A DNA stretch of 51,638 nt from Rhodovulum steppense (lineage in GTDB: Bacteria > Pseudomonadota > Alphaproteobacteria > Rhodobacterales > Rhodobacteraceae): NCBI RefSeq assembly GCF_004339675.1, contig NZ_SLVM01000024.1:1-51638 (forward strand), in the 5' to 3' direction. Shown here in pieces: positions 1 through 51,638 of the stretch. A program made the translations under genes and the position numbers. Numbering within the stretch: the stretch's first letter is position 1; every line of letters starts with the position of its first letter. The notes beneath the pieces are model-generated. The model had not been told where the DNA came from. It made no database searches and saw nothing but the letters and a program-made list of their open reading frames with translations.

Positions 1-484
1 CGGTCGTCCCGCTGCCGACCAGGGCGCCGGTCTCGATGCGGAAGGCATGCCCTCTGCTCAGGGCCTGATCGAAGTCGAAGGCCTGATACGCCCAGATCCC
101 GGGGCGATCATCGCCATCGGGCGTTCCGGTCTCGGGGCTGGTGTCCCGGTTGGGGTCGCGCCGGACCAAGGTTTCGTTGTCACGGTAGACTGTTCCGGTT
201 CCCGAGCTTTCGGTTTGAACGTTCTGGGTTGTGCTGGGGTCTAGAATGACGATGTCCCAATCGGATCGGGTCGGAGGCGTGGAGAAGGTGATTTCTGTTT
301 CTGTTCTCGTGCTGTCGGTGCGAAGTCTCAAGGGGGCGTCCTGCATGCTGTGCTCCTGGTCGGCCACCGCGACGAAAGGGATTATCATGTCAAAGCACAA
401 TCCAACCATGCACAGCAGCCAAACCGCGGCCGAGCGCCTCACCCATCCCTCTCCGGCGCGTAATGCCGTTTCGTTCCTTTTCAT
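1..484 (-). CDS. Secreted protein of unknown function, 3' end cut by window edge
   Basis: An uninterrupted leftward frame runs from an ATG at 484 off the left edge (161 complete codons visible). The N-terminus reads as a signal peptide: a basic stretch (WVRRSAAVW), a hydrophobic core (WLLCMVGLCFDMIIPF) and a plausible signal-peptidase site at AVA/DQ near residue 40. The mature part is rich in Thr, Asp and Ser with no Cys, as in an extracellular protein. An in-frame ATG at 499 would add five residues; neither start has a well-spaced ribosome binding site. I recognise no family in the visible portion. A 17-bp inverted repeat lies just upstream and the next leftward gene is a VPLPA-CTERM protein, so an extracellular or cell-surface role linked to the EPS locus is inferred only. 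Confidence 0.6.
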   Translation of the reverse strand, partial: MKRNETALRAGEGWVRRSAAVWLLCMVGLCFDMIIPFVAVADQEHSMQDAPLRLRTDSTRTETEITFSTPPTRSDWDIVILDPSTTQNVQTESSGTGTVYRDNETLVRRDPNRDTSPETGTPDGDDRPGIWAYQAFDFDQALSRGHAFRIETGALVGSGTT

Positions 485-515
485 CGGTTTAAACCACATG
501 TGGATCGGTCTGGCT

Positions 516-572
516 CCCTGACACAGCCCGGCCAGGGTGCCCGCTTCGGGACGATGCCGGGCTGTGTCAGGG
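516..572. repeat. 17-bp perfect inverted repeat (large hairpin)
   Basis: Arms 516-532 (CCCTGACACAGCCCGGC) and 556-572 are exact reverse complements separated by 23 nt, and the loop contains a small CCCG-CTT-CGGG hairpin. It sits between the partial secreted gene (start 484) and the end of the VPLPA-CTERM gene (766). On the leftward strand it would form a 5'-leader hairpin of the secreted gene or terminate readthrough from the VPLPA gene. No T-run follows on either strand, so a classic intrinsic terminator is not clear. The rest of 485-765 shows no gene. Confidence 0.6.
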
Positions 573-765
573 GAAGCTTTTGGTCCAGTGGTTAGCGCGG
601 CTGAACCTACAGGTTGCCGGTCTCAATACAACGACACTCACGATCTGGTGGCATGAACTCGCCGGATAGGTGGCAAAGTCTTGCCGAACGTTTCAGGTCC
701 GGTTGGTGAGTCCGTGCGGATCAAGAGCTTGGGGATTTGGTATGCTATCCGGTCCCCCTGCCTTT

Positions 766-1371
766 TTAGTGCTTGGTAGGCCTGTTGCGCCGCCGCACGG
801 CGCCCATGAGGCCTAGCCCCCCCAACAGAAGCAAGGCAGTAGCCGGAAGCGGGATCACCTCGATCACGCTGGCTTCGGTATAGGACAGTGTTGCCGTCAC
901 GGTATCTCCATCCCCGAAATCGTCGACGAGTTCGCTGAAGAGCATCTCTACCACCGTCTTGCCGTCAGCCAGAAGCGTGTCGAGGAGGCCTCCCGGAAGA
1001 CCGAGGCTCAACGAGAAGATACAATCGTCCTGTGAGGAGAAGGTGACGCCCGGAATGGTCGTCGCTGCGGTGCTGATCGTGCAGGTATAGCTGCCCAGGA
1101 ACTCTTCATCCGCCAGCAGCGTAAAGAACTCGCCCGGGTCCGTGATATCCAGACCCGGGAATTGCGGGGTGGTCAGAGCGGGCCCGGTCGCGATGGTCAG
1201 GATGCCCCCGGTGCCGTCGCTCGGGGCGAGTCCGGTGAACTCGAAGGCGAGATCGTTCGCGAAACCGCCCGCTCCGGTCACCGTCCGCGTGATGCTGACG
1301 GTTGCTGCCTGCGCGACAGAGCCGCAAACCACCAAAAAGCCCGCCGCGGCGAGCACAGCCGTCCTAATCAT
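766..1371 (-). CDS. VPLPA-CTERM sorting domain protein
   Basis: 201 aa. The start chosen at 1371 has a strong upstream GGGGG and begins directly with a signal peptide (MIRTAVLAAAGFLVVCGSVAQA, cleaved after AQA). The mature region has beta-rich, low-charge character typical of exosortase substrates and two Cys pairs. The C-terminus has the tripartite sorting signal: IPLPATALLLLGGLGLMG, with the IPLPA motif and transmembrane helix, then a basic RRRNRPTKH tail. In the VPLPA-CTERM family this is recognised by XrtD-type exosortases, and one lies in this window at 10447-12051. The protein is therefore probably exported, anchored in the inner membrane, then cleaved and released or attached at the surface. 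The cargo domain itself is not recognised. Confidence 0.9.
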   Translation of the reverse strand: MIRTAVLAAAGFLVVCGSVAQAATVSITRTVTGAGGFANDLAFEFTGLAPSDGTGGILTIATGPALTTPQFPGLDITDPGEFFTLLADEEFLGSYTCTISTAATTIPGVTFSSQDDCIFSLSLGLPGGLLDTLLADGKTVVEMLFSELVDDFGDGDTVTATLSYTEASVIEVIPLPATALLLLGGLGLMGAVRRRNRPTKH

Positions 1372-1565
1372 GTCTACCCCCAAAATCTCGTACTGTGGCG
1401 TTCCGCCGGAAGGCGCCCATCGGACATGTCCCGATGCGGACACGGAAAACCACAACACCCCATGGGACAGGGTATCTATCGGGGATTTGCCTTACAAGCC
1501 TTCATGGGAAGGGAGGAACTCCGCTTCCGGCTGAATCCTACCGGGCGCACAGGGTACCGGCGCGG

Positions 1566-2738
1566 CTATGCCCCGGTGCCGACGAAGTCCAGCAGGGCTG
1601 TCCGGCGGCGATCCGCGACCTGATCCCAGCCATAGAAGGGTGCATCCGCCAGGGCCTGGGCGCCGAGGGCAAGGCGCAGATCCTCGGTCTCGTGCAGCCG
1701 GGTCAGGGCTGCGGCCAGGGCCTCGGCATCGGAGGGGGGCACGACCAGCGCGTTCGATCCGTCCCTGGCGATCCAGCCGCCGCCCATCGGGGTCGCGACC
1801 AGGGGCAAGCCGTAACCGGCCGCCTCGTAGATGACCTGAGGGCCGCCTTCTTCGAGCGAGGGAAAGACGAAGACATCGGCCTCGCGATAGACCCGGCCGA
1901 TATCCTTGACGAGCCCCATGAGGCGCACGGTGCCGGGGATGTCCCCCAGCAGCCGCGCGCGCATCTCGTCGCTGGCGAAGGGCCGTTCGACCGGACCCGC
2001 CAGCCACAGCTCGGCAGGAAGCGCCGCCCGCCGCCAGGCCTCCATCAGCGTGTGCAGGCCCTTGCGCAGGGCGATGAGCCCGACATAGAGGAACCGCAGG
2101 GGTCGGCCCGCGGTGCCGCCGGGCCGCCGGTGGGGCGGATCAGGGGGCTGAAAGGCCCCGTAGCTTGCGGGCAGGATCGCGGGAACGGCGGTTTCGCTCT
2201 CGCGGATCGAAGGCTCCACGAAGGGGCCGGGGGCAAAGATCGCGTCGGCCTGCCGGACCCGGTCGCCTTCCTGTCGAAGGGTTGCTTCGGTGTAATAGGG
2301 GTAGTGGGGCATGCCCATGCGGTCGCATTCCACATCGAGGATCCGCTTGGCATGAGCCACATGGGTGTTGATGAACTCGATCACGATGCGGCCGCCGCGG
2401 GCGCGGGCTTCCGCCATCGCCTCGATCGGTGCGCCGGGCCAGAAATAGCAGATATCCCCGGGGCGGACGCATTTCAGGGCCTGCGCCTGGCTGCGTCGCT
2501 CCAGAAAAGGCGCAATCCGGGGCCGGGCCGCCAGTCGGCGCCGCATCGGGCCGGGCAATCCGGCGGGCAGGGCCGGAGCCATGATCCCCGCCGGGTCCGG
2601 GCGCAGGCAGGCGGCCGTGTGCACCGTGACCGGCAGGCCCTGATCGGGCCAGTGCGAGCAGATCCGGTAACAGGTCTCGCCCGACCCCCGTCCCCAGAAA
2701 CTGGCCGGATAGAAGACGATCACGTTCGGCGATGGCAT
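1566..2738 (-). CDS. GT4-family glycosyltransferase
   Basis: 390 aa, GT-B fold. The C-terminal donor-binding half has RFLYVGLIALRKGLHTLMEA (about residues 215-234) and the GT4 signature FPSLEEGGPQVIYEAAGYG, with the E-x7-E pair at Glu297 and Glu305. It would transfer a sugar from an activated nucleotide donor to the lipid-linked repeat unit on the cytoplasmic face. The ATG at 2738 gives a hydrophobic first strand (NVIVFYPASFWG), as expected of the family. It is read in the same direction as the GT2 gene ending at 2901, with a 162-nt gap between them. Donor and acceptor cannot be read from sequence. Confidence 0.88.
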   Translation of the reverse strand: MPSPNVIVFYPASFWGRGSGETCYRICSHWPDQGLPVTVHTAACLRPDPAGIMAPALPAGLPGPMRRRLAARPRIAPFLERRSQAQALKCVRPGDICYFWPGAPIEAMAEARARGGRIVIEFINTHVAHAKRILDVECDRMGMPHYPYYTEATLRQEGDRVRQADAIFAPGPFVEPSIRESETAVPAILPASYGAFQPPDPPHRRPGGTAGRPLRFLYVGLIALRKGLHTLMEAWRRAALPAELWLAGPVERPFASDEMRARLLGDIPGTVRLMGLVKDIGRVYREADVFVFPSLEEGGPQVIYEAAGYGLPLVATPMGGGWIARDGSNALVVPPSDAEALAAALTRLHETEDLRLALGAQALADAPFYGWDQVADRRRTALLDFVGTGA

Positions 2739-2900
2739 CGGGACACTTTCTTGTCGGCTGGGACCGGTGCGGGTGCCCTTTGCCTGGCGGTTACATGCTC
2801 GGATGCCCGATCCCGCGTCTTCCTGTCAATCGCCGCAGCCGCCATAGGCGGTCTCTGTTCCCTGAAGGCGTCGACCTGACTGAACGGGCAGATCCGGCGG

Positions 2901-3800
2901 TCAGTTGCCCCGGGGGGATCCGGGGCGCCAGTTTTCGCCCTGGAAGCGTGCCTTCAGGCGCATGAATGCGAATTTCGAGGCGACAATGGCCTCGGAAAAC
3001 CGGCCACGACGCAGGGCGCCAAGCGCGACGCGATGCTGCCTGTAGCCGTATTTCGAGTACCAGCGCGCTTTGGCTTTGCGCAGCAGATCGGGGTCCGGGG
3101 TGAGGCCTGCGGGGCCGAAGTGCTTCTCCAGAACGATGATATGCCAAGGCGGGAATATCCGCCCGCTCTTGCGGGTGGATTGCGCCTGGTGGCGACGATA
3201 ATCCATCACCACGCGATCATGGCTGTGTATCCCGCCGACCTGGATCAGCCGCAGGTTCGCTTCGATATCCTGGGAATACCGTATCGCTTCATCATATCCC
3301 CCGATCGCTTCCAGGGCTGATTTTCGATAAAGACATTGGGATTGCGAGGGGGTCACGCGCATCGCCAGCTCGGCAATCGTGACATTCTCCTGGGGGACCG
3401 GGTTGGTTCCAAGGAATGTGCCGGTCTCGTCGATGACGTTGTTCGACCCGAAGACCATGGCGGCGTCAGGATGCTGCTCGAAGACCTCCAGATGGTGCCG
3501 GATGGCATCCTCGGTCAACCGGTCATCCGCATCGAGGAACAGGATGAATTCGCCACGTGCCCGGGATAGCCCGGTATTGCGCGCAGCGGCGGCCCCGCCA
3601 TTGGGGCGGTGCGTGGCGGTGACCTCGGGATGCGTGGCGGCCAGCTGGTCGGCGACCTTGGCGGTCCCATCGCTCGAGCCGTCATTGACTATGATGATCT
3701 CGATGGGCGGCACAGATTGTCCCAGGGCCGAGTGCACCGTTTCTTCGAGGTATTTTTCCGCGTTGAATGCCGGGACGACGACACTTACCGATGGGGCCAT
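2901..3800 (-). CDS. GT2-family glycosyltransferase
   Basis: 299 aa GT-A enzyme. The N-terminus has the canonical SVSVVVPAFNAEKYLEETV strand and an IVNDGSSDGT nucleotide-binding loop, followed by RNTGLSRARGEFILFLDADD carrying the DxD metal-binding motif near residue 95. The last third is basic. It faces the oxidoreductase gene at 4176 across a 375-bp divergent intergenic region and is probably the first gene of a leftward unit with the GT4 at 1566-2738. Sugar specificity is not determinable. Confidence 0.9.
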   Translation of the reverse strand: MAPSVSVVVPAFNAEKYLEETVHSALGQSVPPIEIIIVNDGSSDGTAKVADQLAATHPEVTATHRPNGGAAAARNTGLSRARGEFILFLDADDRLTEDAIRHHLEVFEQHPDAAMVFGSNNVIDETGTFLGTNPVPQENVTIAELAMRVTPSQSQCLYRKSALEAIGGYDEAIRYSQDIEANLRLIQVGGIHSHDRVVMDYRRHQAQSTRKSGRIFPPWHIIVLEKHFGPAGLTPDPDLLRKAKARWYSKYGYRQHRVALGALRRGRFSEAIVASKFAFMRLKARFQGENWRPGSPRGN

Positions 3801-4013
3801 CGAAGCACCGATCCTTATGGATGAACAGTCTGCCTTGAGTGTCGCGGCGGCTGCGTCAGCCGCGGCTTTATGTGTCGTGTGCCGTAAGGATGGACGAACT
3901 GACGAGTCGGCACAACCGACTGTGTGGGCAGATGTCTATGGCGTGCGGCTGATCGGCGGGGTTACCTTTTTGGAGGGCAGATTCTACTCGGCCGTAGGGT
4001 GGATCGGTCCGAC

Positions 4014-4045
4014 TTCGGGAACGATGCCCATGATGGTCCTATAAT
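4014..4045 (+). promoter_or_regulatory. Possible promoter in divergent gap 3801-4175
   Basis: A perfect TATAAT hexamer lies at 4040-4045, 131 nt before the oxidoreductase start. The best upstream element, TTCGGG at 4014-4019, is a poor -35 box with a 20-nt spacer. The gap between the divergent GT2 gene and the oxidoreductase gene holds no gene that I can support. Confidence 0.25.
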
Positions 4046-4175
4046 CCTTCGATTCTTGTCGTGTTCCTGCCCCATCCCTGTTGCACCTCTGGCCGGAACG
4101 GAACTAACGTCGCGCGGTTTTTACAGCCGATCATGACAAATCCGTCAGGTATCGGGCAGAGGCAAGGTTTCAGGC

Positions 4176-5270
4176 ATGAGCAGCAAGGTTCGGATCGCCG
4201 TGGTGGGGCTCGGCAAGATGGGGCTCAGCCATTTCGCGATGGTCAATGCGCACCCCGATGCCGAGACGCTTGCCTGTGACGGGTCGGGCTTTCTGGTGGA
4301 TGTGCTGTCCAGGAACATCGCGACGCCGATCCACAAGGACTACGCCGTGCTGCTGGAAAAGGAGCGGCTGGATGCCGTGGTGATCGCCACGCCCTCGCGG
4401 CTGCATGCGCCGATGGTGCGCGCGGCGCTGGACAGGGATATCCATGTCTTCTGCGAGAAACCCTTCTGCCTCGACTGGGCCGACAGCGCGGCGCTGACGG
4501 AGCTGGCCGCCGAAAGGGGCCGGGTGGCGCAGGTGGGCTATCACTACCGCTATGTCGGTGCCTTCCGCGAGATGAAGCGCATCCTGGACAGCGGCGCGCT
4601 GGGGCGTGTCACCCATGTCCTGGCCGAGGCTTACGGCCCCGTCGTGCTGCGCCCCAAGCGCGCGACCTGGCGCACCAGCAAGGAGGAGGGGGGCGGCTGT
4701 CTTTACGATTACGCGGCGCATCCCCTGAACCTTCTGAACTGGTTCTTCGGCACGCCCGACCAGGTGACGGGCTCGGTGCTGGGGCAGGTGTTTTCCGAAG
4801 GCACCGATGACGAGGTGTTCTCGACGCTGCGCTGGAACGATGGGCCGACCGCGCAGCTTTCGGTGAACTGGTCGGACGAGAGCTATCGCAAGATGTCCAC
4901 GAAGATCGCGATGATCGGCACCAACGGGCGGCTTTATGCGGACCGGCAGGAATGCCAGCTCTACCTGCGCGAGCCCCATGACGCGCTGCCGGGCTATGGG
5001 CCGGGCTGGACGGTGAAATACACCACAGAACTGACCGAGGATGCCTGGTTCTACCTGCGCGGCGAGGAATATTCGGCGCAACTGGCCGAGTTCATCGCCG
5101 CTGTGCGCGACGGCAAGGGGGCGGCGGCGGAAAACAGCTTCGCCTCGGCGACCGAGACCGACCGTACGCTGGCGATGATCATCGAGAATGCCGAAACCGG
5201 GCTGCCCGTGGGCGCGGCGCGCGCCCGTGCGCCCGAACCCGCGAAGCGGCGCGGCTGGTTCGGGCGATAG
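4176..5270 (+). CDS. Gfo/Idh/MocA-family oxidoreductase
   Basis: 364 aa. The N-terminal Rossmann fold has the dinucleotide motif VAVVGLGKMG-like (residues 7-16: AVVGLGKMGL), and the family catalytic-lysine strand CEKPF is near residue 93. The C-terminal half is the typical alpha/beta dimerisation domain. Members reduce or oxidise keto-, amino- or deoxy-sugars on nucleotide carriers, so a role in making an unusual EPS sugar is likely. It heads a rightward run with tight spacing; the next gene starts 10 nt after its stop. The Arg/Pro-rich C-terminal tail ends in RRGWFGR, which is unusual for the family but continuous with the frame. Confidence 0.88.
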   Translation: MSSKVRIAVVGLGKMGLSHFAMVNAHPDAETLACDGSGFLVDVLSRNIATPIHKDYAVLLEKERLDAVVIATPSRLHAPMVRAALDRDIHVFCEKPFCLDWADSAALTELAAERGRVAQVGYHYRYVGAFREMKRILDSGALGRVTHVLAEAYGPVVLRPKRATWRTSKEEGGGCLYDYAAHPLNLLNWFFGTPDQVTGSVLGQVFSEGTDDEVFSTLRWNDGPTAQLSVNWSDESYRKMSTKIAMIGTNGRLYADRQECQLYLREPHDALPGYGPGWTVKYTTELTEDAWFYLRGEEYSAQLAEFIAAVRDGKGAAAENSFASATETDRTLAMIIENAETGLPVGAARARAPEPAKRRGWFGR

Positions 5271-5280
5271 GGAGATGACG

Positions 5281-6132
5281 ATGGACAGGCTCTTGTTCGG
5301 CATCAACCACATGTCCGAGGAAAAGGCCCGCGCCCAGGCGATGCGCTTCCGGAAGACCGACGCGATCATGGAGGTACTGGACATCGCCTATGACGAGGGC
5401 ATCCGCACCTTCATGTGCACCACCCATGACCGCATCGCCGAGGTGGCCGAGCGGGTGCGCGCCAACCCCGCGCGCTACCGCGATTTCACCTTCTACCCCT
5501 GCATGCCCTATGCCCACAAATACGCCAATGCCGTGACCGAGCATGGCATGGTCGGCGCGCTGAAGCATTTCATGCCCGAGGACGGGCTGTTCGCGACCGC
5601 GCTGGCGGGCGGCAAGGCGCTGGCGACCCGCGAGGTCGACGGCATGGCGCGGGTGCTGATCGACATGGAGATGAAGATGTTCGCGGGCACCAAGACGCCC
5701 GTGATCTTCGTGCAGAACGTGTTCACCGACCTGCTGCTGGGCATGGGCTTCACGCGCGCCTTCCGCATCTTTCACGACCATATCGTCGAGAAATACGGAG
5801 CGGAGCCGGCCTATATCACGATGAACATGCCGATGCTGCTGGATGCGCTGGCAAAAGAGGGCATCGAGCGGCCGATCATCTGCGCCAACATCAACAAGAT
5901 CGGCTTCCGCATGTCGGGGGGCTTCGATGCCTATCTCGACGCGCTGAAATCGGGGCGCGTGCGCGCCATCGCGATGTCGGTCTATGCCAGCGGCGCGATC
6001 CCGCCCGACGAGGCGATCCACTGGATTTCCGAACTGCCCGGTGTGGAATCCATTGTCTTCGGCGCATCCTCGGCGGGCAATATACGCGGGACCAAGGCAT
6101 TGGTGGACAGATACATGCGTGTTGCGGCCTGA
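5281..6132 (+). CDS. Conserved hypothetical, aldo/keto-reductase-like TIM barrel
   Basis: 283 aa. The ATG at 5281 is preferred over 5275 because AGGGAG lies six bases upstream. I do not recognise a named family with certainty. The C-terminal part (VRAIAMSVYASGAIPPDEA, then PGVESIVFGASSAGNIRG) resembles the last strands of aldo/keto reductases, where a P-x-V-xx-V-x-G-A-S loop binds the NADP phosphate. The usual catalytic Tyr/Lys/His set is not evident, so it may be a non-oxidoreductase barrel. It sits 10 nt behind the Gfo/Idh/MocA gene, and the pair probably acts in one sugar-modification step. Confidence 0.7.
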   Translation: MDRLLFGINHMSEEKARAQAMRFRKTDAIMEVLDIAYDEGIRTFMCTTHDRIAEVAERVRANPARYRDFTFYPCMPYAHKYANAVTEHGMVGALKHFMPEDGLFATALAGGKALATREVDGMARVLIDMEMKMFAGTKTPVIFVQNVFTDLLLGMGFTRAFRIFHDHIVEKYGAEPAYITMNMPMLLDALAKEGIERPIICANINKIGFRMSGGFDAYLDALKSGRVRAIAMSVYASGAIPPDEAIHWISELPGVESIVFGASSAGNIRGTKALVDRYMRVAA

Positions 6133-6228
6133 CCATGTGATATGCCGTCCAGGGAGTGTGAACTGCGATCCGCGGAGCGGACGCGGGGTCGGGTTCGGAA
6201 GGCATGATCCCATACGGGGAGAGACAGC

Positions 6229-7161
6229 ATGGATGCACCAGCCAAGACCATCGAAGAGATCATCCCCTGCAGGCTCTGCGGTGTCGACGATGCCGAAGTC
6301 GTGTTCGAGAAGGATCAGGCGCAGAAGGCGCGGATCGTGCGCTGCAGGCGGTGCGGGTTGATGTATGCCAGTCCCCGGGCGCGCCTCGTGGATCACGAAT
6401 TCTACGAGCAATGGGAAGAGCCCGCGGGCCTGCTCGGGGGCGTCACGACCGATCCGGGCCACCGGTGGCGCTGGCGCTATGAAAAGGAATCCGGCCAGAT
6501 CCGCGATTTCGCCGCAACCCAGCGTACCCTGCAACGGCTCTACCCGAATGGGGGGCGCATGGTCGAGGTGGGCAGCGGTCTGGGCTATCTGCTGCGCAGC
6601 TTCAAGGATGAGGGCTGGGATGTTCTCGGCATCGACCCGTGGCGCGAATTGCCGATCCATACTAGGGAAGTCCACGGAATCGAGACCATCGCGACAACAC
6701 TGGAACAGGCCGCGCTTCCCGATAGATCCGTGGATGTCGTCGTCATGCTGCATGTCATCGAGCATGTTCCCGATCCGATCGCGACACTGCGCGAAATTCA
6801 CCGCATTCTCAAACCCGGCGGTCATGCGGTCATCGAAACCCCGCGCTATGACACGTTCATGTTCAAGGTGATGCGCCATCGCGAGCGCAGCGTGAAGTGC
6901 GACGGGCATATCTATTTCTTCACCTTCGAGACACTGCGCCGGGCCTATGAGAAGGCCGGTTTTGCCGAGGTCGAGACGCGCGCCGTGGGGCGCACGCTGT
7001 CGATGGAGCGATTCCTGTGGAATGTCGGAACCATGTCCGGTCGCGCCGGTCTGCGCACGGCCCTTGGCAATCTTTCCTCTGCCCTGCATCTGAACCGCCT
7101 GCGGTTCACCCTCAACCTGCGGGACATGCAGCGTGTCGTCATCAGAAAGGAAGCCATTTGA
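6229..7161 (+). CDS. Class I SAM-dependent methyltransferase with N-terminal zinc ribbon
   Basis: 310 aa. Residues 14-42 carry paired CxxC knuckles (Cys14, Cys17, Cys39, Cys42), a probable zinc ribbon. The SAM-binding motif I is MVEVGSGLGY at 111-120, and the post-motif VVMLHVIEHVPDP is typical of Methyltransf_11/23 enzymes. This architecture occurs in NDP-sugar C- and O-methyltransferases, so methylation of a sugar or repeat unit is the likely role. Its stop lies one base before the ATG of the next gene, indicating translational coupling. Confidence 0.85.
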   Translation: MDAPAKTIEEIIPCRLCGVDDAEVVFEKDQAQKARIVRCRRCGLMYASPRARLVDHEFYEQWEEPAGLLGGVTTDPGHRWRWRYEKESGQIRDFAATQRTLQRLYPNGGRMVEVGSGLGYLLRSFKDEGWDVLGIDPWRELPIHTREVHGIETIATTLEQAALPDRSVDVVVMLHVIEHVPDPIATLREIHRILKPGGHAVIETPRYDTFMFKVMRHRERSVKCDGHIYFFTFETLRRAYEKAGFAEVETRAVGRTLSMERFLWNVGTMSGRAGLRTALGNLSSALHLNRLRFTLNLRDMQRVVIRKEAI

Positions 7162-7162
7162 C

Positions 7163-7981
7163 ATGAAGCATGAGACCGGCCTGAACAGTACCTTCCTGAA
7201 GCCGTCCACCCCCTTGCGGCAGGTGCCGATCCTGAACGCCTGGGTCCATGACGTGAGCATGGACGAGGTGGTGGCGGATTTCACCGAAGGCGCGCTGCTG
7301 ACGCTGCATGTCGACATGATCATGAAGTTGCAGCAGGATCGCGATTTCCACGCGATCCTCGAGCAGTTCGACCTGGTCACCTGCGACAGCCAGATCATGT
7401 ATTTCGCGCTGAAATTCCTCGGCGCGCCGGTTCGGGAACGGGTCTCGGGTTCGGATTATTTCCCGCGCTTCTACATGCATCACAAGGACAACCCGGAGGT
7501 CACGGTGTTCCTGTGCGGCGGCAAGCCCGGGATCGCCGATCTGGCCGCAAGCAACATCAACGCGAAGGTCGGCCGGCGGATGATCGTCGGCACCGATGCG
7601 CCCGCCTTCGATTTCGAGACGAAACCGGGCGAGATCGAGCGGATGATCGAGGCGATCAACGCCTCCGGCGCCACGGTCTGCCTGGTGGGCCTGGGCGGCG
7701 GACGGCAGGAAAAGTTCATCGTGAAATACCGCGACCGGATGCCGAATGTCCGGCTCTGGCTGCCCCTGGGCGGCACCATCGACTACGAAAGCGGCACCTT
7801 CGCCCGCCCGCCCGCCTGGATCACCGAGGCGGGGTTCGAATGGCTCTACCGGCTGCTGCGCGAGCCCCGCGCGCGGTTCCACCGCTACGTGATCCACGAG
7901 CCGCCCTTCCTCTGGGCGGTGCTGAAGCAGAGGCTGGGGCTCTACCGGAATCCGTTCGTGGGTGGGAGGGCAGGTTCGTGA
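7163..7981 (+). CDS. WecB/TagA/CpsF-family glycosyltransferase (GT26)
   Basis: 272 aa from the ATG at 7163, which has AGGAAG upstream and follows the previous stop by one base. It matches the GT26 family throughout: DSQIMYFALKFLGAPVRERV then SGSDYF, and the late signature VCLVGLGGGRQEKFIVKY near residue 190. The family adds N-acetylmannosamine(uronic acid) or similar sugars to undecaprenyl-linked acceptors. The usual ADG before the first motif is CDS here. The window also encodes a UDP-N-acetyl-sugar dehydrogenase (12244-13560) that could supply an N-acetylhexosaminuronic acid donor; this link is inference. Confidence 0.88.
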   Translation: MKHETGLNSTFLKPSTPLRQVPILNAWVHDVSMDEVVADFTEGALLTLHVDMIMKLQQDRDFHAILEQFDLVTCDSQIMYFALKFLGAPVRERVSGSDYFPRFYMHHKDNPEVTVFLCGGKPGIADLAASNINAKVGRRMIVGTDAPAFDFETKPGEIERMIEAINASGATVCLVGLGGGRQEKFIVKYRDRMPNVRLWLPLGGTIDYESGTFARPPAWITEAGFEWLYRLLREPRARFHRYVIHEPPFLWAVLKQRLGLYRNPFVGGRAGS

Positions 7982-8003
7982 TGGCCGCTTCGATTCGCGA
8001 CAC

Positions 8004-8987
8004 ATGTCGGATGCTGCACAGATGAGGCTTCCAGACTTTTTCATCATTGGGGCAGCGAAAGCTGGGACGACAACCCTACATGCTATGCTCGATAGACATC
8101 CGGGCATATTCATGTCCCACCGAAAAGAGCCGGAATTTTTCGCGCGTGACGAGCTCTATGAGAAGGGATTGTCTGAGTATGCAAGGCATTTCGAGAATGC
8201 CTTGCCCAATCAGCTTGTTGGAGAGGCATCGACCATCTATTCGCTGTCTCCACTGTTCCCGCATACCGCCAGCCGCATTGCGCGCCATATCCCAGATGCG
8301 AAGATCATCTATGTTATGCGTGAACCGGTTTCGCGCGCCTATTCCTATTATTTGCAGATCATCAAGAACTATCAGAATGTCACCCGAGACATGCGCGTAA
8401 ATCGGAGATTTGAGGAGTTTGTGATCTCAGAGCGGCACGCCTCGGCAGCACCCCGCGAGTTGGTCTTCTCGTCCACCAATTCTCATTTGCCGGACGTGCC
8501 CGATCTCTGTCTGGCTGGCAGCGACTATGTGCGTCAGATCGATGCCTATCTAGAGCATTTCCCAAGATCGCAGATGCTGTTTCTACTTTTTGAGGAGTTC
8601 TCTGCCAATCCCAGTTCGGTGGTTCGAAAGATAACGGATTTTCTCGGTATGGCGCCACTCGATGAACAGATACTGCGAGATGACGCACTGGTTCGGAACG
8701 TTTCCAATCGGCATTTTGAAGATTTGGAGGCCGCGAGAAGCCTTTCTAAGTTGCGGGATAAGTTAGGATTTCTTTGGCCTGCACGGAAGGCACTACCCAA
8801 AAACATGCGCGCTCCTTTGATAAGATTACTGTGCCAGAGTAATGAGAGGGGGAGCATGCCCTTGCCGATGGAGCCCGGAACGCGTGATATGTTGTATAGT
8901 CAGTATCGCTCGCAATTCCAGAGATTGTCGGTGCTCACCGGGCTGGACTTTTCGCCTTGGGTGAAGGTCTCTGACGAGGCAGAGTGA
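8004..8987 (+). CDS. Sulfotransferase-family protein
   Basis: 327 aa from ATG 8004; ATG 8022, just before LPDFF, is an equally possible start and neither has a clear ribosome binding site. The 5'-phosphosulfate loop of PAPS-dependent sulfotransferases is FFIIGAAKAGTTTLHAML near the N-terminus. The 3'-phosphate-binding region follows at KIIYVMREPVSRAYSYY. It would transfer sulfate from PAPS to a sugar hydroxyl, giving a sulfated EPS. Codon use is visibly more AT-rich than in the preceding genes, suggesting separate acquisition. A second, GC-rich sulfotransferase lies at 22782-23630. No PAPS-synthesis genes are in the window. Confidence 0.88.
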   Translation: MSDAAQMRLPDFFIIGAAKAGTTTLHAMLDRHPGIFMSHRKEPEFFARDELYEKGLSEYARHFENALPNQLVGEASTIYSLSPLFPHTASRIARHIPDAKIIYVMREPVSRAYSYYLQIIKNYQNVTRDMRVNRRFEEFVISERHASAAPRELVFSSTNSHLPDVPDLCLAGSDYVRQIDAYLEHFPRSQMLFLLFEEFSANPSSVVRKITDFLGMAPLDEQILRDDALVRNVSNRHFEDLEAARSLSKLRDKLGFLWPARKALPKNMRAPLIRLLCQSNERGSMPLPMEPGTRDMLYSQYRSQFQRLSVLTGLDFSPWVKVSDEAE

Positions 8988-8996
8988 GCTGCCTCG
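8975..8996. terminator. Possible bidirectional hairpin between convergent genes
   Basis: CGAGGCAG (8975-8982) and CTGCCTCG (8989-8996) form an 8-bp stem with a 6-nt loop, spanning the sulfotransferase stop and the 13-bp gap to the convergent flippase gene. No T-run follows on either side, so termination is only plausible. Confidence 0.35.
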
Positions 8997-9000
8997 GCGT

Positions 9001-10395
9001 TCAGATTTGGGAGAACGTGATTAAATTCCCTATTGAATCTGCATTCAGCCAGATGGCGATGGCTGCGATCGCGACCGCAAGGGCGCCATAAACTAGATCA
9101 TGGGTCCGGTCCCAGCCGGCATAACGGCGTGTCGCGTTGACCAAGATCGGGTAAACGATTAGCGCCGCCAAGCCCGGAGCGGCAACTGCGCCGACAATCC
9201 CAAAATATCTGACTCCCACGATCAGAAGCGTGGTCTGAACAATTGCTGTAGCGATGATCCTATCAGCATAGCGTCTGGAATCTCCGGCTGCCAGCATCAG
9301 CGAGCCATAGCTGCTCAGGATCACCATAGGCATCTGTGAAATCGACAGCAGAACCATAATTGGTCCCGCCAGCGCATAGCGCGGATCGTAGAGCAAATCC
9401 ACCAATAGAGTGCCCGACATGGCTAGGATGGCCGATAGCCCTAGAAGCCCACCGGTCATCCGCCAGCGTATGTAGAAGATCTTGCGCCGGTTCTCCGCGC
9501 TCTCCCAAGTCGGCCGCTGCTTGTAGAGAGGAAAGACGATCTTGCTGGCCAGCGGACGACCCAGAAGCAGCGGCACGCTGGCTAGGAAGAACCCTACCGT
9601 ATAGATGCCCAGCATCTCCAGGGTGATGAACTTGCCCAGGATCGCACGGTCGGCATGGTTCACCATGAAACCGGCGGCGCTGCTGATGAAGATCCACTTG
9701 CCGAAGTGGAAGAGTTCGCCGAATGCCGTGCGCTCGATCTGGAAGCGGTCGCGATGACCCGGCAGGGCGTAGTGGAACAGGGCCAGGCTGATTGCGGCGC
9801 TGGCGAGCGAGCCGATGACCAGCGCCCAGACCGAGTGGAGCAGGATGGCCAGGGCGACCATGATCAGGATGCCGAGAACCTGGGCGGTGATCCTGATGAT
9901 CGTCAGCCTGCCCATGACCAGATCGCGGTTGGCCGTGTAGATTCGCGTGGGATTGAAGCCGCTGATCACGATGGCAAGGCCGGCTACGGGCAGCATCTGC
10001 GCGAGCCGCGGGTCGTCGTAGAACGCGGCCAGAGGCCAAGCGAAGGCGCATGCCAGAAGCCACAACAGCAAGCCGCGCAGCACCTGCAACGTCCAGGCGG
10101 TATTGAGAAAGGCCGGTTCGCGGCTGCGGTTGTTCTGAATGATCGACGGCCCGAAGCCTGTATCCGACATCATGCTCATCCCGGTCAGGAAGACCTGAAT
10201 CAAGGCCATGAGCCCGAAAGCCTCGGGAAAGAGCAGGCGCGTCAGCACCAGATTGGAGGCCAGGCGCAGAACGTTGTGAGACAGCATTTCCCCCAGCGTC
10301 CAGAGCGTGCTTCTGGCAGCACGGGCCTTGAGGCTGTCGCCGCGCAGAAGACTGCTGAGCCTGTGGGGCGGGCGAAGGAAGAAAAAGGCCATCAT
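9001..10395 (-). CDS. Wzx-type polysaccharide flippase (MOP superfamily)
   Basis: 464 aa integral membrane protein with about 12-14 hydrophobic segments. The N-terminal block, RSTLWTLGEMLSHNVLRLAS then TRLLFPEAFGLMALI, is characteristic of the polysaccharide_synt/MVF-like flippases (LPRLPEEFGL pattern). It would move the undecaprenyl-diphosphate-linked repeat unit across the inner membrane to the polymerase. It is convergent with the sulfotransferase gene and lies 51 nt beyond the stop of xrtD in the same direction, so the two are probably co-transcribed. No strong ribosome binding site precedes the ATG at 10395 (next ATG 10392). Confidence 0.88.
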   Translation of the reverse strand: MMAFFFLRPPHRLSSLLRGDSLKARAARSTLWTLGEMLSHNVLRLASNLVLTRLLFPEAFGLMALIQVFLTGMSMMSDTGFGPSIIQNNRSREPAFLNTAWTLQVLRGLLLWLLACAFAWPLAAFYDDPRLAQMLPVAGLAIVISGFNPTRIYTANRDLVMGRLTIIRITAQVLGILIMVALAILLHSVWALVIGSLASAAISLALFHYALPGHRDRFQIERTAFGELFHFGKWIFISSAAGFMVNHADRAILGKFITLEMLGIYTVGFFLASVPLLLGRPLASKIVFPLYKQRPTWESAENRRKIFYIRWRMTGGLLGLSAILAMSGTLLVDLLYDPRYALAGPIMVLLSISQMPMVILSSYGSLMLAAGDSRRYADRIIATAIVQTTLLIVGVRYFGIVGAVAAPGLAALIVYPILVNATRRYAGWDRTHDLVYGALAVAIAAIAIWLNADSIGNLITFSQI

Positions 10396-10446
10396 GATCG
10401 CTTTGGATGGAGCGCCAGTTGCCGAATGTCCTGCGCGGGAAAGATC

Positions 10447-12051
10447 TTACCCTGCCGGAATGAAACGGGGAAGGGCAGGGTGCACTGCTTCCAGCACCTC
10501 CATCAGCCGTGCCTCTGCCGCCGCATCGCTTTCGCCCGGACCGATCTGCGTGGTCAGCCGCACCAGCGCGCCATCGGTGCGCCCTGTGCGGACGCCGTCC
10601 ATCATCAGCCAGAACTTGGCCGCGAAATCCCAGGCGAGGCGGCGATCCTTCTGCTGGAACCAGTAATAGACCATCATTCGCGTCTCACCCTTCTGGATGA
10701 TCGCGCGGTTGATCCTGAAGGGGGTGGTACTCCCCATCCTTTCGGTGATGTCGGTCCGCTCCAGCCAGGCGATTTCCCAGCCGGCGCCGGGCAGGCAGAT
10801 CTCGGGAGAATGGACCCCGCCCTTGCTCTGGTCGTTGTACCAGGCCATGAACAGGCCCACCCGCGCGCTATCGTCCGATCTGACCAGGGAGACCTGGTGG
10901 TAATCGTCCGCACCCAGGCTGCGTTCGACGCCAGTACTGAGCATTTCGCGCGGGCCACGCTGTTCCCAGGCGCCCAGTTGCCGCGGGAACAGCGCGAAGC
11001 CGTCACGGGTTGGTGCAACGGCGCCGCGCTCGGGCATGGCCTGCACTGCGGCCGCCGCGGCCAGCGCGATGCCGGCGGCCGCGATCAGCGCCGCAGAGGG
11101 GCGCACATATTGCAGCCGCTTGACCTGCTGGGCGAGTCCGGTCGTGTCGAGATCGAGCGCCTCGGCCAGCCCCGGACGACCGGGATGGAAGAACAGCATC
11201 AGCCGGGCCAGACCGAACAGGATCACGATCGAGCACAGGAAGATCACCCAACCTTCGAAGAAATGGGTGAAGCCCTCCAGCCATTCGACCCCGTAGAGCT
11301 GGGCGATGACACCGGCCACCGCGATCCGGATCGAGTTCATCACGATCGCGATGGGCACCGCCGAGACCAGCAGAACCGCCTTGTGCCATTTCGGGCCCTG
11401 ATAGAGCACCGCGAAGATGTAGGAGAAGCTGAGGATCGGGAACATGTAGCGCAGCCCCGAACAGGCCTCGGCCACATGCAGCTTGGTCACGCCCAGGTCG
11501 ATGATGTTGCCGTCCAGGAAGACCGGCACCGACATCAGCCGCAGGAACCAGACCCCCAGTTCCGAGGACATGAACTGCAGATAGGTCGAAACCTTGTAAT
11601 AGAGCGTGTCGGGCAGCGGCAGCATGTAGACGAGGTGTAGCACCGGTGGCCAGAAATGCCTGCCCGTCTTCCAGCCGAAGCTGATCAGAAGTACCCCGCC
11701 CACCCACAGGATCAGCCCGTAGGCTACGATGTCGTCGATATTGCTGAGGATGCCGAGTGTGCCCAGCAGCAACGCGAAGACGACCAGCAGCACACCCGGC
11801 CAGCGGTCGGATTTCGGACCCGGTTCGGGCGGGAACTGCTTGAGCTCGCGCAGAAACATCAGGGCCGACAGCACCGGGATCAGCGGCCCGTGGCTGTATT
11901 CGGGCAGTTGCCAAGCGGTGAGCAGCGCGTTGAGGCCGCTCGAGAAGAAGATGCCCGCGGCGACGACGGCGAGCAGAAGCCAGAACAGGCCCCAATTGGC
12001 AAAGGCGCTCAGATTTGGCCGGGTTCGTGACGAGGCCGGAAATGCGGGCAT
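10447..12051 (-). CDS. xrtD: Exosortase XrtD-type, fused to EpsI domain
   Basis: 534 aa. Residues 20-290 form the eight-helix exosortase core with all three invariant catalytic positions: Cys197 in EACSGLRYMFP, Arg242 in MNSIRIAVAGV and His263 in GFTHFFEGW. A linker leads to a further helix (318-340). Residues 340-530 form an EpsI domain with its hallmark HSPEICLPGAGW around residue 414-425. This fused arrangement and length match VPLPA-CTERM-specific exosortase XrtD. It is predicted to cleave the IPLPA/VPLPA motif of surface proteins in the inner membrane, and such substrates are encoded at 766-1371 and 37463-38128. It is read leftward ahead of the flippase. An AGG lies 7 nt before the ATG. 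Confidence 0.93.
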   Translation of the reverse strand: MPAFPASSRTRPNLSAFANWGLFWLLLAVVAAGIFFSSGLNALLTAWQLPEYSHGPLIPVLSALMFLRELKQFPPEPGPKSDRWPGVLLVVFALLLGTLGILSNIDDIVAYGLILWVGGVLLISFGWKTGRHFWPPVLHLVYMLPLPDTLYYKVSTYLQFMSSELGVWFLRLMSVPVFLDGNIIDLGVTKLHVAEACSGLRYMFPILSFSYIFAVLYQGPKWHKAVLLVSAVPIAIVMNSIRIAVAGVIAQLYGVEWLEGFTHFFEGWVIFLCSIVILFGLARLMLFFHPGRPGLAEALDLDTTGLAQQVKRLQYVRPSAALIAAAGIALAAAAAVQAMPERGAVAPTRDGFALFPRQLGAWEQRGPREMLSTGVERSLGADDYHQVSLVRSDDSARVGLFMAWYNDQSKGGVHSPEICLPGAGWEIAWLERTDITERMGSTTPFRINRAIIQKGETRMMVYYWFQQKDRRLAWDFAAKFWLMMDGVRTGRTDGALVRLTTQIGPGESDAAAEARLMEVLEAVHPALPRFIPAG

Positions 12052-12091
12052 TGGGGACCTGTTCGGGATGCTTGTCTCAAACGTGCCGCAT

Positions 12092-12107
12092 TATGGCAGA
12101 TGCCATA
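12092..12107. promoter_or_regulatory. 16-bp dyad upstream of xrtD
   Basis: TATGGCAGATGCCATA has 7-bp perfect arms around GA and is centred about 48 nt before the xrtD start. Its size and place fit a repressor or activator operator. No matching copy was noticed by eye at other promoters in the window. Confidence 0.35.
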
Positions 12108-12243
12108 TCGCCATGCCACCGCTCAGGGCCTGACCGGGACGGATATGGTCATCGGGATAGCGTAGGTTTGAACAAAGCCATGTGACATCCCTCATTGAAC
12201 CGGTACGCGGGACAGCCTGTCCGAATCTCGTATGGGCCGCGGT

Positions 12244-13560
12244 CTACACCTTGACCACCCTTTCCATCGCCAGCCCGCGCCGGGTGATGGCATTGCGGGT
12301 GTCGATCACCGGGCAATCGAGCGCCAGCAGGGCCGGATAGTCGATCGCGTCGTGATCGGTCGCGATCAGCACCGCGGCGAAGCGGCCGGGGGCGAGCGTC
12401 GCGGGGTCGGTGGCCTGGCGGGCGGCATATTGGCGGTATTCGCGCATCGGCGGGATCTCGGGCACATGCGGGTCGATATAGCTCACCTTCGCCCCCGCCT
12501 CGTCAAGCAATTGCATCAGCTTCATCGCCGGGCTTTCGCGCATGTCCGAGACGTTCTTCTTGTAGGCCACACCCACCAGCAGGATCTCGGTGCCCTTCAG
12601 GCCCCGGCCGCTGTCGGCATCCACGATGGCGCGCAGCCGGTCGATGACATGGTGCGGCATGCGCGTGTTGATTTCGCCCGCCAGTTCGATGAACCGGGTC
12701 GGCACCTCGAATTCGCGCGCCTTCCAGGTCAGGTAGAACGGGTCGATCGGGATGCAGTGCCCGCCAAGGCCCGGTCCGGGATAGAACGGCATGAAGCCGA
12801 AGGGCTTGGTCGCGGCGCCGTCGATCACCTCCCAGACATCGATGCCCATCGCGTCGTAGACGAGCTTGAGTTCGTTCACGAGCGCGATGTTGACCGCGCG
12901 AAAGATGTTCTCGGTGATCTTGACCGCCTCGGCAGTCTGGGTCGTGGACACTCGCACCGTGCGATCCACGACGCGGGCATAGAACGCCTCGACCAGATCG
13001 CCCGCGATCTGGCCCGACCCCGCCACCACCTTGGGGATCGAGCTTGTGTTGAACGCGGTGTTGCCCGGATCCTCGCGCTCCGGCGAGAAGGCCAGGAAGA
13101 TCTCCTCGCCCAGCGTCAGGCCGCTTGTCCCCAGGATCGGGCCCAGAACCTCGTCCGTGGTGCCGGGCCAGGTGGTCGATTCCAGCACCACCAGCGTACC
13201 GGGGCGGATATGGGCGGCAATGGCATGCCCGGTCTTCTCGACATAGGACAGGTCCGGCTCGCGCTGTGGGTTCAGCGGTGTCGGCACGCAGATGACGATG
13301 ACCTGGCAGGTCGAAAGCCGGGCGAAATCGGCGGTCGCGTCCATGCCCTTCGCACAGGCCTCCTGCATCGCCTGCGGGCTGACCGCGTCGATATAGCTGG
13401 TCGCGGCCATGACCTTGTCGATCTTGCCCGGATCGACATCGAAGCCCGTGACCGGAAAGCCGCGGCGCGCGGCGGTAACCGCCAGCGGCAGGCCCACATA
13501 GCCCAGCCCGATCACGCCCACCCGGGCGGTCCGATCGGTGATCGCACGCATCAATGACAT
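12244..13560 (-). CDS. Nucleotide-sugar dehydrogenase, WbpA-like (UDP-GlcNAc 6-dehydrogenase type)
   Basis: 438 aa from the ATG at 13560, preceded by GGAG. The N-terminal NAD-binding motif VGVIGLGYVGLPLAV is at residues 14-28. The catalytic cysteine is Cys269 in GPGLGGHCIPIDPFYLTWKA; this sequence is typical of WbpA-type enzymes rather than UDP-glucose dehydrogenases. A C-terminal UDP-binding domain starts near residue 315, with YKKNVSDMRESP. It would oxidise C6 of a UDP-N-acetylhexosamine in two NAD-dependent steps to the uronic acid, making the EPS anionic. It lies divergent from the GT2 gene at 13722. The exact UDP-sugar is inferred from family resemblance. Confidence 0.88.
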   Translation of the reverse strand: MSLMRAITDRTARVGVIGLGYVGLPLAVTAARRGFPVTGFDVDPGKIDKVMAATSYIDAVSPQAMQEACAKGMDATADFARLSTCQVIVICVPTPLNPQREPDLSYVEKTGHAIAAHIRPGTLVVLESTTWPGTTDEVLGPILGTSGLTLGEEIFLAFSPEREDPGNTAFNTSSIPKVVAGSGQIAGDLVEAFYARVVDRTVRVSTTQTAEAVKITENIFRAVNIALVNELKLVYDAMGIDVWEVIDGAATKPFGFMPFYPGPGLGGHCIPIDPFYLTWKAREFEVPTRFIELAGEINTRMPHHVIDRLRAIVDADSGRGLKGTEILLVGVAYKKNVSDMRESPAMKLMQLLDEAGAKVSYIDPHVPEIPPMREYRQYAARQATDPATLAPGRFAAVLIATDHDAIDYPALLALDCPVIDTRNAITRRGLAMERVVKV

Positions 13561-13721
13561 GTTCTCGAAATCTCCACCACATGCCGGCCTCATGCGATCC
13601 GGCAGTTGCCTTCTCCCGCAGAAAACCGTTCCGGGTCTCTTTTGCAAACCGATTGTGGACATTCTGGGACAACAGCCACCGGATGCTTGCCTGAATGACG
13701 GCGCTCGGGCAGAACCGGCGC

Positions 13722-14669
13722 ATGACCAGCATCGCCCCCGCCCCCCGCGCCTATGTCGTGATCTCGCCCGGTCGCAACGAGGCGCAATTCATGCGCCGCA
13801 CGCTTGACAGCGTGGTGGCCCAGACCGAGCGCCCGGCGGCCTGGGTGATCGTCGATGACGGCTCGACCGACGAGAGCCCCGCGATCCTGGCCGAATATGC
13901 CGCGGCCCATGACTGGATCACCGTGATCCGACGCGAGGATCGCGGCCACCGCGCCGTGGGCCCCGGCGTGATCGAGGCGTTCTATGCCGGGCTGGAGGCC
14001 GTTTCGCTGGACGACTACACGTATCTCTGCAAGCTCGACCTCGATCTGGATCTGCCCGCGGGCTATTTCGCCGGGCTCATGGACCGGATGGAGGCCGATC
14101 CCCGCGTCGGCACCTGTTCGGGCAAGACCTATTACGTGGACGGGGCGGGTCGGCAGATCAGCGAGAAGATTTCCGACGAGATGTCGATCGGCGCGTCAAA
14201 GTTCATGCGGGTGGCCTGTTTCCGCCAGATCGGCGGCTTCGTGCGCGAGGTGATGTGGGACGGCATCGACTGCCACAAGGCGCGGATGCTGGGCTGGAAG
14301 GCGGTCAGCTGGCGCGACCCGGAGCTTGCCTTCGAGCATCTGCGCCCGATGGGGTCGTCGCAGACCAACATCTATGTCGGTCGCCGTCGCCACGGCGCGG
14401 GACAATATTACATGGGCTCGGACCCGCTCTACTTCACCGTGACCGCGATCCGCAAGATGGCCCACCCGCCCTATGTTCTGGGCGGGCTGGCCACGTTGCA
14501 GGGCTATCTGGGTGCTTGGCTGAGGCGGGCGCCGCAGCATGGCGATGGCGAACTGCGCCGTTTCGTGCGCGCCTATCAGCGCGAGGTGCTGCTCAAGGGC
14601 AAGCGGCGCACCGTCGCCCGGATCGAGGGCGAGCGCGCCAGCCTGTGGTCGCCCGCGTTGCCGGGCTGA
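13722..14669 (+). CDS. GT2-family glycosyltransferase
   Basis: 315 aa from ATG 13722; an in-frame ATG at 13695 would add nine residues. The GT-A motifs are VVISPGRNEAQFMRRTLDSV, WVIVDDGSTDES and an Asp-rich acceptor/metal loop (CKLDLDLDLPAGYF, near residue 105). The C-terminal half has short hydrophobic and basic stretches but no clear membrane helix. It is an isolated rightward gene between leftward ones; its stop is 3 nt from the convergent FkbM gene end. Substrate unknown. Confidence 0.87.
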   Translation: MTSIAPAPRAYVVISPGRNEAQFMRRTLDSVVAQTERPAAWVIVDDGSTDESPAILAEYAAAHDWITVIRREDRGHRAVGPGVIEAFYAGLEAVSLDDYTYLCKLDLDLDLPAGYFAGLMDRMEADPRVGTCSGKTYYVDGAGRQISEKISDEMSIGASKFMRVACFRQIGGFVREVMWDGIDCHKARMLGWKAVSWRDPELAFEHLRPMGSSQTNIYVGRRRHGAGQYYMGSDPLYFTVTAIRKMAHPPYVLGGLATLQGYLGAWLRRAPQHGDGELRRFVRAYQREVLLKGKRRTVARIEGERASLWSPALPG

Positions 14670-14672
14670 GCG

Positions 14673-15482
14673 TCACGACGCCGATTGCGAGAAGGCGGGC
14701 CGCTGGCGGGAAGCAAGCAGCAGGTTCTCCATGTCGTTATAGCGGCAGAAGCTGTCCTTCACCTCGTATCCCGTCCTTTCGTACCAGGCGCGCATGTCGT
14801 TCCGGTTATCGGGATTGACCTCGACGAAGATATCCGGGCGGCATCTGTCGATGAGACCGGAAAGGCCCGCCAGGACCGACAGTTCATGGCCTTCGGCATC
14901 GATTTTCAGGAAGTCGATATCGGTCTGTGCGAAGTAGGTGTCGCCACGAACGAGCGTGACGCCCTCGGAAAACGCGGTTTCGCCGTCTGCGCTTGTCGCC
15001 AATCGTGACGAGCCGAGATTGTGTTCGCGCTGCCGAACCAGATTTGCATTTCCGTCCCTGTCCGAGAGCGCGACCCTGTGCAGCTCGACCCGGTCGTTCA
15101 GACCGTTGAGGGCGACGTTCACCGCAAGCAGGCGATGTTGCCGGGCGCCCGGCTCGACCGCGATCACGCGCCGGGCGCCCAGGGCCTTGGCGAAGTAGAC
15201 AGTGTGATTCCCGACATTCGCCCCCACATCCATGACGGTCGCACCCGGCGGGAGCACCCGGGCGACCATGTCGAGTTCTTCGGGCTCGTAGAGTTGCCCC
15301 TGCGCATGTTCCCGTTGGATCAGGTCATACCGGTTGTCGACTGCAAAGGCGAAATCGACGCCCTTTGTCGTGAACTCGTAGACGCTCAGAAGCCAGACAT
15401 CGGGGATGTCCCGGCCGACCTTGACAAGCCGGTAACCCCGGCGTCCCAACGCGCCCCTGATGGCGTCCTTGAATGTCTGCAT
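14673..15482 (-). CDS. FkbM-family methyltransferase
   Basis: 269 aa from ATG 15482 (AAAGG nine bases upstream); longer in-frame starts exist but add a poorly conserved basic leader. SAM motif I is VMDVGANVGNHTVYFA (residues 83-98), followed by the acidic strand RRVIAVEPG. The FkbM signature FLKIDAEGHELSVLAGL lies near residue 200. The family O-methylates sugars or polyketides, so a methyl substituent on the EPS is likely. It is convergent with the GT2 at 13722-14669. Confidence 0.87.
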   Translation of the reverse strand: MQTFKDAIRGALGRRGYRLVKVGRDIPDVWLLSVYEFTTKGVDFAFAVDNRYDLIQREHAQGQLYEPEELDMVARVLPPGATVMDVGANVGNHTVYFAKALGARRVIAVEPGARQHRLLAVNVALNGLNDRVELHRVALSDRDGNANLVRQREHNLGSSRLATSADGETAFSEGVTLVRGDTYFAQTDIDFLKIDAEGHELSVLAGLSGLIDRCRPDIFVEVNPDNRNDMRAWYERTGYEVKDSFCRYNDMENLLLASRQRPAFSQSAS

Positions 15483-15688
15483 TGACGTGGGCCTTTTATG
15501 AAAAGGGAATCCGATGCTGCAAAGGGTCGAGACGAGGGTCTCGACCCCGGAACTAGACCATCGCAATGACTTTGCCGCAAGCTTCGGGGCAGGGGGGGCG
15601 GTCACATCATCAGAGCCGATTCGCGTTGACCCCGCCTTATTCGTCCAATTCGGCCGGGAAAGTTGCGTGCGCCTGAAAGCGCTGTAGA

Positions 15689-15707
15689 TTCAAGCTGCTA
15701 GCTTGAA
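15689..15707. terminator. Possible hairpin at end of acyltransferase gene
   Basis: TTCAAGCT and AGCTTGAA form a perfect 8-bp stem around a 3-nt loop and overlap the stop codon of the leftward gene (15698-15700). It is not followed by a clear T-run. It may act as a terminator or mRNA 3'-end stabiliser. Confidence 0.35.
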
Positions 15708-16216
15708 GACGAGTCGGGCGCGGTGGCCGTGTTGCTTCGGCCGCCACGCTCCGGGTCGGCCCGGTCGCGTTCCACGATCCGCGCGGGCACGCCGACGGCG
15801 GTGGCGCCTTCGGGCACGTCGGTCAGCACAACGGCATTCGCACCGATCCGCGCCCCGTGGCCGATCGTAACCGGGCCCAGAACCTTGGCGCCTGCCCCGA
15901 TATAGGCGCCGCGGCACACCCGCGGGGCGCCCGCCTTGGCGGTCTGGCCGAGCGTGACCTGCTGCATGATCAGGCAATCCTCCTCGACGACGGCCTCGCG
16001 ATGGATCACCACGCCGTTGAGATGGGGGAAGCGGACGGATCGGGCGATCTTGGCCTCGCGCGCGATGTCCGATCCGCTGAGGATTGTCCAGAAAGCATGG
16101 GCAAGCTTGCCCCTTGCCCCGGCGATCCGGGCGCGCAGACCCCTGTGCCCGGCGGTGTTCTGGAATCGGTGCAGCGCGGCGATGAGGTGGCGGTCCTGGC
16201 CGTGAAGAAGAAACAT
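15698..16216 (-). CDS. Hexapeptide-repeat (left-handed beta-helix) acyltransferase, serine acetyltransferase-like
   Basis: 172 aa. A short helical N-terminus is followed by hexapeptide repeats (VRFPHLNGVVIHREAVVEED, then IGAGAKVLGPVTIGHGARIG and VVLTDVPEGATAVGVPARIV) typical of CysE/WcaF-like acetyl-CoA O-acetyltransferases. The conserved catalytic His is probably in the HLNGVVIH segment. In an EPS cluster this most likely O-acetylates a sugar of the repeat unit. It is only 12 nt downstream of the VirK/YbjX gene, so the two are co-transcribed. The C-terminal 25 residues are low-complexity Ser/Arg/Thr. Confidence 0.83.
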   Translation of the reverse strand: MFLLHGQDRHLIAALHRFQNTAGHRGLRARIAGARGKLAHAFWTILSGSDIAREAKIARSVRFPHLNGVVIHREAVVEEDCLIMQQVTLGQTAKAGAPRVCRGAYIGAGAKVLGPVTIGHGARIGANAVVLTDVPEGATAVGVPARIVERDRADPERGGRSNTATAPDSSSS

Positions 16217-16228
16217 TGCGGGGCCTGC

Positions 16229-17143
16229 TCAGGAATCGGGAAAACGCACCGGTCGAACGCTGGGCAGGGTATGGGCGATCTCCTCCTCCAGCGCATCCAG
16301 AAAGCCATAGCGCTGCCGGTAGAGCGACCGTTTCTTGGCCTTGATCTCGTCGAGCGGCCTGCGTCCGGACGAAACCGGCAGAGCGAATGTGTCATCCGAG
16401 ACCTGCGTGCCGCCGCGTTCCAGCCAGACCGTGTCGTAATCCTGCGGCGCGATCGTCTTGGCCCCGAAAAACGGGTGCCTGTGGTGACGGGCGGCATCGC
16501 TGACCGCGTGAAGCTCGGCGATGCCGAAGCGGCGGGCCAGCATGCGCAGGGTCTCGATCAGGAAATCGCGGGGACGGATGCCGAACAGGGCGCGCGTCAG
16601 GTCGCGGTAGAGATCAAGTGCATTGTCGGTGTTCCGGCCCTGCAACGCGCCGATATAGGCGCAGAGCTCACCAGCCCCGTTGCGAAAGAGCGAGAAGGCC
16701 AGCGAATAGGCGCGAAAGCTGTCGACGAACAGGTTCAGCGTCAGCCCGCCTTCGCGCATGAACCATTTCGGCTGGTCCAGAACGAGGCGGCAGCCCGGGT
16801 GATGTGCCCCCAGATCGGCCAGGACCAGACGTTCCCCGGTGGAAAACGGGAAGGGCGGGCCGAGGCGGTCGATCTCGCGGCAATGGGCGAGGATCCGGTC
16901 GAACCGCTTGGCGGCGGGCCAGGTGGCGTTCTGATAGGGCCAGAGCAGGGCGCCCAGCATTTCCGGGCGCTCGGCGATGAGTATATGGGCACAACTGCCG
17001 GGGGCGGCATTAAGAAGCGGGCGGAGCGATGATCGCCGCCGCGCCGCCGCCAGCAGCATCTTGGCCCGGAGCGTCACCTGCGCCGGAGAGTGTCCGGGAA
17101 ACAGCTCTTGGGCCGTGCGCCTGACGATCAAGAGGCTACTCAT
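16229..17143 (-). CDS. VirK/YbjX-family protein (DUF535)
   Basis: 304 aa. The C-terminal half matches DUF535: GIAELHAVSDAARHHRH, YDTVWLERGG, then the basic block LDEIKAKKRSLYRQRYGFLD. The N-terminal half contains LVLDQPKWFMREGGLTLNLF. Family members VirK/YbjX affect outer-membrane or LPS properties in enterobacteria, but their biochemical activity is not settled. The His-rich SDAARHHRH motif and GNAT-like topology make an acyl- or aminoacyl-transfer role conceivable (inference). Its start overlaps the stop of the upstream GT4 gene by four bases (ATGA), so the two are translationally coupled, and the acetyltransferase follows immediately. Confidence 0.8.
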   Translation of the reverse strand: MSSLLIVRRTAQELFPGHSPAQVTLRAKMLLAAARRRSSLRPLLNAAPGSCAHILIAERPEMLGALLWPYQNATWPAAKRFDRILAHCREIDRLGPPFPFSTGERLVLADLGAHHPGCRLVLDQPKWFMREGGLTLNLFVDSFRAYSLAFSLFRNGAGELCAYIGALQGRNTDNALDLYRDLTRALFGIRPRDFLIETLRMLARRFGIAELHAVSDAARHHRHPFFGAKTIAPQDYDTVWLERGGTQVSDDTFALPVSSGRRPLDEIKAKKRSLYRQRYGFLDALEEEIAHTLPSVRPVRFPDS

Positions 17144-18339
17144 GTCTCCTTCAACTCCAGTGCCTTTCTGAGAAACCGCTCGCGCGTGCGGTGCATCTCT
17201 TCATGGGTGTGGCGTCGAGCGGCGGCCAGTGCGGCAGGACGCATCTGCGCGAAGGCCTCGGGTGCGGCGGCAAGTTCGGCCAGCCGCGTGGCCAGTTCCG
17301 TGCCATCGCCGGGAGTAAAGAAAAGGCCGGTCCGGCTTTCCTCGATCACCGAGGCGTTGCCGTTGGTACGGGAGGCGAGGCAGGGCAGTCCTTGGGAAAA
17401 GGCATCGAAGGCGATCCTGGGCTGTTCCTCCGTCCGGTTCGCGATCACCACGCCGTCATAGCGGCGCAGAAGCTGGAAGAAGGGTGCGCCATAGGGCAAG
17501 GGCTCGAGGAAACGCATCTCAACCGCGCCTCGATGAGCGGCCACGAAGGTTTTTACCCTCTCGGCCATCGCGCCCGAGCCCATTATATCAAGCATGAGCG
17601 GAGGACAGTCCGGCATTGCCTCGTAGGCTGTTACCGCCGCCATCAGCGTCTCCACGCCCTTCTCCTGTTCCAGCCGTGTGGGGCAGATCAGTCGCAGCGC
17701 GCCCGGGGTGCGCGGGGCGAGGTTAGCCGCGTCCAGGATCGCGGAGTCGTCGATCCAGGTGGCCGGTGCGATAAGGCAGTTTTCCGTGCCGCCGAACAGG
17801 GTCTCCCGGTACCAGTCCTGGGTGAAGATCCGCGCATCCGCCGTCTTCAGGCAGCGCCGGATCAGCGTGCGATGCAGCCGCTCTGCAAGACGCGCCCGGA
17901 ACCGGGCGCGGCCGTTTTCCGGGGCCATCCAGAAGCTCGATTCGATCACCATGACCCAGCGAAATGCCAGCACGGGGCGCAGGGGCAAGAGGTAATAGCC
18001 GAGGGGGAAGGCCCAGCCCGCCCCACTGGTATGGAGAATTCCGCCCTGCCGTGCCGCGCGCAGCACGGTCAGGAAATTTGGCATCAGGTTGGCGAAGACC
18101 GATCCCCATCCGCGGTCGAGACGCAGCGCGAAGACCTGTTTCCGGCTCAGCCCGGGCAGCGGCGTGTCGGCCTTGGTACCCTCGGTCCTGGGCAGAAGCG
18201 GGCAGCAGATACGGAACCCCGGCAGATAGTCCAGATGCAGAAGCAGGTCCTTGGCCCAGAGCCTGTCGGTATAGAGCACGCCACCGCTGTTCTCGAACAG
18301 CGGGATCCGGGTGAACAATGTGTAAGGCTCCTGGATCAT
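17140..18339 (-). CDS. GT4-like glycosyltransferase
   Basis: 399 aa GT-B protein. The donor-binding half carries RLICPTRLEQEKGVETLMAA and VVIANRTEEQPRIAFDAFSQ, where the usual GT4 E-x7-E is E-x7-D. This is conservative and probably still active. The N-terminal half is less like standard GT4 enzymes. It overlaps the VirK/YbjX gene by ATGA and follows the next GT4 by 40 nt, forming a four-gene leftward unit (18380-19645 through 15698). The acceptor is unknown. Confidence 0.82.
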   Translation of the reverse strand: MIQEPYTLFTRIPLFENSGGVLYTDRLWAKDLLLHLDYLPGFRICCPLLPRTEGTKADTPLPGLSRKQVFALRLDRGWGSVFANLMPNFLTVLRAARQGGILHTSGAGWAFPLGYYLLPLRPVLAFRWVMVIESSFWMAPENGRARFRARLAERLHRTLIRRCLKTADARIFTQDWYRETLFGGTENCLIAPATWIDDSAILDAANLAPRTPGALRLICPTRLEQEKGVETLMAAVTAYEAMPDCPPLMLDIMGSGAMAERVKTFVAAHRGAVEMRFLEPLPYGAPFFQLLRRYDGVVIANRTEEQPRIAFDAFSQGLPCLASRTNGNASVIEESRTGLFFTPGDGTELATRLAELAAAPEAFAQMRPAALAAARRHTHEEMHRTRERFLRKALELKET

Positions 18340-18379
18340 GTGCGGTGCTCCCTGGTTTCATACGGGTGCCGCACCCGAG

Positions 18380-19645
18380 TCACGATCCTGACGGCCTGAT
18401 ACCCTCATCCTCCATTCCCCGGAACAGCGATGCAAGCCACACCGCTTCCCGCCGGATGTCGAATTCCCGTTCCACATACGCGCGGCCGGCCCGGCCCATC
18501 GCGCGGCGTGCCTCGGGATCGGCGGCAAGCCGCAGAATCCGGTCGGCAAGCGCGGTGGCATCGCCTGGCGGCACTAGGTAACCGCTCACCCCGTTCTCCA
18601 CCAGTTCCGCAACCCCCGCCACCTGGGTGGCGATCACCGGTTTGCCGCTTGCCATCGCCTCCATCAGCACCACCGGGACGCCTTCGGCAAAGCTTGGCAG
18701 AACCAGCGCATCGGCGCGCGCCAGAAGCGCCGTGACCTCCTGCTGCGAGAGATAGCCGGTAAAGCGGATGGCATTGCCCAAGGGAGCGGCCAGGGCTTCG
18801 AGCGTGGTCCGGTCCTCGCCATCGCCCACGATCGTCAGCCGCAGGCCGGGTTCTTGCGACAGCGCCTCGGCAAAGGCGGCGATCAGCACGCGCAGACCCT
18901 TGACCGGCGCAAGGCGGCCGATGAAGACCATGTGCAGCCCGCTGTCCCGGTCCGTCCCCCCATCCGTTGAACCGTAAAGTTCCGGTTCAACGCCGCAATG
19001 GACGATCTTCAGCTTCTCCCAATGTTCCGGGGCGGAATGGTACATCGCCTGGCTGCGGGCGAAATGGCTGATGCAGGCGACGAAGCGCGCCTCAGCCACC
19101 TTGGCGTCAAGCCGCCAATGCGTCGCCTCGAACAGATCCGAGGGGCCATGCAGCGTGAAACTGAAGTCGATATCGGCAAGCCTGGCGGCCAGCATCGCCA
19201 CCGTCGCACTGGCCGAGGCGAAATGATTGTGCAGATGGCTGACCCCGTCCTTGCGCAATTGCCGCGCCAGCACAGTCGCTTCGGCGAAATAGATCAACTG
19301 ATAGAGCAGCGCCCGCAATCCCGGCGCGCGCAGCCGTAGCGCCAGTGCCAAGGTCCGCAGGTAGCGCCCCGGCTCGCGCAGCGCCGTCCCCTGGGCCGTG
19401 ATCAGGGTCAGCGGGTTGCACGCGGCCCGGAGCACATAGAAGGTCCGGGCTGCCTCGCGTCGCTCGGCCCGGCCGAGCAGGGTCTTCGGGTCGGCCCGGC
19501 GGATTGCACAGGGCCTTATGTCGAGGCCCTGGTCGCCCAAGGCCTCGATCTCGCGCAGGATGAAGGTATGCGATACCGCGGGGTAGTAGCCCGTCAGGTA
19601 GGCAATGGAGGGATCGTCGCCCGGCCCGTGTGTCTTCGTGCTCAA
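18380..19645 (-). CDS. GT4-family glycosyltransferase (colanic-acid/ExoL-type)
   Basis: 421 aa. It starts with IAYLTGYYPAVSHTFILREI, the acceptor-side motif of colanic-acid and succinoglycan GT4 enzymes. HLHNHFASASATVAMLAA then SFTLHGPSDLF follow, and the C-terminal half has VFIGRLAPVKGLRVLIAAF and PSFAEGVPVVLMEAMASGKP with an intact E-x7-E. It is probably the promoter-proximal gene of the leftward unit, facing the polymerase gene across a 658-bp gap. The specific sugar is not determinable. Confidence 0.9.
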   Translation of the reverse strand: MSTKTHGPGDDPSIAYLTGYYPAVSHTFILREIEALGDQGLDIRPCAIRRADPKTLLGRAERREAARTFYVLRAACNPLTLITAQGTALREPGRYLRTLALALRLRAPGLRALLYQLIYFAEATVLARQLRKDGVSHLHNHFASASATVAMLAARLADIDFSFTLHGPSDLFEATHWRLDAKVAEARFVACISHFARSQAMYHSAPEHWEKLKIVHCGVEPELYGSTDGGTDRDSGLHMVFIGRLAPVKGLRVLIAAFAEALSQEPGLRLTIVGDGEDRTTLEALAAPLGNAIRFTGYLSQQEVTALLARADALVLPSFAEGVPVVLMEAMASGKPVIATQVAGVAELVENGVSGYLVPPGDATALADRILRLAADPEARRAMGRAGRAYVEREFDIRREAVWLASLFRGMEDEGIRPSGS

Positions 19646-20303
19646 ATGTCTACTCGCCTGTCTGTTGCGATCCAGGGATCGGGCCGGGCGACGTCGGTGG
19701 ACTAAAGTTCTCAGGCGCCCACCGAGGGATATACCGACCTTGGTCTCATGCGGATGTCACTGTAAGACACCAACTTGGTCAAGGCCGCGCGCCGATGGCC
19801 GACGACACCCCGCGCGCCCCGGATCGTTCGTCGACTTGCCGAACCAGATCGAACCAGCCGACACGGGATGGCATGCTCCCGGTGATCGCGCACGCTGGAC
19901 CATACCGATCAAGGATCATAACGACTTTCTACGCCGTAAACTCTACACCGGTATTGTTTATCAGTTGGACGTAGATCGGCACGATGTCGACGGCGAGACC
20001 GGTCGCCCCGTTTCGGTAGACGATTGTCGGCGCCATATATCATCAGTCCCGCCCTGCCGCCGCCGCTGAGGTCGCCATCGATAGCCGTCAGGGCCGTACC
20101 CGGGAAGGTGGTCCGAACTACCCAAATGATTGCCGAAAGAAGAGTAATTCTGACGGACGGTGGTCGCGCCGGAGCGCAATGGCCTGAAACGCTGTGTTTC
20201 CCAAGAGCGGTTTGCTATGTGTTGCGCGACGCTGTGCAAGATGAGCCTGACACGAAGCCCGGTCCTGATCCCGCTTCAGCCGGATCCTGATACGAGATAA
20301 CCC
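19646..20303. other. 658-bp divergent intergenic region
   Basis: It separates the leftward GT4 gene from the rightward polymerase gene. Short frames exist on both strands but none has a recognisable protein, a good ribosome binding site and sustained coding character. Base composition is more AT-rich around 19900-20050. It presumably contains promoters for both directions. A decayed reading frame on the minus strand around 19950-20190 is possible but not supportable. Confidence 0.5.
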
Positions 20304-21809
20304 ATGCCGCCCCTGGTTGCCCTTTTTGCCTGGCCTGTAGTAGTCGCCATCCTGTTCCAGAGGCTGCGCCTGCCGTTGGCCATTCTGGTGGCCATTGTTG
20401 CGGGCTATCTGCTGCTGCCTTCGAGTACCGAGATCGACCTACCCCTGCTGCCGGCGCTCAACAAGCATACGGTACCGGTTCTGAGCGTCCTTCTCATGAT
20501 CGTGCTGGTCGCTGCGCGGGACCGGACCGCGCACCATGTGCCGGGTCTGCTACCTCGCCATCCCCTGGCCCGCCTGTTCCTGTTGCTTGTGGCTGTCGGG
20601 GCTTTCCTGACGGTGATCACCAATGGCGAAACGTTGGTCTACGGGCCAACCGTTATTCCGGGATTGCGCCCTTATGACGGGTTCTCGGAGGTTCTGACCG
20701 CGATCATGCTCATCCTGCCGCTGCTGGTGGCACGGAAATACCTCGCCGATCCCGCTTCGCATCGCCTGCTCCTGCTGGTGCTCTGCATTGCCGGTCTGGC
20801 CTATTCGCTTCTCGCGCTGTTCGAGGTGCGAATGTCGCCCCAGCTCAACAGGTGGGTCTATGGCTTCTTCCCGCACAGCTGGGCGCAGCATTTCCGCGGA
20901 GGCGGGTTCCGCCCCGTGGTCTTTCTCGGACATGGCCTTTGGCTGGCGATCTTCTTTTCGGCGACCGTCTTGGCGACGCTGGGACTCGCCCGTGTCGATC
21001 CGAAGCGGCGTGGCCTCTTCCTGGCAGCGGCAGTCTGGCTTCTGCTTACTCTCGTCCTGTGCAAGTCGCTCGGGGCGCTTGCGATCACCCTGGCCCTGAT
21101 CCCCTTCGCTTTCTTCCTCGGTATCCGCGGCCAGCTCCTGGTGGCTGCAATCATTGCCGGGCTGTTCCTGACCTATCCGATGGTCCGGGCAAGTAACCTC
21201 GTTCCCCTCGACCGGATCATGGATGCGGCCGCGAGCATTGATGAACAGCGTGCAAGCTCTCTCCAGACCCGGCTGGTGAACGAGGACCGGTTGCTGGCCA
21301 AGGCGCAGGAGCGCCCCCTGTTTGGATGGGGCGGCTGGTCGCGGTGGCGTGTCTTCAACGAGGACGGTGTGGACATCACCATCTCGGACGGGGCCTGGAT
21401 CATCGAGATCGGTGCCCGCGGCTGGATGGGTTATGCTGGCAAGTTCGGTTTGCTGACCGTGCCCATACTGCTCCTGTTTCTGGGGCGCCGCCGCTCCGGA
21501 GTCGGGATGGAAACCTCTGTTCTGGCGCTGATCATGGCCGGAAACCTCATGGACATGATCCCCAACGGTACGATGACGGTTCTTACCTGGCTTTTCGCCG
21601 GTGCATTGTGGGGACGGCTCGAATGGCAGGGGCAGGAAGTGGCCCAAACCGAAAGGGAACCGGCCTCAGCGCTCCGTTCGGCCTATCGCCGACCCGTTTC
21701 CGAGCCGACGGCAGCGTTGGCAGAGATGCCGACCATCCCCTCTGCTCACGAAACTGTCTATACGCGGCAGACCCAGCGCGTATATCGCCAGAAACGATCT
21801 CCCCGTTAA
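20304..21809 (+). CDS. Wzy-like polysaccharide polymerase / O-antigen ligase family membrane protein
   Basis: 501 aa with about 11 membrane segments and a hydrophilic C-terminal tail of roughly 70 residues. The large periplasmic loop ends in RLVNEDRLLAKAQERPLFGW followed by Gly-Gly-Trp, the Wzy_C pattern (Arg, then a P-L-F-G-x-G loop). It should polymerise flipped repeat units at the periplasmic face, partnering the flippase (9001-10395) and Wzz-like protein (28365-29915). It opens a rightward unit that continues to 27501. The charged tail is not typical of the family; its role is unknown. Confidence 0.78.
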   Translation: MPPLVALFAWPVVVAILFQRLRLPLAILVAIVAGYLLLPSSTEIDLPLLPALNKHTVPVLSVLLMIVLVAARDRTAHHVPGLLPRHPLARLFLLLVAVGAFLTVITNGETLVYGPTVIPGLRPYDGFSEVLTAIMLILPLLVARKYLADPASHRLLLLVLCIAGLAYSLLALFEVRMSPQLNRWVYGFFPHSWAQHFRGGGFRPVVFLGHGLWLAIFFSATVLATLGLARVDPKRRGLFLAAAVWLLLTLVLCKSLGALAITLALIPFAFFLGIRGQLLVAAIIAGLFLTYPMVRASNLVPLDRIMDAAASIDEQRASSLQTRLVNEDRLLAKAQERPLFGWGGWSRWRVFNEDGVDITISDGAWIIEIGARGWMGYAGKFGLLTVPILLLFLGRRRSGVGMETSVLALIMAGNLMDMIPNGTMTVLTWLFAGALWGRLEWQGQEVAQTEREPASALRSAYRRPVSEPTAALAEMPTIPSAHETVYTRQTQRVYRQKRSPR

Positions 21810-21817
21810 GAGTTTCC

Positions 21818-22780
21818 ATGACCTGTCATATTGCCATCTCGATCATCAACTTCCGCACCGCCGAACTCACGTTGAACTGCGTCCGCTCGGTGCTCCACGA
21901 TATCGGCGACATCGACGCGCGTATCGTCGTTGTCGACAATGCCTCCGGTGACGGTTCAGCCGACAAGATCGCAGCCTGGATCGCCGCTCAGCCTGCGGGG
22001 GCGCCTGTAGAGCTTGTGCGATCATCTGCGAACACGGGATTCTCGGGCGGCCACAACCAGGGCATGGCCGCCGTCGAGGCCGATCACTACCTCATCCTCA
22101 ATTCCGACGCCGTACTCAGGCCGGGCTTTCTCAAGACGATCCTGGCCGCAGCAGAGGCCCATCCAGAAGCCGGCCTGATCGCACCCTTGATCGAGACCGA
22201 TGAGGGAGAGATTCAGGTCAGCTGTTTCCGCTTTCAGAGCCCCTGGAGCGAGTTCATTCGTGCAGCGAGCAGCGCTCCGGTCACCCGGCTCCTGCGCCGT
22301 CATGTCGTCGCCCTCACGCCACCCGTCGACCCCGGCGAGATCGGATGGGCAAGCTTCTGCTGTATCCTGCTGCGCGGCCGGATGGTGAGAGAGATCGGCC
22401 CGATGGACGAGGGCTATTTCCTCTATTTTGACGATTGCGACTATTCGCTGAAAGCGCGCGGCGCAGGCTGGAAGATCGTTCAGGAACCCCGGGCCGTAGC
22501 CGTCCATTTCCGCGGCGGCAGCGGCCCGGTCAAGACGCTCGAGAAGGCGCGCAAGCGCCTTCCGGCCTATTACTATGCCTCGCGCACCCGGTTTCTCTAC
22601 AAGGCCTACGGTCAGGACGGCGTGATTGCGGCGAACCTGCTCTGGCATGCCGGGCGCGCCCTAGCGCAGTCGCGCCGCCTGTTCGGCAAGCCTGTTCCGC
22701 GGGCCGTTGCCGCCGAGTGGCGTGATATCTGGATCAACGCCTTCCGGCCGTTGGGCCCGCGGCGGGCCCCCGGTGAATGA
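21818..22780 (+). CDS. GT2-family glycosyltransferase (rhamnosyltransferase-like)
   Basis: 320 aa from ATG 21818, eight bases after the polymerase stop. Motifs: IAISIINFRTAELTLNCVRS, IVVVDNASGDGS, the GFSGGHNQGM loop, YLILNSDAVLRPGF and the late EGYFLYFDDCDYSLKARGAG with its ED/DD metal-site equivalent. This set is typical of WbbL/RfbN-like rhamnosyltransferases, so a deoxyhexose donor is plausible but unproven. A longer in-frame extension upstream overlaps the polymerase gene and is rejected. The stop is followed after one base by the sulfotransferase ATG. Confidence 0.88.
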   Translation: MTCHIAISIINFRTAELTLNCVRSVLHDIGDIDARIVVVDNASGDGSADKIAAWIAAQPAGAPVELVRSSANTGFSGGHNQGMAAVEADHYLILNSDAVLRPGFLKTILAAAEAHPEAGLIAPLIETDEGEIQVSCFRFQSPWSEFIRAASSAPVTRLLRRHVVALTPPVDPGEIGWASFCCILLRGRMVREIGPMDEGYFLYFDDCDYSLKARGAGWKIVQEPRAVAVHFRGGSGPVKTLEKARKRLPAYYYASRTRFLYKAYGQDGVIAANLLWHAGRALAQSRRLFGKPVPRAVAAEWRDIWINAFRPLGPRRAPGE

Positions 22781-22781
22781 C

Positions 22782-23630
22782 ATGGCGCTGCCCGATTTCC
22801 TGATCATCGGCGCGATGAAATGCGCCACCTCGACCCTGCAGAGGCAGCTGGCCCTGCAGGATGGCGTGTTCATGACCACGCCCAAGGAACCCAACTACTT
22901 TTCGGACGATGGTGTCTTCGCCCGTGGACAGGGCTGGTATGAGGGGCTGTTCGCCGCCGCCGGGCCGGACGACATCAAGGGCGAGGCCAGCACCCATTAC
23001 ACGAAGCTGCCGACCCATCCCGCGACCCTCGCCCGAATGCAGGCGCTGCTGTCCCACCCGCCCCGGCTGATCTACATGATCCGCAATCCGCTGGCCCGGG
23101 CGGTCTCCCATTACATCCACGAATGGTCGCAAGGGGTGATGTCTGCCGATCCGGCCGAGGCGTTCCGCGCCCACCCGGAACTTGTGGATTACGGCCGCTA
23201 TGGCATGCAGATCGCCCCCTATGTGAGGGCCTATGGGGCTGATCGCGTTCTCCTGACCAGCCTTGAACAGCTCAAGGCCGATCCGGATGCGGAATTCTCG
23301 CGGATCGCCCGGTTTCTGGGCCTGTCCGGGCGCGCCGCCTGGGTGCATGACCTACCGGCACAGAACATTTCGGCCGAGCGGATGCGGCGTTTGCCGATGC
23401 AGGGGCTGCTGATCGACAATCCGGTGGCCCGTGCGCTGCGCCGCACGCTCGTTCCCAAGGCGGTGCGCCGTTGGGTGCGCGAGGCGCGCACCATGAAGGC
23501 GCGCCCCGAGATCCCGGCCGACATTCAGGACCGGATGAAGGCGCGTTTCCTTGAGGACCGGACGCAGCTGGCCGAGCTTTTCCCCGGCCATCCCGCCCTC
23601 GATCTCTGCTACCCGTTCGCGCGCTCATGA
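22782..23630 (+). CDS. Sulfotransferase-family protein (second copy)
   Basis: 282 aa from ATG 22782, one base after the preceding stop. The PAPS 5'-phosphosulfate loop is FLIIGAMKCATSTLQRQL (residues 5-22) and the 3'-phosphate region is RLIYMIRNPLARAVSHYIHE. It resembles heparan-sulfate-type/Sulfotransfer_1 proteins and probably sulfates a different position from the 8004-8987 enzyme; the two are only distantly alike. It overlaps the next gene by four bases (ATGA). Confidence 0.88.
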   Translation: MALPDFLIIGAMKCATSTLQRQLALQDGVFMTTPKEPNYFSDDGVFARGQGWYEGLFAAAGPDDIKGEASTHYTKLPTHPATLARMQALLSHPPRLIYMIRNPLARAVSHYIHEWSQGVMSADPAEAFRAHPELVDYGRYGMQIAPYVRAYGADRVLLTSLEQLKADPDAEFSRIARFLGLSGRAAWVHDLPAQNISAERMRRLPMQGLLIDNPVARALRRTLVPKAVRRWVREARTMKARPEIPADIQDRMKARFLEDRTQLAELFPGHPALDLCYPFARS

Positions 23631-24592
23631 CCGGGCGTACTGACATCGCTGCGGTCGTGATCGGCCGGAACGAGGGCGTGCGCCTGATCTCCTGTCTCGA
23701 CTCCCTGGTCGGCAAGGTCGGTCGGATCGTCTATGTCGACAGCGGCTCGACCGATGGCAGCCTCGCGGCAGCCCGGGTCCGTGGCGCCGAGGTGGTCGAA
23801 CTTGACATGACCATTCCCTTTACCGCCGCCCGCGCCCGGAATGCAGGCTTCGCCCGGCTGGCCGCGGATGGTCCGCCCCCGGCCTATGTCCAGTTCCTTG
23901 ACGGCGATTGCGCGCTGCAACCCGGCTGGATCGAAACGGCAGCCGCGTTCCTCGACCCCCGGCCCAGGGTCGCCGTGGCCTGCGGCCGACGGCGCGAGCG
24001 GTTTCCCGAGGCATCCGTCTACAACCGCCTGATCGACGCCGAATGGGATACGCCGGTCGGTCAAGCCCGGTCCTGCGGCGGGGACGCGCTGATCCGGACC
24101 GAGGCTCTGGCCGCGGTCGGGGGCTACGATCCGACCCTCATCGCGGGCGAGGAACCCGAGCTTTGCGTGCGGCTGCGCGCGGCGGGCTGGGAGATCTGGC
24201 GGCTCGATGCCGAGATGACGCTGCATGACGCGGCGATGACCCGCTTCGGCCAGTGGTGGCAGCGCACCCGGCGCGGCGGCCATGCCTTTGCTCAGGGCGC
24301 TGCAATGCATGGTGCGCCCCCCGAGCGCCATTATGTGCCCCAGCTGCGCCGCGCGCTGGCCTGGGGGATTGCACTGCCGCTTGTCACCCTTCTGGGGGCT
24401 TTCTTCACGCCCTGGGCTCTGGTGTTGCTTCTTGCCTGGCCAGCCCAAGCGCTGCGCCTGCGGCTGCGCGGCATGCCCTGGGCGCGGGCGGTTTTCCTGA
24501 CGCTTGCGAAACTGCCCGAGGCGCAGGGCGTCTTCACCTATCTCTGGCGGCGCCTGACCCGGGCCAGGACCCGTCTTATCGAATACAAGTGA
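23627..24592 (+). CDS. GT2-family glycosyltransferase, membrane-associated
   Basis: 321 aa. It starts at an ATGA overlap with the sulfotransferase. GT-A motifs: AAVVIGRNEGVRLISCLDSL, VYVDSGSTDGS and YVQFLDGDCALQPGW (DxD). A C-terminal hydrophobic pair (about residues 245-275: IALPLVTLLGAFFTPWALVL) suggests membrane attachment. It is translationally coupled to the sulfotransferase, so the two may act on the same residue of the repeat unit. Confidence 0.87.
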   Translation: MTGRTDIAAVVIGRNEGVRLISCLDSLVGKVGRIVYVDSGSTDGSLAAARVRGAEVVELDMTIPFTAARARNAGFARLAADGPPPAYVQFLDGDCALQPGWIETAAAFLDPRPRVAVACGRRRERFPEASVYNRLIDAEWDTPVGQARSCGGDALIRTEALAAVGGYDPTLIAGEEPELCVRLRAAGWEIWRLDAEMTLHDAAMTRFGQWWQRTRRGGHAFAQGAAMHGAPPERHYVPQLRRALAWGIALPLVTLLGAFFTPWALVLLLAWPAQALRLRLRGMPWARAVFLTLAKLPEAQGVFTYLWRRLTRARTRLIEYK

Positions 24593-24742
24593 CCCTGTGT
24601 GTATAAAGCATGTTTGAATACTAAGGAGTGTCGGGAAACCTGTCGGCCTCTGGCCTGATCCCGCGGACTCCCGGGGTCGCGACCGAGAAGCCCTGTCGAT
24701 GTCGTGTTACAGAAGGGTGTACTTCATATGCACGGGGAAAGA

Positions 24743-26050
24743 ATGATGGGGGATATCGCGGCGCGGCTGTTCGATGCCCTGTCCGGTCGGGAAAGGGCTT
24801 TCGCCTACGCAATCGCGATGTTGGCCGTGGTGGCGTGCTGGGGGGTGATTCTGCTGAGCGGAGATCGGGTGAAGTCGATGGATGAACCTGATTTCTTTGC
24901 CCTCGCTCAGAACCTCGCCTTGAATGGCGAGTTTGCGGTGGAGCCGGGTATGCCTACCGCCTACCGCGCGCCAGGGTTGGTTTTCTTCCTGGCTCCGTTC
25001 GCGCGGATGGGTGCGGGTCTGATTGAAATGCGTCTTGTGAATGCGACGCTGGTTGGCTTCGGACTCGTCGTGCTGTTCCATCTGGTTTGTCGGCACGCCG
25101 GGCCCCGCGCAGGGCTTCTTGCAGTTGTTCTTGTGCCACTCTGGCCGGTGGTGATTTACGCAGCATCGACGATTTACCCCCAGACTCTGGCGGCATTCCT
25201 GCTGGTTCTGATGCTCTGGTTTCTGGATCGGGTTCGAGAAGACCAATCGTTCCGCGCGGTTGCATCCGGTGCAGCAGTCTATGGTTTTCTGGTCCTTACG
25301 GTACCAGTCATACTCTTGCTGGGGCCAGTCCTGCTCGGTTGGGTTCTGCTCCAGTCGAAACGTCGGCTCACGCACACCGCGATTTTCTGCGCTGTTTCCG
25401 CGTCGATGGTTGGAGCGTGGACTGTGCGCAACTACATCGTTTTCGATGCCTTCATTCCGGTGGCTACCAGTTCCGGCTATAACCTGTTAGCCGGCAATAC
25501 TGCCGAGGCGCGTTATAACTCGAGCCTCGATGTTCGTTTCCCCGAATACGTCTATACCGAGATCACCGGGAAGGGAGAGGTGGAACGCAACCGGATCTTC
25601 ACCCAGGCTGCGCTTCGCGAGATCACTGATGATCCTGGCCGGGCGGTGAAGCTCTACCTGGCAAAGTTCGCTCACTGGTTCGATTACAGCAACAAGCTTT
25701 TGTCGGACGAGGTGGTTGAAGGCGGTGCGTCTACGGTTGGCGGGAGTGCACGGGAGGCCGTGCTCTTTGTTACCTGGGCCGCTGTGATCGTTGGCCCTCT
25801 CATGCTGCATCTCGTATTTTGCCGGAGTTTCCCATTCCGGCGAGTAGAACTCCTTTTTCTCGTATTGTGGATTGTAGGTGGGTTGGCCTATGCGATCTAC
25901 TTCACTCGGGTGCGTTTTCGGTTACCCTTCGACTGGTTGGTAATCGCCAGCAACGCAATGTTCCTGACCGCTGTCCTGGAGCATTACGTCGCCCGCGCCC
26001 GCGTGAGGCTCGCGCCTGCTCGACGTGCAGAGGACGCTGCTCCTGACTGA
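24743..26050 (+). CDS. GT-C family glycosyltransferase (GT39/PMT-like membrane protein)
   Basis: 435 aa from ATG 24743, chosen because GGGGAAAG precedes it; alternatives at 24704, 24728 and 24746 are possible. The protein has about 10 membrane segments. The first loop carries SMDEPDFFALAQNLALNGEF and then TAYRAPG, the acidic first-loop motif of GT-C enzymes that use polyprenyl-phosphate-linked sugars. It would transfer such a sugar on the periplasmic side. The neighbouring HAD-UbiA protein could make or remodel the lipid-linked donor. Composition is somewhat more AT-rich than in the genes before it, after a 150-bp gap. Confidence 0.82.
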   Translation: MMGDIAARLFDALSGRERAFAYAIAMLAVVACWGVILLSGDRVKSMDEPDFFALAQNLALNGEFAVEPGMPTAYRAPGLVFFLAPFARMGAGLIEMRLVNATLVGFGLVVLFHLVCRHAGPRAGLLAVVLVPLWPVVIYAASTIYPQTLAAFLLVLMLWFLDRVREDQSFRAVASGAAVYGFLVLTVPVILLLGPVLLGWVLLQSKRRLTHTAIFCAVSASMVGAWTVRNYIVFDAFIPVATSSGYNLLAGNTAEARYNSSLDVRFPEYVYTEITGKGEVERNRIFTQAALREITDDPGRAVKLYLAKFAHWFDYSNKLLSDEVVEGGASTVGGSAREAVLFVTWAAVIVGPLMLHLVFCRSFPFRRVELLFLVLWIVGGLAYAIYFTRVRFRLPFDWLVIASNAMFLTAVLEHYVARARVRLAPARRAEDAAPD

Positions 26051-26070
26051 TACAGCTTATTGGGAACGCA

Positions 26071-27501
26071 ATGGCGCGCTATGATCAGCCCCTCCTTGCC
26101 GTCGACCTCGATGGTACACTCCTACGCAGCGACATGTTGTTCGAGAGTTTCTGGTCGGCCTGCGGTCGGCGCTGGTGGCAACCCTTCGCCACTCTGCGTG
26201 CGCTTGCCCGAGGGCGGGCCGGGCTCAAGCGATACTTGGCAGAGCATGCCTGCATTGATGTCGCCACCCTGCCTTATGATGCGACCGTCATCGAATACAT
26301 CCGTCGTTTTCAGGATGTCGGCGGGCGTACCGTATTGGTTACAGCCGCTGATGAACTTCTTGCACGGCGCATCGCCGATCACCTTGGAATCTTCGATGAG
26401 GTCCACGGTTCGGATGGCGTGATCAATCTCAAGGCTGATCGGAAGGCTGCTTTCCTGAATGATCGATATGGCGTTGGGCGCTATGCCTACATGGGAGATT
26501 CCAGGGCCGATCTCGCGGTCTGGGCACAGGCTGGCCATGCGGTGACAGTTAACGCTCCCAGCTCCCTGCGCGATGCAGTTGCCGCCATGAAGCCCGCAGC
26601 AGAACACCTGTCCTCGATGCCGACAGTACCGAGCGATTACCTTCGTGCAATCCGTCCGCACCAATGGCTTAAGAACATTCTGGTCTTCATGCCTATGCTG
26701 GCGGCCCATGTCGTCGAGATTGGAGCCTTCGCGGCTTCTCTAATGGCCTTCATGGCCTTTAGCCTGATAGCCTCAAGCGTCTATGTGCTGAATGATCTGC
26801 TTGATCTTGCTGCGGATCGCGCCCATCCGCGCAAGCGCGAGCGCCCCTTTGCTTCCGGGCGGATTCCTATCGCGCATGGTACGTGGTTGGCGGGAGGGTT
26901 GTTCCTCGCGGGAGCGGTGGTCTCTCTGGCGTTAGGGCCTGCCTTTTTTCTGGTGATGGCAGGGTACTACCTTCTGACCACCGCGTATTCTTTAGCGCTC
27001 AAGCGCCGAGTGGTGATAGATATCTGCGTTCTGGCTGGACTCTATACCCTGCGCATCATTGCCGGTGGTGTTGCTACGGGGCTGACGCTCTCGGTCTGGA
27101 TTCTGGCCTTTTCGATCTTCTTTTTCTTTGCGCTTGCCGCAGTGAAGCGGCAGGCTGAACTCGTTGACAGCGGACGCCGCGGAAAGCTCGCCGCTTCCGG
27201 GCGGGGCTATGCGGTCGAGGACCTGCCGGTGATCTCCATGATGGCGATCGGGGCTGGTTACGTTTCGGTGCTGGTGATGGCGCTTTATGTGAACGCCCCC
27301 TCCACGCAGGAACTCTACACCCGCCCAGAGGCGCTCTGGGGCATCTGTTGTGTGTTACTGTACTGGATTTCGCGTACGGTGCTGCTGGCCCATCGTGGGC
27401 AGATGCACGATGATCCTGTGGTTTATGCCGCCAAGGACCGCATCAGCCTGCTGTGTTTCTTGCTGATCCTCGGCTTCGGCTCGGTGGGGCTTTGGCCATG
27501 A
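26071..27501 (+). CDS. HAD-UbiA fusion: phosphatase domain plus polyprenyl (phosphoribose-type) transferase
   Basis: 476 aa. Residues 8-170 form a HAD phosphatase: LLAVDLDGTLL with Asp12 nucleophile and Asp14, VTAADE around residue 90, and YMGDSRAD with Asp143. Residues 190-476 form a UbiA-type membrane transferase: RPHQWLKNILVFMPML, then the first Asp-rich motif NDLLDLAADRAHP (241-253) and a second conserved segment near AVKRQAEL. Homologues of this subgroup make decaprenylphosphoryl-5-phosphoribose, and the HAD domain could remove the 5-phosphate. The gene follows the GT-C enzyme by 20 nt, suggesting a donor-plus-transferase module; the product is inferred. Confidence 0.87.
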   Translation: MARYDQPLLAVDLDGTLLRSDMLFESFWSACGRRWWQPFATLRALARGRAGLKRYLAEHACIDVATLPYDATVIEYIRRFQDVGGRTVLVTAADELLARRIADHLGIFDEVHGSDGVINLKADRKAAFLNDRYGVGRYAYMGDSRADLAVWAQAGHAVTVNAPSSLRDAVAAMKPAAEHLSSMPTVPSDYLRAIRPHQWLKNILVFMPMLAAHVVEIGAFAASLMAFMAFSLIASSVYVLNDLLDLAADRAHPRKRERPFASGRIPIAHGTWLAGGLFLAGAVVSLALGPAFFLVMAGYYLLTTAYSLALKRRVVIDICVLAGLYTLRIIAGGVATGLTLSVWILAFSIFFFFALAAVKRQAELVDSGRRGKLAASGRGYAVEDLPVISMMAIGAGYVSVLVMALYVNAPSTQELYTRPEALWGICCVLLYWISRTVLLAHRGQMHDDPVVYAAKDRISLLCFLLILGFGSVGLWP

Positions 27502-27519
27502 CTGGCCGTTCCCCGGTAC

Positions 27520-28338
27520 TCAGTTCGCTTCCCTAGGCGAGTCCCCATAACGATAGGCGTTCAGCACCACACCCAGCACATTGGTGTGCTCGGCGATCTC
27601 ACGCTCGCAGGTGTCGAACTGGGCAAAGCGCGTATCCTCGGCGCGGATCACGATCAGCGCGCAATCGGCATTCTTCAGGAAGGCGCGGGTGTCGTCGTTG
27701 ACCAGCACCGAGGGCAGGTCGAAGATCATCACGTCCGGCTTGTAGGCGGCCTCGATCGCATCGAGCATGTCGACGGTATCCTCGGCCAGCAGCAGCCGGG
27801 TCGGATCGGTTTCCGGGTGGCGTGCCATCGAGAGAGCGACATTGTCGCCATAGCGCAGGGCGTTGCGGGCGAAGGGGACTGCGCCGGTCAGCACCTCGCC
27901 GATTCCATGCGGCGGTTCGGTCTCGAAGAAGCGGTGCACCGAGGGGTCGCGCAGGTCGAGATCGAGAAGGATCGAGCGCAGGTCGCGCTGTCGGCCGAGT
28001 CCCAGCGCCAGGTTGCAGGCAATCGTGGTCTTGCCCGATCCCGGCATCGGCGAGGTGATCGCCAGCCGTTTCCAGCCGTTCTGGCGCATCTGCAGCAGCA
28101 CTTTGGTGCGCAGGATATCGAAGGGCGTTGCTGCTGCTCCCGCCTCGCGCGTGACCACGAGATGGTCAATCAGCCGCCGCTCGTCGACCTCGAAGGGCGC
28201 AAGCGCCTGCCAGAGCGCATCGGTTTCGGGCACGGTCTCGGCGGGCCGGGCCTGGAGCTGGTGTCGGGCGGGAACCATCGCCCCCTGTCCCGTGCGGGTT
28301 TTTCGGGCCTTCTCGAGAGCTGCCTGAAGTTTTTCCAT
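27520..28338 (-). CDS. BY-kinase-like P-loop ATPase (Wzc/CpsD-type cytoplasmic domain)
   Basis: 272 aa from ATG 28338 (GAGA upstream). Walker A is SPMPGSGKTTIACNLALGLG, Walker A' is ILLDLDLRDPSV and Walker B is VMIFDLPSVLV, the triad of bacterial tyrosine kinases in EPS clusters. The start is 26 nt after the Wzz-like gene stop, so the kinase and copolymerase are separate polypeptides in one operon. The C-terminus (NAYRYGDSPREAN) has only two tyrosines and lacks the usual Tyr cluster, so autophosphorylation-based control may differ or be absent. The N-terminal helical segment MEKLQAALEKARKTR resembles that of XrtA-cluster kinases. Confidence 0.87.
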   Translation of the reverse strand: MEKLQAALEKARKTRTGQGAMVPARHQLQARPAETVPETDALWQALAPFEVDERRLIDHLVVTREAGAAATPFDILRTKVLLQMRQNGWKRLAITSPMPGSGKTTIACNLALGLGRQRDLRSILLDLDLRDPSVHRFFETEPPHGIGEVLTGAVPFARNALRYGDNVALSMARHPETDPTRLLLAEDTVDMLDAIEAAYKPDVMIFDLPSVLVNDDTRAFLKNADCALIVIRAEDTRFAQFDTCEREIAEHTNVLGVVLNAYRYGDSPREAN

Positions 28339-28364
28339 GATTTTTTCTCGGTACGGCGCCGGGG

Positions 28365-29915
28365 TCAGTTCGTGCCGGTCGCGCCAGGCATCTGCCCGGC
28401 CGGGAACTGGGAACGATCCAGACCGGGACTGGACCATAGTGCGGGCAGCAGCGCGGTCGCCAGGACGAAGGACACACCCAGAAGCCGCCGACGCCGCACC
28501 AATCTGCCATCCCTGGCGCGCATATGGGGGATCGTGGTGATGGGCGTGATATTGAATCGGCCGGTCAGTTCGCCCGGGCTACGGATATTCCGGTTCAGGA
28601 GTTCCAGAAGCACGAAATAGGCTGCTGCAAGCCCAATGCCTGCCACCGCCCCCAGGGCTGCCACCTTTGACCGGTTGGGGCCCGTGGGCACTTGGGGAAC
28701 GCTGGCATTCTCGATCACACTGACGCGTTGTCCCTGGGCGGTGCTTTCGATCCGTTCGCTCATCCTGGCCTGATTGAGGTTGGCCACAGCGGCGTTGTAG
28801 CGGGTCTGGATCATCTGGTAGTCACGTTCCAGACTGGCCAGCTGGATGCCGTTTGCCGCACTTTGCGAGATCGCGCGCTGCAGTCCGTCCAATTCCTCTG
28901 TGGTATCTGCTATATCGCTATCGAGTGTCGCGATCTGGTTGTCGATCTGGGAGAGGGTTGCATCGAGCAGCGCCTGTTCCGGCGAGACCTCTCCGCCCTC
29001 GCCGGTCAGCCCGGCCGCAGTCTGGGCGGCAACGACGGCTTCCAGCCGGTCAACCATTGCCTGCAGCCGGATCACCCGGGGGCTCTGGTCGGAATAGACT
29101 GACCTCGCGTTCTCGAGTTCTGCCCGGGCCACGATCAGGCGTTCCTCCTCTGGAGAGCGGCGACGCCCGATCCCCTCGATCGAGCTGATCCGGCCGGTGG
29201 TCTCGAAGATGCGCAGGAAATCCTGGCGCTGAGACTGCAACGCCCTGAGATCACGCTCCAGCCGGGACAGCCGTTCCTGAAGCAGGGTCTGTCGGCCGAG
29301 CCGGTAGCTTTGTTCCTCGGGTAAGGCCTCGGCGTTCTCGGACTTGAAGGTCGCGATCGCCGTACTCTGGCGGTCGAGCTCCTGGCCCAGTCGCTGCACT
29401 TCCTGCTCGAAGAACGAGAGCGTGCTTTCCGCGCGCGAGGTCCGGAAGCGCGCGTTTTCCTGAAGCACCAGCGTGACATATTCGTTGACGACATCCGCCG
29501 CGATCCGGCCGGAATGCGAAGAGAAGCTGATCGTCATCAGCGTCGCCTGCTCGCGCCCCGCACTGCGCCGGATCCGCGTCGAGGACCGCATCTTGCTCAC
29601 CACCGCGTCGGGCTCCATCTGCCGGATGTCGGGAAAGACGCGGAAGCGGTTGGCGATGTCTATGAGGTTCGCTCGGGTCAACAGGCGCTGCTCGATGATG
29701 TCGAGCTGTTCTGTCGCCCCGGTCTGCACCGTCGAGACGACCATGTTGTCCGGGATTTGCGGGGCTTCGACGAGCAGGCGGGCGGAGGTCTCGTAGGTCT
29801 CGGGCAGCTTGAATGCCGCGACAATGCCGCCAGCCACGCCGATCAGCACGAAGAGCGCCATCACCGGCAGGCGGCGCAGGAACAGGGCCCAGTAGAGCTG
29901 CAGGTCGAAATTCAT
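28365..29915 (-). CDS. Wzz/GumC-like chain-length determinant (polysaccharide copolymerase)
   Basis: 516 aa. An N-terminal membrane helix (LPVMALFVLIGVAGGIVAAF) is followed by a Wzz domain (PETYETSARLLVEAPQIP) and then about 250 residues of coiled coil (Gln/Glu/Arg/Leu-rich, roughly 165-400). A second membrane segment VAALGAVAGIGLAAAYFVLL ends the periplasmic part. After it come a basic cytoplasmic stretch and, unusually, a third hydrophobic segment (LLGVSFVLATALLPAL). It regulates polymer length with the polymerase and kinase. It overlaps the upstream ATPase gene by four bases (ATGA). Confidence 0.88.
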   Translation of the reverse strand: MNFDLQLYWALFLRRLPVMALFVLIGVAGGIVAAFKLPETYETSARLLVEAPQIPDNMVVSTVQTGATEQLDIIEQRLLTRANLIDIANRFRVFPDIRQMEPDAVVSKMRSSTRIRRSAGREQATLMTISFSSHSGRIAADVVNEYVTLVLQENARFRTSRAESTLSFFEQEVQRLGQELDRQSTAIATFKSENAEALPEEQSYRLGRQTLLQERLSRLERDLRALQSQRQDFLRIFETTGRISSIEGIGRRRSPEEERLIVARAELENARSVYSDQSPRVIRLQAMVDRLEAVVAAQTAAGLTGEGGEVSPEQALLDATLSQIDNQIATLDSDIADTTEELDGLQRAISQSAANGIQLASLERDYQMIQTRYNAAVANLNQARMSERIESTAQGQRVSVIENASVPQVPTGPNRSKVAALGAVAGIGLAAAYFVLLELLNRNIRSPGELTGRFNITPITTIPHMRARDGRLVRRRRLLGVSFVLATALLPALWSSPGLDRSQFPAGQMPGATGTN

Positions 29916-30793
29916 TCTGCGGCCTTCCCGAAACTGTCGAGCGGCTCGGCCAGCAACAGCGGATCGCCGAGCGGCTTGAGGATCAGCCCGTCGCGCACCA
30001 GTTCGCGGATCGTGCCCACGCCGACCTTGTCCTGGTCTGCGCTCGAGGCATAGACGAGCGCCAGATCGCAGAGCTTGTTCACCACGCGCGGTATGCCTCC
30101 GGATTCCTCGAAGATGCAGCGGGTCGCCTCGGGGGTGAATTCCTTGCCCGTCCCGCCAACGTGCTGCAGCCTGTGTGCGATATAGTCACGGGTCGTGGCG
30201 ATATCCATCGGCTCGAGATGGTAAACCGCCATCACCCGCTGGGCGAACTGCCTCAGTTCGGGGCGGCGGATCAACTCGCGCAGCTCGGGCTGGCCGACCA
30301 GGATGATCTGCAGCAGCTCGTCCTTGCCCGAGTTGATGTTGGTGAGCATGCGCAGCTCTTCCAGCGTCTCGGCGCCGAGGTTCTGCGCCTCGTCCACGAT
30401 CAGCGCGACATGGCGCCCGGCGGCGTATTCGTCGAGCACGAAACCCTGGAACTGCTGGAACAGCGAGACATAGTCGGCCCCCGGCGTCACCGCGACGTCC
30501 AGCGCGTTCAGCACCCAGCGCAGCAGATCCCCCCGCCCGCCCTGGGCGTTCGAGATCAGGCCCACGGTCACCTCGTCATCGACCCGCCGCAGGAGCGCCT
30601 GGATCAGCGTGGTCTTGCCGGTTCCCACCTCGCCGGTGACCACGGTCAGCGGCGCACGCGTTACAAGCCCGTATTCCAGCACCGAGAAGGCCCGGGCGTG
30701 GGCCCGTGTCCAGAACAGGAAGTCCGGGTCCGGCACCAGCGAGAAGGGCCGCTCGGTAAAGCCGAAATGGGCGTTGTAGAGGGAGCTGCTCAT
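29912..30793 (-). CDS. ExeA-like AAA ATPase (exosortase/EPS-cluster associated)
   Basis: 293 aa. It starts with the ExeA-type YNAHFGFTERPFSLVPDPDF. Walker A is TGEVGTGKTTLI (Lys60) and Walker B is ALIVDEAQNL (Asp134, Glu135). The C-terminal lid region includes GGIPRVVNKLCDLALVYA. Proteins of this type accompany XrtA-class EPS/exosortase loci next to Wzz and kinase genes, as here, although their exact role in export is not established. It is first in a leftward three-gene unit with the Wzz-like and kinase genes. The upstream sequence contains GAGGAGG about 40 nt before the ATG. Confidence 0.87.
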   Translation of the reverse strand: MSSSLYNAHFGFTERPFSLVPDPDFLFWTRAHARAFSVLEYGLVTRAPLTVVTGEVGTGKTTLIQALLRRVDDEVTVGLISNAQGGRGDLLRWVLNALDVAVTPGADYVSLFQQFQGFVLDEYAAGRHVALIVDEAQNLGAETLEELRMLTNINSGKDELLQIILVGQPELRELIRRPELRQFAQRVMAVYHLEPMDIATTRDYIAHRLQHVGGTGKEFTPEATRCIFEESGGIPRVVNKLCDLALVYASSADQDKVGVGTIRELVRDGLILKPLGDPLLLAEPLDSFGKAAE

Positions 30794-31294
30794 GACCTGC
30801 TCTCGCGATGTCCTTGGCCCCGGGTGCGGCGCTGCCGGTCACGAGGTGCGAATGAAGGGTAACTTTTACCTCCTCTTTTGGCGGTAGTGACAAGTTGCGT
30901 CATTTTCAAGGCAATCCCGTGGCTGCCCCCCGGGCTGCACTCTATCTCATGAGGCGTCGATTCGCTGGGATCGCGCACGATTCCGGGGCTTGAGGTGTCT
31001 TGACGTTTCCGCCAGATCGACAATCCTGCCGCGTCAGCCGGGCTGTCCCTGCCTGTTGCTCCTGCAGGTTGCGGTGGCGCCGTGTACACGCCTGAAACTC
31101 GCCTGATTGGCAAGAAAATCATCGGAAAATCAAGGCGGCCCCAATCGGGGCTTTGATTCATTTCGGCCATAATGTTACCGTATTCGATGTGGGCTAGGCG
31201 ATTGTCTGGCTCCGGGGGAAAGACTTGGCGGCCCGCGTGCCGCGGGTGACGGGGTGCAACTTTTTGAAGGATCGGCTTCGGCCGGTTGCTGCCT
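30794..31294. other. 501-bp divergent intergenic region between ATPase and sugar transferase
   Basis: No supportable gene. It is more AT-rich near 30840-30910 and 31090-31190 than the flanks and probably carries promoters for the leftward export operon and the rightward 31295-37294 operon. A weak TTGACG at 31000-31005 has no good -10 box at the right spacing. Confidence 0.5.
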
Positions 31295-31987
31295 ATGACA
31301 TTGTATTTGAACGACTTGAACGCGGACGGGCAGGCGAGGCCGGTATTCGGACCCGTACCCCGCCACCACAAAGGCCCTGCCGGGGTCTATCGTGCCATCC
31401 TCAAACGCATGCTCGATCTGGTCCTGGTCATCCTGACCGCGCCCTTCAGCGTGCCGCTGATCCTTTTCATGGCACTGCTCGTCACCACCGACGGGCACCG
31501 ACCGTTCTACACACAGCTGCGCGTCGGTCGGAACGGAAAGGCCTTCCGGCTGTGGAAGCTTCGCACGATGGTTCCCGATGCCGACCGGATCCTCGAGGAC
31601 TATCTCGCCCGGAACCCGGTGGCCCGGCTGGAATGGACCGCGACGCAGAAGCTCAAGCGCGACCCACGGATCACCCCGGTCGGACGTTTCCTGCGCAAGA
31701 CCTCGCTCGACGAGTTGCCGCAGCTCATCAACGTGCTGAACGGAACGATGTCGCTGGTCGGCCCGCGACCGATGATGGTGGCCCAGAAGCCGTTCTATCC
31801 CGGCACCGCCTATTACGATCTGCGCCCCGGCATCACTGGACTTTGGCAGATTTCCGACCGCAACGAGTGCGATTTCGTCGGCCGCGCGCCCTATGACGAG
31901 CAATATCACCGGGTCCTGTCCTTCTGGACCGATCTCGTCGTCCTGTTCCGGACCGTCGCGGTCGTGCTGCGCGGGACCGGCTACTGA
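31295..31987 (+). CDS. Undecaprenyl-phosphate sugar phosphotransferase (ExoY/WcaJ-type, initiating enzyme)
   Basis: 230 aa from ATG 31295. A short N-terminus and one membrane hairpin (DLVLVILTAPFSVPLILFMA) precede the catalytic domain. The family motifs are present: LWKLRTMVPDAD, RFLRKTSLDELPQLINVL with the essential Asp-Glu pair, SLVGPRPM and RPGITGLWQISDR. It attaches the first sugar-1-phosphate to undecaprenyl phosphate and so starts repeat-unit synthesis. Its small size (no extra N-terminal helices) fits the ExoY/PglC-like class. It begins the rightward export operon and is followed by a strong hairpin at 32039-32070. Confidence 0.93.
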   Translation: MTLYLNDLNADGQARPVFGPVPRHHKGPAGVYRAILKRMLDLVLVILTAPFSVPLILFMALLVTTDGHRPFYTQLRVGRNGKAFRLWKLRTMVPDADRILEDYLARNPVARLEWTATQKLKRDPRITPVGRFLRKTSLDELPQLINVLNGTMSLVGPRPMMVAQKPFYPGTAYYDLRPGITGLWQISDRNECDFVGRAPYDEQYHRVLSFWTDLVVLFRTVAVVLRGTGY

Positions 31988-32038
31988 CCGGCAATTGAAC
32001 GATCCATGGCTTGCGTGCAGGCCGTGGGTTCGAAAGAT

Positions 32039-32070
32039 AGAAGGGCAGGCCACTCGTGGCCTGCCCTTCT
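32039..32070 (+). terminator. Strong 15-bp hairpin between sugar transferase and TPR lipoprotein genes
   Basis: AGAAGGGCAGGCCAC (32039-32053) pairs perfectly with 32056-32070. The downstream sequence (GCGGCACTTCG) is not T-rich. It may be a partial terminator or an RNA-processing/stability element that sets lower or separate expression for the downstream export genes; the next start is 33 nt away. Confidence 0.55.
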
Positions 32071-32103
32071 GCGGCACTTCGATTGAACGAAGGATCCTGT
32101 CCC

Positions 32104-34557
32104 GTGCGTGTTCTGACCCGACTGCTTCCCGCCGCCCTTCTGGGCTCCACGCTGATGCTCTCGGCCTGCCAGTCCTCCGAGGACAAGGCCGAAGGCCATT
32201 ACCAGGCCGCCCTCGACCTGATTGCGGAGCGCGACTACGACCGCGCCATCGTCGAGCTGCGCAACGTTTTCCAGAACGACGGCTTCCATCGCGAGGCACG
32301 TTACCGCTTCGCCGAGTTGATGCTGAACCACCGCGGCAACCGGCAGGAGGCCTACAGCCAGTACCTGCGCCTCGCCGAACAGTACCCGGACGATCTGGAA
32401 GCGCGGATCGCCCTGACCGAACTTGCCTTCGGCTCCAATCTTTGGGACGAGGTGGAGCGCCATGGCAGCAAGGCGGAGGAATTGGCTCCGGAGGATCCCC
32501 GGGTCGAAGCCATCGCCGTGATGCGGTCCTATCGTGCTGCTATCCTGGCCCAGAACGGTGCGGGCCGTAGCGAGGCGGCGCGTCGTGCGGATGCCCTGCT
32601 GTCCGAACAGCCCGACAACTTCCTGTTGCGCAATGTCATGATCGACAATGCGCTGCGAGAGTCCGACCTGCCCCGAGCGTTGGCCGAAATCGACAAGGTG
32701 ATCGCTCAACAGCCTGACGATCCTCGCTACTATCAGGAGCGGCTGCGGGTTCTCGGCGGACTCGGTGACATGGGGGCGATCGAGGCACAGTTGCGCCAGA
32801 TGATCGAGCGCTTTCCCGACGACGTGAACAACAAGGCGATGCTGGTGCGCTTCTACCTCTCGCAACAGGATGCTGATGGGGCCGAGGCCTTCTTGCGCGA
32901 GCTTGCTTCAGCCTCGGCGCCCGAGGATTCTGGTCCCACGGTGGACCTGATCCGCTTCCTCGCCGAGGTGCGCGGCGCCGAGGCTGCCCGGGCCGAGATC
33001 GACAAGGCGATCGCTGAACGGCCCGACCCGGTGCCGTTCCAGGTGCTGGGCGCGGGGCTCGATTTCGCCGCTGGCAAACGCGACGGGGCGATCGCCACGC
33101 TTGAGGAGGTCCTGAAGGGAGCGGAACCGTCCGAACAGACCCGAAACATCAAGGTCGCATTGGCGCGCATGTTGTTGACCACTGGCAACGAGGTGGGCGC
33201 GCGGACCCGGGTCGAGGAGGTTCTTGCCGAGGAGGCGACGCATCCAGAGGCGCTCAAGATGCGTGCGGCCTGGCTGATCGAGGCCGACGATACCGATACC
33301 GCGATCGCGGCGCTTCGGACTGCACTCGACCGCACCCCGGAAGACGCGCAGGCGATGTCCCTGATGGCTGAGGCCTATTCCCGTTCGGGCCGAGCCGAGC
33401 TTTCGCGCGACTTTCTGGCGCTGGCCGTTGAGGCCTCGGGAAACGCGCCCGCTGAGACCATCCGCTATGCACGGGTCCTGATCGGTGGTGAAAGCTACCT
33501 GTCGGCCGAGGACATCCTGATCAAGGCGCTCCGGTCCACGCCCGACAATCCCGACCTTCTGGTGGTGCTGGGCGAGCTTTACCTGCGGATGGAGGATTTT
33601 CCCCGGGCACAGCAGGTCGCCGACACGCTTCGGCGTCTGGACGATCCGGCGGCGTTGCAGGCCGCCAACGGGCTTGATGCGGAACGGATCAACCGACAGA
33701 GCGGCACCGAAGAGGCCATGGCCTTCCTCGAACAGCTGGCGAGCAGTGCGGACGCGACACTGGCCTCGCGGATCGCCCTGATCCGAGCCCGGATGGCGAC
33801 CGGCGACACCGCGGGTGCGTTGGAACAGGCGCAGGTCCTGAAGCAGGAAAACCCCGGCAACGAGGCGCTGGATTTCGTGCTGGCCACGGCGCATGCAGTC
33901 AACGGCGATCTGGCCGGGGCTGAGGCAATCTATCGCGACCTTGTCGCAACCAACCCGGCCCGGCCGGGGGTCTGGCTGGAAATCTCGCGGGTTCAGCAAC
34001 GCCAGGGCGACCGGGCCGGTGCCATGGCCGCGATCGACGAGGGGTTGGGCCACACGCCCGGAGACGGGCAGCTGTTGTGGGCCCGGGCCTCCTTCCTGGA
34101 ACAGGATGGCGAGATCGACGGGGCCATCGCGATCTATGAGGATCTTTACGAGCGCAATTCCTCGTCGCTGGTCATCGCGAACAACCTTGCCAGCCTTCTG
34201 GCCACCTATCGCCAGGACGAGGCGAGCCTCGAACGCGCCTGGACCATCGCCCGGCGCCTGCGCGACGCCGAGGTGCCGGCGGTTCAGGACACTTATGGCT
34301 GGATCGCCCACAGGCGCGGCGAAAGCGCCGAGGCGCTGCCCTATCTCGAGGCTGCGGCCCGGGGGCTGCCTGGCGATGCGCTGGTCCAGTATCACTTGGC
34401 CCAGGCCTATCTGGCGCTCGGCCGACAGGACGAGGCCCTGGACCAGTTCCGCAAGGCTGTCGAGATCGCTGGTCCCGGTGACAGCCGCGCGCAGATCGAG
34501 GAGGCTCGGCGTCAGATGCATGCCCTGCAGGCGTCCGGAAGCGCCTCCGAGAACTGA
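32104..34557 (+). CDS. TPR-repeat lipoprotein, PrsT-like (EPS/exosortase system)
   Basis: 817 aa starting at GTG 32104, with AAGGA eight bases upstream. The N-terminus is a lipoprotein signal with lipobox LSAC (about residues 19-22: LMLSACQSS). The rest is almost wholly helical tetratricopeptide repeats (for example GHYQAALDLIAERDYDRAIV and LVQYHLAQAYLALGRQDEAL), about 18-20 units. It resembles PrsT, the TPR lipoprotein of PEP-CTERM/exosortase clusters. It probably sits in the periplasm, tethered to a membrane, as a scaffold linking polymerase, export channel or exosortase substrates. It is followed by the export protein gene after 145 bp. Confidence 0.87.
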   Translation: MRVLTRLLPAALLGSTLMLSACQSSEDKAEGHYQAALDLIAERDYDRAIVELRNVFQNDGFHREARYRFAELMLNHRGNRQEAYSQYLRLAEQYPDDLEARIALTELAFGSNLWDEVERHGSKAEELAPEDPRVEAIAVMRSYRAAILAQNGAGRSEAARRADALLSEQPDNFLLRNVMIDNALRESDLPRALAEIDKVIAQQPDDPRYYQERLRVLGGLGDMGAIEAQLRQMIERFPDDVNNKAMLVRFYLSQQDADGAEAFLRELASASAPEDSGPTVDLIRFLAEVRGAEAARAEIDKAIAERPDPVPFQVLGAGLDFAAGKRDGAIATLEEVLKGAEPSEQTRNIKVALARMLLTTGNEVGARTRVEEVLAEEATHPEALKMRAAWLIEADDTDTAIAALRTALDRTPEDAQAMSLMAEAYSRSGRAELSRDFLALAVEASGNAPAETIRYARVLIGGESYLSAEDILIKALRSTPDNPDLLVVLGELYLRMEDFPRAQQVADTLRRLDDPAALQAANGLDAERINRQSGTEEAMAFLEQLASSADATLASRIALIRARMATGDTAGALEQAQVLKQENPGNEALDFVLATAHAVNGDLAGAEAIYRDLVATNPARPGVWLEISRVQQRQGDRAGAMAAIDEGLGHTPGDGQLLWARASFLEQDGEIDGAIAIYEDLYERNSSSLVIANNLASLLATYRQDEASLERAWTIARRLRDAEVPAVQDTYGWIAHRRGESAEALPYLEAAARGLPGDALVQYHLAQAYLALGRQDEALDQFRKAVEIAGPGDSRAQIEEARRQMHALQASGSASEN

Positions 34558-34702
34558 AGCGGGCAAGGGAGGGCGGCTGCCCCCCGTGCGTGACAGCGGC
34601 ACTACACCTCGCCGTGCGATACGGCGGGCGGCGCATTATGGCCTTTTCTTGCCCGGCCATGCCGACGAGAATGACGCCAATTCTGGCAGGAAGGCAGAGA
34701 GC

Positions 34703-35320
34703 ATGCTGTATTTGAAACGTATCGCGTCCGGTCTGGTCTTGGCCCTGATGGCGACGGCTACGGCGACGATGGCGGTCGCGCAGCAGGAATACCGGGTCCG
34801 GCCCGGCGACACGCTCGCCATCGAGGTGCTTGAGGATACCAGCCTCAACCGCGCGGTGGTTGTGCTGCCTGACGGGCGGATCAGCTTTCCCTTCGCCGGT
34901 TCTGTCCTGGTCGCGGGCCGCACGATCTCCGAGATCGAACAGGCGATCATCGCGGGGATCGGCCCGAACTTCGCGGTCACGCCGAATGTCTTCGTTTCGG
35001 CCCAGCCCGGCGACCGCGCGGCCTATGCCTCGGGCCCGGCGGCCGTCGGCATCTATTTTCTGGGCGAGGTGAACAGGCCAGGCCTGATCGAGGTCGCGCG
35101 CGGGACGACCTTCCTGCAGGCTCTGGCGCAATCGGGCGGGGTGACCCGCTTTGCCGCGACCAAGCGTATCCAGCTGCGCCGCACCGATCCGCGCTCGGGC
35201 GCGCAGACGGTCTATCGGATCGACTACCGGGCGCTGAGCGCAGGGGCCGCGCTAAAGCAGGACATCCGGCTTCAGGATGGCGACGTGATCCTGGTGCCGG
35301 AGCGGCGCCTGTTCGAGTGA
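34703..35320 (+). CDS. Polysaccharide export protein (Wza-like, Poly_export + SLBB)
   Basis: 205 aa from ATG 34703, with AGGAAGG and AGAGAG upstream; longer in-frame starts lie inside the TPR gene's other frames and are rejected. A Sec signal (ATATATMAVAQQ, cleaved after AQ) is followed by the Poly_export domain (YRVRPGDTLAIEVLEDTSLN, LPDGRISFPFAGSV) and an SLBB domain starting near IYFLGEVNRPGLIEVARGTT. The mature N-terminus has no lipobox Cys and the protein is short, as in exosortase-cluster export proteins. It forms the periplasmic/outer-membrane conduit together with the adjacent beta-barrel. Confidence 0.92.
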   Translation: MLYLKRIASGLVLALMATATATMAVAQQEYRVRPGDTLAIEVLEDTSLNRAVVVLPDGRISFPFAGSVLVAGRTISEIEQAIIAGIGPNFAVTPNVFVSAQPGDRAAYASGPAAVGIYFLGEVNRPGLIEVARGTTFLQALAQSGGVTRFAATKRIQLRRTDPRSGAQTVYRIDYRALSAGAALKQDIRLQDGDVILVPERRLFE

Positions 35321-35324
35321 TCCG

Positions 35325-36665
35325 ATGGCCGGTTTCTGGGCACGCGGTCTGACAGGGGGGCTCGCCGCGGCGAGCCTCGTCCTCGTGGAGGCCCCGCAGG
35401 CATCTGCCCAGGAGGCTGCGGGCGGCCTTGTGGCCGATCTGCGTTTCTCGCAGCGCCTGACCTGGGAGGATGACGATTTCTACGCCACGACCGGGATCGG
35501 GCTGGCGCTCACCAGCGGGACCCGCACCTCCTCGTTCGGTCTCTTCCTCGATGGCGGGCTGGAACTTGGGGCGGAGGGCGAGTCGGGCATCACCCTTGCC
35601 GATCCGATCCTGCGCCTGACCTTCGGCCACGAGTCCCCGTCCAGTGCGCTCGACCTGTCGTTGCGCTACCGCGAATCCGATGTCGACACGCTGTTCGAGG
35701 AGGATGTGTTCGGACAGGACGTCCTGATCTTCGACGAAGGCACCCGCAAGGATCTCTCGAGCAGCCTCGGTTTCGTCTTCGGACGCGATGCGCCCTTCGG
35801 CGGCAGCCTTGATCTGGGCTACAGCACGCGCCGCTATTCCGGAACCTCCGATCCCTCGCTTGTGGACGAGGACCGGACCAGCGCCGCACTGGCGCTGCGC
35901 TTCGATATCGATCCGCGCATCCGTGCCAGCCTGCGTGCCTCGGTGGACGAGACCGACCGCGATGGGGCGGGGCGCGACATCCGCAACGAAAGCCTCGGTG
36001 CCGGGCTCGATCTTTCGGTGACGCAGACGCTGACGGCCGGGCTCTTCGTTGGCCAGACCCGCATCGTGGAGAGCGGGGCAGGACCGCGCAGCATCGAGGA
36101 GGGGCTGGCCTATCGGCTGTCGCTGACCGAAGTGCGGCCGAACGGTACGCTATCAGGCAGCCTTGTCTCGGATATCGACGAGGTCGGACGACGCACCACC
36201 GCCCGGATCGACCGCGATCTGGAGCTGCGCGCGGGCAGGCTGCGGGCAGGTGTCGGTGTCAGCGAAGGCACGGATGGCGACACACGCCCGCTGGTCAGCC
36301 TCGCCTGGACGCAGGATCTGCCCCGGGGATCCTTCGGGATCACGCTGGACCAGGCCTTCACCACCGATTCCGACGGAGAAGAGGCGCTCAACAGCCAGAT
36401 CGGCCTGTCCTGGCGGCGGGAATTGACGCCGCTGTCCAGCCTGCAGACCGGCATCCGGCTACGCGACACCGACTTCCTGGGCTCGGGCGCCGGGGCGGAT
36501 ACCCGCAAGACCAGCCTCGATCTGGTCTATCGCCACGCGCTGGCCGGGGACTGGGACATGCTGGGCGGCTACAGCCATACGGTGTCCCAGAAGGAAGGGA
36601 CCTCCCGCACGCATTCCGACGAGGTCTTCATCGGCCTCGAGAAGAGGGTCCAGTGGCGGTTCTGA
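35325..36665 (+). CDS. Outer-membrane beta-barrel protein of the EPS export operon
   Basis: 446 aa, starting 4 nt after the export-protein stop. Signal peptide AAASLVLVEAPQASA/QE, then alternating polar/hydrophobic strands throughout (for example LDLSLRYRESDVDTLF, FGITLDQAF, SLDLVYRHAL) and a terminal Phe (KRVQWRF), the C-terminal signature of outer-membrane barrels. About 16-18 strands can be counted by eye. In exosortase-linked EPS loci a barrel protein of this size (PEP-CTERM/XrtA outer-membrane type) sits next to the Wza-like gene and may complete the outer-membrane pore. Its last 13 bases overlap the rhomboid gene. Confidence 0.83.
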   Translation: MAGFWARGLTGGLAAASLVLVEAPQASAQEAAGGLVADLRFSQRLTWEDDDFYATTGIGLALTSGTRTSSFGLFLDGGLELGAEGESGITLADPILRLTFGHESPSSALDLSLRYRESDVDTLFEEDVFGQDVLIFDEGTRKDLSSSLGFVFGRDAPFGGSLDLGYSTRRYSGTSDPSLVDEDRTSAALALRFDIDPRIRASLRASVDETDRDGAGRDIRNESLGAGLDLSVTQTLTAGLFVGQTRIVESGAGPRSIEEGLAYRLSLTEVRPNGTLSGSLVSDIDEVGRRTTARIDRDLELRAGRLRAGVGVSEGTDGDTRPLVSLAWTQDLPRGSFGITLDQAFTTDSDGEEALNSQIGLSWRRELTPLSSLQTGIRLRDTDFLGSGAGADTRKTSLDLVYRHALAGDWDMLGGYSHTVSQKEGTSRTHSDEVFIGLEKRVQWRF

Positions 36666-37294
36666 GCCGCGGTAGCCTTCTTCTGTTCGGGCTGATCCTG
36701 GCCTGCAGCGGGATCGAACTGGCCCTGTGGCTGGCCGACAAGGGGCTGATCGAGCCCCCCCGGCTGCGCCAGATCGCCTATGATTACGGCGGCTTCTGGC
36801 CTGGGCTGCTGAAGGGCTGGAAGCCGAACTATCCCGCGCAACCTTATGCGATGTTCCTGACCTATGGCTTCCTGCATGGCGGGCTCGCGCATCTTGTGGT
36901 GAACATGATCACGCTCTGGTCGCTGGGGCGCGCGGTGCTGGACCGGGTCGGGGCGAGCGGCTTCGTACTGCTCTATACCGGCTCGATCCTGGGCGGCGCG
37001 GCAGGTTTTGCGCTTCTTGCCTCGGGCTTGCGTCCCATGGTCGGTGCCTCGGGGGCGCTGTTCGGGCTGGTGGGGGGAATTCTCGCCTGGGCCTATGTCG
37101 ACCGCTTCACCCATCGTGAGCGGCTCTGGCCGGTAGCGCGCGTTGTGCTGCTGCTGGTGGGGCTGAACGTGGTACTCTGGTGGGCCATGCACGGGCAACT
37201 GGCCTGGGAAACCCATCTGGGCGGTTTCGTCGTTGGGTGGGTGCTGGCGTTGCTGATCGACCCCAGGCCGGTGGAGCGGGAGCCCGCGGATTGA
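36653..37294 (+). CDS. Rhomboid-family intramembrane serine protease
   Basis: 213 aa from GTG 36653, with GAGGG five bases upstream; it overlaps the barrel gene by 13 bases. About six membrane segments. The catalytic serine is Ser133 in VGASGALFGL (GxSG motif) and the catalytic histidine is His188 in ETHLGGFVVGW. The oxyanion-helix motif HGGLAHLVVNM is at 75-85. It cleaves membrane-spanning helices. Location in the EPS/exosortase operon suggests substrates among locus proteins, such as CTERM-tailed proteins or the export machinery; this is inference. It is the last gene of the rightward unit. Confidence 0.92.
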   Translation: MAVLSRGSLLLFGLILACSGIELALWLADKGLIEPPRLRQIAYDYGGFWPGLLKGWKPNYPAQPYAMFLTYGFLHGGLAHLVVNMITLWSLGRAVLDRVGASGFVLLYTGSILGGAAGFALLASGLRPMVGASGALFGLVGGILAWAYVDRFTHRERLWPVARVVLLLVGLNVVLWWAMHGQLAWETHLGGFVVGWVLALLIDPRPVEREPAD

Positions 37295-37417
37295 TTTCTT
37301 TCGGGGCGACGGATCCGCGCTGCAGCTGACGCCGGTGCGCGCAACGCCGGGCGATACCGGCCATGCTCGATGCACGTCTTCCTGGAACCGAGGGCGGGGA
37401 CGTACACCAGAAACCAA

Positions 37418-37441
37418 AACGGCGGCCTTCAGGCCGCCGTT
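37418..37441 (-). terminator. Intrinsic terminator for leftward VPLPA gene
   Basis: AACGGCGGCC and GGCCGCCGTT form a perfect 10-bp GC-rich stem with a TTCA loop (TGAA on the minus strand). On the minus strand it is followed by TTGGTTT (and the stem itself ends in TTT), consistent with Rho-independent termination 22 nt after the stop codon of the VPLPA-CTERM gene. Confidence 0.8.
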
Positions 37442-37462
37442 ACGACGGGTTCATCGACCAGT

Positions 37463-38128
37463 CTACGCTTTCTTGCGCCGCGCAACCACGCCAAGCCCGC
37501 CGAGGCCAGCCAGCAGCAGCCATCCGGCCGCCGGAAGCGGGATCGGCGCGAGGGCGAACTCGAGTGCGGCCGAAGTCGAAGCGAAGGTGATCGAATCGAA
37601 GCCGCTCTCGAAATCGAGGAACTTGACCAGTGCAACCACCTCGTAGTTCGTCGCCGGATCAAGACCGATCGCGCCGGCAACGGCGTTGCCGCCCAGCGTG
37701 TAGACGTCGGAGCCGCCAAGCTTGAACGTCACCGAGTTGTAGCTGTCGATCGATCCCCAGAGCATGGTGAAGGCCTGCTGCACCTCGGTAAAGCTCAAGG
37801 TAACGGGCGAAACCGCACCCAGACCGGGACCGCCGCCCGGCTGAGTCGAGAAGTAGTCAACCGTCTCCGTCAATCCGTTGCTGTTGAACGGAGATTGGAA
37901 GTCGCCCGGGTCATTTCCGGGCGGCACGTTGATCACCACGTCAGGTTTGTCCCAGCTGGCCCCAATGGGTGTGTGTGCCCCATAACCCACGGCAAAGTCG
38001 ATCCCTGCCTTGTTCTCCGTGCCTTGTTCGCTCCAATCCAGAACGCTGAAGGTCGCCGCCGAAGCCGCGCCCGCCAGGCCCACCGCGGCCACTGCGGCGA
38101 GAGCCGTTGCCTTCACAAATGTCGTCAT
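37463..38128 (-). CDS. VPLPA-CTERM sorting domain protein
   Basis: 221 aa from ATG 38128, with GAGGGGGAT upstream. Signal peptide FVKATALAAVAAVGLAGAAS, cleaved after ASA. The mature region (about residues 27-195) is beta-rich with Gly, Asn and Asp and no Cys. The C-terminus has PIPLPAAGWLLLAGLGGLGV followed by VARRKKA, a typical VPLPA-CTERM signal for XrtD. It faces away from the EPS operon with its own terminator. The cargo motif is not recognised; similar secreted proteins are common exosortase substrates. Confidence 0.92.
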   Translation of the reverse strand: MTTFVKATALAAVAAVGLAGAASAATFSVLDWSEQGTENKAGIDFAVGYGAHTPIGASWDKPDVVINVPPGNDPGDFQSPFNSNGLTETVDYFSTQPGGGPGLGAVSPVTLSFTEVQQAFTMLWGSIDSYNSVTFKLGGSDVYTLGGNAVAGAIGLDPATNYEVVALVKFLDFESGFDSITFASTSAALEFALAPIPLPAAGWLLLAGLGGLGVVARRKKA

Positions 38129-38149
38129 GAGATGATCCCCCTCATCCAG

Positions 38150-38167
38150 TTGCAAGGTACCTGCAAC
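38150..38167. promoter_or_regulatory. Imperfect dyad upstream of VPLPA gene
   Basis: TTGCAAGGTACCTGCAAC, centred on the palindrome AGGTACCT and flanked by TTGC/GCAA arms offset by one base, lies 22-39 nt before the VPLPA-CTERM start. It is a candidate operator. The remaining gap to 38470 shows no gene. Confidence 0.3.
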
Positions 38168-38470
38168 ATCATGACGCTAGCACAGTGAGCGCGATTTCCC
38201 AAACGCACTTCGCTTGTGAACCTCGACAACGGTGCCCAGGCATCGACCCCGGTGGCCATCATCACGAAAGCGATCACACTGGGCTGCGCCTCATGGAGCC
38301 GTTCACGGCGCGCCGCAAACGCAGTTCGCCGAGGGAAGCCAAGTGAGCACTTGTTCAGGTTGGGGGTAGAGCACCCTGAAGAACGTGGATGCACCGGAAG
38401 TGGGAAAACTTGCGCGAATCGGCTTGCTGCGCGCACCTTAGTGGCGAGTGCTTTGAATGGAGTATACAGC

Positions 38471-39127
38471 ATGGTGATGGTTCAAGCCCAAAGTCGTTCT
38501 TTCCCCGTTTTGATTGGATTTTCAGGGGCTTTTCTAGGACTCTCGTTGAGCCCTGTCTCGGCTGCCACGATGACCTATGAACTGGTACTGCGTCTCGAAC
38601 GTGCTTACGTTTCGGAACTGGTCTGGACGCCTTCGGAGCATGATGACGAGGATTGGGTTCAGGAACTCTGCCGATTTGGTGAAGATTGCTATCCAGAGGG
38701 TTTTTCGGCTGGAGGCCCCTTTGGTCCTCTCCAGCCTGGCGATGAAATTTCTGCGCTGTTCAGATTCGATTTTCCGAATTATGGCATTATAAGCTCGGAA
38801 TGTCGCATTGGCAGCTGGGACTACGATTGCTTTATGTCCGGAGATGATTTTTTTGCGGGTGAGATTTTCTCAACAAACCCGACGTCAAGCATTTGGTTTA
38901 ACCTTCATGAACGGAAGATGTCCTATTTCGGTGAAGCTGGTAACTATAGTCCCTTCGCTGAACCTGGCTGCACGCCGATCGTAGACTATTTTTGTGACTA
39001 TTCAGGGTATGGTGCAGATTTCACGATTACGAGTCTCAGTATGCCTTCAGTTCCTGTTCCGCCTGCGCTTGCATTACTTGCTTCGGCTTTATTCGGGCTC
39101 TCCGTCTTCCGCCGCCAGGCCGCATGA
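38471..39127 (+). CDS. Divergent PEP/VPLPA-CTERM-like secreted protein
   Basis: 218 aa from ATG 38471 (ATG 38477 possible). Signal peptide FPVLIGFSGAFLGLSLSPVS, cleaved after VSA. The mature part is unusually acidic and Cys-rich (ELCRFGEDCYPEGF, then CRIGSWDYDCF and TPIVDYFCDY), suggesting disulfides. The C-terminus is VPVPPALALLASALFGLSVF then RRQAA, a sorting tail of the same layout as VPLPA but with VPVPPA. Whether XrtD accepts it is uncertain. The coding sequence is distinctly AT-rich relative to the EPS genes, and it ends 7 nt before a mobile-element repeat, consistent with horizontal gain. Confidence 0.8.
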   Translation: MVMVQAQSRSFPVLIGFSGAFLGLSLSPVSAATMTYELVLRLERAYVSELVWTPSEHDDEDWVQELCRFGEDCYPEGFSAGGPFGPLQPGDEISALFRFDFPNYGIISSECRIGSWDYDCFMSGDDFFAGEIFSTNPTSSIWFNLHERKMSYFGEAGNYSPFAEPGCTPIVDYFCDYSGYGADFTITSLSMPSVPVPPALALLASALFGLSVFRRQAA

Positions 39128-39134
39128 TCGTGGT

Positions 39135-39524
39135 GTGATCCCGCGATATTCACCGGCGGGCTGGCATCGGAGCCAAGGTGCTGCTTTCGGGCGGTTTGGG
39201 GGGCCGCCGCTCGGCTGGGCGTGAGGGCGGTCGTCTCTGGCTTGTGTTCTGGTGGCGATACGACTCCCGGGCGGGTGTTGGCTCCGAGGGTCAGCCATGC
39301 GGGGGCGGTTGCTGGAGCGTCCGGCGGACGATCGGGTCGGGCTGGAGGCGGTCCGGCTCAGGGGCCGGACCAGTGCAAGGCGTTGATCCTGGGCCAGAGG
39401 ATTCTCCGGAACGGTGCGGCGACGGCAGACGATGCGAGCATCATACGGCGGCCGGACAGGTTCAGCCGGGCGTCGGCGCGCAGCACGCGTTCGCGCAGGC
39501 GGTGCAGGCTCCAGCCCCGGTGCC
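39135..39524. repeat. Direct repeat copy A (about 390 bp, transposase-tail containing)
   Basis: It starts GTGATCCCGCGATATTCACC and is nearly identical to 41190-41581 in the same orientation, with about five substitutions and one 2-base difference (CGGCCGGACAGG here, CGGCCGGGGACAGG there). It encloses the 3' end of a transposase gene on the minus strand and probably the terminal sequence of its IS. The two copies bracket the acyltransferase gene. Confidence 0.9.
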
Positions 39525-39552
39525 GGTGGCAGACATATGCCCAAACCTCCAT
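39358..39552 (-). pseudogene. Transposase C-terminal fragment (IS1380-like, tentative)
   Basis: A 64-codon minus-strand frame contains GWSLHRLRERVLRADARLNL followed by SGRRMMLASSAVAAPF and RRILWPRINALHW. This basic, Trp-ending tail resembles the C-terminus of IS1380/IS4-like DDE transposases. The upstream (N-terminal) part is missing, so this is a remnant. Confidence 0.5.
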
Positions 39553-39588
39553 GGCTATGCCTAGTGCCCGGTCGAAACGGGGACCAGT

Positions 39589-39672
39589 TCACCAGTTCAG
39601 ATGGGCAGATCGGAATTGCATTGTGAGCAGCATCATGTTGGCGGCCAACGCGCCGACCATGGACCGAAGCAT
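39589..39672 (-). pseudogene. Short transposase-like tail fragment
   Basis: A 27-residue minus-strand frame ending LAANMMLLTMQFRSAHLNW looks like the end of another IS transposase. It lies in the otherwise gene-free stretch 39525-39990, next to repeat copy A. The assignment is weak and rests on pattern resemblance only. Confidence 0.25.
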
Positions 39673-39994
39673 GCACCCGGGGTGATCTCAGACGAAGGCA
39701 TGCGCGAAGCACGTCGACGAAAGATGGATCTCTTCCGGACCGCTATCGGCGGCTGACATCGTTCGACCAAAAGGGCTTGACCCAGATCGCCCCGTTACCG
39801 AAGTCCTGATCCTAGCGAACGCGGTTACGCCAGCGTAAGGCGTCCTTGACGGTGAACACTCGTCCAGAATACAATGCCTCTCACCTGAAATTCAAGATTA
39901 GAGAGCCAACTAGTAGTACGAAGTGGATCTGGCTACAGTCCATTTTCGGAAACTGTCGGATTGCTAAAGGCACCACGCACTGGGCGAGGTTTCC

Positions 39995-40138
39995 GTGGGT
40001 CGCGCGCTTGATCGCATCACAGAAAAAATGGACGAATCAGGCGTTTCGGGGACACAAGATACGAAAGCAGTTGAGCGCGTACGCCAAATTTTCGACCAGT
40101 CGGTATATGCACCGGAAACATGGAGACTTGCCCTGTGA
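39995..40138 (+). CDS. Small protein (47 aa) coupled to membrane acyltransferase
   Basis: GTG start at 39995 with GAGG five bases upstream; the stop TGA overlaps the GTG start of the acyltransferase (GTGA, 40135-40138), a typical coupling arrangement. The product, beginning with MGRALDRITEKMDESGVSG and ending PETWRLAL, is charged and predicted mostly helical. I recognise no family. It could instead be the 3' remnant of a longer gene broken by the mobile element; a stop lies in frame at 39965-39967. Base composition is AT-rich like the acyltransferase. Confidence 0.4.
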   Translation: MGRALDRITEKMDESGVSGTQDTKAVERVRQIFDQSVYAPETWRLAL

Positions 40139-41193
40139 GATTTGTCGCCATAGACCAGACGCGCGGCTTAGCGATTGCTGCAATGATTATGGCGCACTTT
40201 GGGCCGGGGGTCTGGGAGCGTTTAGGGCTTGAAGGCCTATTACTGGATGTCTTTCTGCTCATCGGACGGTTCGCAACTCCTACATTTATTGCGATTTTCG
40301 GCTTCACACTTGCGTTTGCCTACGTATCAAAAGCAGAGATTGGTCCTGCGGAGGTGCGCGCAAAATTGATTCGGAGATCGGGATTTGTCCTGCTCGCAGC
40401 AATTGTGGTATCTTTTCCGAGTTATGTAACCACGATGCTGTCAGCAGAACACTGGGGGGATTCAATACCACTCAATATAATACTCAATACCTATGGCGTG
40501 CTGCTCTTCTATAGCCTGGCTATTTTTGCCGCCGGACTATTAATTGCGCCGATTGCCCGCTCTCCCTATATATTCCCGATCATTATTGGCGGAATGGCGG
40601 TTTTTTTTGGAACCTATCTCGGATATGATGCATGGTCGTACCAAGGCAAAACCACAACAGAACTTTTGAGGCTTTTTTTGGTTTCCGGGAAATATGCGTT
40701 CTTTGTAAACTTTGGATTGGCACTCATGCTTGTTGCCTTCGGGTGGCACATTAGAAAAATAAAGTCTTCTGATCGCGACGTGGGCCCGACACTTCTTGTG
40801 TCCGGTGTCGTATTATTACTGTTATCTCTTAGTATTGGCAGAATTGTTGGGTGGCGGAGCCTGGCTGAACTGCACAGCGGCTATGATGCGCCGCCACAAA
40901 TTTGGTATCTTTTCGCCGTTTGCGGTGTGATGTTTGCAATAATCGCCTGTTTCGACAGAGTACGAATTCCATTTTTCTCATTTTTTCTTGAGCATACAGG
41001 ACGCAATCCTCTCGCAATTTATGTTGCTCATGCATTCGTTCTGCCCGCAGTATCGGCTTTCCGTCTCATCTCCCCCGGACTGCCGGACCTCATCCACGCT
41101 ACCCTGCCATTGCTCATCTTCTTTTGTTATTGGACATTTGTGATCTGGAAATCAAGCCGTGGGTCGAGCAATTTTCGTACTGCTCCTGCGTGA
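40135..41193 (+). CDS. Multi-pass membrane acyltransferase-like protein (HGSNAT/OpgC-like)
   Basis: 352 aa from GTG 40135, which directly begins RFVAIDQTRGLAIAAMIMAH, the N-terminal signature of DUF1624/OpgC-type acyltransferases (R-x-x-x-I-D-x-x-R-G followed by a membrane helix and His). An ATG at 40120 would add five residues. About ten membrane segments follow, with GRNPLAIYVAHAF near the end, also typical. It would move acyl groups across the membrane onto a sugar. The gene is AT-rich, and its final codons and stop (GCG TGA) run into direct repeat B, so the natural C-terminus may have been altered by the insertion. Confidence 0.75.
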   Translation: MRFVAIDQTRGLAIAAMIMAHFGPGVWERLGLEGLLLDVFLLIGRFATPTFIAIFGFTLAFAYVSKAEIGPAEVRAKLIRRSGFVLLAAIVVSFPSYVTTMLSAEHWGDSIPLNIILNTYGVLLFYSLAIFAAGLLIAPIARSPYIFPIIIGGMAVFFGTYLGYDAWSYQGKTTTELLRLFLVSGKYAFFVNFGLALMLVAFGWHIRKIKSSDRDVGPTLLVSGVVLLLLSLSIGRIVGWRSLAELHSGYDAPPQIWYLFAVCGVMFAIIACFDRVRIPFFSFFLEHTGRNPLAIYVAHAFVLPAVSAFRLISPGLPDLIHATLPLLIFFCYWTFVIWKSSRGSSNFRTAPA

Positions 41194-41581
41194 TCCCGCG
41201 ATATTCACCGGCGGGCTGGCATTGGAACCAAGGTGCTGCTTTCGGGCGGTTTGGGGGGCCGCCGCTCGGCTGGGCGTGAGGGCGGTCTTCTCTGGCTTGT
41301 GTTCTGGTGGCGATACGACTCCCGGGCGGGTGTTGGCTCCGAGGGTCAGCCATGCGGGAGCGGTTGCTGGAGCGTCCGGCGGACGATCGGGTCGGGGTGG
41401 AGGCGGTCCGGCTCAGGGGCCGGACCAGTGCAAGGCGTTGATCCTGGGCCAGAGGATTCTCCGGAACGGTGCGGCGACGGCAGACGATGCGAGCATCATA
41501 CGGCGGCCGGGGACAGGTTCAGCCGGGCGTCGGCGCGCAGCACGCGTTCGCGCAGGCGGTGCAGGCTCCAGCCCCGGTGCC
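41190..41581. repeat. Direct repeat copy B (about 392 bp)
   Basis: Near-identical, same-orientation partner of 39135-39524. Its first bases GTGATC provide the stop codon of the acyltransferase gene. Beyond 41581 the two copies diverge: copy B continues into more of the transposase (CDS remnant below) while copy A does not. Confidence 0.9.
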
Positions 41582-41690
41582 AGCCGCCATGGCGCGGCGG
41601 GCGATGTGCATGACCTCATAGGCGCGTAGCGAGATCAGGAGCAGAACCTCGTCGTACGCGAAGGCATCGACGCCGCCCAACTTCAACAGC
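41413..41690 (-). pseudogene. Second transposase C-terminal fragment, frameshifted
   Basis: On the minus strand, 41590-41690 reads LKLGGVDAFAYDEVLLLISL then RAYEVMHIARRAM, and about 41440-41580 reads the same GWSLHRLRERV...NALHW tail as copy A, but in a different frame. The 2-base difference from copy A adds a further shift. It is a decayed transposase 3' portion (IS1380-like, tentative) cut at its 5' side by the ISAs1-type element. Confidence 0.5.
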
Positions 41691-41744
41691 TAAACGCGTA
41701 AACGATTGATATTGTTGAAGCGGGATACCCGCTTTTGCCACAAC

Positions 41745-42857
41745 ATGGCCGTTTCAGATGGGTGTTTGCAGGCTCAGTGCTTCGAAGATGTCCCCGATCC
41801 CCGCGCCGAGAACGCCCGACATGACCTTGGCGAGCTGCTCGTCATCGCCTTCGTGTCGGTGCTTTGCGGCGCAACCTCCTGCGCCGAGATGGCGGCCTTC
41901 GGGCGCGCAAAGGAAAGCGTTTTCAGGCACTTCCTCAAGCTCAAGCACGCGGTGCCGTCGCATGACACCTTCTCGGTCGTGTTCCGGATGATCGATCCGA
42001 AGGCGCTCGACGCGGCCTTCGGGCGCGTGCTGGCCGATGTCGCGGCTCTCCTTCAGGACGGCGATGTGATTGCCGTTGACGGCAAGGCCCTGCGCGGTGC
42101 CCGCGATGCGGGCGAGAGCGTGCGGACCCGGATGATGGTCTCGGCCTACGCGGCGCGGCTGCGCCTGACGCTGGCCAGCGTGCCGGCCGATCGGGGCTCG
42201 GAACTGGAGGCCGCGATCGAAGCGCTCGGCCTGATCGCGCTCAAGGGAAAGATGGTGACCGCCGATGCCCTGCACTGCAATCGCCGCACGGTTGCGGAGA
42301 TCAACGTCGGCGGTGGCGACTGGTGCCTGGCGCTCAAGGCCAACCAGGACTCGCTCCTGTCCGATGCCCGGGCCTGCTTCGGCCCACAGCCGGATGCGCA
42401 CCCCAGCGCCGTTGCCGAGGACGTCGGCCACGGTCGGACCGAGACCCGAAAGTCGGTTGTCGTATCCAGCAAGGGCTTGGCTGAACATCACGAATTCCCG
42501 GGCCTGAAGGCCTTTGGCCGGGTAGAGGCCACCCGCAAGACGACCGACGGCACAACCTCGGAGACGAGGTACTTTGCGCTGTCCTGGGTGCCGACGCCAG
42601 AGGTCCTGCTCGCGACCGTACGCGCCCACTGGGCCATCGAGAACAGCCTGCACTGGCAGTTGGACGTGTCGTTCCGCGAAGATGCCGCGCGCAACCGAAA
42701 GGATAACGGTCCGGGCAACATCGCCATCCTGCGCCGCCGCGCTCTCGATGTCATGCGCAGGGACACGTCAAAGGGCTCTCTTTCCATCAAGCTCAAGAGA
42801 GCAGGCTGGGACGATGACTTCCTCCGAAACGTTCTCAAAGGCTTAGCGGAAACCTGA
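41745..42857 (+). mobile_element. ISAs1-family transposase
   Basis: 370 aa from ATG 41745. It has the ISAs1 (H-repeat-associated) layout: FEDVPDPRAENARHDLGELL at the N-terminus, CGATSCAEMAAFG, the DDE catalytic segment VIAVDGKALRGARDAG, then VTADALHCNR, WCLALKANQ and the late HWAIENSLHWQLDVSFREDA with the catalytic Glu region. The frame is intact, so the element may be active. A candidate right end lies at 42860-42877 (its reverse complement begins CAGGGCAATCGCATATGG). No matching left inverted repeat was found upstream, where the element abuts the older transposase remnant, so the left end may be lost. Confidence 0.9.
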
Positions 42858-43124
42858 GCCCATATGCGATTGCCCTGGGTCTCGGCCTGGTAGCGCAGCT
42901 CGTGCAGCCACATCCGAGCCACGGCCGGTCGCCCCCCGACAGGGCGTTTCATGTGGGACGCGGCCGCGGAGTCAAAGCCGACATGTCGGGATGCCCCAAC
43001 TCGGCCTGCGGTTACGATTTGTTTGCCAATTTCCTTCAGACTTCGCGTGTCGTGCGGCATGCCTCGGGTGGCTTCGGGTCTCACCCTTGCGCGCGTTCAC
43101 TCCAGACCTGCCAGGGGATCTCCA

Positions 43125-44873
43125 ATGAAAAGTCAGTCCGGACAGCACGAATTCACCTTGGCAAGCGCACACAGCAGCAAACTGCTGCTCGCAATAATGG
43201 CTTTTAGCGTCTTCACTAATCTCCTGATGCTGACAGGGCCACTTTTCATGTTGCAGGTCTACGATCGGGTTCTGGGGTCTCGATCCGAGGAAACCCTGGT
43301 AGCGCTTCTGATCCTGGTCTCGGCGCTTTACTTCTTTTACTGGATTCTGGAGTTTTCGCGTGGCCGGGTAATGGCGCGGATCGGCGTTCGGCTTCAGGCA
43401 TCAATGGGTCAACGTATTTTCGCAGCTTTCATCGAGCGTGCCGCTCTGCGCAGGGGGCGCGGTCCGGGTGATGGCGCCTTGCAGGATTTGGACGCCGTGC
43501 GCAGCCTTTTCAGTTCTCCGGCTCTTTTGGCGATTTTCGACATGCCGTGGACGCCATTCTTTCTTTTCGCCATATTTCTTTTCCACCCTTCCCTGGGTTG
43601 GCTGGCGCTGGCGGGCGCATTCATCTTGTTGACCGTTACGTTGCTCAACCGGGTCTTGACCAGGAAGTCCCTCGAAGGGGCACAGGGGCTTTCAACGCAG
43701 GCTCAACGGCTTGCCCGGCAAGCTGAGGAGAGTGCCGCACTGGTCTGGTCGCAGGGGATGACCAGGGCCATGACCGACCGTTGGCAGAGACTTATGGGCC
43801 GCGCCGGTCAAGAGAGCCTCGTTGCAAACGACAAGACAGGAACCTTTACGAGCTTTACCAAAGCGTTTCGTCTGTATCTGCAATCCGCCATGCTGGCTCT
43901 TGGTGCTTGGCTGGTTCTGAAACACGAGATGACCGCGGGTGCGATGATTGCAGGTTCCATTCTGCTGGGGCGCGCGCTAGCACCTGTCGAACAGGTTCTG
44001 GGCCAGTGGGCGATGATCCAGAGAGCGCGCTCGGGCTGGAAAACGCTGAACGCATTTCTCGAAATGATACCAACGCGAAATGCACCGATTGAACTGCCCG
44101 AGCCTGACGCCAGGCTGGTGATCTCCAATGTCGGTCTGCGGGGCGCTCCGGGCTCGCCGCCTATTCTTCAAGGTATCAGTTTCCACATCAATCCAGGCGA
44201 AGTTCTTGGGGTCATCGGCAACTCTGGAGCGGGAAAAAGCAGTCTTGCAAGCGTGATCCAGGGCCTGTGCCCGGCATCGACTGGAGATGTACGGTTAGGG
44301 GGTGCTACGCTGGATCAGTACGGGGCAGAACGGCTTGGTCGGCTGATAGGCTGTCTGCCCCAGGATGTGCGCTTCTTTGACGGCACGGTGGCAGAGAACA
44401 TCGCACACATGGCGCAGCAGCCCGACACCACGCGTGTCATAAAGGCAGCTCAGCTCGCTCGGGCCCACGAAATCGTGCTCAAACTGCCGAAAGGGTATGA
44501 CACCTTGCTTCAAGAGGGTGACCGGCTGCTATCGGGCGGTCAGCGCCAACGGCTGGCGCTAGCCCGGGCACTCTACCATGACCCGGTTCTCTTGGTCCTT
44601 GATGAACCAAACTCAGCCCTCGACGCCGCCGGATCCGAGGCACTGAACAACGTGGTGGCCGACATGAAAGCAGCGGGGAAATCGGTGTTGATCATGACGC
44701 ACAGGCCTTCCGCTATCGCAGTGTGCGATAACCTTCTGGTGCTGGATCAGGGTAGTCAGAAAGCATTCGGTCCGCGAGACAAAATGGTCCAACCTCCCGG
44801 GCGTAATTCCTATGAACCCAAAAAACCCATTCTTCCGAAACAAGAAACTCTGCCGGAAGGAGCTGCGGCGTGA
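43125..44873 (+). CDS. Type I secretion ABC transporter ATPase/permease (PrtD/PrsD-like)
   Basis: 582 aa from ATG 43125, with AGGGG seven bases upstream; longer in-frame starts give an unrelated leader. The membrane domain occupies residues 20-300 (LLAIMAFSVFTNLLMLTGPL, FMLQVYDRVLGSRSEETLVA, typical of PrtD). The nucleotide-binding domain has Walker A GVIGNSGAGKSSLASV, the ABC signature LLSGGQRQRLALARAL and Walker B VLLVLDEPNSALD. There is no N-terminal C39 peptidase domain. It energises export of C-terminally signalled, usually RTX, proteins across both membranes, and overlaps the HlyD gene by GTGA. It is more AT-rich than the EPS genes. Confidence 0.92.
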   Translation: MKSQSGQHEFTLASAHSSKLLLAIMAFSVFTNLLMLTGPLFMLQVYDRVLGSRSEETLVALLILVSALYFFYWILEFSRGRVMARIGVRLQASMGQRIFAAFIERAALRRGRGPGDGALQDLDAVRSLFSSPALLAIFDMPWTPFFLFAIFLFHPSLGWLALAGAFILLTVTLLNRVLTRKSLEGAQGLSTQAQRLARQAEESAALVWSQGMTRAMTDRWQRLMGRAGQESLVANDKTGTFTSFTKAFRLYLQSAMLALGAWLVLKHEMTAGAMIAGSILLGRALAPVEQVLGQWAMIQRARSGWKTLNAFLEMIPTRNAPIELPEPDARLVISNVGLRGAPGSPPILQGISFHINPGEVLGVIGNSGAGKSSLASVIQGLCPASTGDVRLGGATLDQYGAERLGRLIGCLPQDVRFFDGTVAENIAHMAQQPDTTRVIKAAQLARAHEIVLKLPKGYDTLLQEGDRLLSGGQRQRLALARALYHDPVLLVLDEPNSALDAAGSEALNNVVADMKAAGKSVLIMTHRPSAIAVCDNLLVLDQGSQKAFGPRDKMVQPPGRNSYEPKKPILPKQETLPEGAAA

Positions 44874-46171
44874 ATAACTCCGACATGCCTTCCGCCAAAC
44901 TACCTCTTGCCCTTGGCGCAATAGCCATGTTTCTGCTCGTCGGCGGGGTCGGGGTTTGGGGCGCAACCGCCAATATCTCGGGGGCCATCATCGCTTCCGG
45001 GACAATCAAGGTCGAGTCAGAACGTCAGGTGGTCCAGCATCCCCACGGAGGTGTTGTGGGCGAGATTCTGGCGAAGGAGGGCGACAAAGTAAAAGCTGGC
45101 GATGTCGTGGTTCGTCTGGATGGAACCTTCATTCGTTCGGAACTCGCCATCATCGAACAACAGCTGATGGAACTCCACGCCCGCAAAGTCCGGCTCGAAG
45201 CAGAGCGTGATGGCGCTGAAAAAATGGTCTTGCAGGTTCCTGAAGAGTTTTCTCATCTCGATCTGTTTTGGACTCAGGGCCAAATAGAAGGCCAGGAGAG
45301 CCTGTTCGTGGCGCGCAGGCTCGCCCTCGTCCAAGAGACGGAACAACTACACGAGCAGGCAGTGCAGATCGAGAAGCAGATTCAGGGCACGAGCGCTCAA
45401 GTCACAGCACTGAACAAGCAGCTCACCCTTATAGAGCGCGAACTGACAAGCAAGATGACATTATATGAGCAGAACCTTATTCCGGTAGGGCAGGTCCTCG
45501 AACTGCAGCGCAACCAGGCCGGCCTGGAAGGTGATATCGGTCGGCTCACATCACAGGCCGCGGAGTTGCGTGCTCGTATATCGGAACAGGCGATCAAAGG
45601 TTTACGTCTGAAAGAGAACCGTCGCGAAGATGCCATCAGCCAACTGCGCGACTTACAATATTCCGAGATCGAATTGCGTGAGCGACGCCTGAGCCTTACC
45701 GAGCAACTCGCGCGGCTGGACGTGCGCAGCCCAGCCGATGGCATTGTGCTCGGATCCACCGTGTTCGCGATCAGTTCGGTTGTGAAAGCAGCCGAACCAA
45801 TGATGTATGTGGTGCCTGGCGATCAGGGGTTACTGATTTCAGCAAGAATAGAGACCACGGATGTCGATCAGGTGTTCCCAGGGCAGATGGTGTCGCTGCA
45901 GCTGACTACATTCGACAGCCGTATCACGCCACAATTCGACGGTAAGGTGCTGCGGGTCTCGCCCGACGCCCTGACCGATGCGGCAACGCGGGCCACATAC
46001 TACGAGGTAATTATAGAACCCGACATTTCGATCCTGGCCACCCGTCCAGATCTCAGGCTTCTACCTGGCATGCCGGTCGAGACATTCTTGAAAACCAGCG
46101 AGCGTACGGCCTTGTCCTATCTCATGCGTCCGCTGGCGATATATTTCGACCGGGCCTTTCGGGAATCATGA
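44870..46171 (+). CDS. HlyD-family type I secretion adaptor (PrtE/PrsE-like)
   Basis: 433 aa from GTG 44870, overlapping the ATPase stop by four bases. One N-terminal membrane helix (LALGAIAMFLLVGGVGVWGA) is followed by a biotinyl-lipoyl-like lobe (VVQHPHGGVVGEILAKEGDK), a long periplasmic coiled coil (about residues 95-270) and a beta-barrel C-terminal domain (VRSPADGIVLGSTVFAISSV, then MYVVPGDQGLLISARIETTD). It bridges the ATPase to an outer-membrane TolC-type channel, which is not encoded in the window. In rhizobia the equivalent PrsD/PrsE pair exports EPS-trimming glycanases; a similar link to this EPS locus is inference. Confidence 0.92.
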   Translation: MNNSDMPSAKLPLALGAIAMFLLVGGVGVWGATANISGAIIASGTIKVESERQVVQHPHGGVVGEILAKEGDKVKAGDVVVRLDGTFIRSELAIIEQQLMELHARKVRLEAERDGAEKMVLQVPEEFSHLDLFWTQGQIEGQESLFVARRLALVQETEQLHEQAVQIEKQIQGTSAQVTALNKQLTLIERELTSKMTLYEQNLIPVGQVLELQRNQAGLEGDIGRLTSQAAELRARISEQAIKGLRLKENRREDAISQLRDLQYSEIELRERRLSLTEQLARLDVRSPADGIVLGSTVFAISSVVKAAEPMMYVVPGDQGLLISARIETTDVDQVFPGQMVSLQLTTFDSRITPQFDGKVLRVSPDALTDAATRATYYEVIIEPDISILATRPDLRLLPGMPVETFLKTSERTALSYLMRPLAIYFDRAFRES

Positions 46172-46303
46172 ATATGGGTTGATCTCTGGCGAACCAATCG
46201 CCTATCTCGTCTTTTATGTCCGGGCGCTTGGTCGAAATTTGTACCCGTGGTCAGTTCATGGATGGCCGGAATGTCTACGATACTCCGTTACCATCACGCT
46301 CTC

Positions 46304-47086
46304 CTAAAGCACGATAAGGCCGTTTCGCAAGGCGCGGGCAACGGCGTGCGTGGTGTTCGTTGCGCCGAGTTTATTTCGGGCTGTCTCGATATATACGCGT
46401 AGAGTGTGTTGCGAAATGTCGAGTTCAGCTGCGGCTTGTGCTCGGCTTTGTCCCTGCGCAAGAAGAGTCAAGACGCTCAATTCTCGAGGAGAGAGAGGCA
46501 CTATGCGGGAAGGCCCGTAACCACCGTCCAACTCCTGTGCTTTTCGATCTATTTCATGCGCGATGAGAGTAAGGGGGCGTCCATTGGTTTGAGTAAACTC
46601 CTCCCACTCCATGTCATCACAATAATCATTTATGGTAAGTATTGAAAACCTCGCACTGGGCCCGTGTATTGGAATGGAAAGGCCTTGGTTTCCAACGCCA
46701 TGCTGAAGGGCGTCTGTAAGAAAATCTCTTGAAGTCTTGCTCGACCAGTCGAATTCTTTCCAGTTTGTGATCCCGCTGCGCTGAGCGCATCCAGCTATTA
46801 CCGGGTCAATATGAACGTAGTTACGATCTAAATATCGATCAACCCAGGCCGTGCTATACGTTCCCACCCCAAAACGCCGCCCCGCACTGTTCACCCAATG
46901 ATAAACAACATGAAGCACAGACAGGTCGTCTCGGAGCCGTTGGGCAGAAAGCTGCAGTTCTTCCATATTCGAAGCGTTTTGAAGAAACTCCAGGAACGGC
47001 AGCGCCCACTTGTTATCTGATCCAACCTCCAAGATCGGAAGCTCCTCGTCTTCAACCGTAGTATCTGCTCGTTGTCCGGCGCCCAT
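46304..47086 (-). CDS. LuxR-family quorum-sensing regulator (solo)
   Basis: 260 aa. The N-terminal autoinducer-binding domain has the residues that line the acyl-homoserine-lactone pocket of TraR at matching spacing: Trp81, Tyr85, Asp94, Pro95, Trp109 and a Gly near 135. The C-terminal GerE-type helix-turn-helix is at 196-257 (LSPRELSVLTLLAQGQSRAQ, then ISQHTLRVYIETARNKLGAT). It should bind an AHL and regulate target promoters. No luxI-type synthase is in the window, so it is either a solo or its partner lies elsewhere. It is convergent with the secretion genes, with 132 bp between the stops and no clear terminator. Confidence 0.92.
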   Translation of the reverse strand: MGAGQRADTTVEDEELPILEVGSDNKWALPFLEFLQNASNMEELQLSAQRLRDDLSVLHVVYHWVNSAGRRFGVGTYSTAWVDRYLDRNYVHIDPVIAGCAQRSGITNWKEFDWSSKTSRDFLTDALQHGVGNQGLSIPIHGPSARFSILTINDYCDDMEWEEFTQTNGRPLTLIAHEIDRKAQELDGGYGPSRIVPLSPRELSVLTLLAQGQSRAQAAAELDISQHTLRVYIETARNKLGATNTTHAVARALRNGLIVL

Positions 47087-47100
47087 CTGCCGACCCGAGC

Positions 47101-47122
47101 ACCTGCTTGCCGCGCAACAAGT
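47101..47122. promoter_or_regulatory. Imperfect lux-box-like dyad upstream of luxR-type gene
   Basis: ACCTGCTTGCCGCGCAACAAGT has outer arms ACCTG/CAAGT (4 of 5 pairs) and inner arms TTGC/GCAA, and lies 15-36 nt before the LuxR start. Length and position fit autoregulation, but the match to the lux-box consensus is weak. Confidence 0.25.
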
Positions 47123-47552
47123 ATCCCATTCACAATGGTCTCATCGCTCTACATGCGGCCTTCAACGCACTCACGATCACCGCTAACTCCAAGGAGACGG
47201 CTAGCACATGGAAAGATCCATTGGAAGCTCAACCTTACGTCGAGTGATCCGAATGGCTTAACATCTTTCTCCGGTTAAGGTTTGAACCGGCTCGGAGATT
47301 TCACCGATGATCACCGATCATAATGAAGCCGCGCAACCTCGTCGAGAGAATCCCTGACGCTGATTTGCATGAGATGATCGGTTTGCGGTCGAGCGCCTGA
47401 TGGACCTGAGTGTCAATTCCGTGACGGGCACGACCTATGGCGGGAGGGCTCCGCGTTTGGCCCCGCTGTAACCGGCTACCGTGACATGGATTGGCAGACC
47501 CGCGCTGGAGTCGGGCGAGCTGCGCATCCCGCAGGCGCGAAGGGTAGCTGGT
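47123..47552. other. Gene-free stretch, about 430 bp
   Basis: No supportable gene on either strand. It runs from the upstream region of the LuxR gene into degenerate sequence bordering the IS5-type pseudogene. Fragments may belong to decayed mobile elements. Confidence 0.4.
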
Positions 47553-48300
47553 TCAGCCTGAACAGCGCGGTCCGGCGGCCGGGGGGCTGTATTGCCGAAA
47601 TTTCTCCTGCTGGAGCAACGCCAGGACGAGGGTGACGACGGAGGGAAGAAGCGCTCTCAGGTGGGCGAGGATCTTGTGGATGTTCTGGCGGCAGCCGTAG
47701 AGGACGGCGAAGATGGCATCGCTGATGGTGCCCTTGAGGGGGCAGCGAGCGAGGCGTCCGCCGGTCTTCATGTGCCTGGTCTCCGGCTCGATGGCGCTTC
47801 GTCGCCGGAGGAGTCTGGTCAGCGACGGCGTCTGGCCTCGGCGGGTGCTGGTGATGCCATGTCCGCGATAGTCGCGGTCGACAACAGCTAGCTTGGGCGT
47901 GTGTGCGACCCGTCAGGATCGGCACCTGCTCAATGGCCTCCTAGGGGTGTGGCCATCATCGAGCGATTGCCCGGCGGGGACCACATGCCAAACACGAAGC
48001 CCCTGTCGAGCGTGGTGGCCAAGCCGACCTTGCAGCCGAACTCGTACCGGATGCGGGCCTCGCCTTTCGAGATGCAGTCGACCGCGGGCTCGTGCAGGGC
48101 ATACAGCTTGTCGCTGCCCCTTGGCTCCTGGTGGCGTTCGGCCCGAACAACGTAGCGCAGCAGGAGAGGCGCGGCGGCACTCAAAACCTGCCACAGGCGA
48201 TCACCTCCACGTCCGTCCAGGTACGGGAACCCCAAGCGCACAAAGCTGCGCCCTGGCTCCAACGTCAGTTGACGATGAATCGTGCGGGGTCAAGTTATAT
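47553..48300 (-). pseudogene. Degenerate IS5-type transposase
   Basis: Pieces of a transposase are spread over two or more minus-strand frames. About 47990-48150 reads KLYALHEPAVDCISKGEARI then RYEFGCKVGLATTLDRGFVF, and about 47560-47780 reads MKTGGRLARCPLKGTISDAI then FAVLYGCRQNIHKILAHLRA. Both are hallmark blocks of the IS5-group DDE transposases (CISKGKA-x-KRYEFGVK and the C-terminal CPLKG-x-GDA). Several frameshifts separate them, so the gene is dead. The N-terminus, near 48262-48300, is also eroded. Confidence 0.75.
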
Positions 48301-48440
48301 ATTTCAATGGGTTACGGACTGATGGACTACGCGAATCTGGGAAAACCAAACAAGCGAATGGAGCGACGGATGTGTTAAGTATACGGTCGCGTTCGACCGG
48401 TCTGCGACAGACGCCAGCGGCCATATCAAGGAGCCACCAC

Positions 48441-48593
48441 ATGCAAGGCACCCCCGCGACGGCTATACTTGAAGAGCTATATCGGCAGGCCAAGGAAACC
48501 ATCAAAGAGACACAGGATCCGAAACTCAGGATAGCGATTAATGGCCTGATTATTGCATTTGAGGAAGAAATGAGGAGCATCGATACAAGATAA
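48441..48593 (+). CDS. Small protein (50 aa), unknown
   Basis: ATG 48441 is preceded by AAGGAG at a 7-nt spacing, the best ribosome binding site in this part of the window. The product (MQGTPATAILEELYRQAKET, ending FEEEMRSIDTR) is acidic and almost entirely amphipathic helix, with no signal or membrane segment. I recognise no family. Such small helical proteins often act as regulators or adaptors, but nothing here shows a function. It lies between the IS5-type remnant and the GGDEF-EAL gene. Confidence 0.55.
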   Translation: MQGTPATAILEELYRQAKETIKETQDPKLRIAINGLIIAFEEEMRSIDTR

Positions 48594-48801
48594 TTGAGGT
48601 CGTCCGCCGAAATTCATGCAGACGAACTGGGGGCTTTACCGGCCGCCAATATTGGGCTACAATGACCGCATTGCTTTAATTTTCTTCGGTGGGGGCGCTG
48701 TTGCTGTGTTTCCAGTCACCAGTTAGCCCGTCAGTGCAAAGGATTTTTTCGAGTTGACGGAGTCGAAGCAAAATTGCCAAAGCGCAGCGTCCGACAAGAA
48801 C

Positions 48802-48924
48802 ATGATTCTTGAACGAAGATCATTGCTGCTTTGCTACTATCTTGCCGAGGAAGAAGGGCTCAATGCCGTAAAGGCTGCAATTGAAGAGCTCCTGAAGGCT
48901 CAAAGCCATCCTCCAATAGATTAG
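48802..48924 (+). CDS. Possible tiny protein (40 aa)
   Basis: ATG 48802 to TAG 48924; product begins MILERRSLLLCYYLAEEEGL and ends AQSHPPID, helical and acidic. The frame is open further upstream to 48727, so a longer product from TTG 48754 is possible. No convincing ribosome binding site. It has codon periodicity similar to the 48441 gene, but it may be chance. Confidence 0.25.
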   Translation: MILERRSLLLCYYLAEEEGLNAVKAAIEELLKAQSHPPID

Positions 48925-49182
48925 GAATTGCGCAGCGCAGGAAAGTCGAGAAAGTTTTTTCGCATTCTTGTGCTTCGATTTTAGGGGGCTTTCCGATGCA
49001 AATCCAGCACACCGCTTTCAGTCTGTGTGATGCGACGAAAAAGAGCAAGTAGCTGGAGTTGTTCAGGGCAGATGCCATAAATCGCCTGCAGGCTTTCCAA
49101 GGCGAGCTGCCAAACCCCGGAGCGGGAGGGCAAGATGATATAAAATTCGGGCGATCGATGCGTATTTCCAGGGACATTTTCC

Positions 49183-51471
49183 CTATATCAGCAGCCTCTC
49201 GAAACTTTTGCGCTCTTGTGGCCTCTTGAAAAGGAAGCCTTGTCCGACTGCGCATCCGTTATTCACAAGCCATTCCCTCTGCGTCTCTGTTTCTATTCCC
49301 TCTGCGACGACATCGATGTCAAGACCTCGACCCATAATAAGAATTGCCTGCACAATCCGTTCCGTTTGCGTTTCACCAATTCCGAGATTCGCGACGAAGC
49401 TGCGATCTATCTTGAGTTCGCTCGTGTTCATTTTCTGAAGATACAAAAGCGATGCATACCCCATTCCAAAATCGTCGATCGAGAGGCGGATGCCCGCGGA
49501 AGAAAGCTGCCCGAGGCGCTCGATTATATCGGACGAAAAGCGCAAAAGTGATGTTTCGGTTATCTCCATGATCAGATACTTTGTTGGTATTCCGTTAAAA
49601 TCAAGAAATGAAATAACCGTTTTTACAAAGTTTGCCGCATAAAGAGATCGCGCCGAAATATTTACCGATATCGGCAGGAAGACGCCTCTTGAAAAAAGGC
49701 TTTTCTGCTGTTCCACGAAGAGCTTCAGGACGCGCAGATCCAGCGCGTTGCTCAGCCCGTTTAGCTCTGCGAGCGGCACAAATTCCAGTGGCGCGACTTC
49801 GCCGAGAAGCGGATCTTTCCACCTCAGAAGAGCTTCTGCACCGACAATCCTCCGACTGTTGTGGAGATCGACCTTTGGCTGGAATACGAGCCGGAAACTA
49901 TCTTCGGATAGCGCCTTGCGGAGTGAGCTGAGGATCCTTAACCGCCTCTCACTGTCGGTTCGTAAAGCATCGCTGCATTGCGTGATACGGTCGCGACCTC
50001 CCGCTTTGGAGGCGTAAAGCGCGAGATCGGCTGCCCGCAAGAGTTCTTCCGCACTCGTGCCATCACGGGGAAAGGTGCTGAGCCCGACGCTGCATGTAAG
50101 GATAATTTGTGTCCCCGCTACTTCATATGGCATGCGAATGCCATCAAGGACACACTCCAGACAGGCCTCGGCCTCATTAACAGTGCGGTTGGCCAGAAGA
50201 AGAACGAACTCGTCGCCGCCAAAACGCGCTACATGGCCCGTTTCTCCGATTGCGTCTTCCATGCGCCGTGCAATGGCACAAAGCAGGGCGTCGCCTACCT
50301 CGTGTCCCATGACGTCGTTCGTTTCCTTGAAGCCGTCAATGTCGATGAAGCTCAGGAAAAGTTCCGATCCGCTGGCTTCTGCACGTCTTATCTCTTCATT
50401 GATTTGTTCCATGAACCCTGTACGGTTCAGCAAACGCGTCAGCGGGTCTCGTCCGGCACTGGCCGTGACTTGATTGAAGACCCTTTCGAGATCGGATTTT
50501 GGCTCTACCAATTCCGTAATGTCTGTCGAAATTCCGCCGACGGCTACATGGGAGCCGCTCTCGTCGCGGATCGGGAACTTTCCGATGATGACATTGCGTC
50601 TTTCTCCAGAAGGCGTGACGTGAATGCCCGGCGCAAAACAGGGCCGACCCGAGGTCAGGACCTCTATATCCATCGCGCGCGAGCCAAGAAGGCCGTTGAA
50701 CCTGCTGCGCACCTTGCGAATATCCGATTCAATCCCTTGCGTATGTGCCTCGGTCATGGCGTTTGCGAAAGTAAGTTCTCCTTCGCGATCGAAGGCATGC
50801 ATCAACGATGAGGCTTCCTTGAGAAAGGCTTCACTCAACATTTGCTGTTTTTCCCGCTCGGCGGCTTTCGTGCGGTCAACGAGCAGCATCTGAACGTCTC
50901 CGACGTCCGACGAGATGATTGGAAGCCAGGCTAGGTGAGCCTCCATCGTGAGATGGGCAGTGCCGTTTCCCTTTGGCAAGATGTCGATCATGAAGTGCTG
51001 CCGCAGCGTATCGCGCGGGCTGGTGGTCAGCCTCGCGCCTCCGGAGAGGTACTGGTGAAGCCCGTTTGCCGAATCGGTATCGATCAGGCGGTAGATCGAA
51101 CGGTTGACGAGCGGGGCAGGGTCGCGGACACCGAAAACACGTTCTGCCGTGAGGTTGGCCCGGCGTATGACGCCTGAGCGGTCCAGAACAAGGACTGGCA
51201 GCGGAGCCGTTTCGAAGAGGCCCCGATAGTACTCGCTCTCGATTTCCGCAGTAGCAAGTGCGTTCGCAAGTTCTCGGGTCTGATGGTCAAGAAGATGCGG
51301 CGTGATGTCGGCGTCATCCAGAACGCATCCCGGCGAGGTCCCAGGATCGGGCCGCTCAGCCCCTGCCTTGGCATTGCCCCGTGCCGCAGACATGGAAGAT
51401 GTCTCCGAGTCGGTCATTCCAGGGGGCGCGGGCATTGTAGGCCGACTTTTGCTCGACTCGTCCCGATCCAT
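49183..51471 (-). CDS. PAS-GGDEF-EAL cyclic-di-GMP signalling protein
   Basis: 762 aa from ATG 51471, chosen over 51513 because AGAAGGGCAGG precedes it. Two PAS-like sensor domains occupy about residues 80-200 (FETAPLPVLVLDRSGVIRRA) and 215-325. GGDEF follows at about 335-500, with an intact GGDEF motif (418-422) and DIDGFKETND. The RxxD inhibitory site five residues before it is absent (GETG), so product inhibition is unlikely. EAL occupies 510-762 with EALLRW (546-548), the EITE, DDFG, KIDRSF and AEGIE motifs and terminal QGFLFKRP, all consistent with an active phosphodiesterase. No signal peptide or membrane helix is seen, so it is probably cytoplasmic. It could tune EPS production through c-di-GMP. 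Confidence 0.93.
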   Translation of the reverse strand: MDRDESSKSRPTMPAPPGMTDSETSSMSAARGNAKAGAERPDPGTSPGCVLDDADITPHLLDHQTRELANALATAEIESEYYRGLFETAPLPVLVLDRSGVIRRANLTAERVFGVRDPAPLVNRSIYRLIDTDSANGLHQYLSGGARLTTSPRDTLRQHFMIDILPKGNGTAHLTMEAHLAWLPIISSDVGDVQMLLVDRTKAAEREKQQMLSEAFLKEASSLMHAFDREGELTFANAMTEAHTQGIESDIRKVRSRFNGLLGSRAMDIEVLTSGRPCFAPGIHVTPSGERRNVIIGKFPIRDESGSHVAVGGISTDITELVEPKSDLERVFNQVTASAGRDPLTRLLNRTGFMEQINEEIRRAEASGSELFLSFIDIDGFKETNDVMGHEVGDALLCAIARRMEDAIGETGHVARFGGDEFVLLLANRTVNEAEACLECVLDGIRMPYEVAGTQIILTCSVGLSTFPRDGTSAEELLRAADLALYASKAGGRDRITQCSDALRTDSERRLRILSSLRKALSEDSFRLVFQPKVDLHNSRRIVGAEALLRWKDPLLGEVAPLEFVPLAELNGLSNALDLRVLKLFVEQQKSLFSRGVFLPISVNISARSLYAANFVKTVISFLDFNGIPTKYLIMEITETSLLRFSSDIIERLGQLSSAGIRLSIDDFGMGYASLLYLQKMNTSELKIDRSFVANLGIGETQTERIVQAILIMGRGLDIDVVAEGIETETQREWLVNNGCAVGQGFLFKRPQERKSFERLLI

Positions 51472-51606
51472 CAAACCTGCCCTTCTGAGCCTTCTTGCCT
51501 CGAATTCCCGCATGCGCGGGGGCGCCCGCCTTTCAAGCCCCTTGTAACCGCCCGATTGCCACCGCCTGCCTGCGTGGGGCTTGATGGCCTAAGACACGTG
51601 CATAGC

Positions 51607-51624
51607 GACGTCGGTAACGACGTC
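51607..51624. promoter_or_regulatory. Perfect 7-bp-arm dyad upstream of the c-di-GMP gene
   Basis: GACGTCG (51607-51613) and CGACGTC (51618-51624) flank GTAA. It is about 135 nt before the GGDEF-EAL start and is a candidate operator for that gene or for one beyond the right edge. Confidence 0.35.
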
Positions 51625-51638
51625 CCTTATGCGCGGAG

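Follow-up and report, generated by a model that had tools for sequence, protein, structure and literature searches.

A rhomboid protease linked to XrtD in a VPLPA-CTERM exopolysaccharide locus of Rhodovulum steppense

The C-terminal VPLPA tail is a sorting signal assigned to one exosortase, XrtD, and the locus analysed here, from Rhodovulum steppense, raises the question of whether that is the only enzyme that acts on it. The window (the whole stretch of DNA analysed, positions 1-51,638 of contig NZ_SLVM01000024.1) contains an island, at positions 766-38128, that a first-pass annotation had described as a complete XrtD/VPLPA-CTERM module within a sulfated exopolysaccharide (EPS) locus. We find that an XrtD/VPLPA-CTERM sorting system and a Wzx/Wzy-type cluster for EPS synthesis and export make up this island (Table 1). 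Such a module is of an already known kind; the addition is a rhomboid intramembrane serine protease, encoded within the same limits and overlooked in the description of the module as complete, whose linkage to XrtD is seen across genomes of the family. Judging from sequences and their distribution over genomes, we put at about one half the probability that VPLPA tails are a substrate of this dedicated rhomboid, whether alongside XrtD or in its place.

An XrtD module among exopolysaccharide genes

The exosortase is an XrtD by its family model (Table 1); as expected, it also passes TIGR02602 and TIGR04178, which model exosortases in general. Membership of another subfamily, which the first-pass annotation named as a finding that would refute its reading, was considered and set aside: no other Xrt-type model reaches its own cut-off, the nearest being XrtW (247 bits of 425) and XrtA (147 of 208). 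The fusion to EpsI proposed earlier is borne out by TIGR02914 (141 bits, cut-off 42.8), and Cys197, Arg242 and His263, which we take to be the active site, lie exactly at the positions claimed for them. Genome-wide, this is the only exosortase above cut-off, the second match scoring just 13.4 bits.

The same genome encodes 16 proteins with VPLPA-CTERM tails over the TIGR03370 cut-off and three weaker ones. Two of the 16 sit inside the locus, at its two ends as the first-pass annotation had it, although protein 1 is barely over the cut-off; protein 2 also matches the Npun_F0296 domain (43.3 bits, cut-off 29). A possible third tail, of VPVPP type, is sub-threshold and lies slightly beyond the 38128 end.

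The five accessory proteins were compared with the models of the XrtA system (TIGR02917, TIGR03015, TIGR03027, TIGR03007 and TIGR03018). None exceeds its curated cut-off, and the PrsT-like, ATPase, exporter, chain-length and kinase proteins are therefore relatives rather than members of the XrtA set. The PrsT-like lipoprotein, ExeA-like ATPase and Wza-like exporter named earlier stand as such relatives; the barrel protein assigned to the exporter has no convincing family (TIGR03016 10.7 bits; PF13505 20.4 of 28.7). The two sulfotransferases above the PF00685 cut-off make a sulfated EPS plausible.

Table 1. Features of the locus, with positions in the window and model scores
Feature	Position	Strand	Evidence
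VPLPA-CTERM protein 1, tail IPLPATALLLLGGLGLMGAVRRRN	766-1458	-	TIGR03370 26.6 bits, cut-off 25.35
Gfo/Idh-like oxidoreductase	4176-5270	+	TIGR04380 101.6 bits, under cut-off 355
Protein without NCBIfam or Pfam match	5275-6132	+	
WecG/TagA/CpsF glycosyltransferase	7163-7981	+	TIGR00696 93.9 bits, over cut-off 69
Sulfotransferase 1	8004-8987	+	PF00685 78.8 bits, scan from 7962
Wzx-type flippase	9001-10395	-	PF13440 167.9 bits
XrtD, exosortase-EpsI fusion	10447-12051	-	TIGR04152 660.4 bits, cut-off 400; Cys197, Arg242, His263
Nucleotide-sugar dehydrogenase	12244-13662	-	TIGR03026 400 bits, cut-off 189.8
O-antigen ligase/polymerase-like membrane protein	20304-21809	+	PF04932 30.2 bits, slightly under 31.7
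Sulfotransferase 2	22776-23630	+	PF00685 58.9 bits, scan from 22707
Tyrosine-autokinase-like protein	27520-28437	-	TIGR03018 80.8 bits, under cut-off 230.65
Chain-length determinant	28365-29915	-	TIGR03007 192 bits, under cut-off 279
ExeA-like ATPase	29912-30793	-	TIGR03015 272 bits, under cut-off 324.5
WbaP-like initiating sugar transferase	31295-31987	+	TIGR03022 264 bits (C-terminal part of model), under cut-off 403
PrsT-like TPR lipoprotein	32056-34557	+	TIGR02917 229.5 bits, under cut-off 312.2
Wza-like exporter (SLBB)	34700-35320	+	PF02563 67.9 bits; TIGR03027 99.6 bits, under cut-off 180
Outer-membrane beta-barrel protein	35325-36665	+	Recurrent position between exporter and rhomboid or XrtD
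Rhomboid intramembrane serine protease	36653-37294	+	PF01694 90.2 bits, cut-off 22.6; Ser133, His188, His80, Asn84
VPLPA-CTERM protein 2, tail IPLPAAGWLLLAGLGGLGVVARRKKA	37463-38155	-	TIGR03370 42.6 bits
Possible third tailed protein, VPVPPALALLASALFGLSVFRRQAA	38468-39127	+	TIGR03370 12.5 bits (at 39050-39115), below cut-off

A rhomboid protease and its linkage to XrtD

The first 13 bases of the rhomboid gene overlap the barrel gene of the exporter operon. Its product belongs to the rhomboid family (Table 1), and the four residues listed there are invariant in 24/24 members of its clade and presumably correspond to the catalytic residues of GlpG. The predicted structure has a GlpG-like fold (model pLDDT 73), with GlpG as the best structural match (nine matches at E<=0.001, TM 0.64-0.72 by target). 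Its identity as an ordinary rhombosortase was considered and rejected, the window protein scoring 27.4 bits on TIGR03902 against a cut-off of 84. Across the A1 set of rhomboids, the rhombosortase model matches all 23 members at E<=0.01 (best member E 2.7e-13), while the GlpG models match only 16 and 13. In the final tree of 48 sequences, which supersedes one of 32, support for the main rhomboid clade is weak (74/86).

How regularly do the two enzymes occur together? We surveyed 394 genomes of the family, from 393 genera, with the rhomboid profile A1 at a threshold of at least 215 bits. The rhomboid is found in 52/92 genomes with XrtD and in 19/302 without (Fisher 4.5e-24; here and below p values overstate independence because the genera are related). 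This cut-off was picked after seeing leave-one-out scores, which placed 22/24 clade members above it and 8/8 non-clade sequences below, and the association persists at 150 and 200 bits (p 2e-26 and 3e-27).

For distances we counted all rhomboid hits at E<=1e-45 (156 bits and up). XrtD and rhomboid share a contig in 50 genomes, and in every one of these the pair is at most 42.1 kb apart; in 28 the spacing is at most 1.3 kb, always on the same strand, with the rhomboid downstream in 25. The hit lies on a different contig in 15 XrtD genomes, and in two genomes, G092 and G116, a clade rhomboid stands separate from XrtD and from the EPS and export genes. Plasmids repeat the pattern: among 14 named plasmid records with a rhomboid (E<=1e-20), several records being close relatives, 13 also carry XrtD (Roseobacter denitrificans pTB2 and Rhodovulum sp. 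P5 pRGUI04 are examples), and for the fourteenth, from Rhodobacter sp. CZR27, XrtD is on another plasmid of the same strain. On pTB2 of R. denitrificans OCh 114 the rhomboid is RD1_RS20110, XrtD is RD1_RS20160, and RD1_RS20145 and RD1_RS20150 encode VPLPA proteins. XrtD occurs on 25/72,556 plasmid records, 12 of them without the rhomboid. From all this we consider it very probable that the rhomboid truly belongs to the XrtD/EPS system.

The linkage is not obligatory. No rhomboid hit at E<=1e-45 was found in 27/92 XrtD genomes, so XrtD can work without the rhomboid; two such genomes, each with a non-clade rhomboid, have many tails (G083 with 21, G101 with 19). We considered whether a diverged rhomboid might be hidden beside XrtD in the negative loci; the rhomboid profile, run over the open reading frames of the loci that we fetched, found none. 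Rough lists of the genes flanking XrtD in eight genomes (G060, G043, G039, G006, G001, G116, G083 and G101) likewise contain no rhomboid, that of G116 being on another contig.

VPLPA tails in genomes without XrtD

Now we consider the genomes that have the rhomboid and no detected XrtD. Tail counts cover 210/394 genomes: all 19 that are XrtD-negative and rhomboid-positive, all 27 XrtD-positive genomes without a hit at E<=1e-45, 32 of the 65 other XrtD-positive genomes and 132 of the 283 with neither; for these tests we counted G067, which belongs to the clade but scores 202 bits, as positive by hand. Of the 19, 16 carry between 3 and 20 VPLPA tails, and the three without tails lie outside the main clade in the tree. 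At least three tails are thus found in 16/19 XrtD-negative genomes with the rhomboid, against 8/132 of those sampled without it (Fisher 4e-13). The same direction is seen where XrtD is present, with 28/32 sampled rhomboid genomes against 11/27 lacking the rhomboid (2.5e-4). In a search with PF09721, which recovered both positive controls, all but one of the 16 genomes show no exosortase that passes the cut-off. The exception, G141, encodes XrtE, the exosortase for VPEID tails (355 bits against a cut-off of 150), and reaches 33 bits of 400 on the XrtD model.

Among the XrtD-negative genomes with tail counts, the eight that hold at least three tails and no clade rhomboid are G134 (16 tails), G071 (11), G363 (10, same genus as the window), G032 (9), G119 (6, with a non-clade rhomboid), G077 and G146 (4 each) and G133 (3). 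Tails can therefore persist with neither XrtD nor the rhomboid, and in G032 and G119, the two tested, no other exosortase was found.

We also compared tail composition. Glycine at tail position 13 occurs in 37/43 tails of rhomboid genomes (with and without XrtD, summed) against 13/27 elsewhere, in the first set, on which the position itself had been picked; in a second set the counts are 21/25 against 11/20 (p = 0.049), with 12/15 in genomes that have neither enzyme. Given the marginal second result and the count in genomes with neither enzyme, we do not rely on composition as proof of rhomboid use.

Possible roles of the rhomboid and known systems

The scheme that we favour would run as follows. 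After export, proteins that carry both a signal peptide and a VPLPA tail would stay anchored in the inner membrane through the helix of the tail, the arginine cluster presumably remaining inside, as the architecture of the tail suggests. XrtD, by analogy with its family, would cleave the tail near VPLPA using Cys197. Within the membrane, the Ser133/His188 dyad of the rhomboid may act on the same class of tail, either as a second sorting enzyme or in the removal and clearing of tails; where a lineage has lost XrtD, the rhomboid would do the job alone. The tails as its substrate, the cut site and the partner joined to the protein end are parts of the scheme that we infer. The strongest form of the scheme, in which a cysteine exosortase and a serine rhomboid, membrane enzymes of unrelated families, would both process one signal, in many genomes from one operon, and whole lineages of the family would have dropped the exosortase to sort by rhomboid alone, we hold only tentatively, as a possibility with the balance somewhat against it.

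The genes recur in the order WbaP, PrsT-like, Wza-like, barrel, (XrtD), rhomboid, and the rhomboid is accompanied by WbaP, PrsT, Wza and barrel genes in most fetched loci. Sitting mostly in an export operon, whose barrel gene it overlaps in the window, it could serve export instead, by cutting a membrane protein of that operon (for instance the PrsT-like lipoprotein, a regulator or the WbaP-like transferase), with shared operons accounting for the link to XrtD; a sister clade adjoins WbaP and the ATPase in G037, G179 and G303, genomes that have no VPLPA tail and, in the stretch fetched, no PrsT-like gene. We nevertheless regard an export role as rather unlikely: that tail-less sister clade is separate in the tree, the clade rhomboids of G092 and G116 have no export gene nearby, and in G087 the rhomboid sits on a 7.6-kb contig with two proteins ending in VPLPA-type tails. 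Moreover, among the 32 ATPase-positive genomes (of 120), the 19 with the rhomboid have more tails (2-20) than the 13 without, ten of which have 0-2 (Mann-Whitney p = 0.005). That the rhomboid is an unrelated neighbour of an ordinary XrtD module, such as the first-pass annotation described, is very improbable given the co-occurrence and spacing in the 394 genomes and on plasmids, even though XrtD, tails and EPS genes suffice to match the described system and a rhomboid hit of 215 bits or more is missing from 40/92 genomes with XrtD.

A different objection concerns the exosortase-free genomes, which might be artefacts or decay, with the XrtD plasmid missing from the assembly or XrtD recently lost and the tails vestigial. 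Many named strains have XrtD on plasmids, which assemblies can lose; several XrtD-free genomes are fragmented drafts, 8/16 are 79-96% complete, and the eight genomes with tails and neither enzyme fit decay as well. This too we think unlikely to be the explanation, since the 15 genomes without an exosortase over cut-off each come from another genus and include G269, a single contig at 99%; G332, G217, G128 and G106 stand at 10-30 contigs and 99-100%. From five of these genomes 20 tails were fetched, with model score as the criterion of choice, and every one is canonical. Eight of these genera, with 3-10 tails each and including those of G332, G217 and G269, form one supported block (100/96), which makes one old loss likelier than eight assembly gaps. 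As for the earlier proposal that XrtD attaches its substrates to the polysaccharide of this particular locus or releases them along with it, XrtD is embedded among EPS genes in the window and in relatives, and PMC11980579 reports exosortases as the link between PEP-CTERM signals and exopolysaccharide production; the sources consulted do not state the joining partner of XrtD substrates. We consider the proposal improbable and find it unsupported: a single XrtD serves 16 tails, only two of them in the locus, so nothing ties it to this one polysaccharide, and the glycosyltransferases near XrtD vary in large part from relative to relative.

If the rhomboid does act on VPLPA tails, sortase-type tags are not bound to a single enzyme family, and the annotation rule that VPLPA-CTERM implies XrtD is incomplete. 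A linked second protease, and species that have the tags with only that protease, offer natural experiments and name the missing step to assay. In the literature consulted, which included PMC3237569, PMC11980579 and PMC10090131, no rhomboid is tied to an exosortase locus, although this does not establish absence from print.

Set against the XrtD/VPLPA-CTERM system (TIGR04152, TIGR03370) as described in the sources consulted, the locus shares the EpsI-fused XrtD, the VPLPA tails, the EPS neighbourhood and scores over the family cut-offs, and differs in the linked rhomboid and in the genera that keep tails and rhomboid without a detected XrtD. The XrtA/PEP-CTERM EPS system resembles the locus in its types of accessory gene (PrsT, ATPase, chain length, exporter), but the five proteins scanned here score below the cut-offs of its models. 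Rhombosortase and GlyGly-CTERM (TIGR03902, TIGR03501) likewise pair a rhomboid-family protease with a co-distributed C-terminal tail made up of a motif, a helix and a basic cluster; there the window protein is far under the cut-off, the tail here is VPLPA, and the rhomboid is mostly in an EPS operon, often adjoining an exosortase. XrtE (TIGR04162, VPEID-CTERM), in which the exosortase comes together with another intramembrane protease, is a precedent for such a pairing, although its second protease is of the CAAX type (Rce1-like; PF02517 59 bits, TIGR03008 96.5 bits) and fused, whereas here it is a separate rhomboid.

XrtD and its tailed proteins in the window

The window is one complete contig (C24, 51,638 bases) of a 3.66 Mb genome assembled in 70 contigs, and the first-pass annotation had described a complete XrtD/VPLPA-CTERM module within a sulfated-exopolysaccharide (EPS) locus at 766-38128. 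The module itself is correctly observed, with both the XrtD model and the tail model passed. The fused exosortase-EpsI protein is XrtD (660 bits against a cut-off of 400, all other Xrt-type models lying below their own cut-offs; EpsI part 141 bits, cut-off 42.8), the residue positions named for it were exact, and both named substrates exceed the VPLPA-CTERM cut-off, the first barely (26.6 against 25.35). The closest named XrtD found, by a search that may omit very near kin, is that of Rhodovulum marinum (81%). The accessory proteins do match XrtA-system models, all below those models' cut-offs. "Complete" was too strong, a rhomboid protease having been overlooked (see the table). Nor do the data support the suggestion that processed proteins are attached to, or released with, this particular polysaccharide: genome-wide, 16 tails exceed the cut-off, 2 of them on this contig, and they face a single exosortase over cut-off, so nothing links XrtD to the polysaccharide of the locus alone. 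An XrtD module with tails and EPS genes is, by itself, already known and ordinary.

The island may end on its right side in a mobile-element border formed by the transposase-like gene and the two similar stretches. A transporter/adaptor pair like the one beside the island is also present on Roseobacter denitrificans pTB2.

Features of the window and of Rhodovulum sp. P5 plasmid pRGUI04 (locus L254, NZ_CP015043.1, 64 kb)
Record	Feature	Coordinates	Strand	Remarks
Window	Rhomboid protease	36653-37294	+	PF01694, 90 bits
Window	Candidate third tailed protein	38468-39127	+	ends VPVPP-helix-RR; 12.5 bits, below VPLPA-CTERM cut-off; adjoins second named substrate
Window	Two stretches with closely similar translations	39089-39712, 41114-41629
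Window	Acyltransferase-like membrane protein	40120-41193		between the two stretches
Window	Transposase-like gene	41706-42857		named from sequence
Window	ABC transporter and HlyD-like adaptor pair, type I secretion	42951-46171	+	named from sequence
pRGUI04	XrtE	1678-3252
pRGUI04	Rhomboid	5947-6639
pRGUI04	Barrel gene	6627-7988
pRGUI04	XrtD	22734-24338

A rhomboid protease linked to XrtD

The start of the window rhomboid overlaps the end of the barrel gene by 13 bases, and the identical overlap occurs in Rhodovulum sp. P5, whose plasmid carries two exosortases and one rhomboid. Its top NCBIfam model is rhombosortase (27.4 bits, under the cut-off of 84), a model matched at E<=0.01 by 23/23 members of our rhomboid profile, A1. 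Ser133, His188, His80 and Asn84 are invariant in all 24 members of the window protein's clade and also in 8/8 non-clade rows. An AlphaFold2 model built from 6 sequences (pTM 0.74; mean pLDDT 73, with a good part of residues 45-62 under 50) has GlpG as the best structural match of its predicted fold.

Of 394 family genomes, 92 have XrtD and 71 have a rhomboid match of >=215 bits; among these 71, XrtD is present in 52 and absent from 19 (Fisher 4.5e-24). Wherever both lie on one contig (50/50 genomes) they are at most 42.1 kb apart; in 28 of these 50 the distance is below 1.3 kb, always on the same strand (28/28), with the rhomboid downstream of XrtD in 25. A further 15 XrtD genomes have a rhomboid match on another contig, and the same search finds none in 27/92. 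Genome G101, whose sole match in a search at E<=1e-15 is a non-clade rhomboid on the same contig as XrtD but more than 2 Mb off, is a natural control for this linkage. On named plasmids, XrtD accompanies the rhomboid on 13/14 rhomboid-bearing records, and the rhomboid is missing from 12/25 XrtD records; the annotation in the records opened reads only "rhomboid family intramembrane serine protease". XrtD of Roseobacter, Rhodovulum and Jannaschia occurs on plasmids of ~60-130 kb (NC_008387.1, NC_015729.1, NC_007801.1 and others).

A first sample of 120 genomes held XrtD in 24 and a rhomboid match at E<=1e-15 in 28; XrtD surroundings were fetched from 23 of its XrtD genomes in addition to the window. 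The recurrent order is WbaP, PrsT-like, Wza-like, barrel, XrtD, rhomboid, divergent from ATPase, chain-length and kinase genes. Other islands, those of the window and G080 for example, have XrtD at a different place, with the rhomboid coming after the barrel gene. XrtD is on a separate contig in G048 and G118, with the rhomboid after the barrel or PrsT-like gene, and in G092 and G116 the rhomboid is remote from XrtD as well as from the EPS genes. That the rhomboid is a linked component of the XrtD system is well supported.

Tails in genomes without XrtD

The rhomboid occurs without XrtD in 19 genomes, and 16 of them carry 3 to 20 VPLPA tails. In 15 of these 16 a PF09721 search (E<=1, both positive controls detected) gave no exosortase over cut-off, the two matches in G244 both falling below it; G141, the one remaining genome, encodes XrtE, whose specificity is for VPEID tails. 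Completeness is 79-96% in 8/16, and the set includes G269 (a single contig) and several genomes of 10-30 contigs that are 99-100% complete. All 20 tails fetched from 5 of these 16 genomes, chosen by model score, are canonical, and a short contig of G087 carries the rhomboid and two proteins with VPLPA-type tail ends.

Tail counts over 210 genomes give at least three tails in 28/32 with both genes, 11/27 with XrtD only, 16/19 with the rhomboid only and 8/132 with neither. The rhomboid predicts tails among XrtD-negative genomes (p 4e-13) and more tails among XrtD-positive ones (p 2e-4), p values that are guides only because genera are not independent. The 8 tail-bearing genomes with neither gene, one of which belongs to the same genus as the window, plainly contradict a rule that tails need XrtD or the rhomboid; the 2 of them checked had no other exosortase. 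G363, G134 and G071 carry 10-16 tails without XrtD or clade rhomboid.

XrtD-free rows are scattered over a 48-row rhomboid tree (10 label changes, at least 5 forced by well-supported branches), with 8 XrtD-free genera in one supported block. G179, G199 and G303, which have the rhomboid and no tails, group with G037 in a separate, supported clade that lies outside the main clade; the branch dividing the main clade from all other rows has weak support (74/86). This sister-clade rhomboid lies beside a WbaP-like transferase and an ExeA-like ATPase in tail-free G179, G303 and G037 (loci L211, L213, L175).

Possible roles of the rhomboid

Read most simply, the genome data would have the rhomboid act on the same VPLPA tails as XrtD, and its part could be that of a second sorter, a shedding enzyme or a protease that clears away tails once they are cut off. 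The chief alternative gives it a function in the EPS export operon: in 13/13 XrtD-free loci fetched as one set the rhomboid lies among export-operon genes, adjoining the barrel gene in 11. Of the three remaining XrtD-free genomes with tails, G079 has it beside the barrel gene, G106 beside the PrsT-like gene in convergent orientation, and G087 on the short contig described above. Within 32 ATPase-positive genomes the rhomboid likewise predicts more tails (p 0.005, again a guide only). We regard a tail-processing enzyme as moderately supported. Exosortases and rhombosortases are both described as acting on tails built of motif, helix and basic cluster (PMC3237569, PMC11980579), and VPLPA tails have this same architecture. 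XrtE, which has an Rce1-like protease fused to it, is a precedent for an exosortase that works together with another intramembrane protease.
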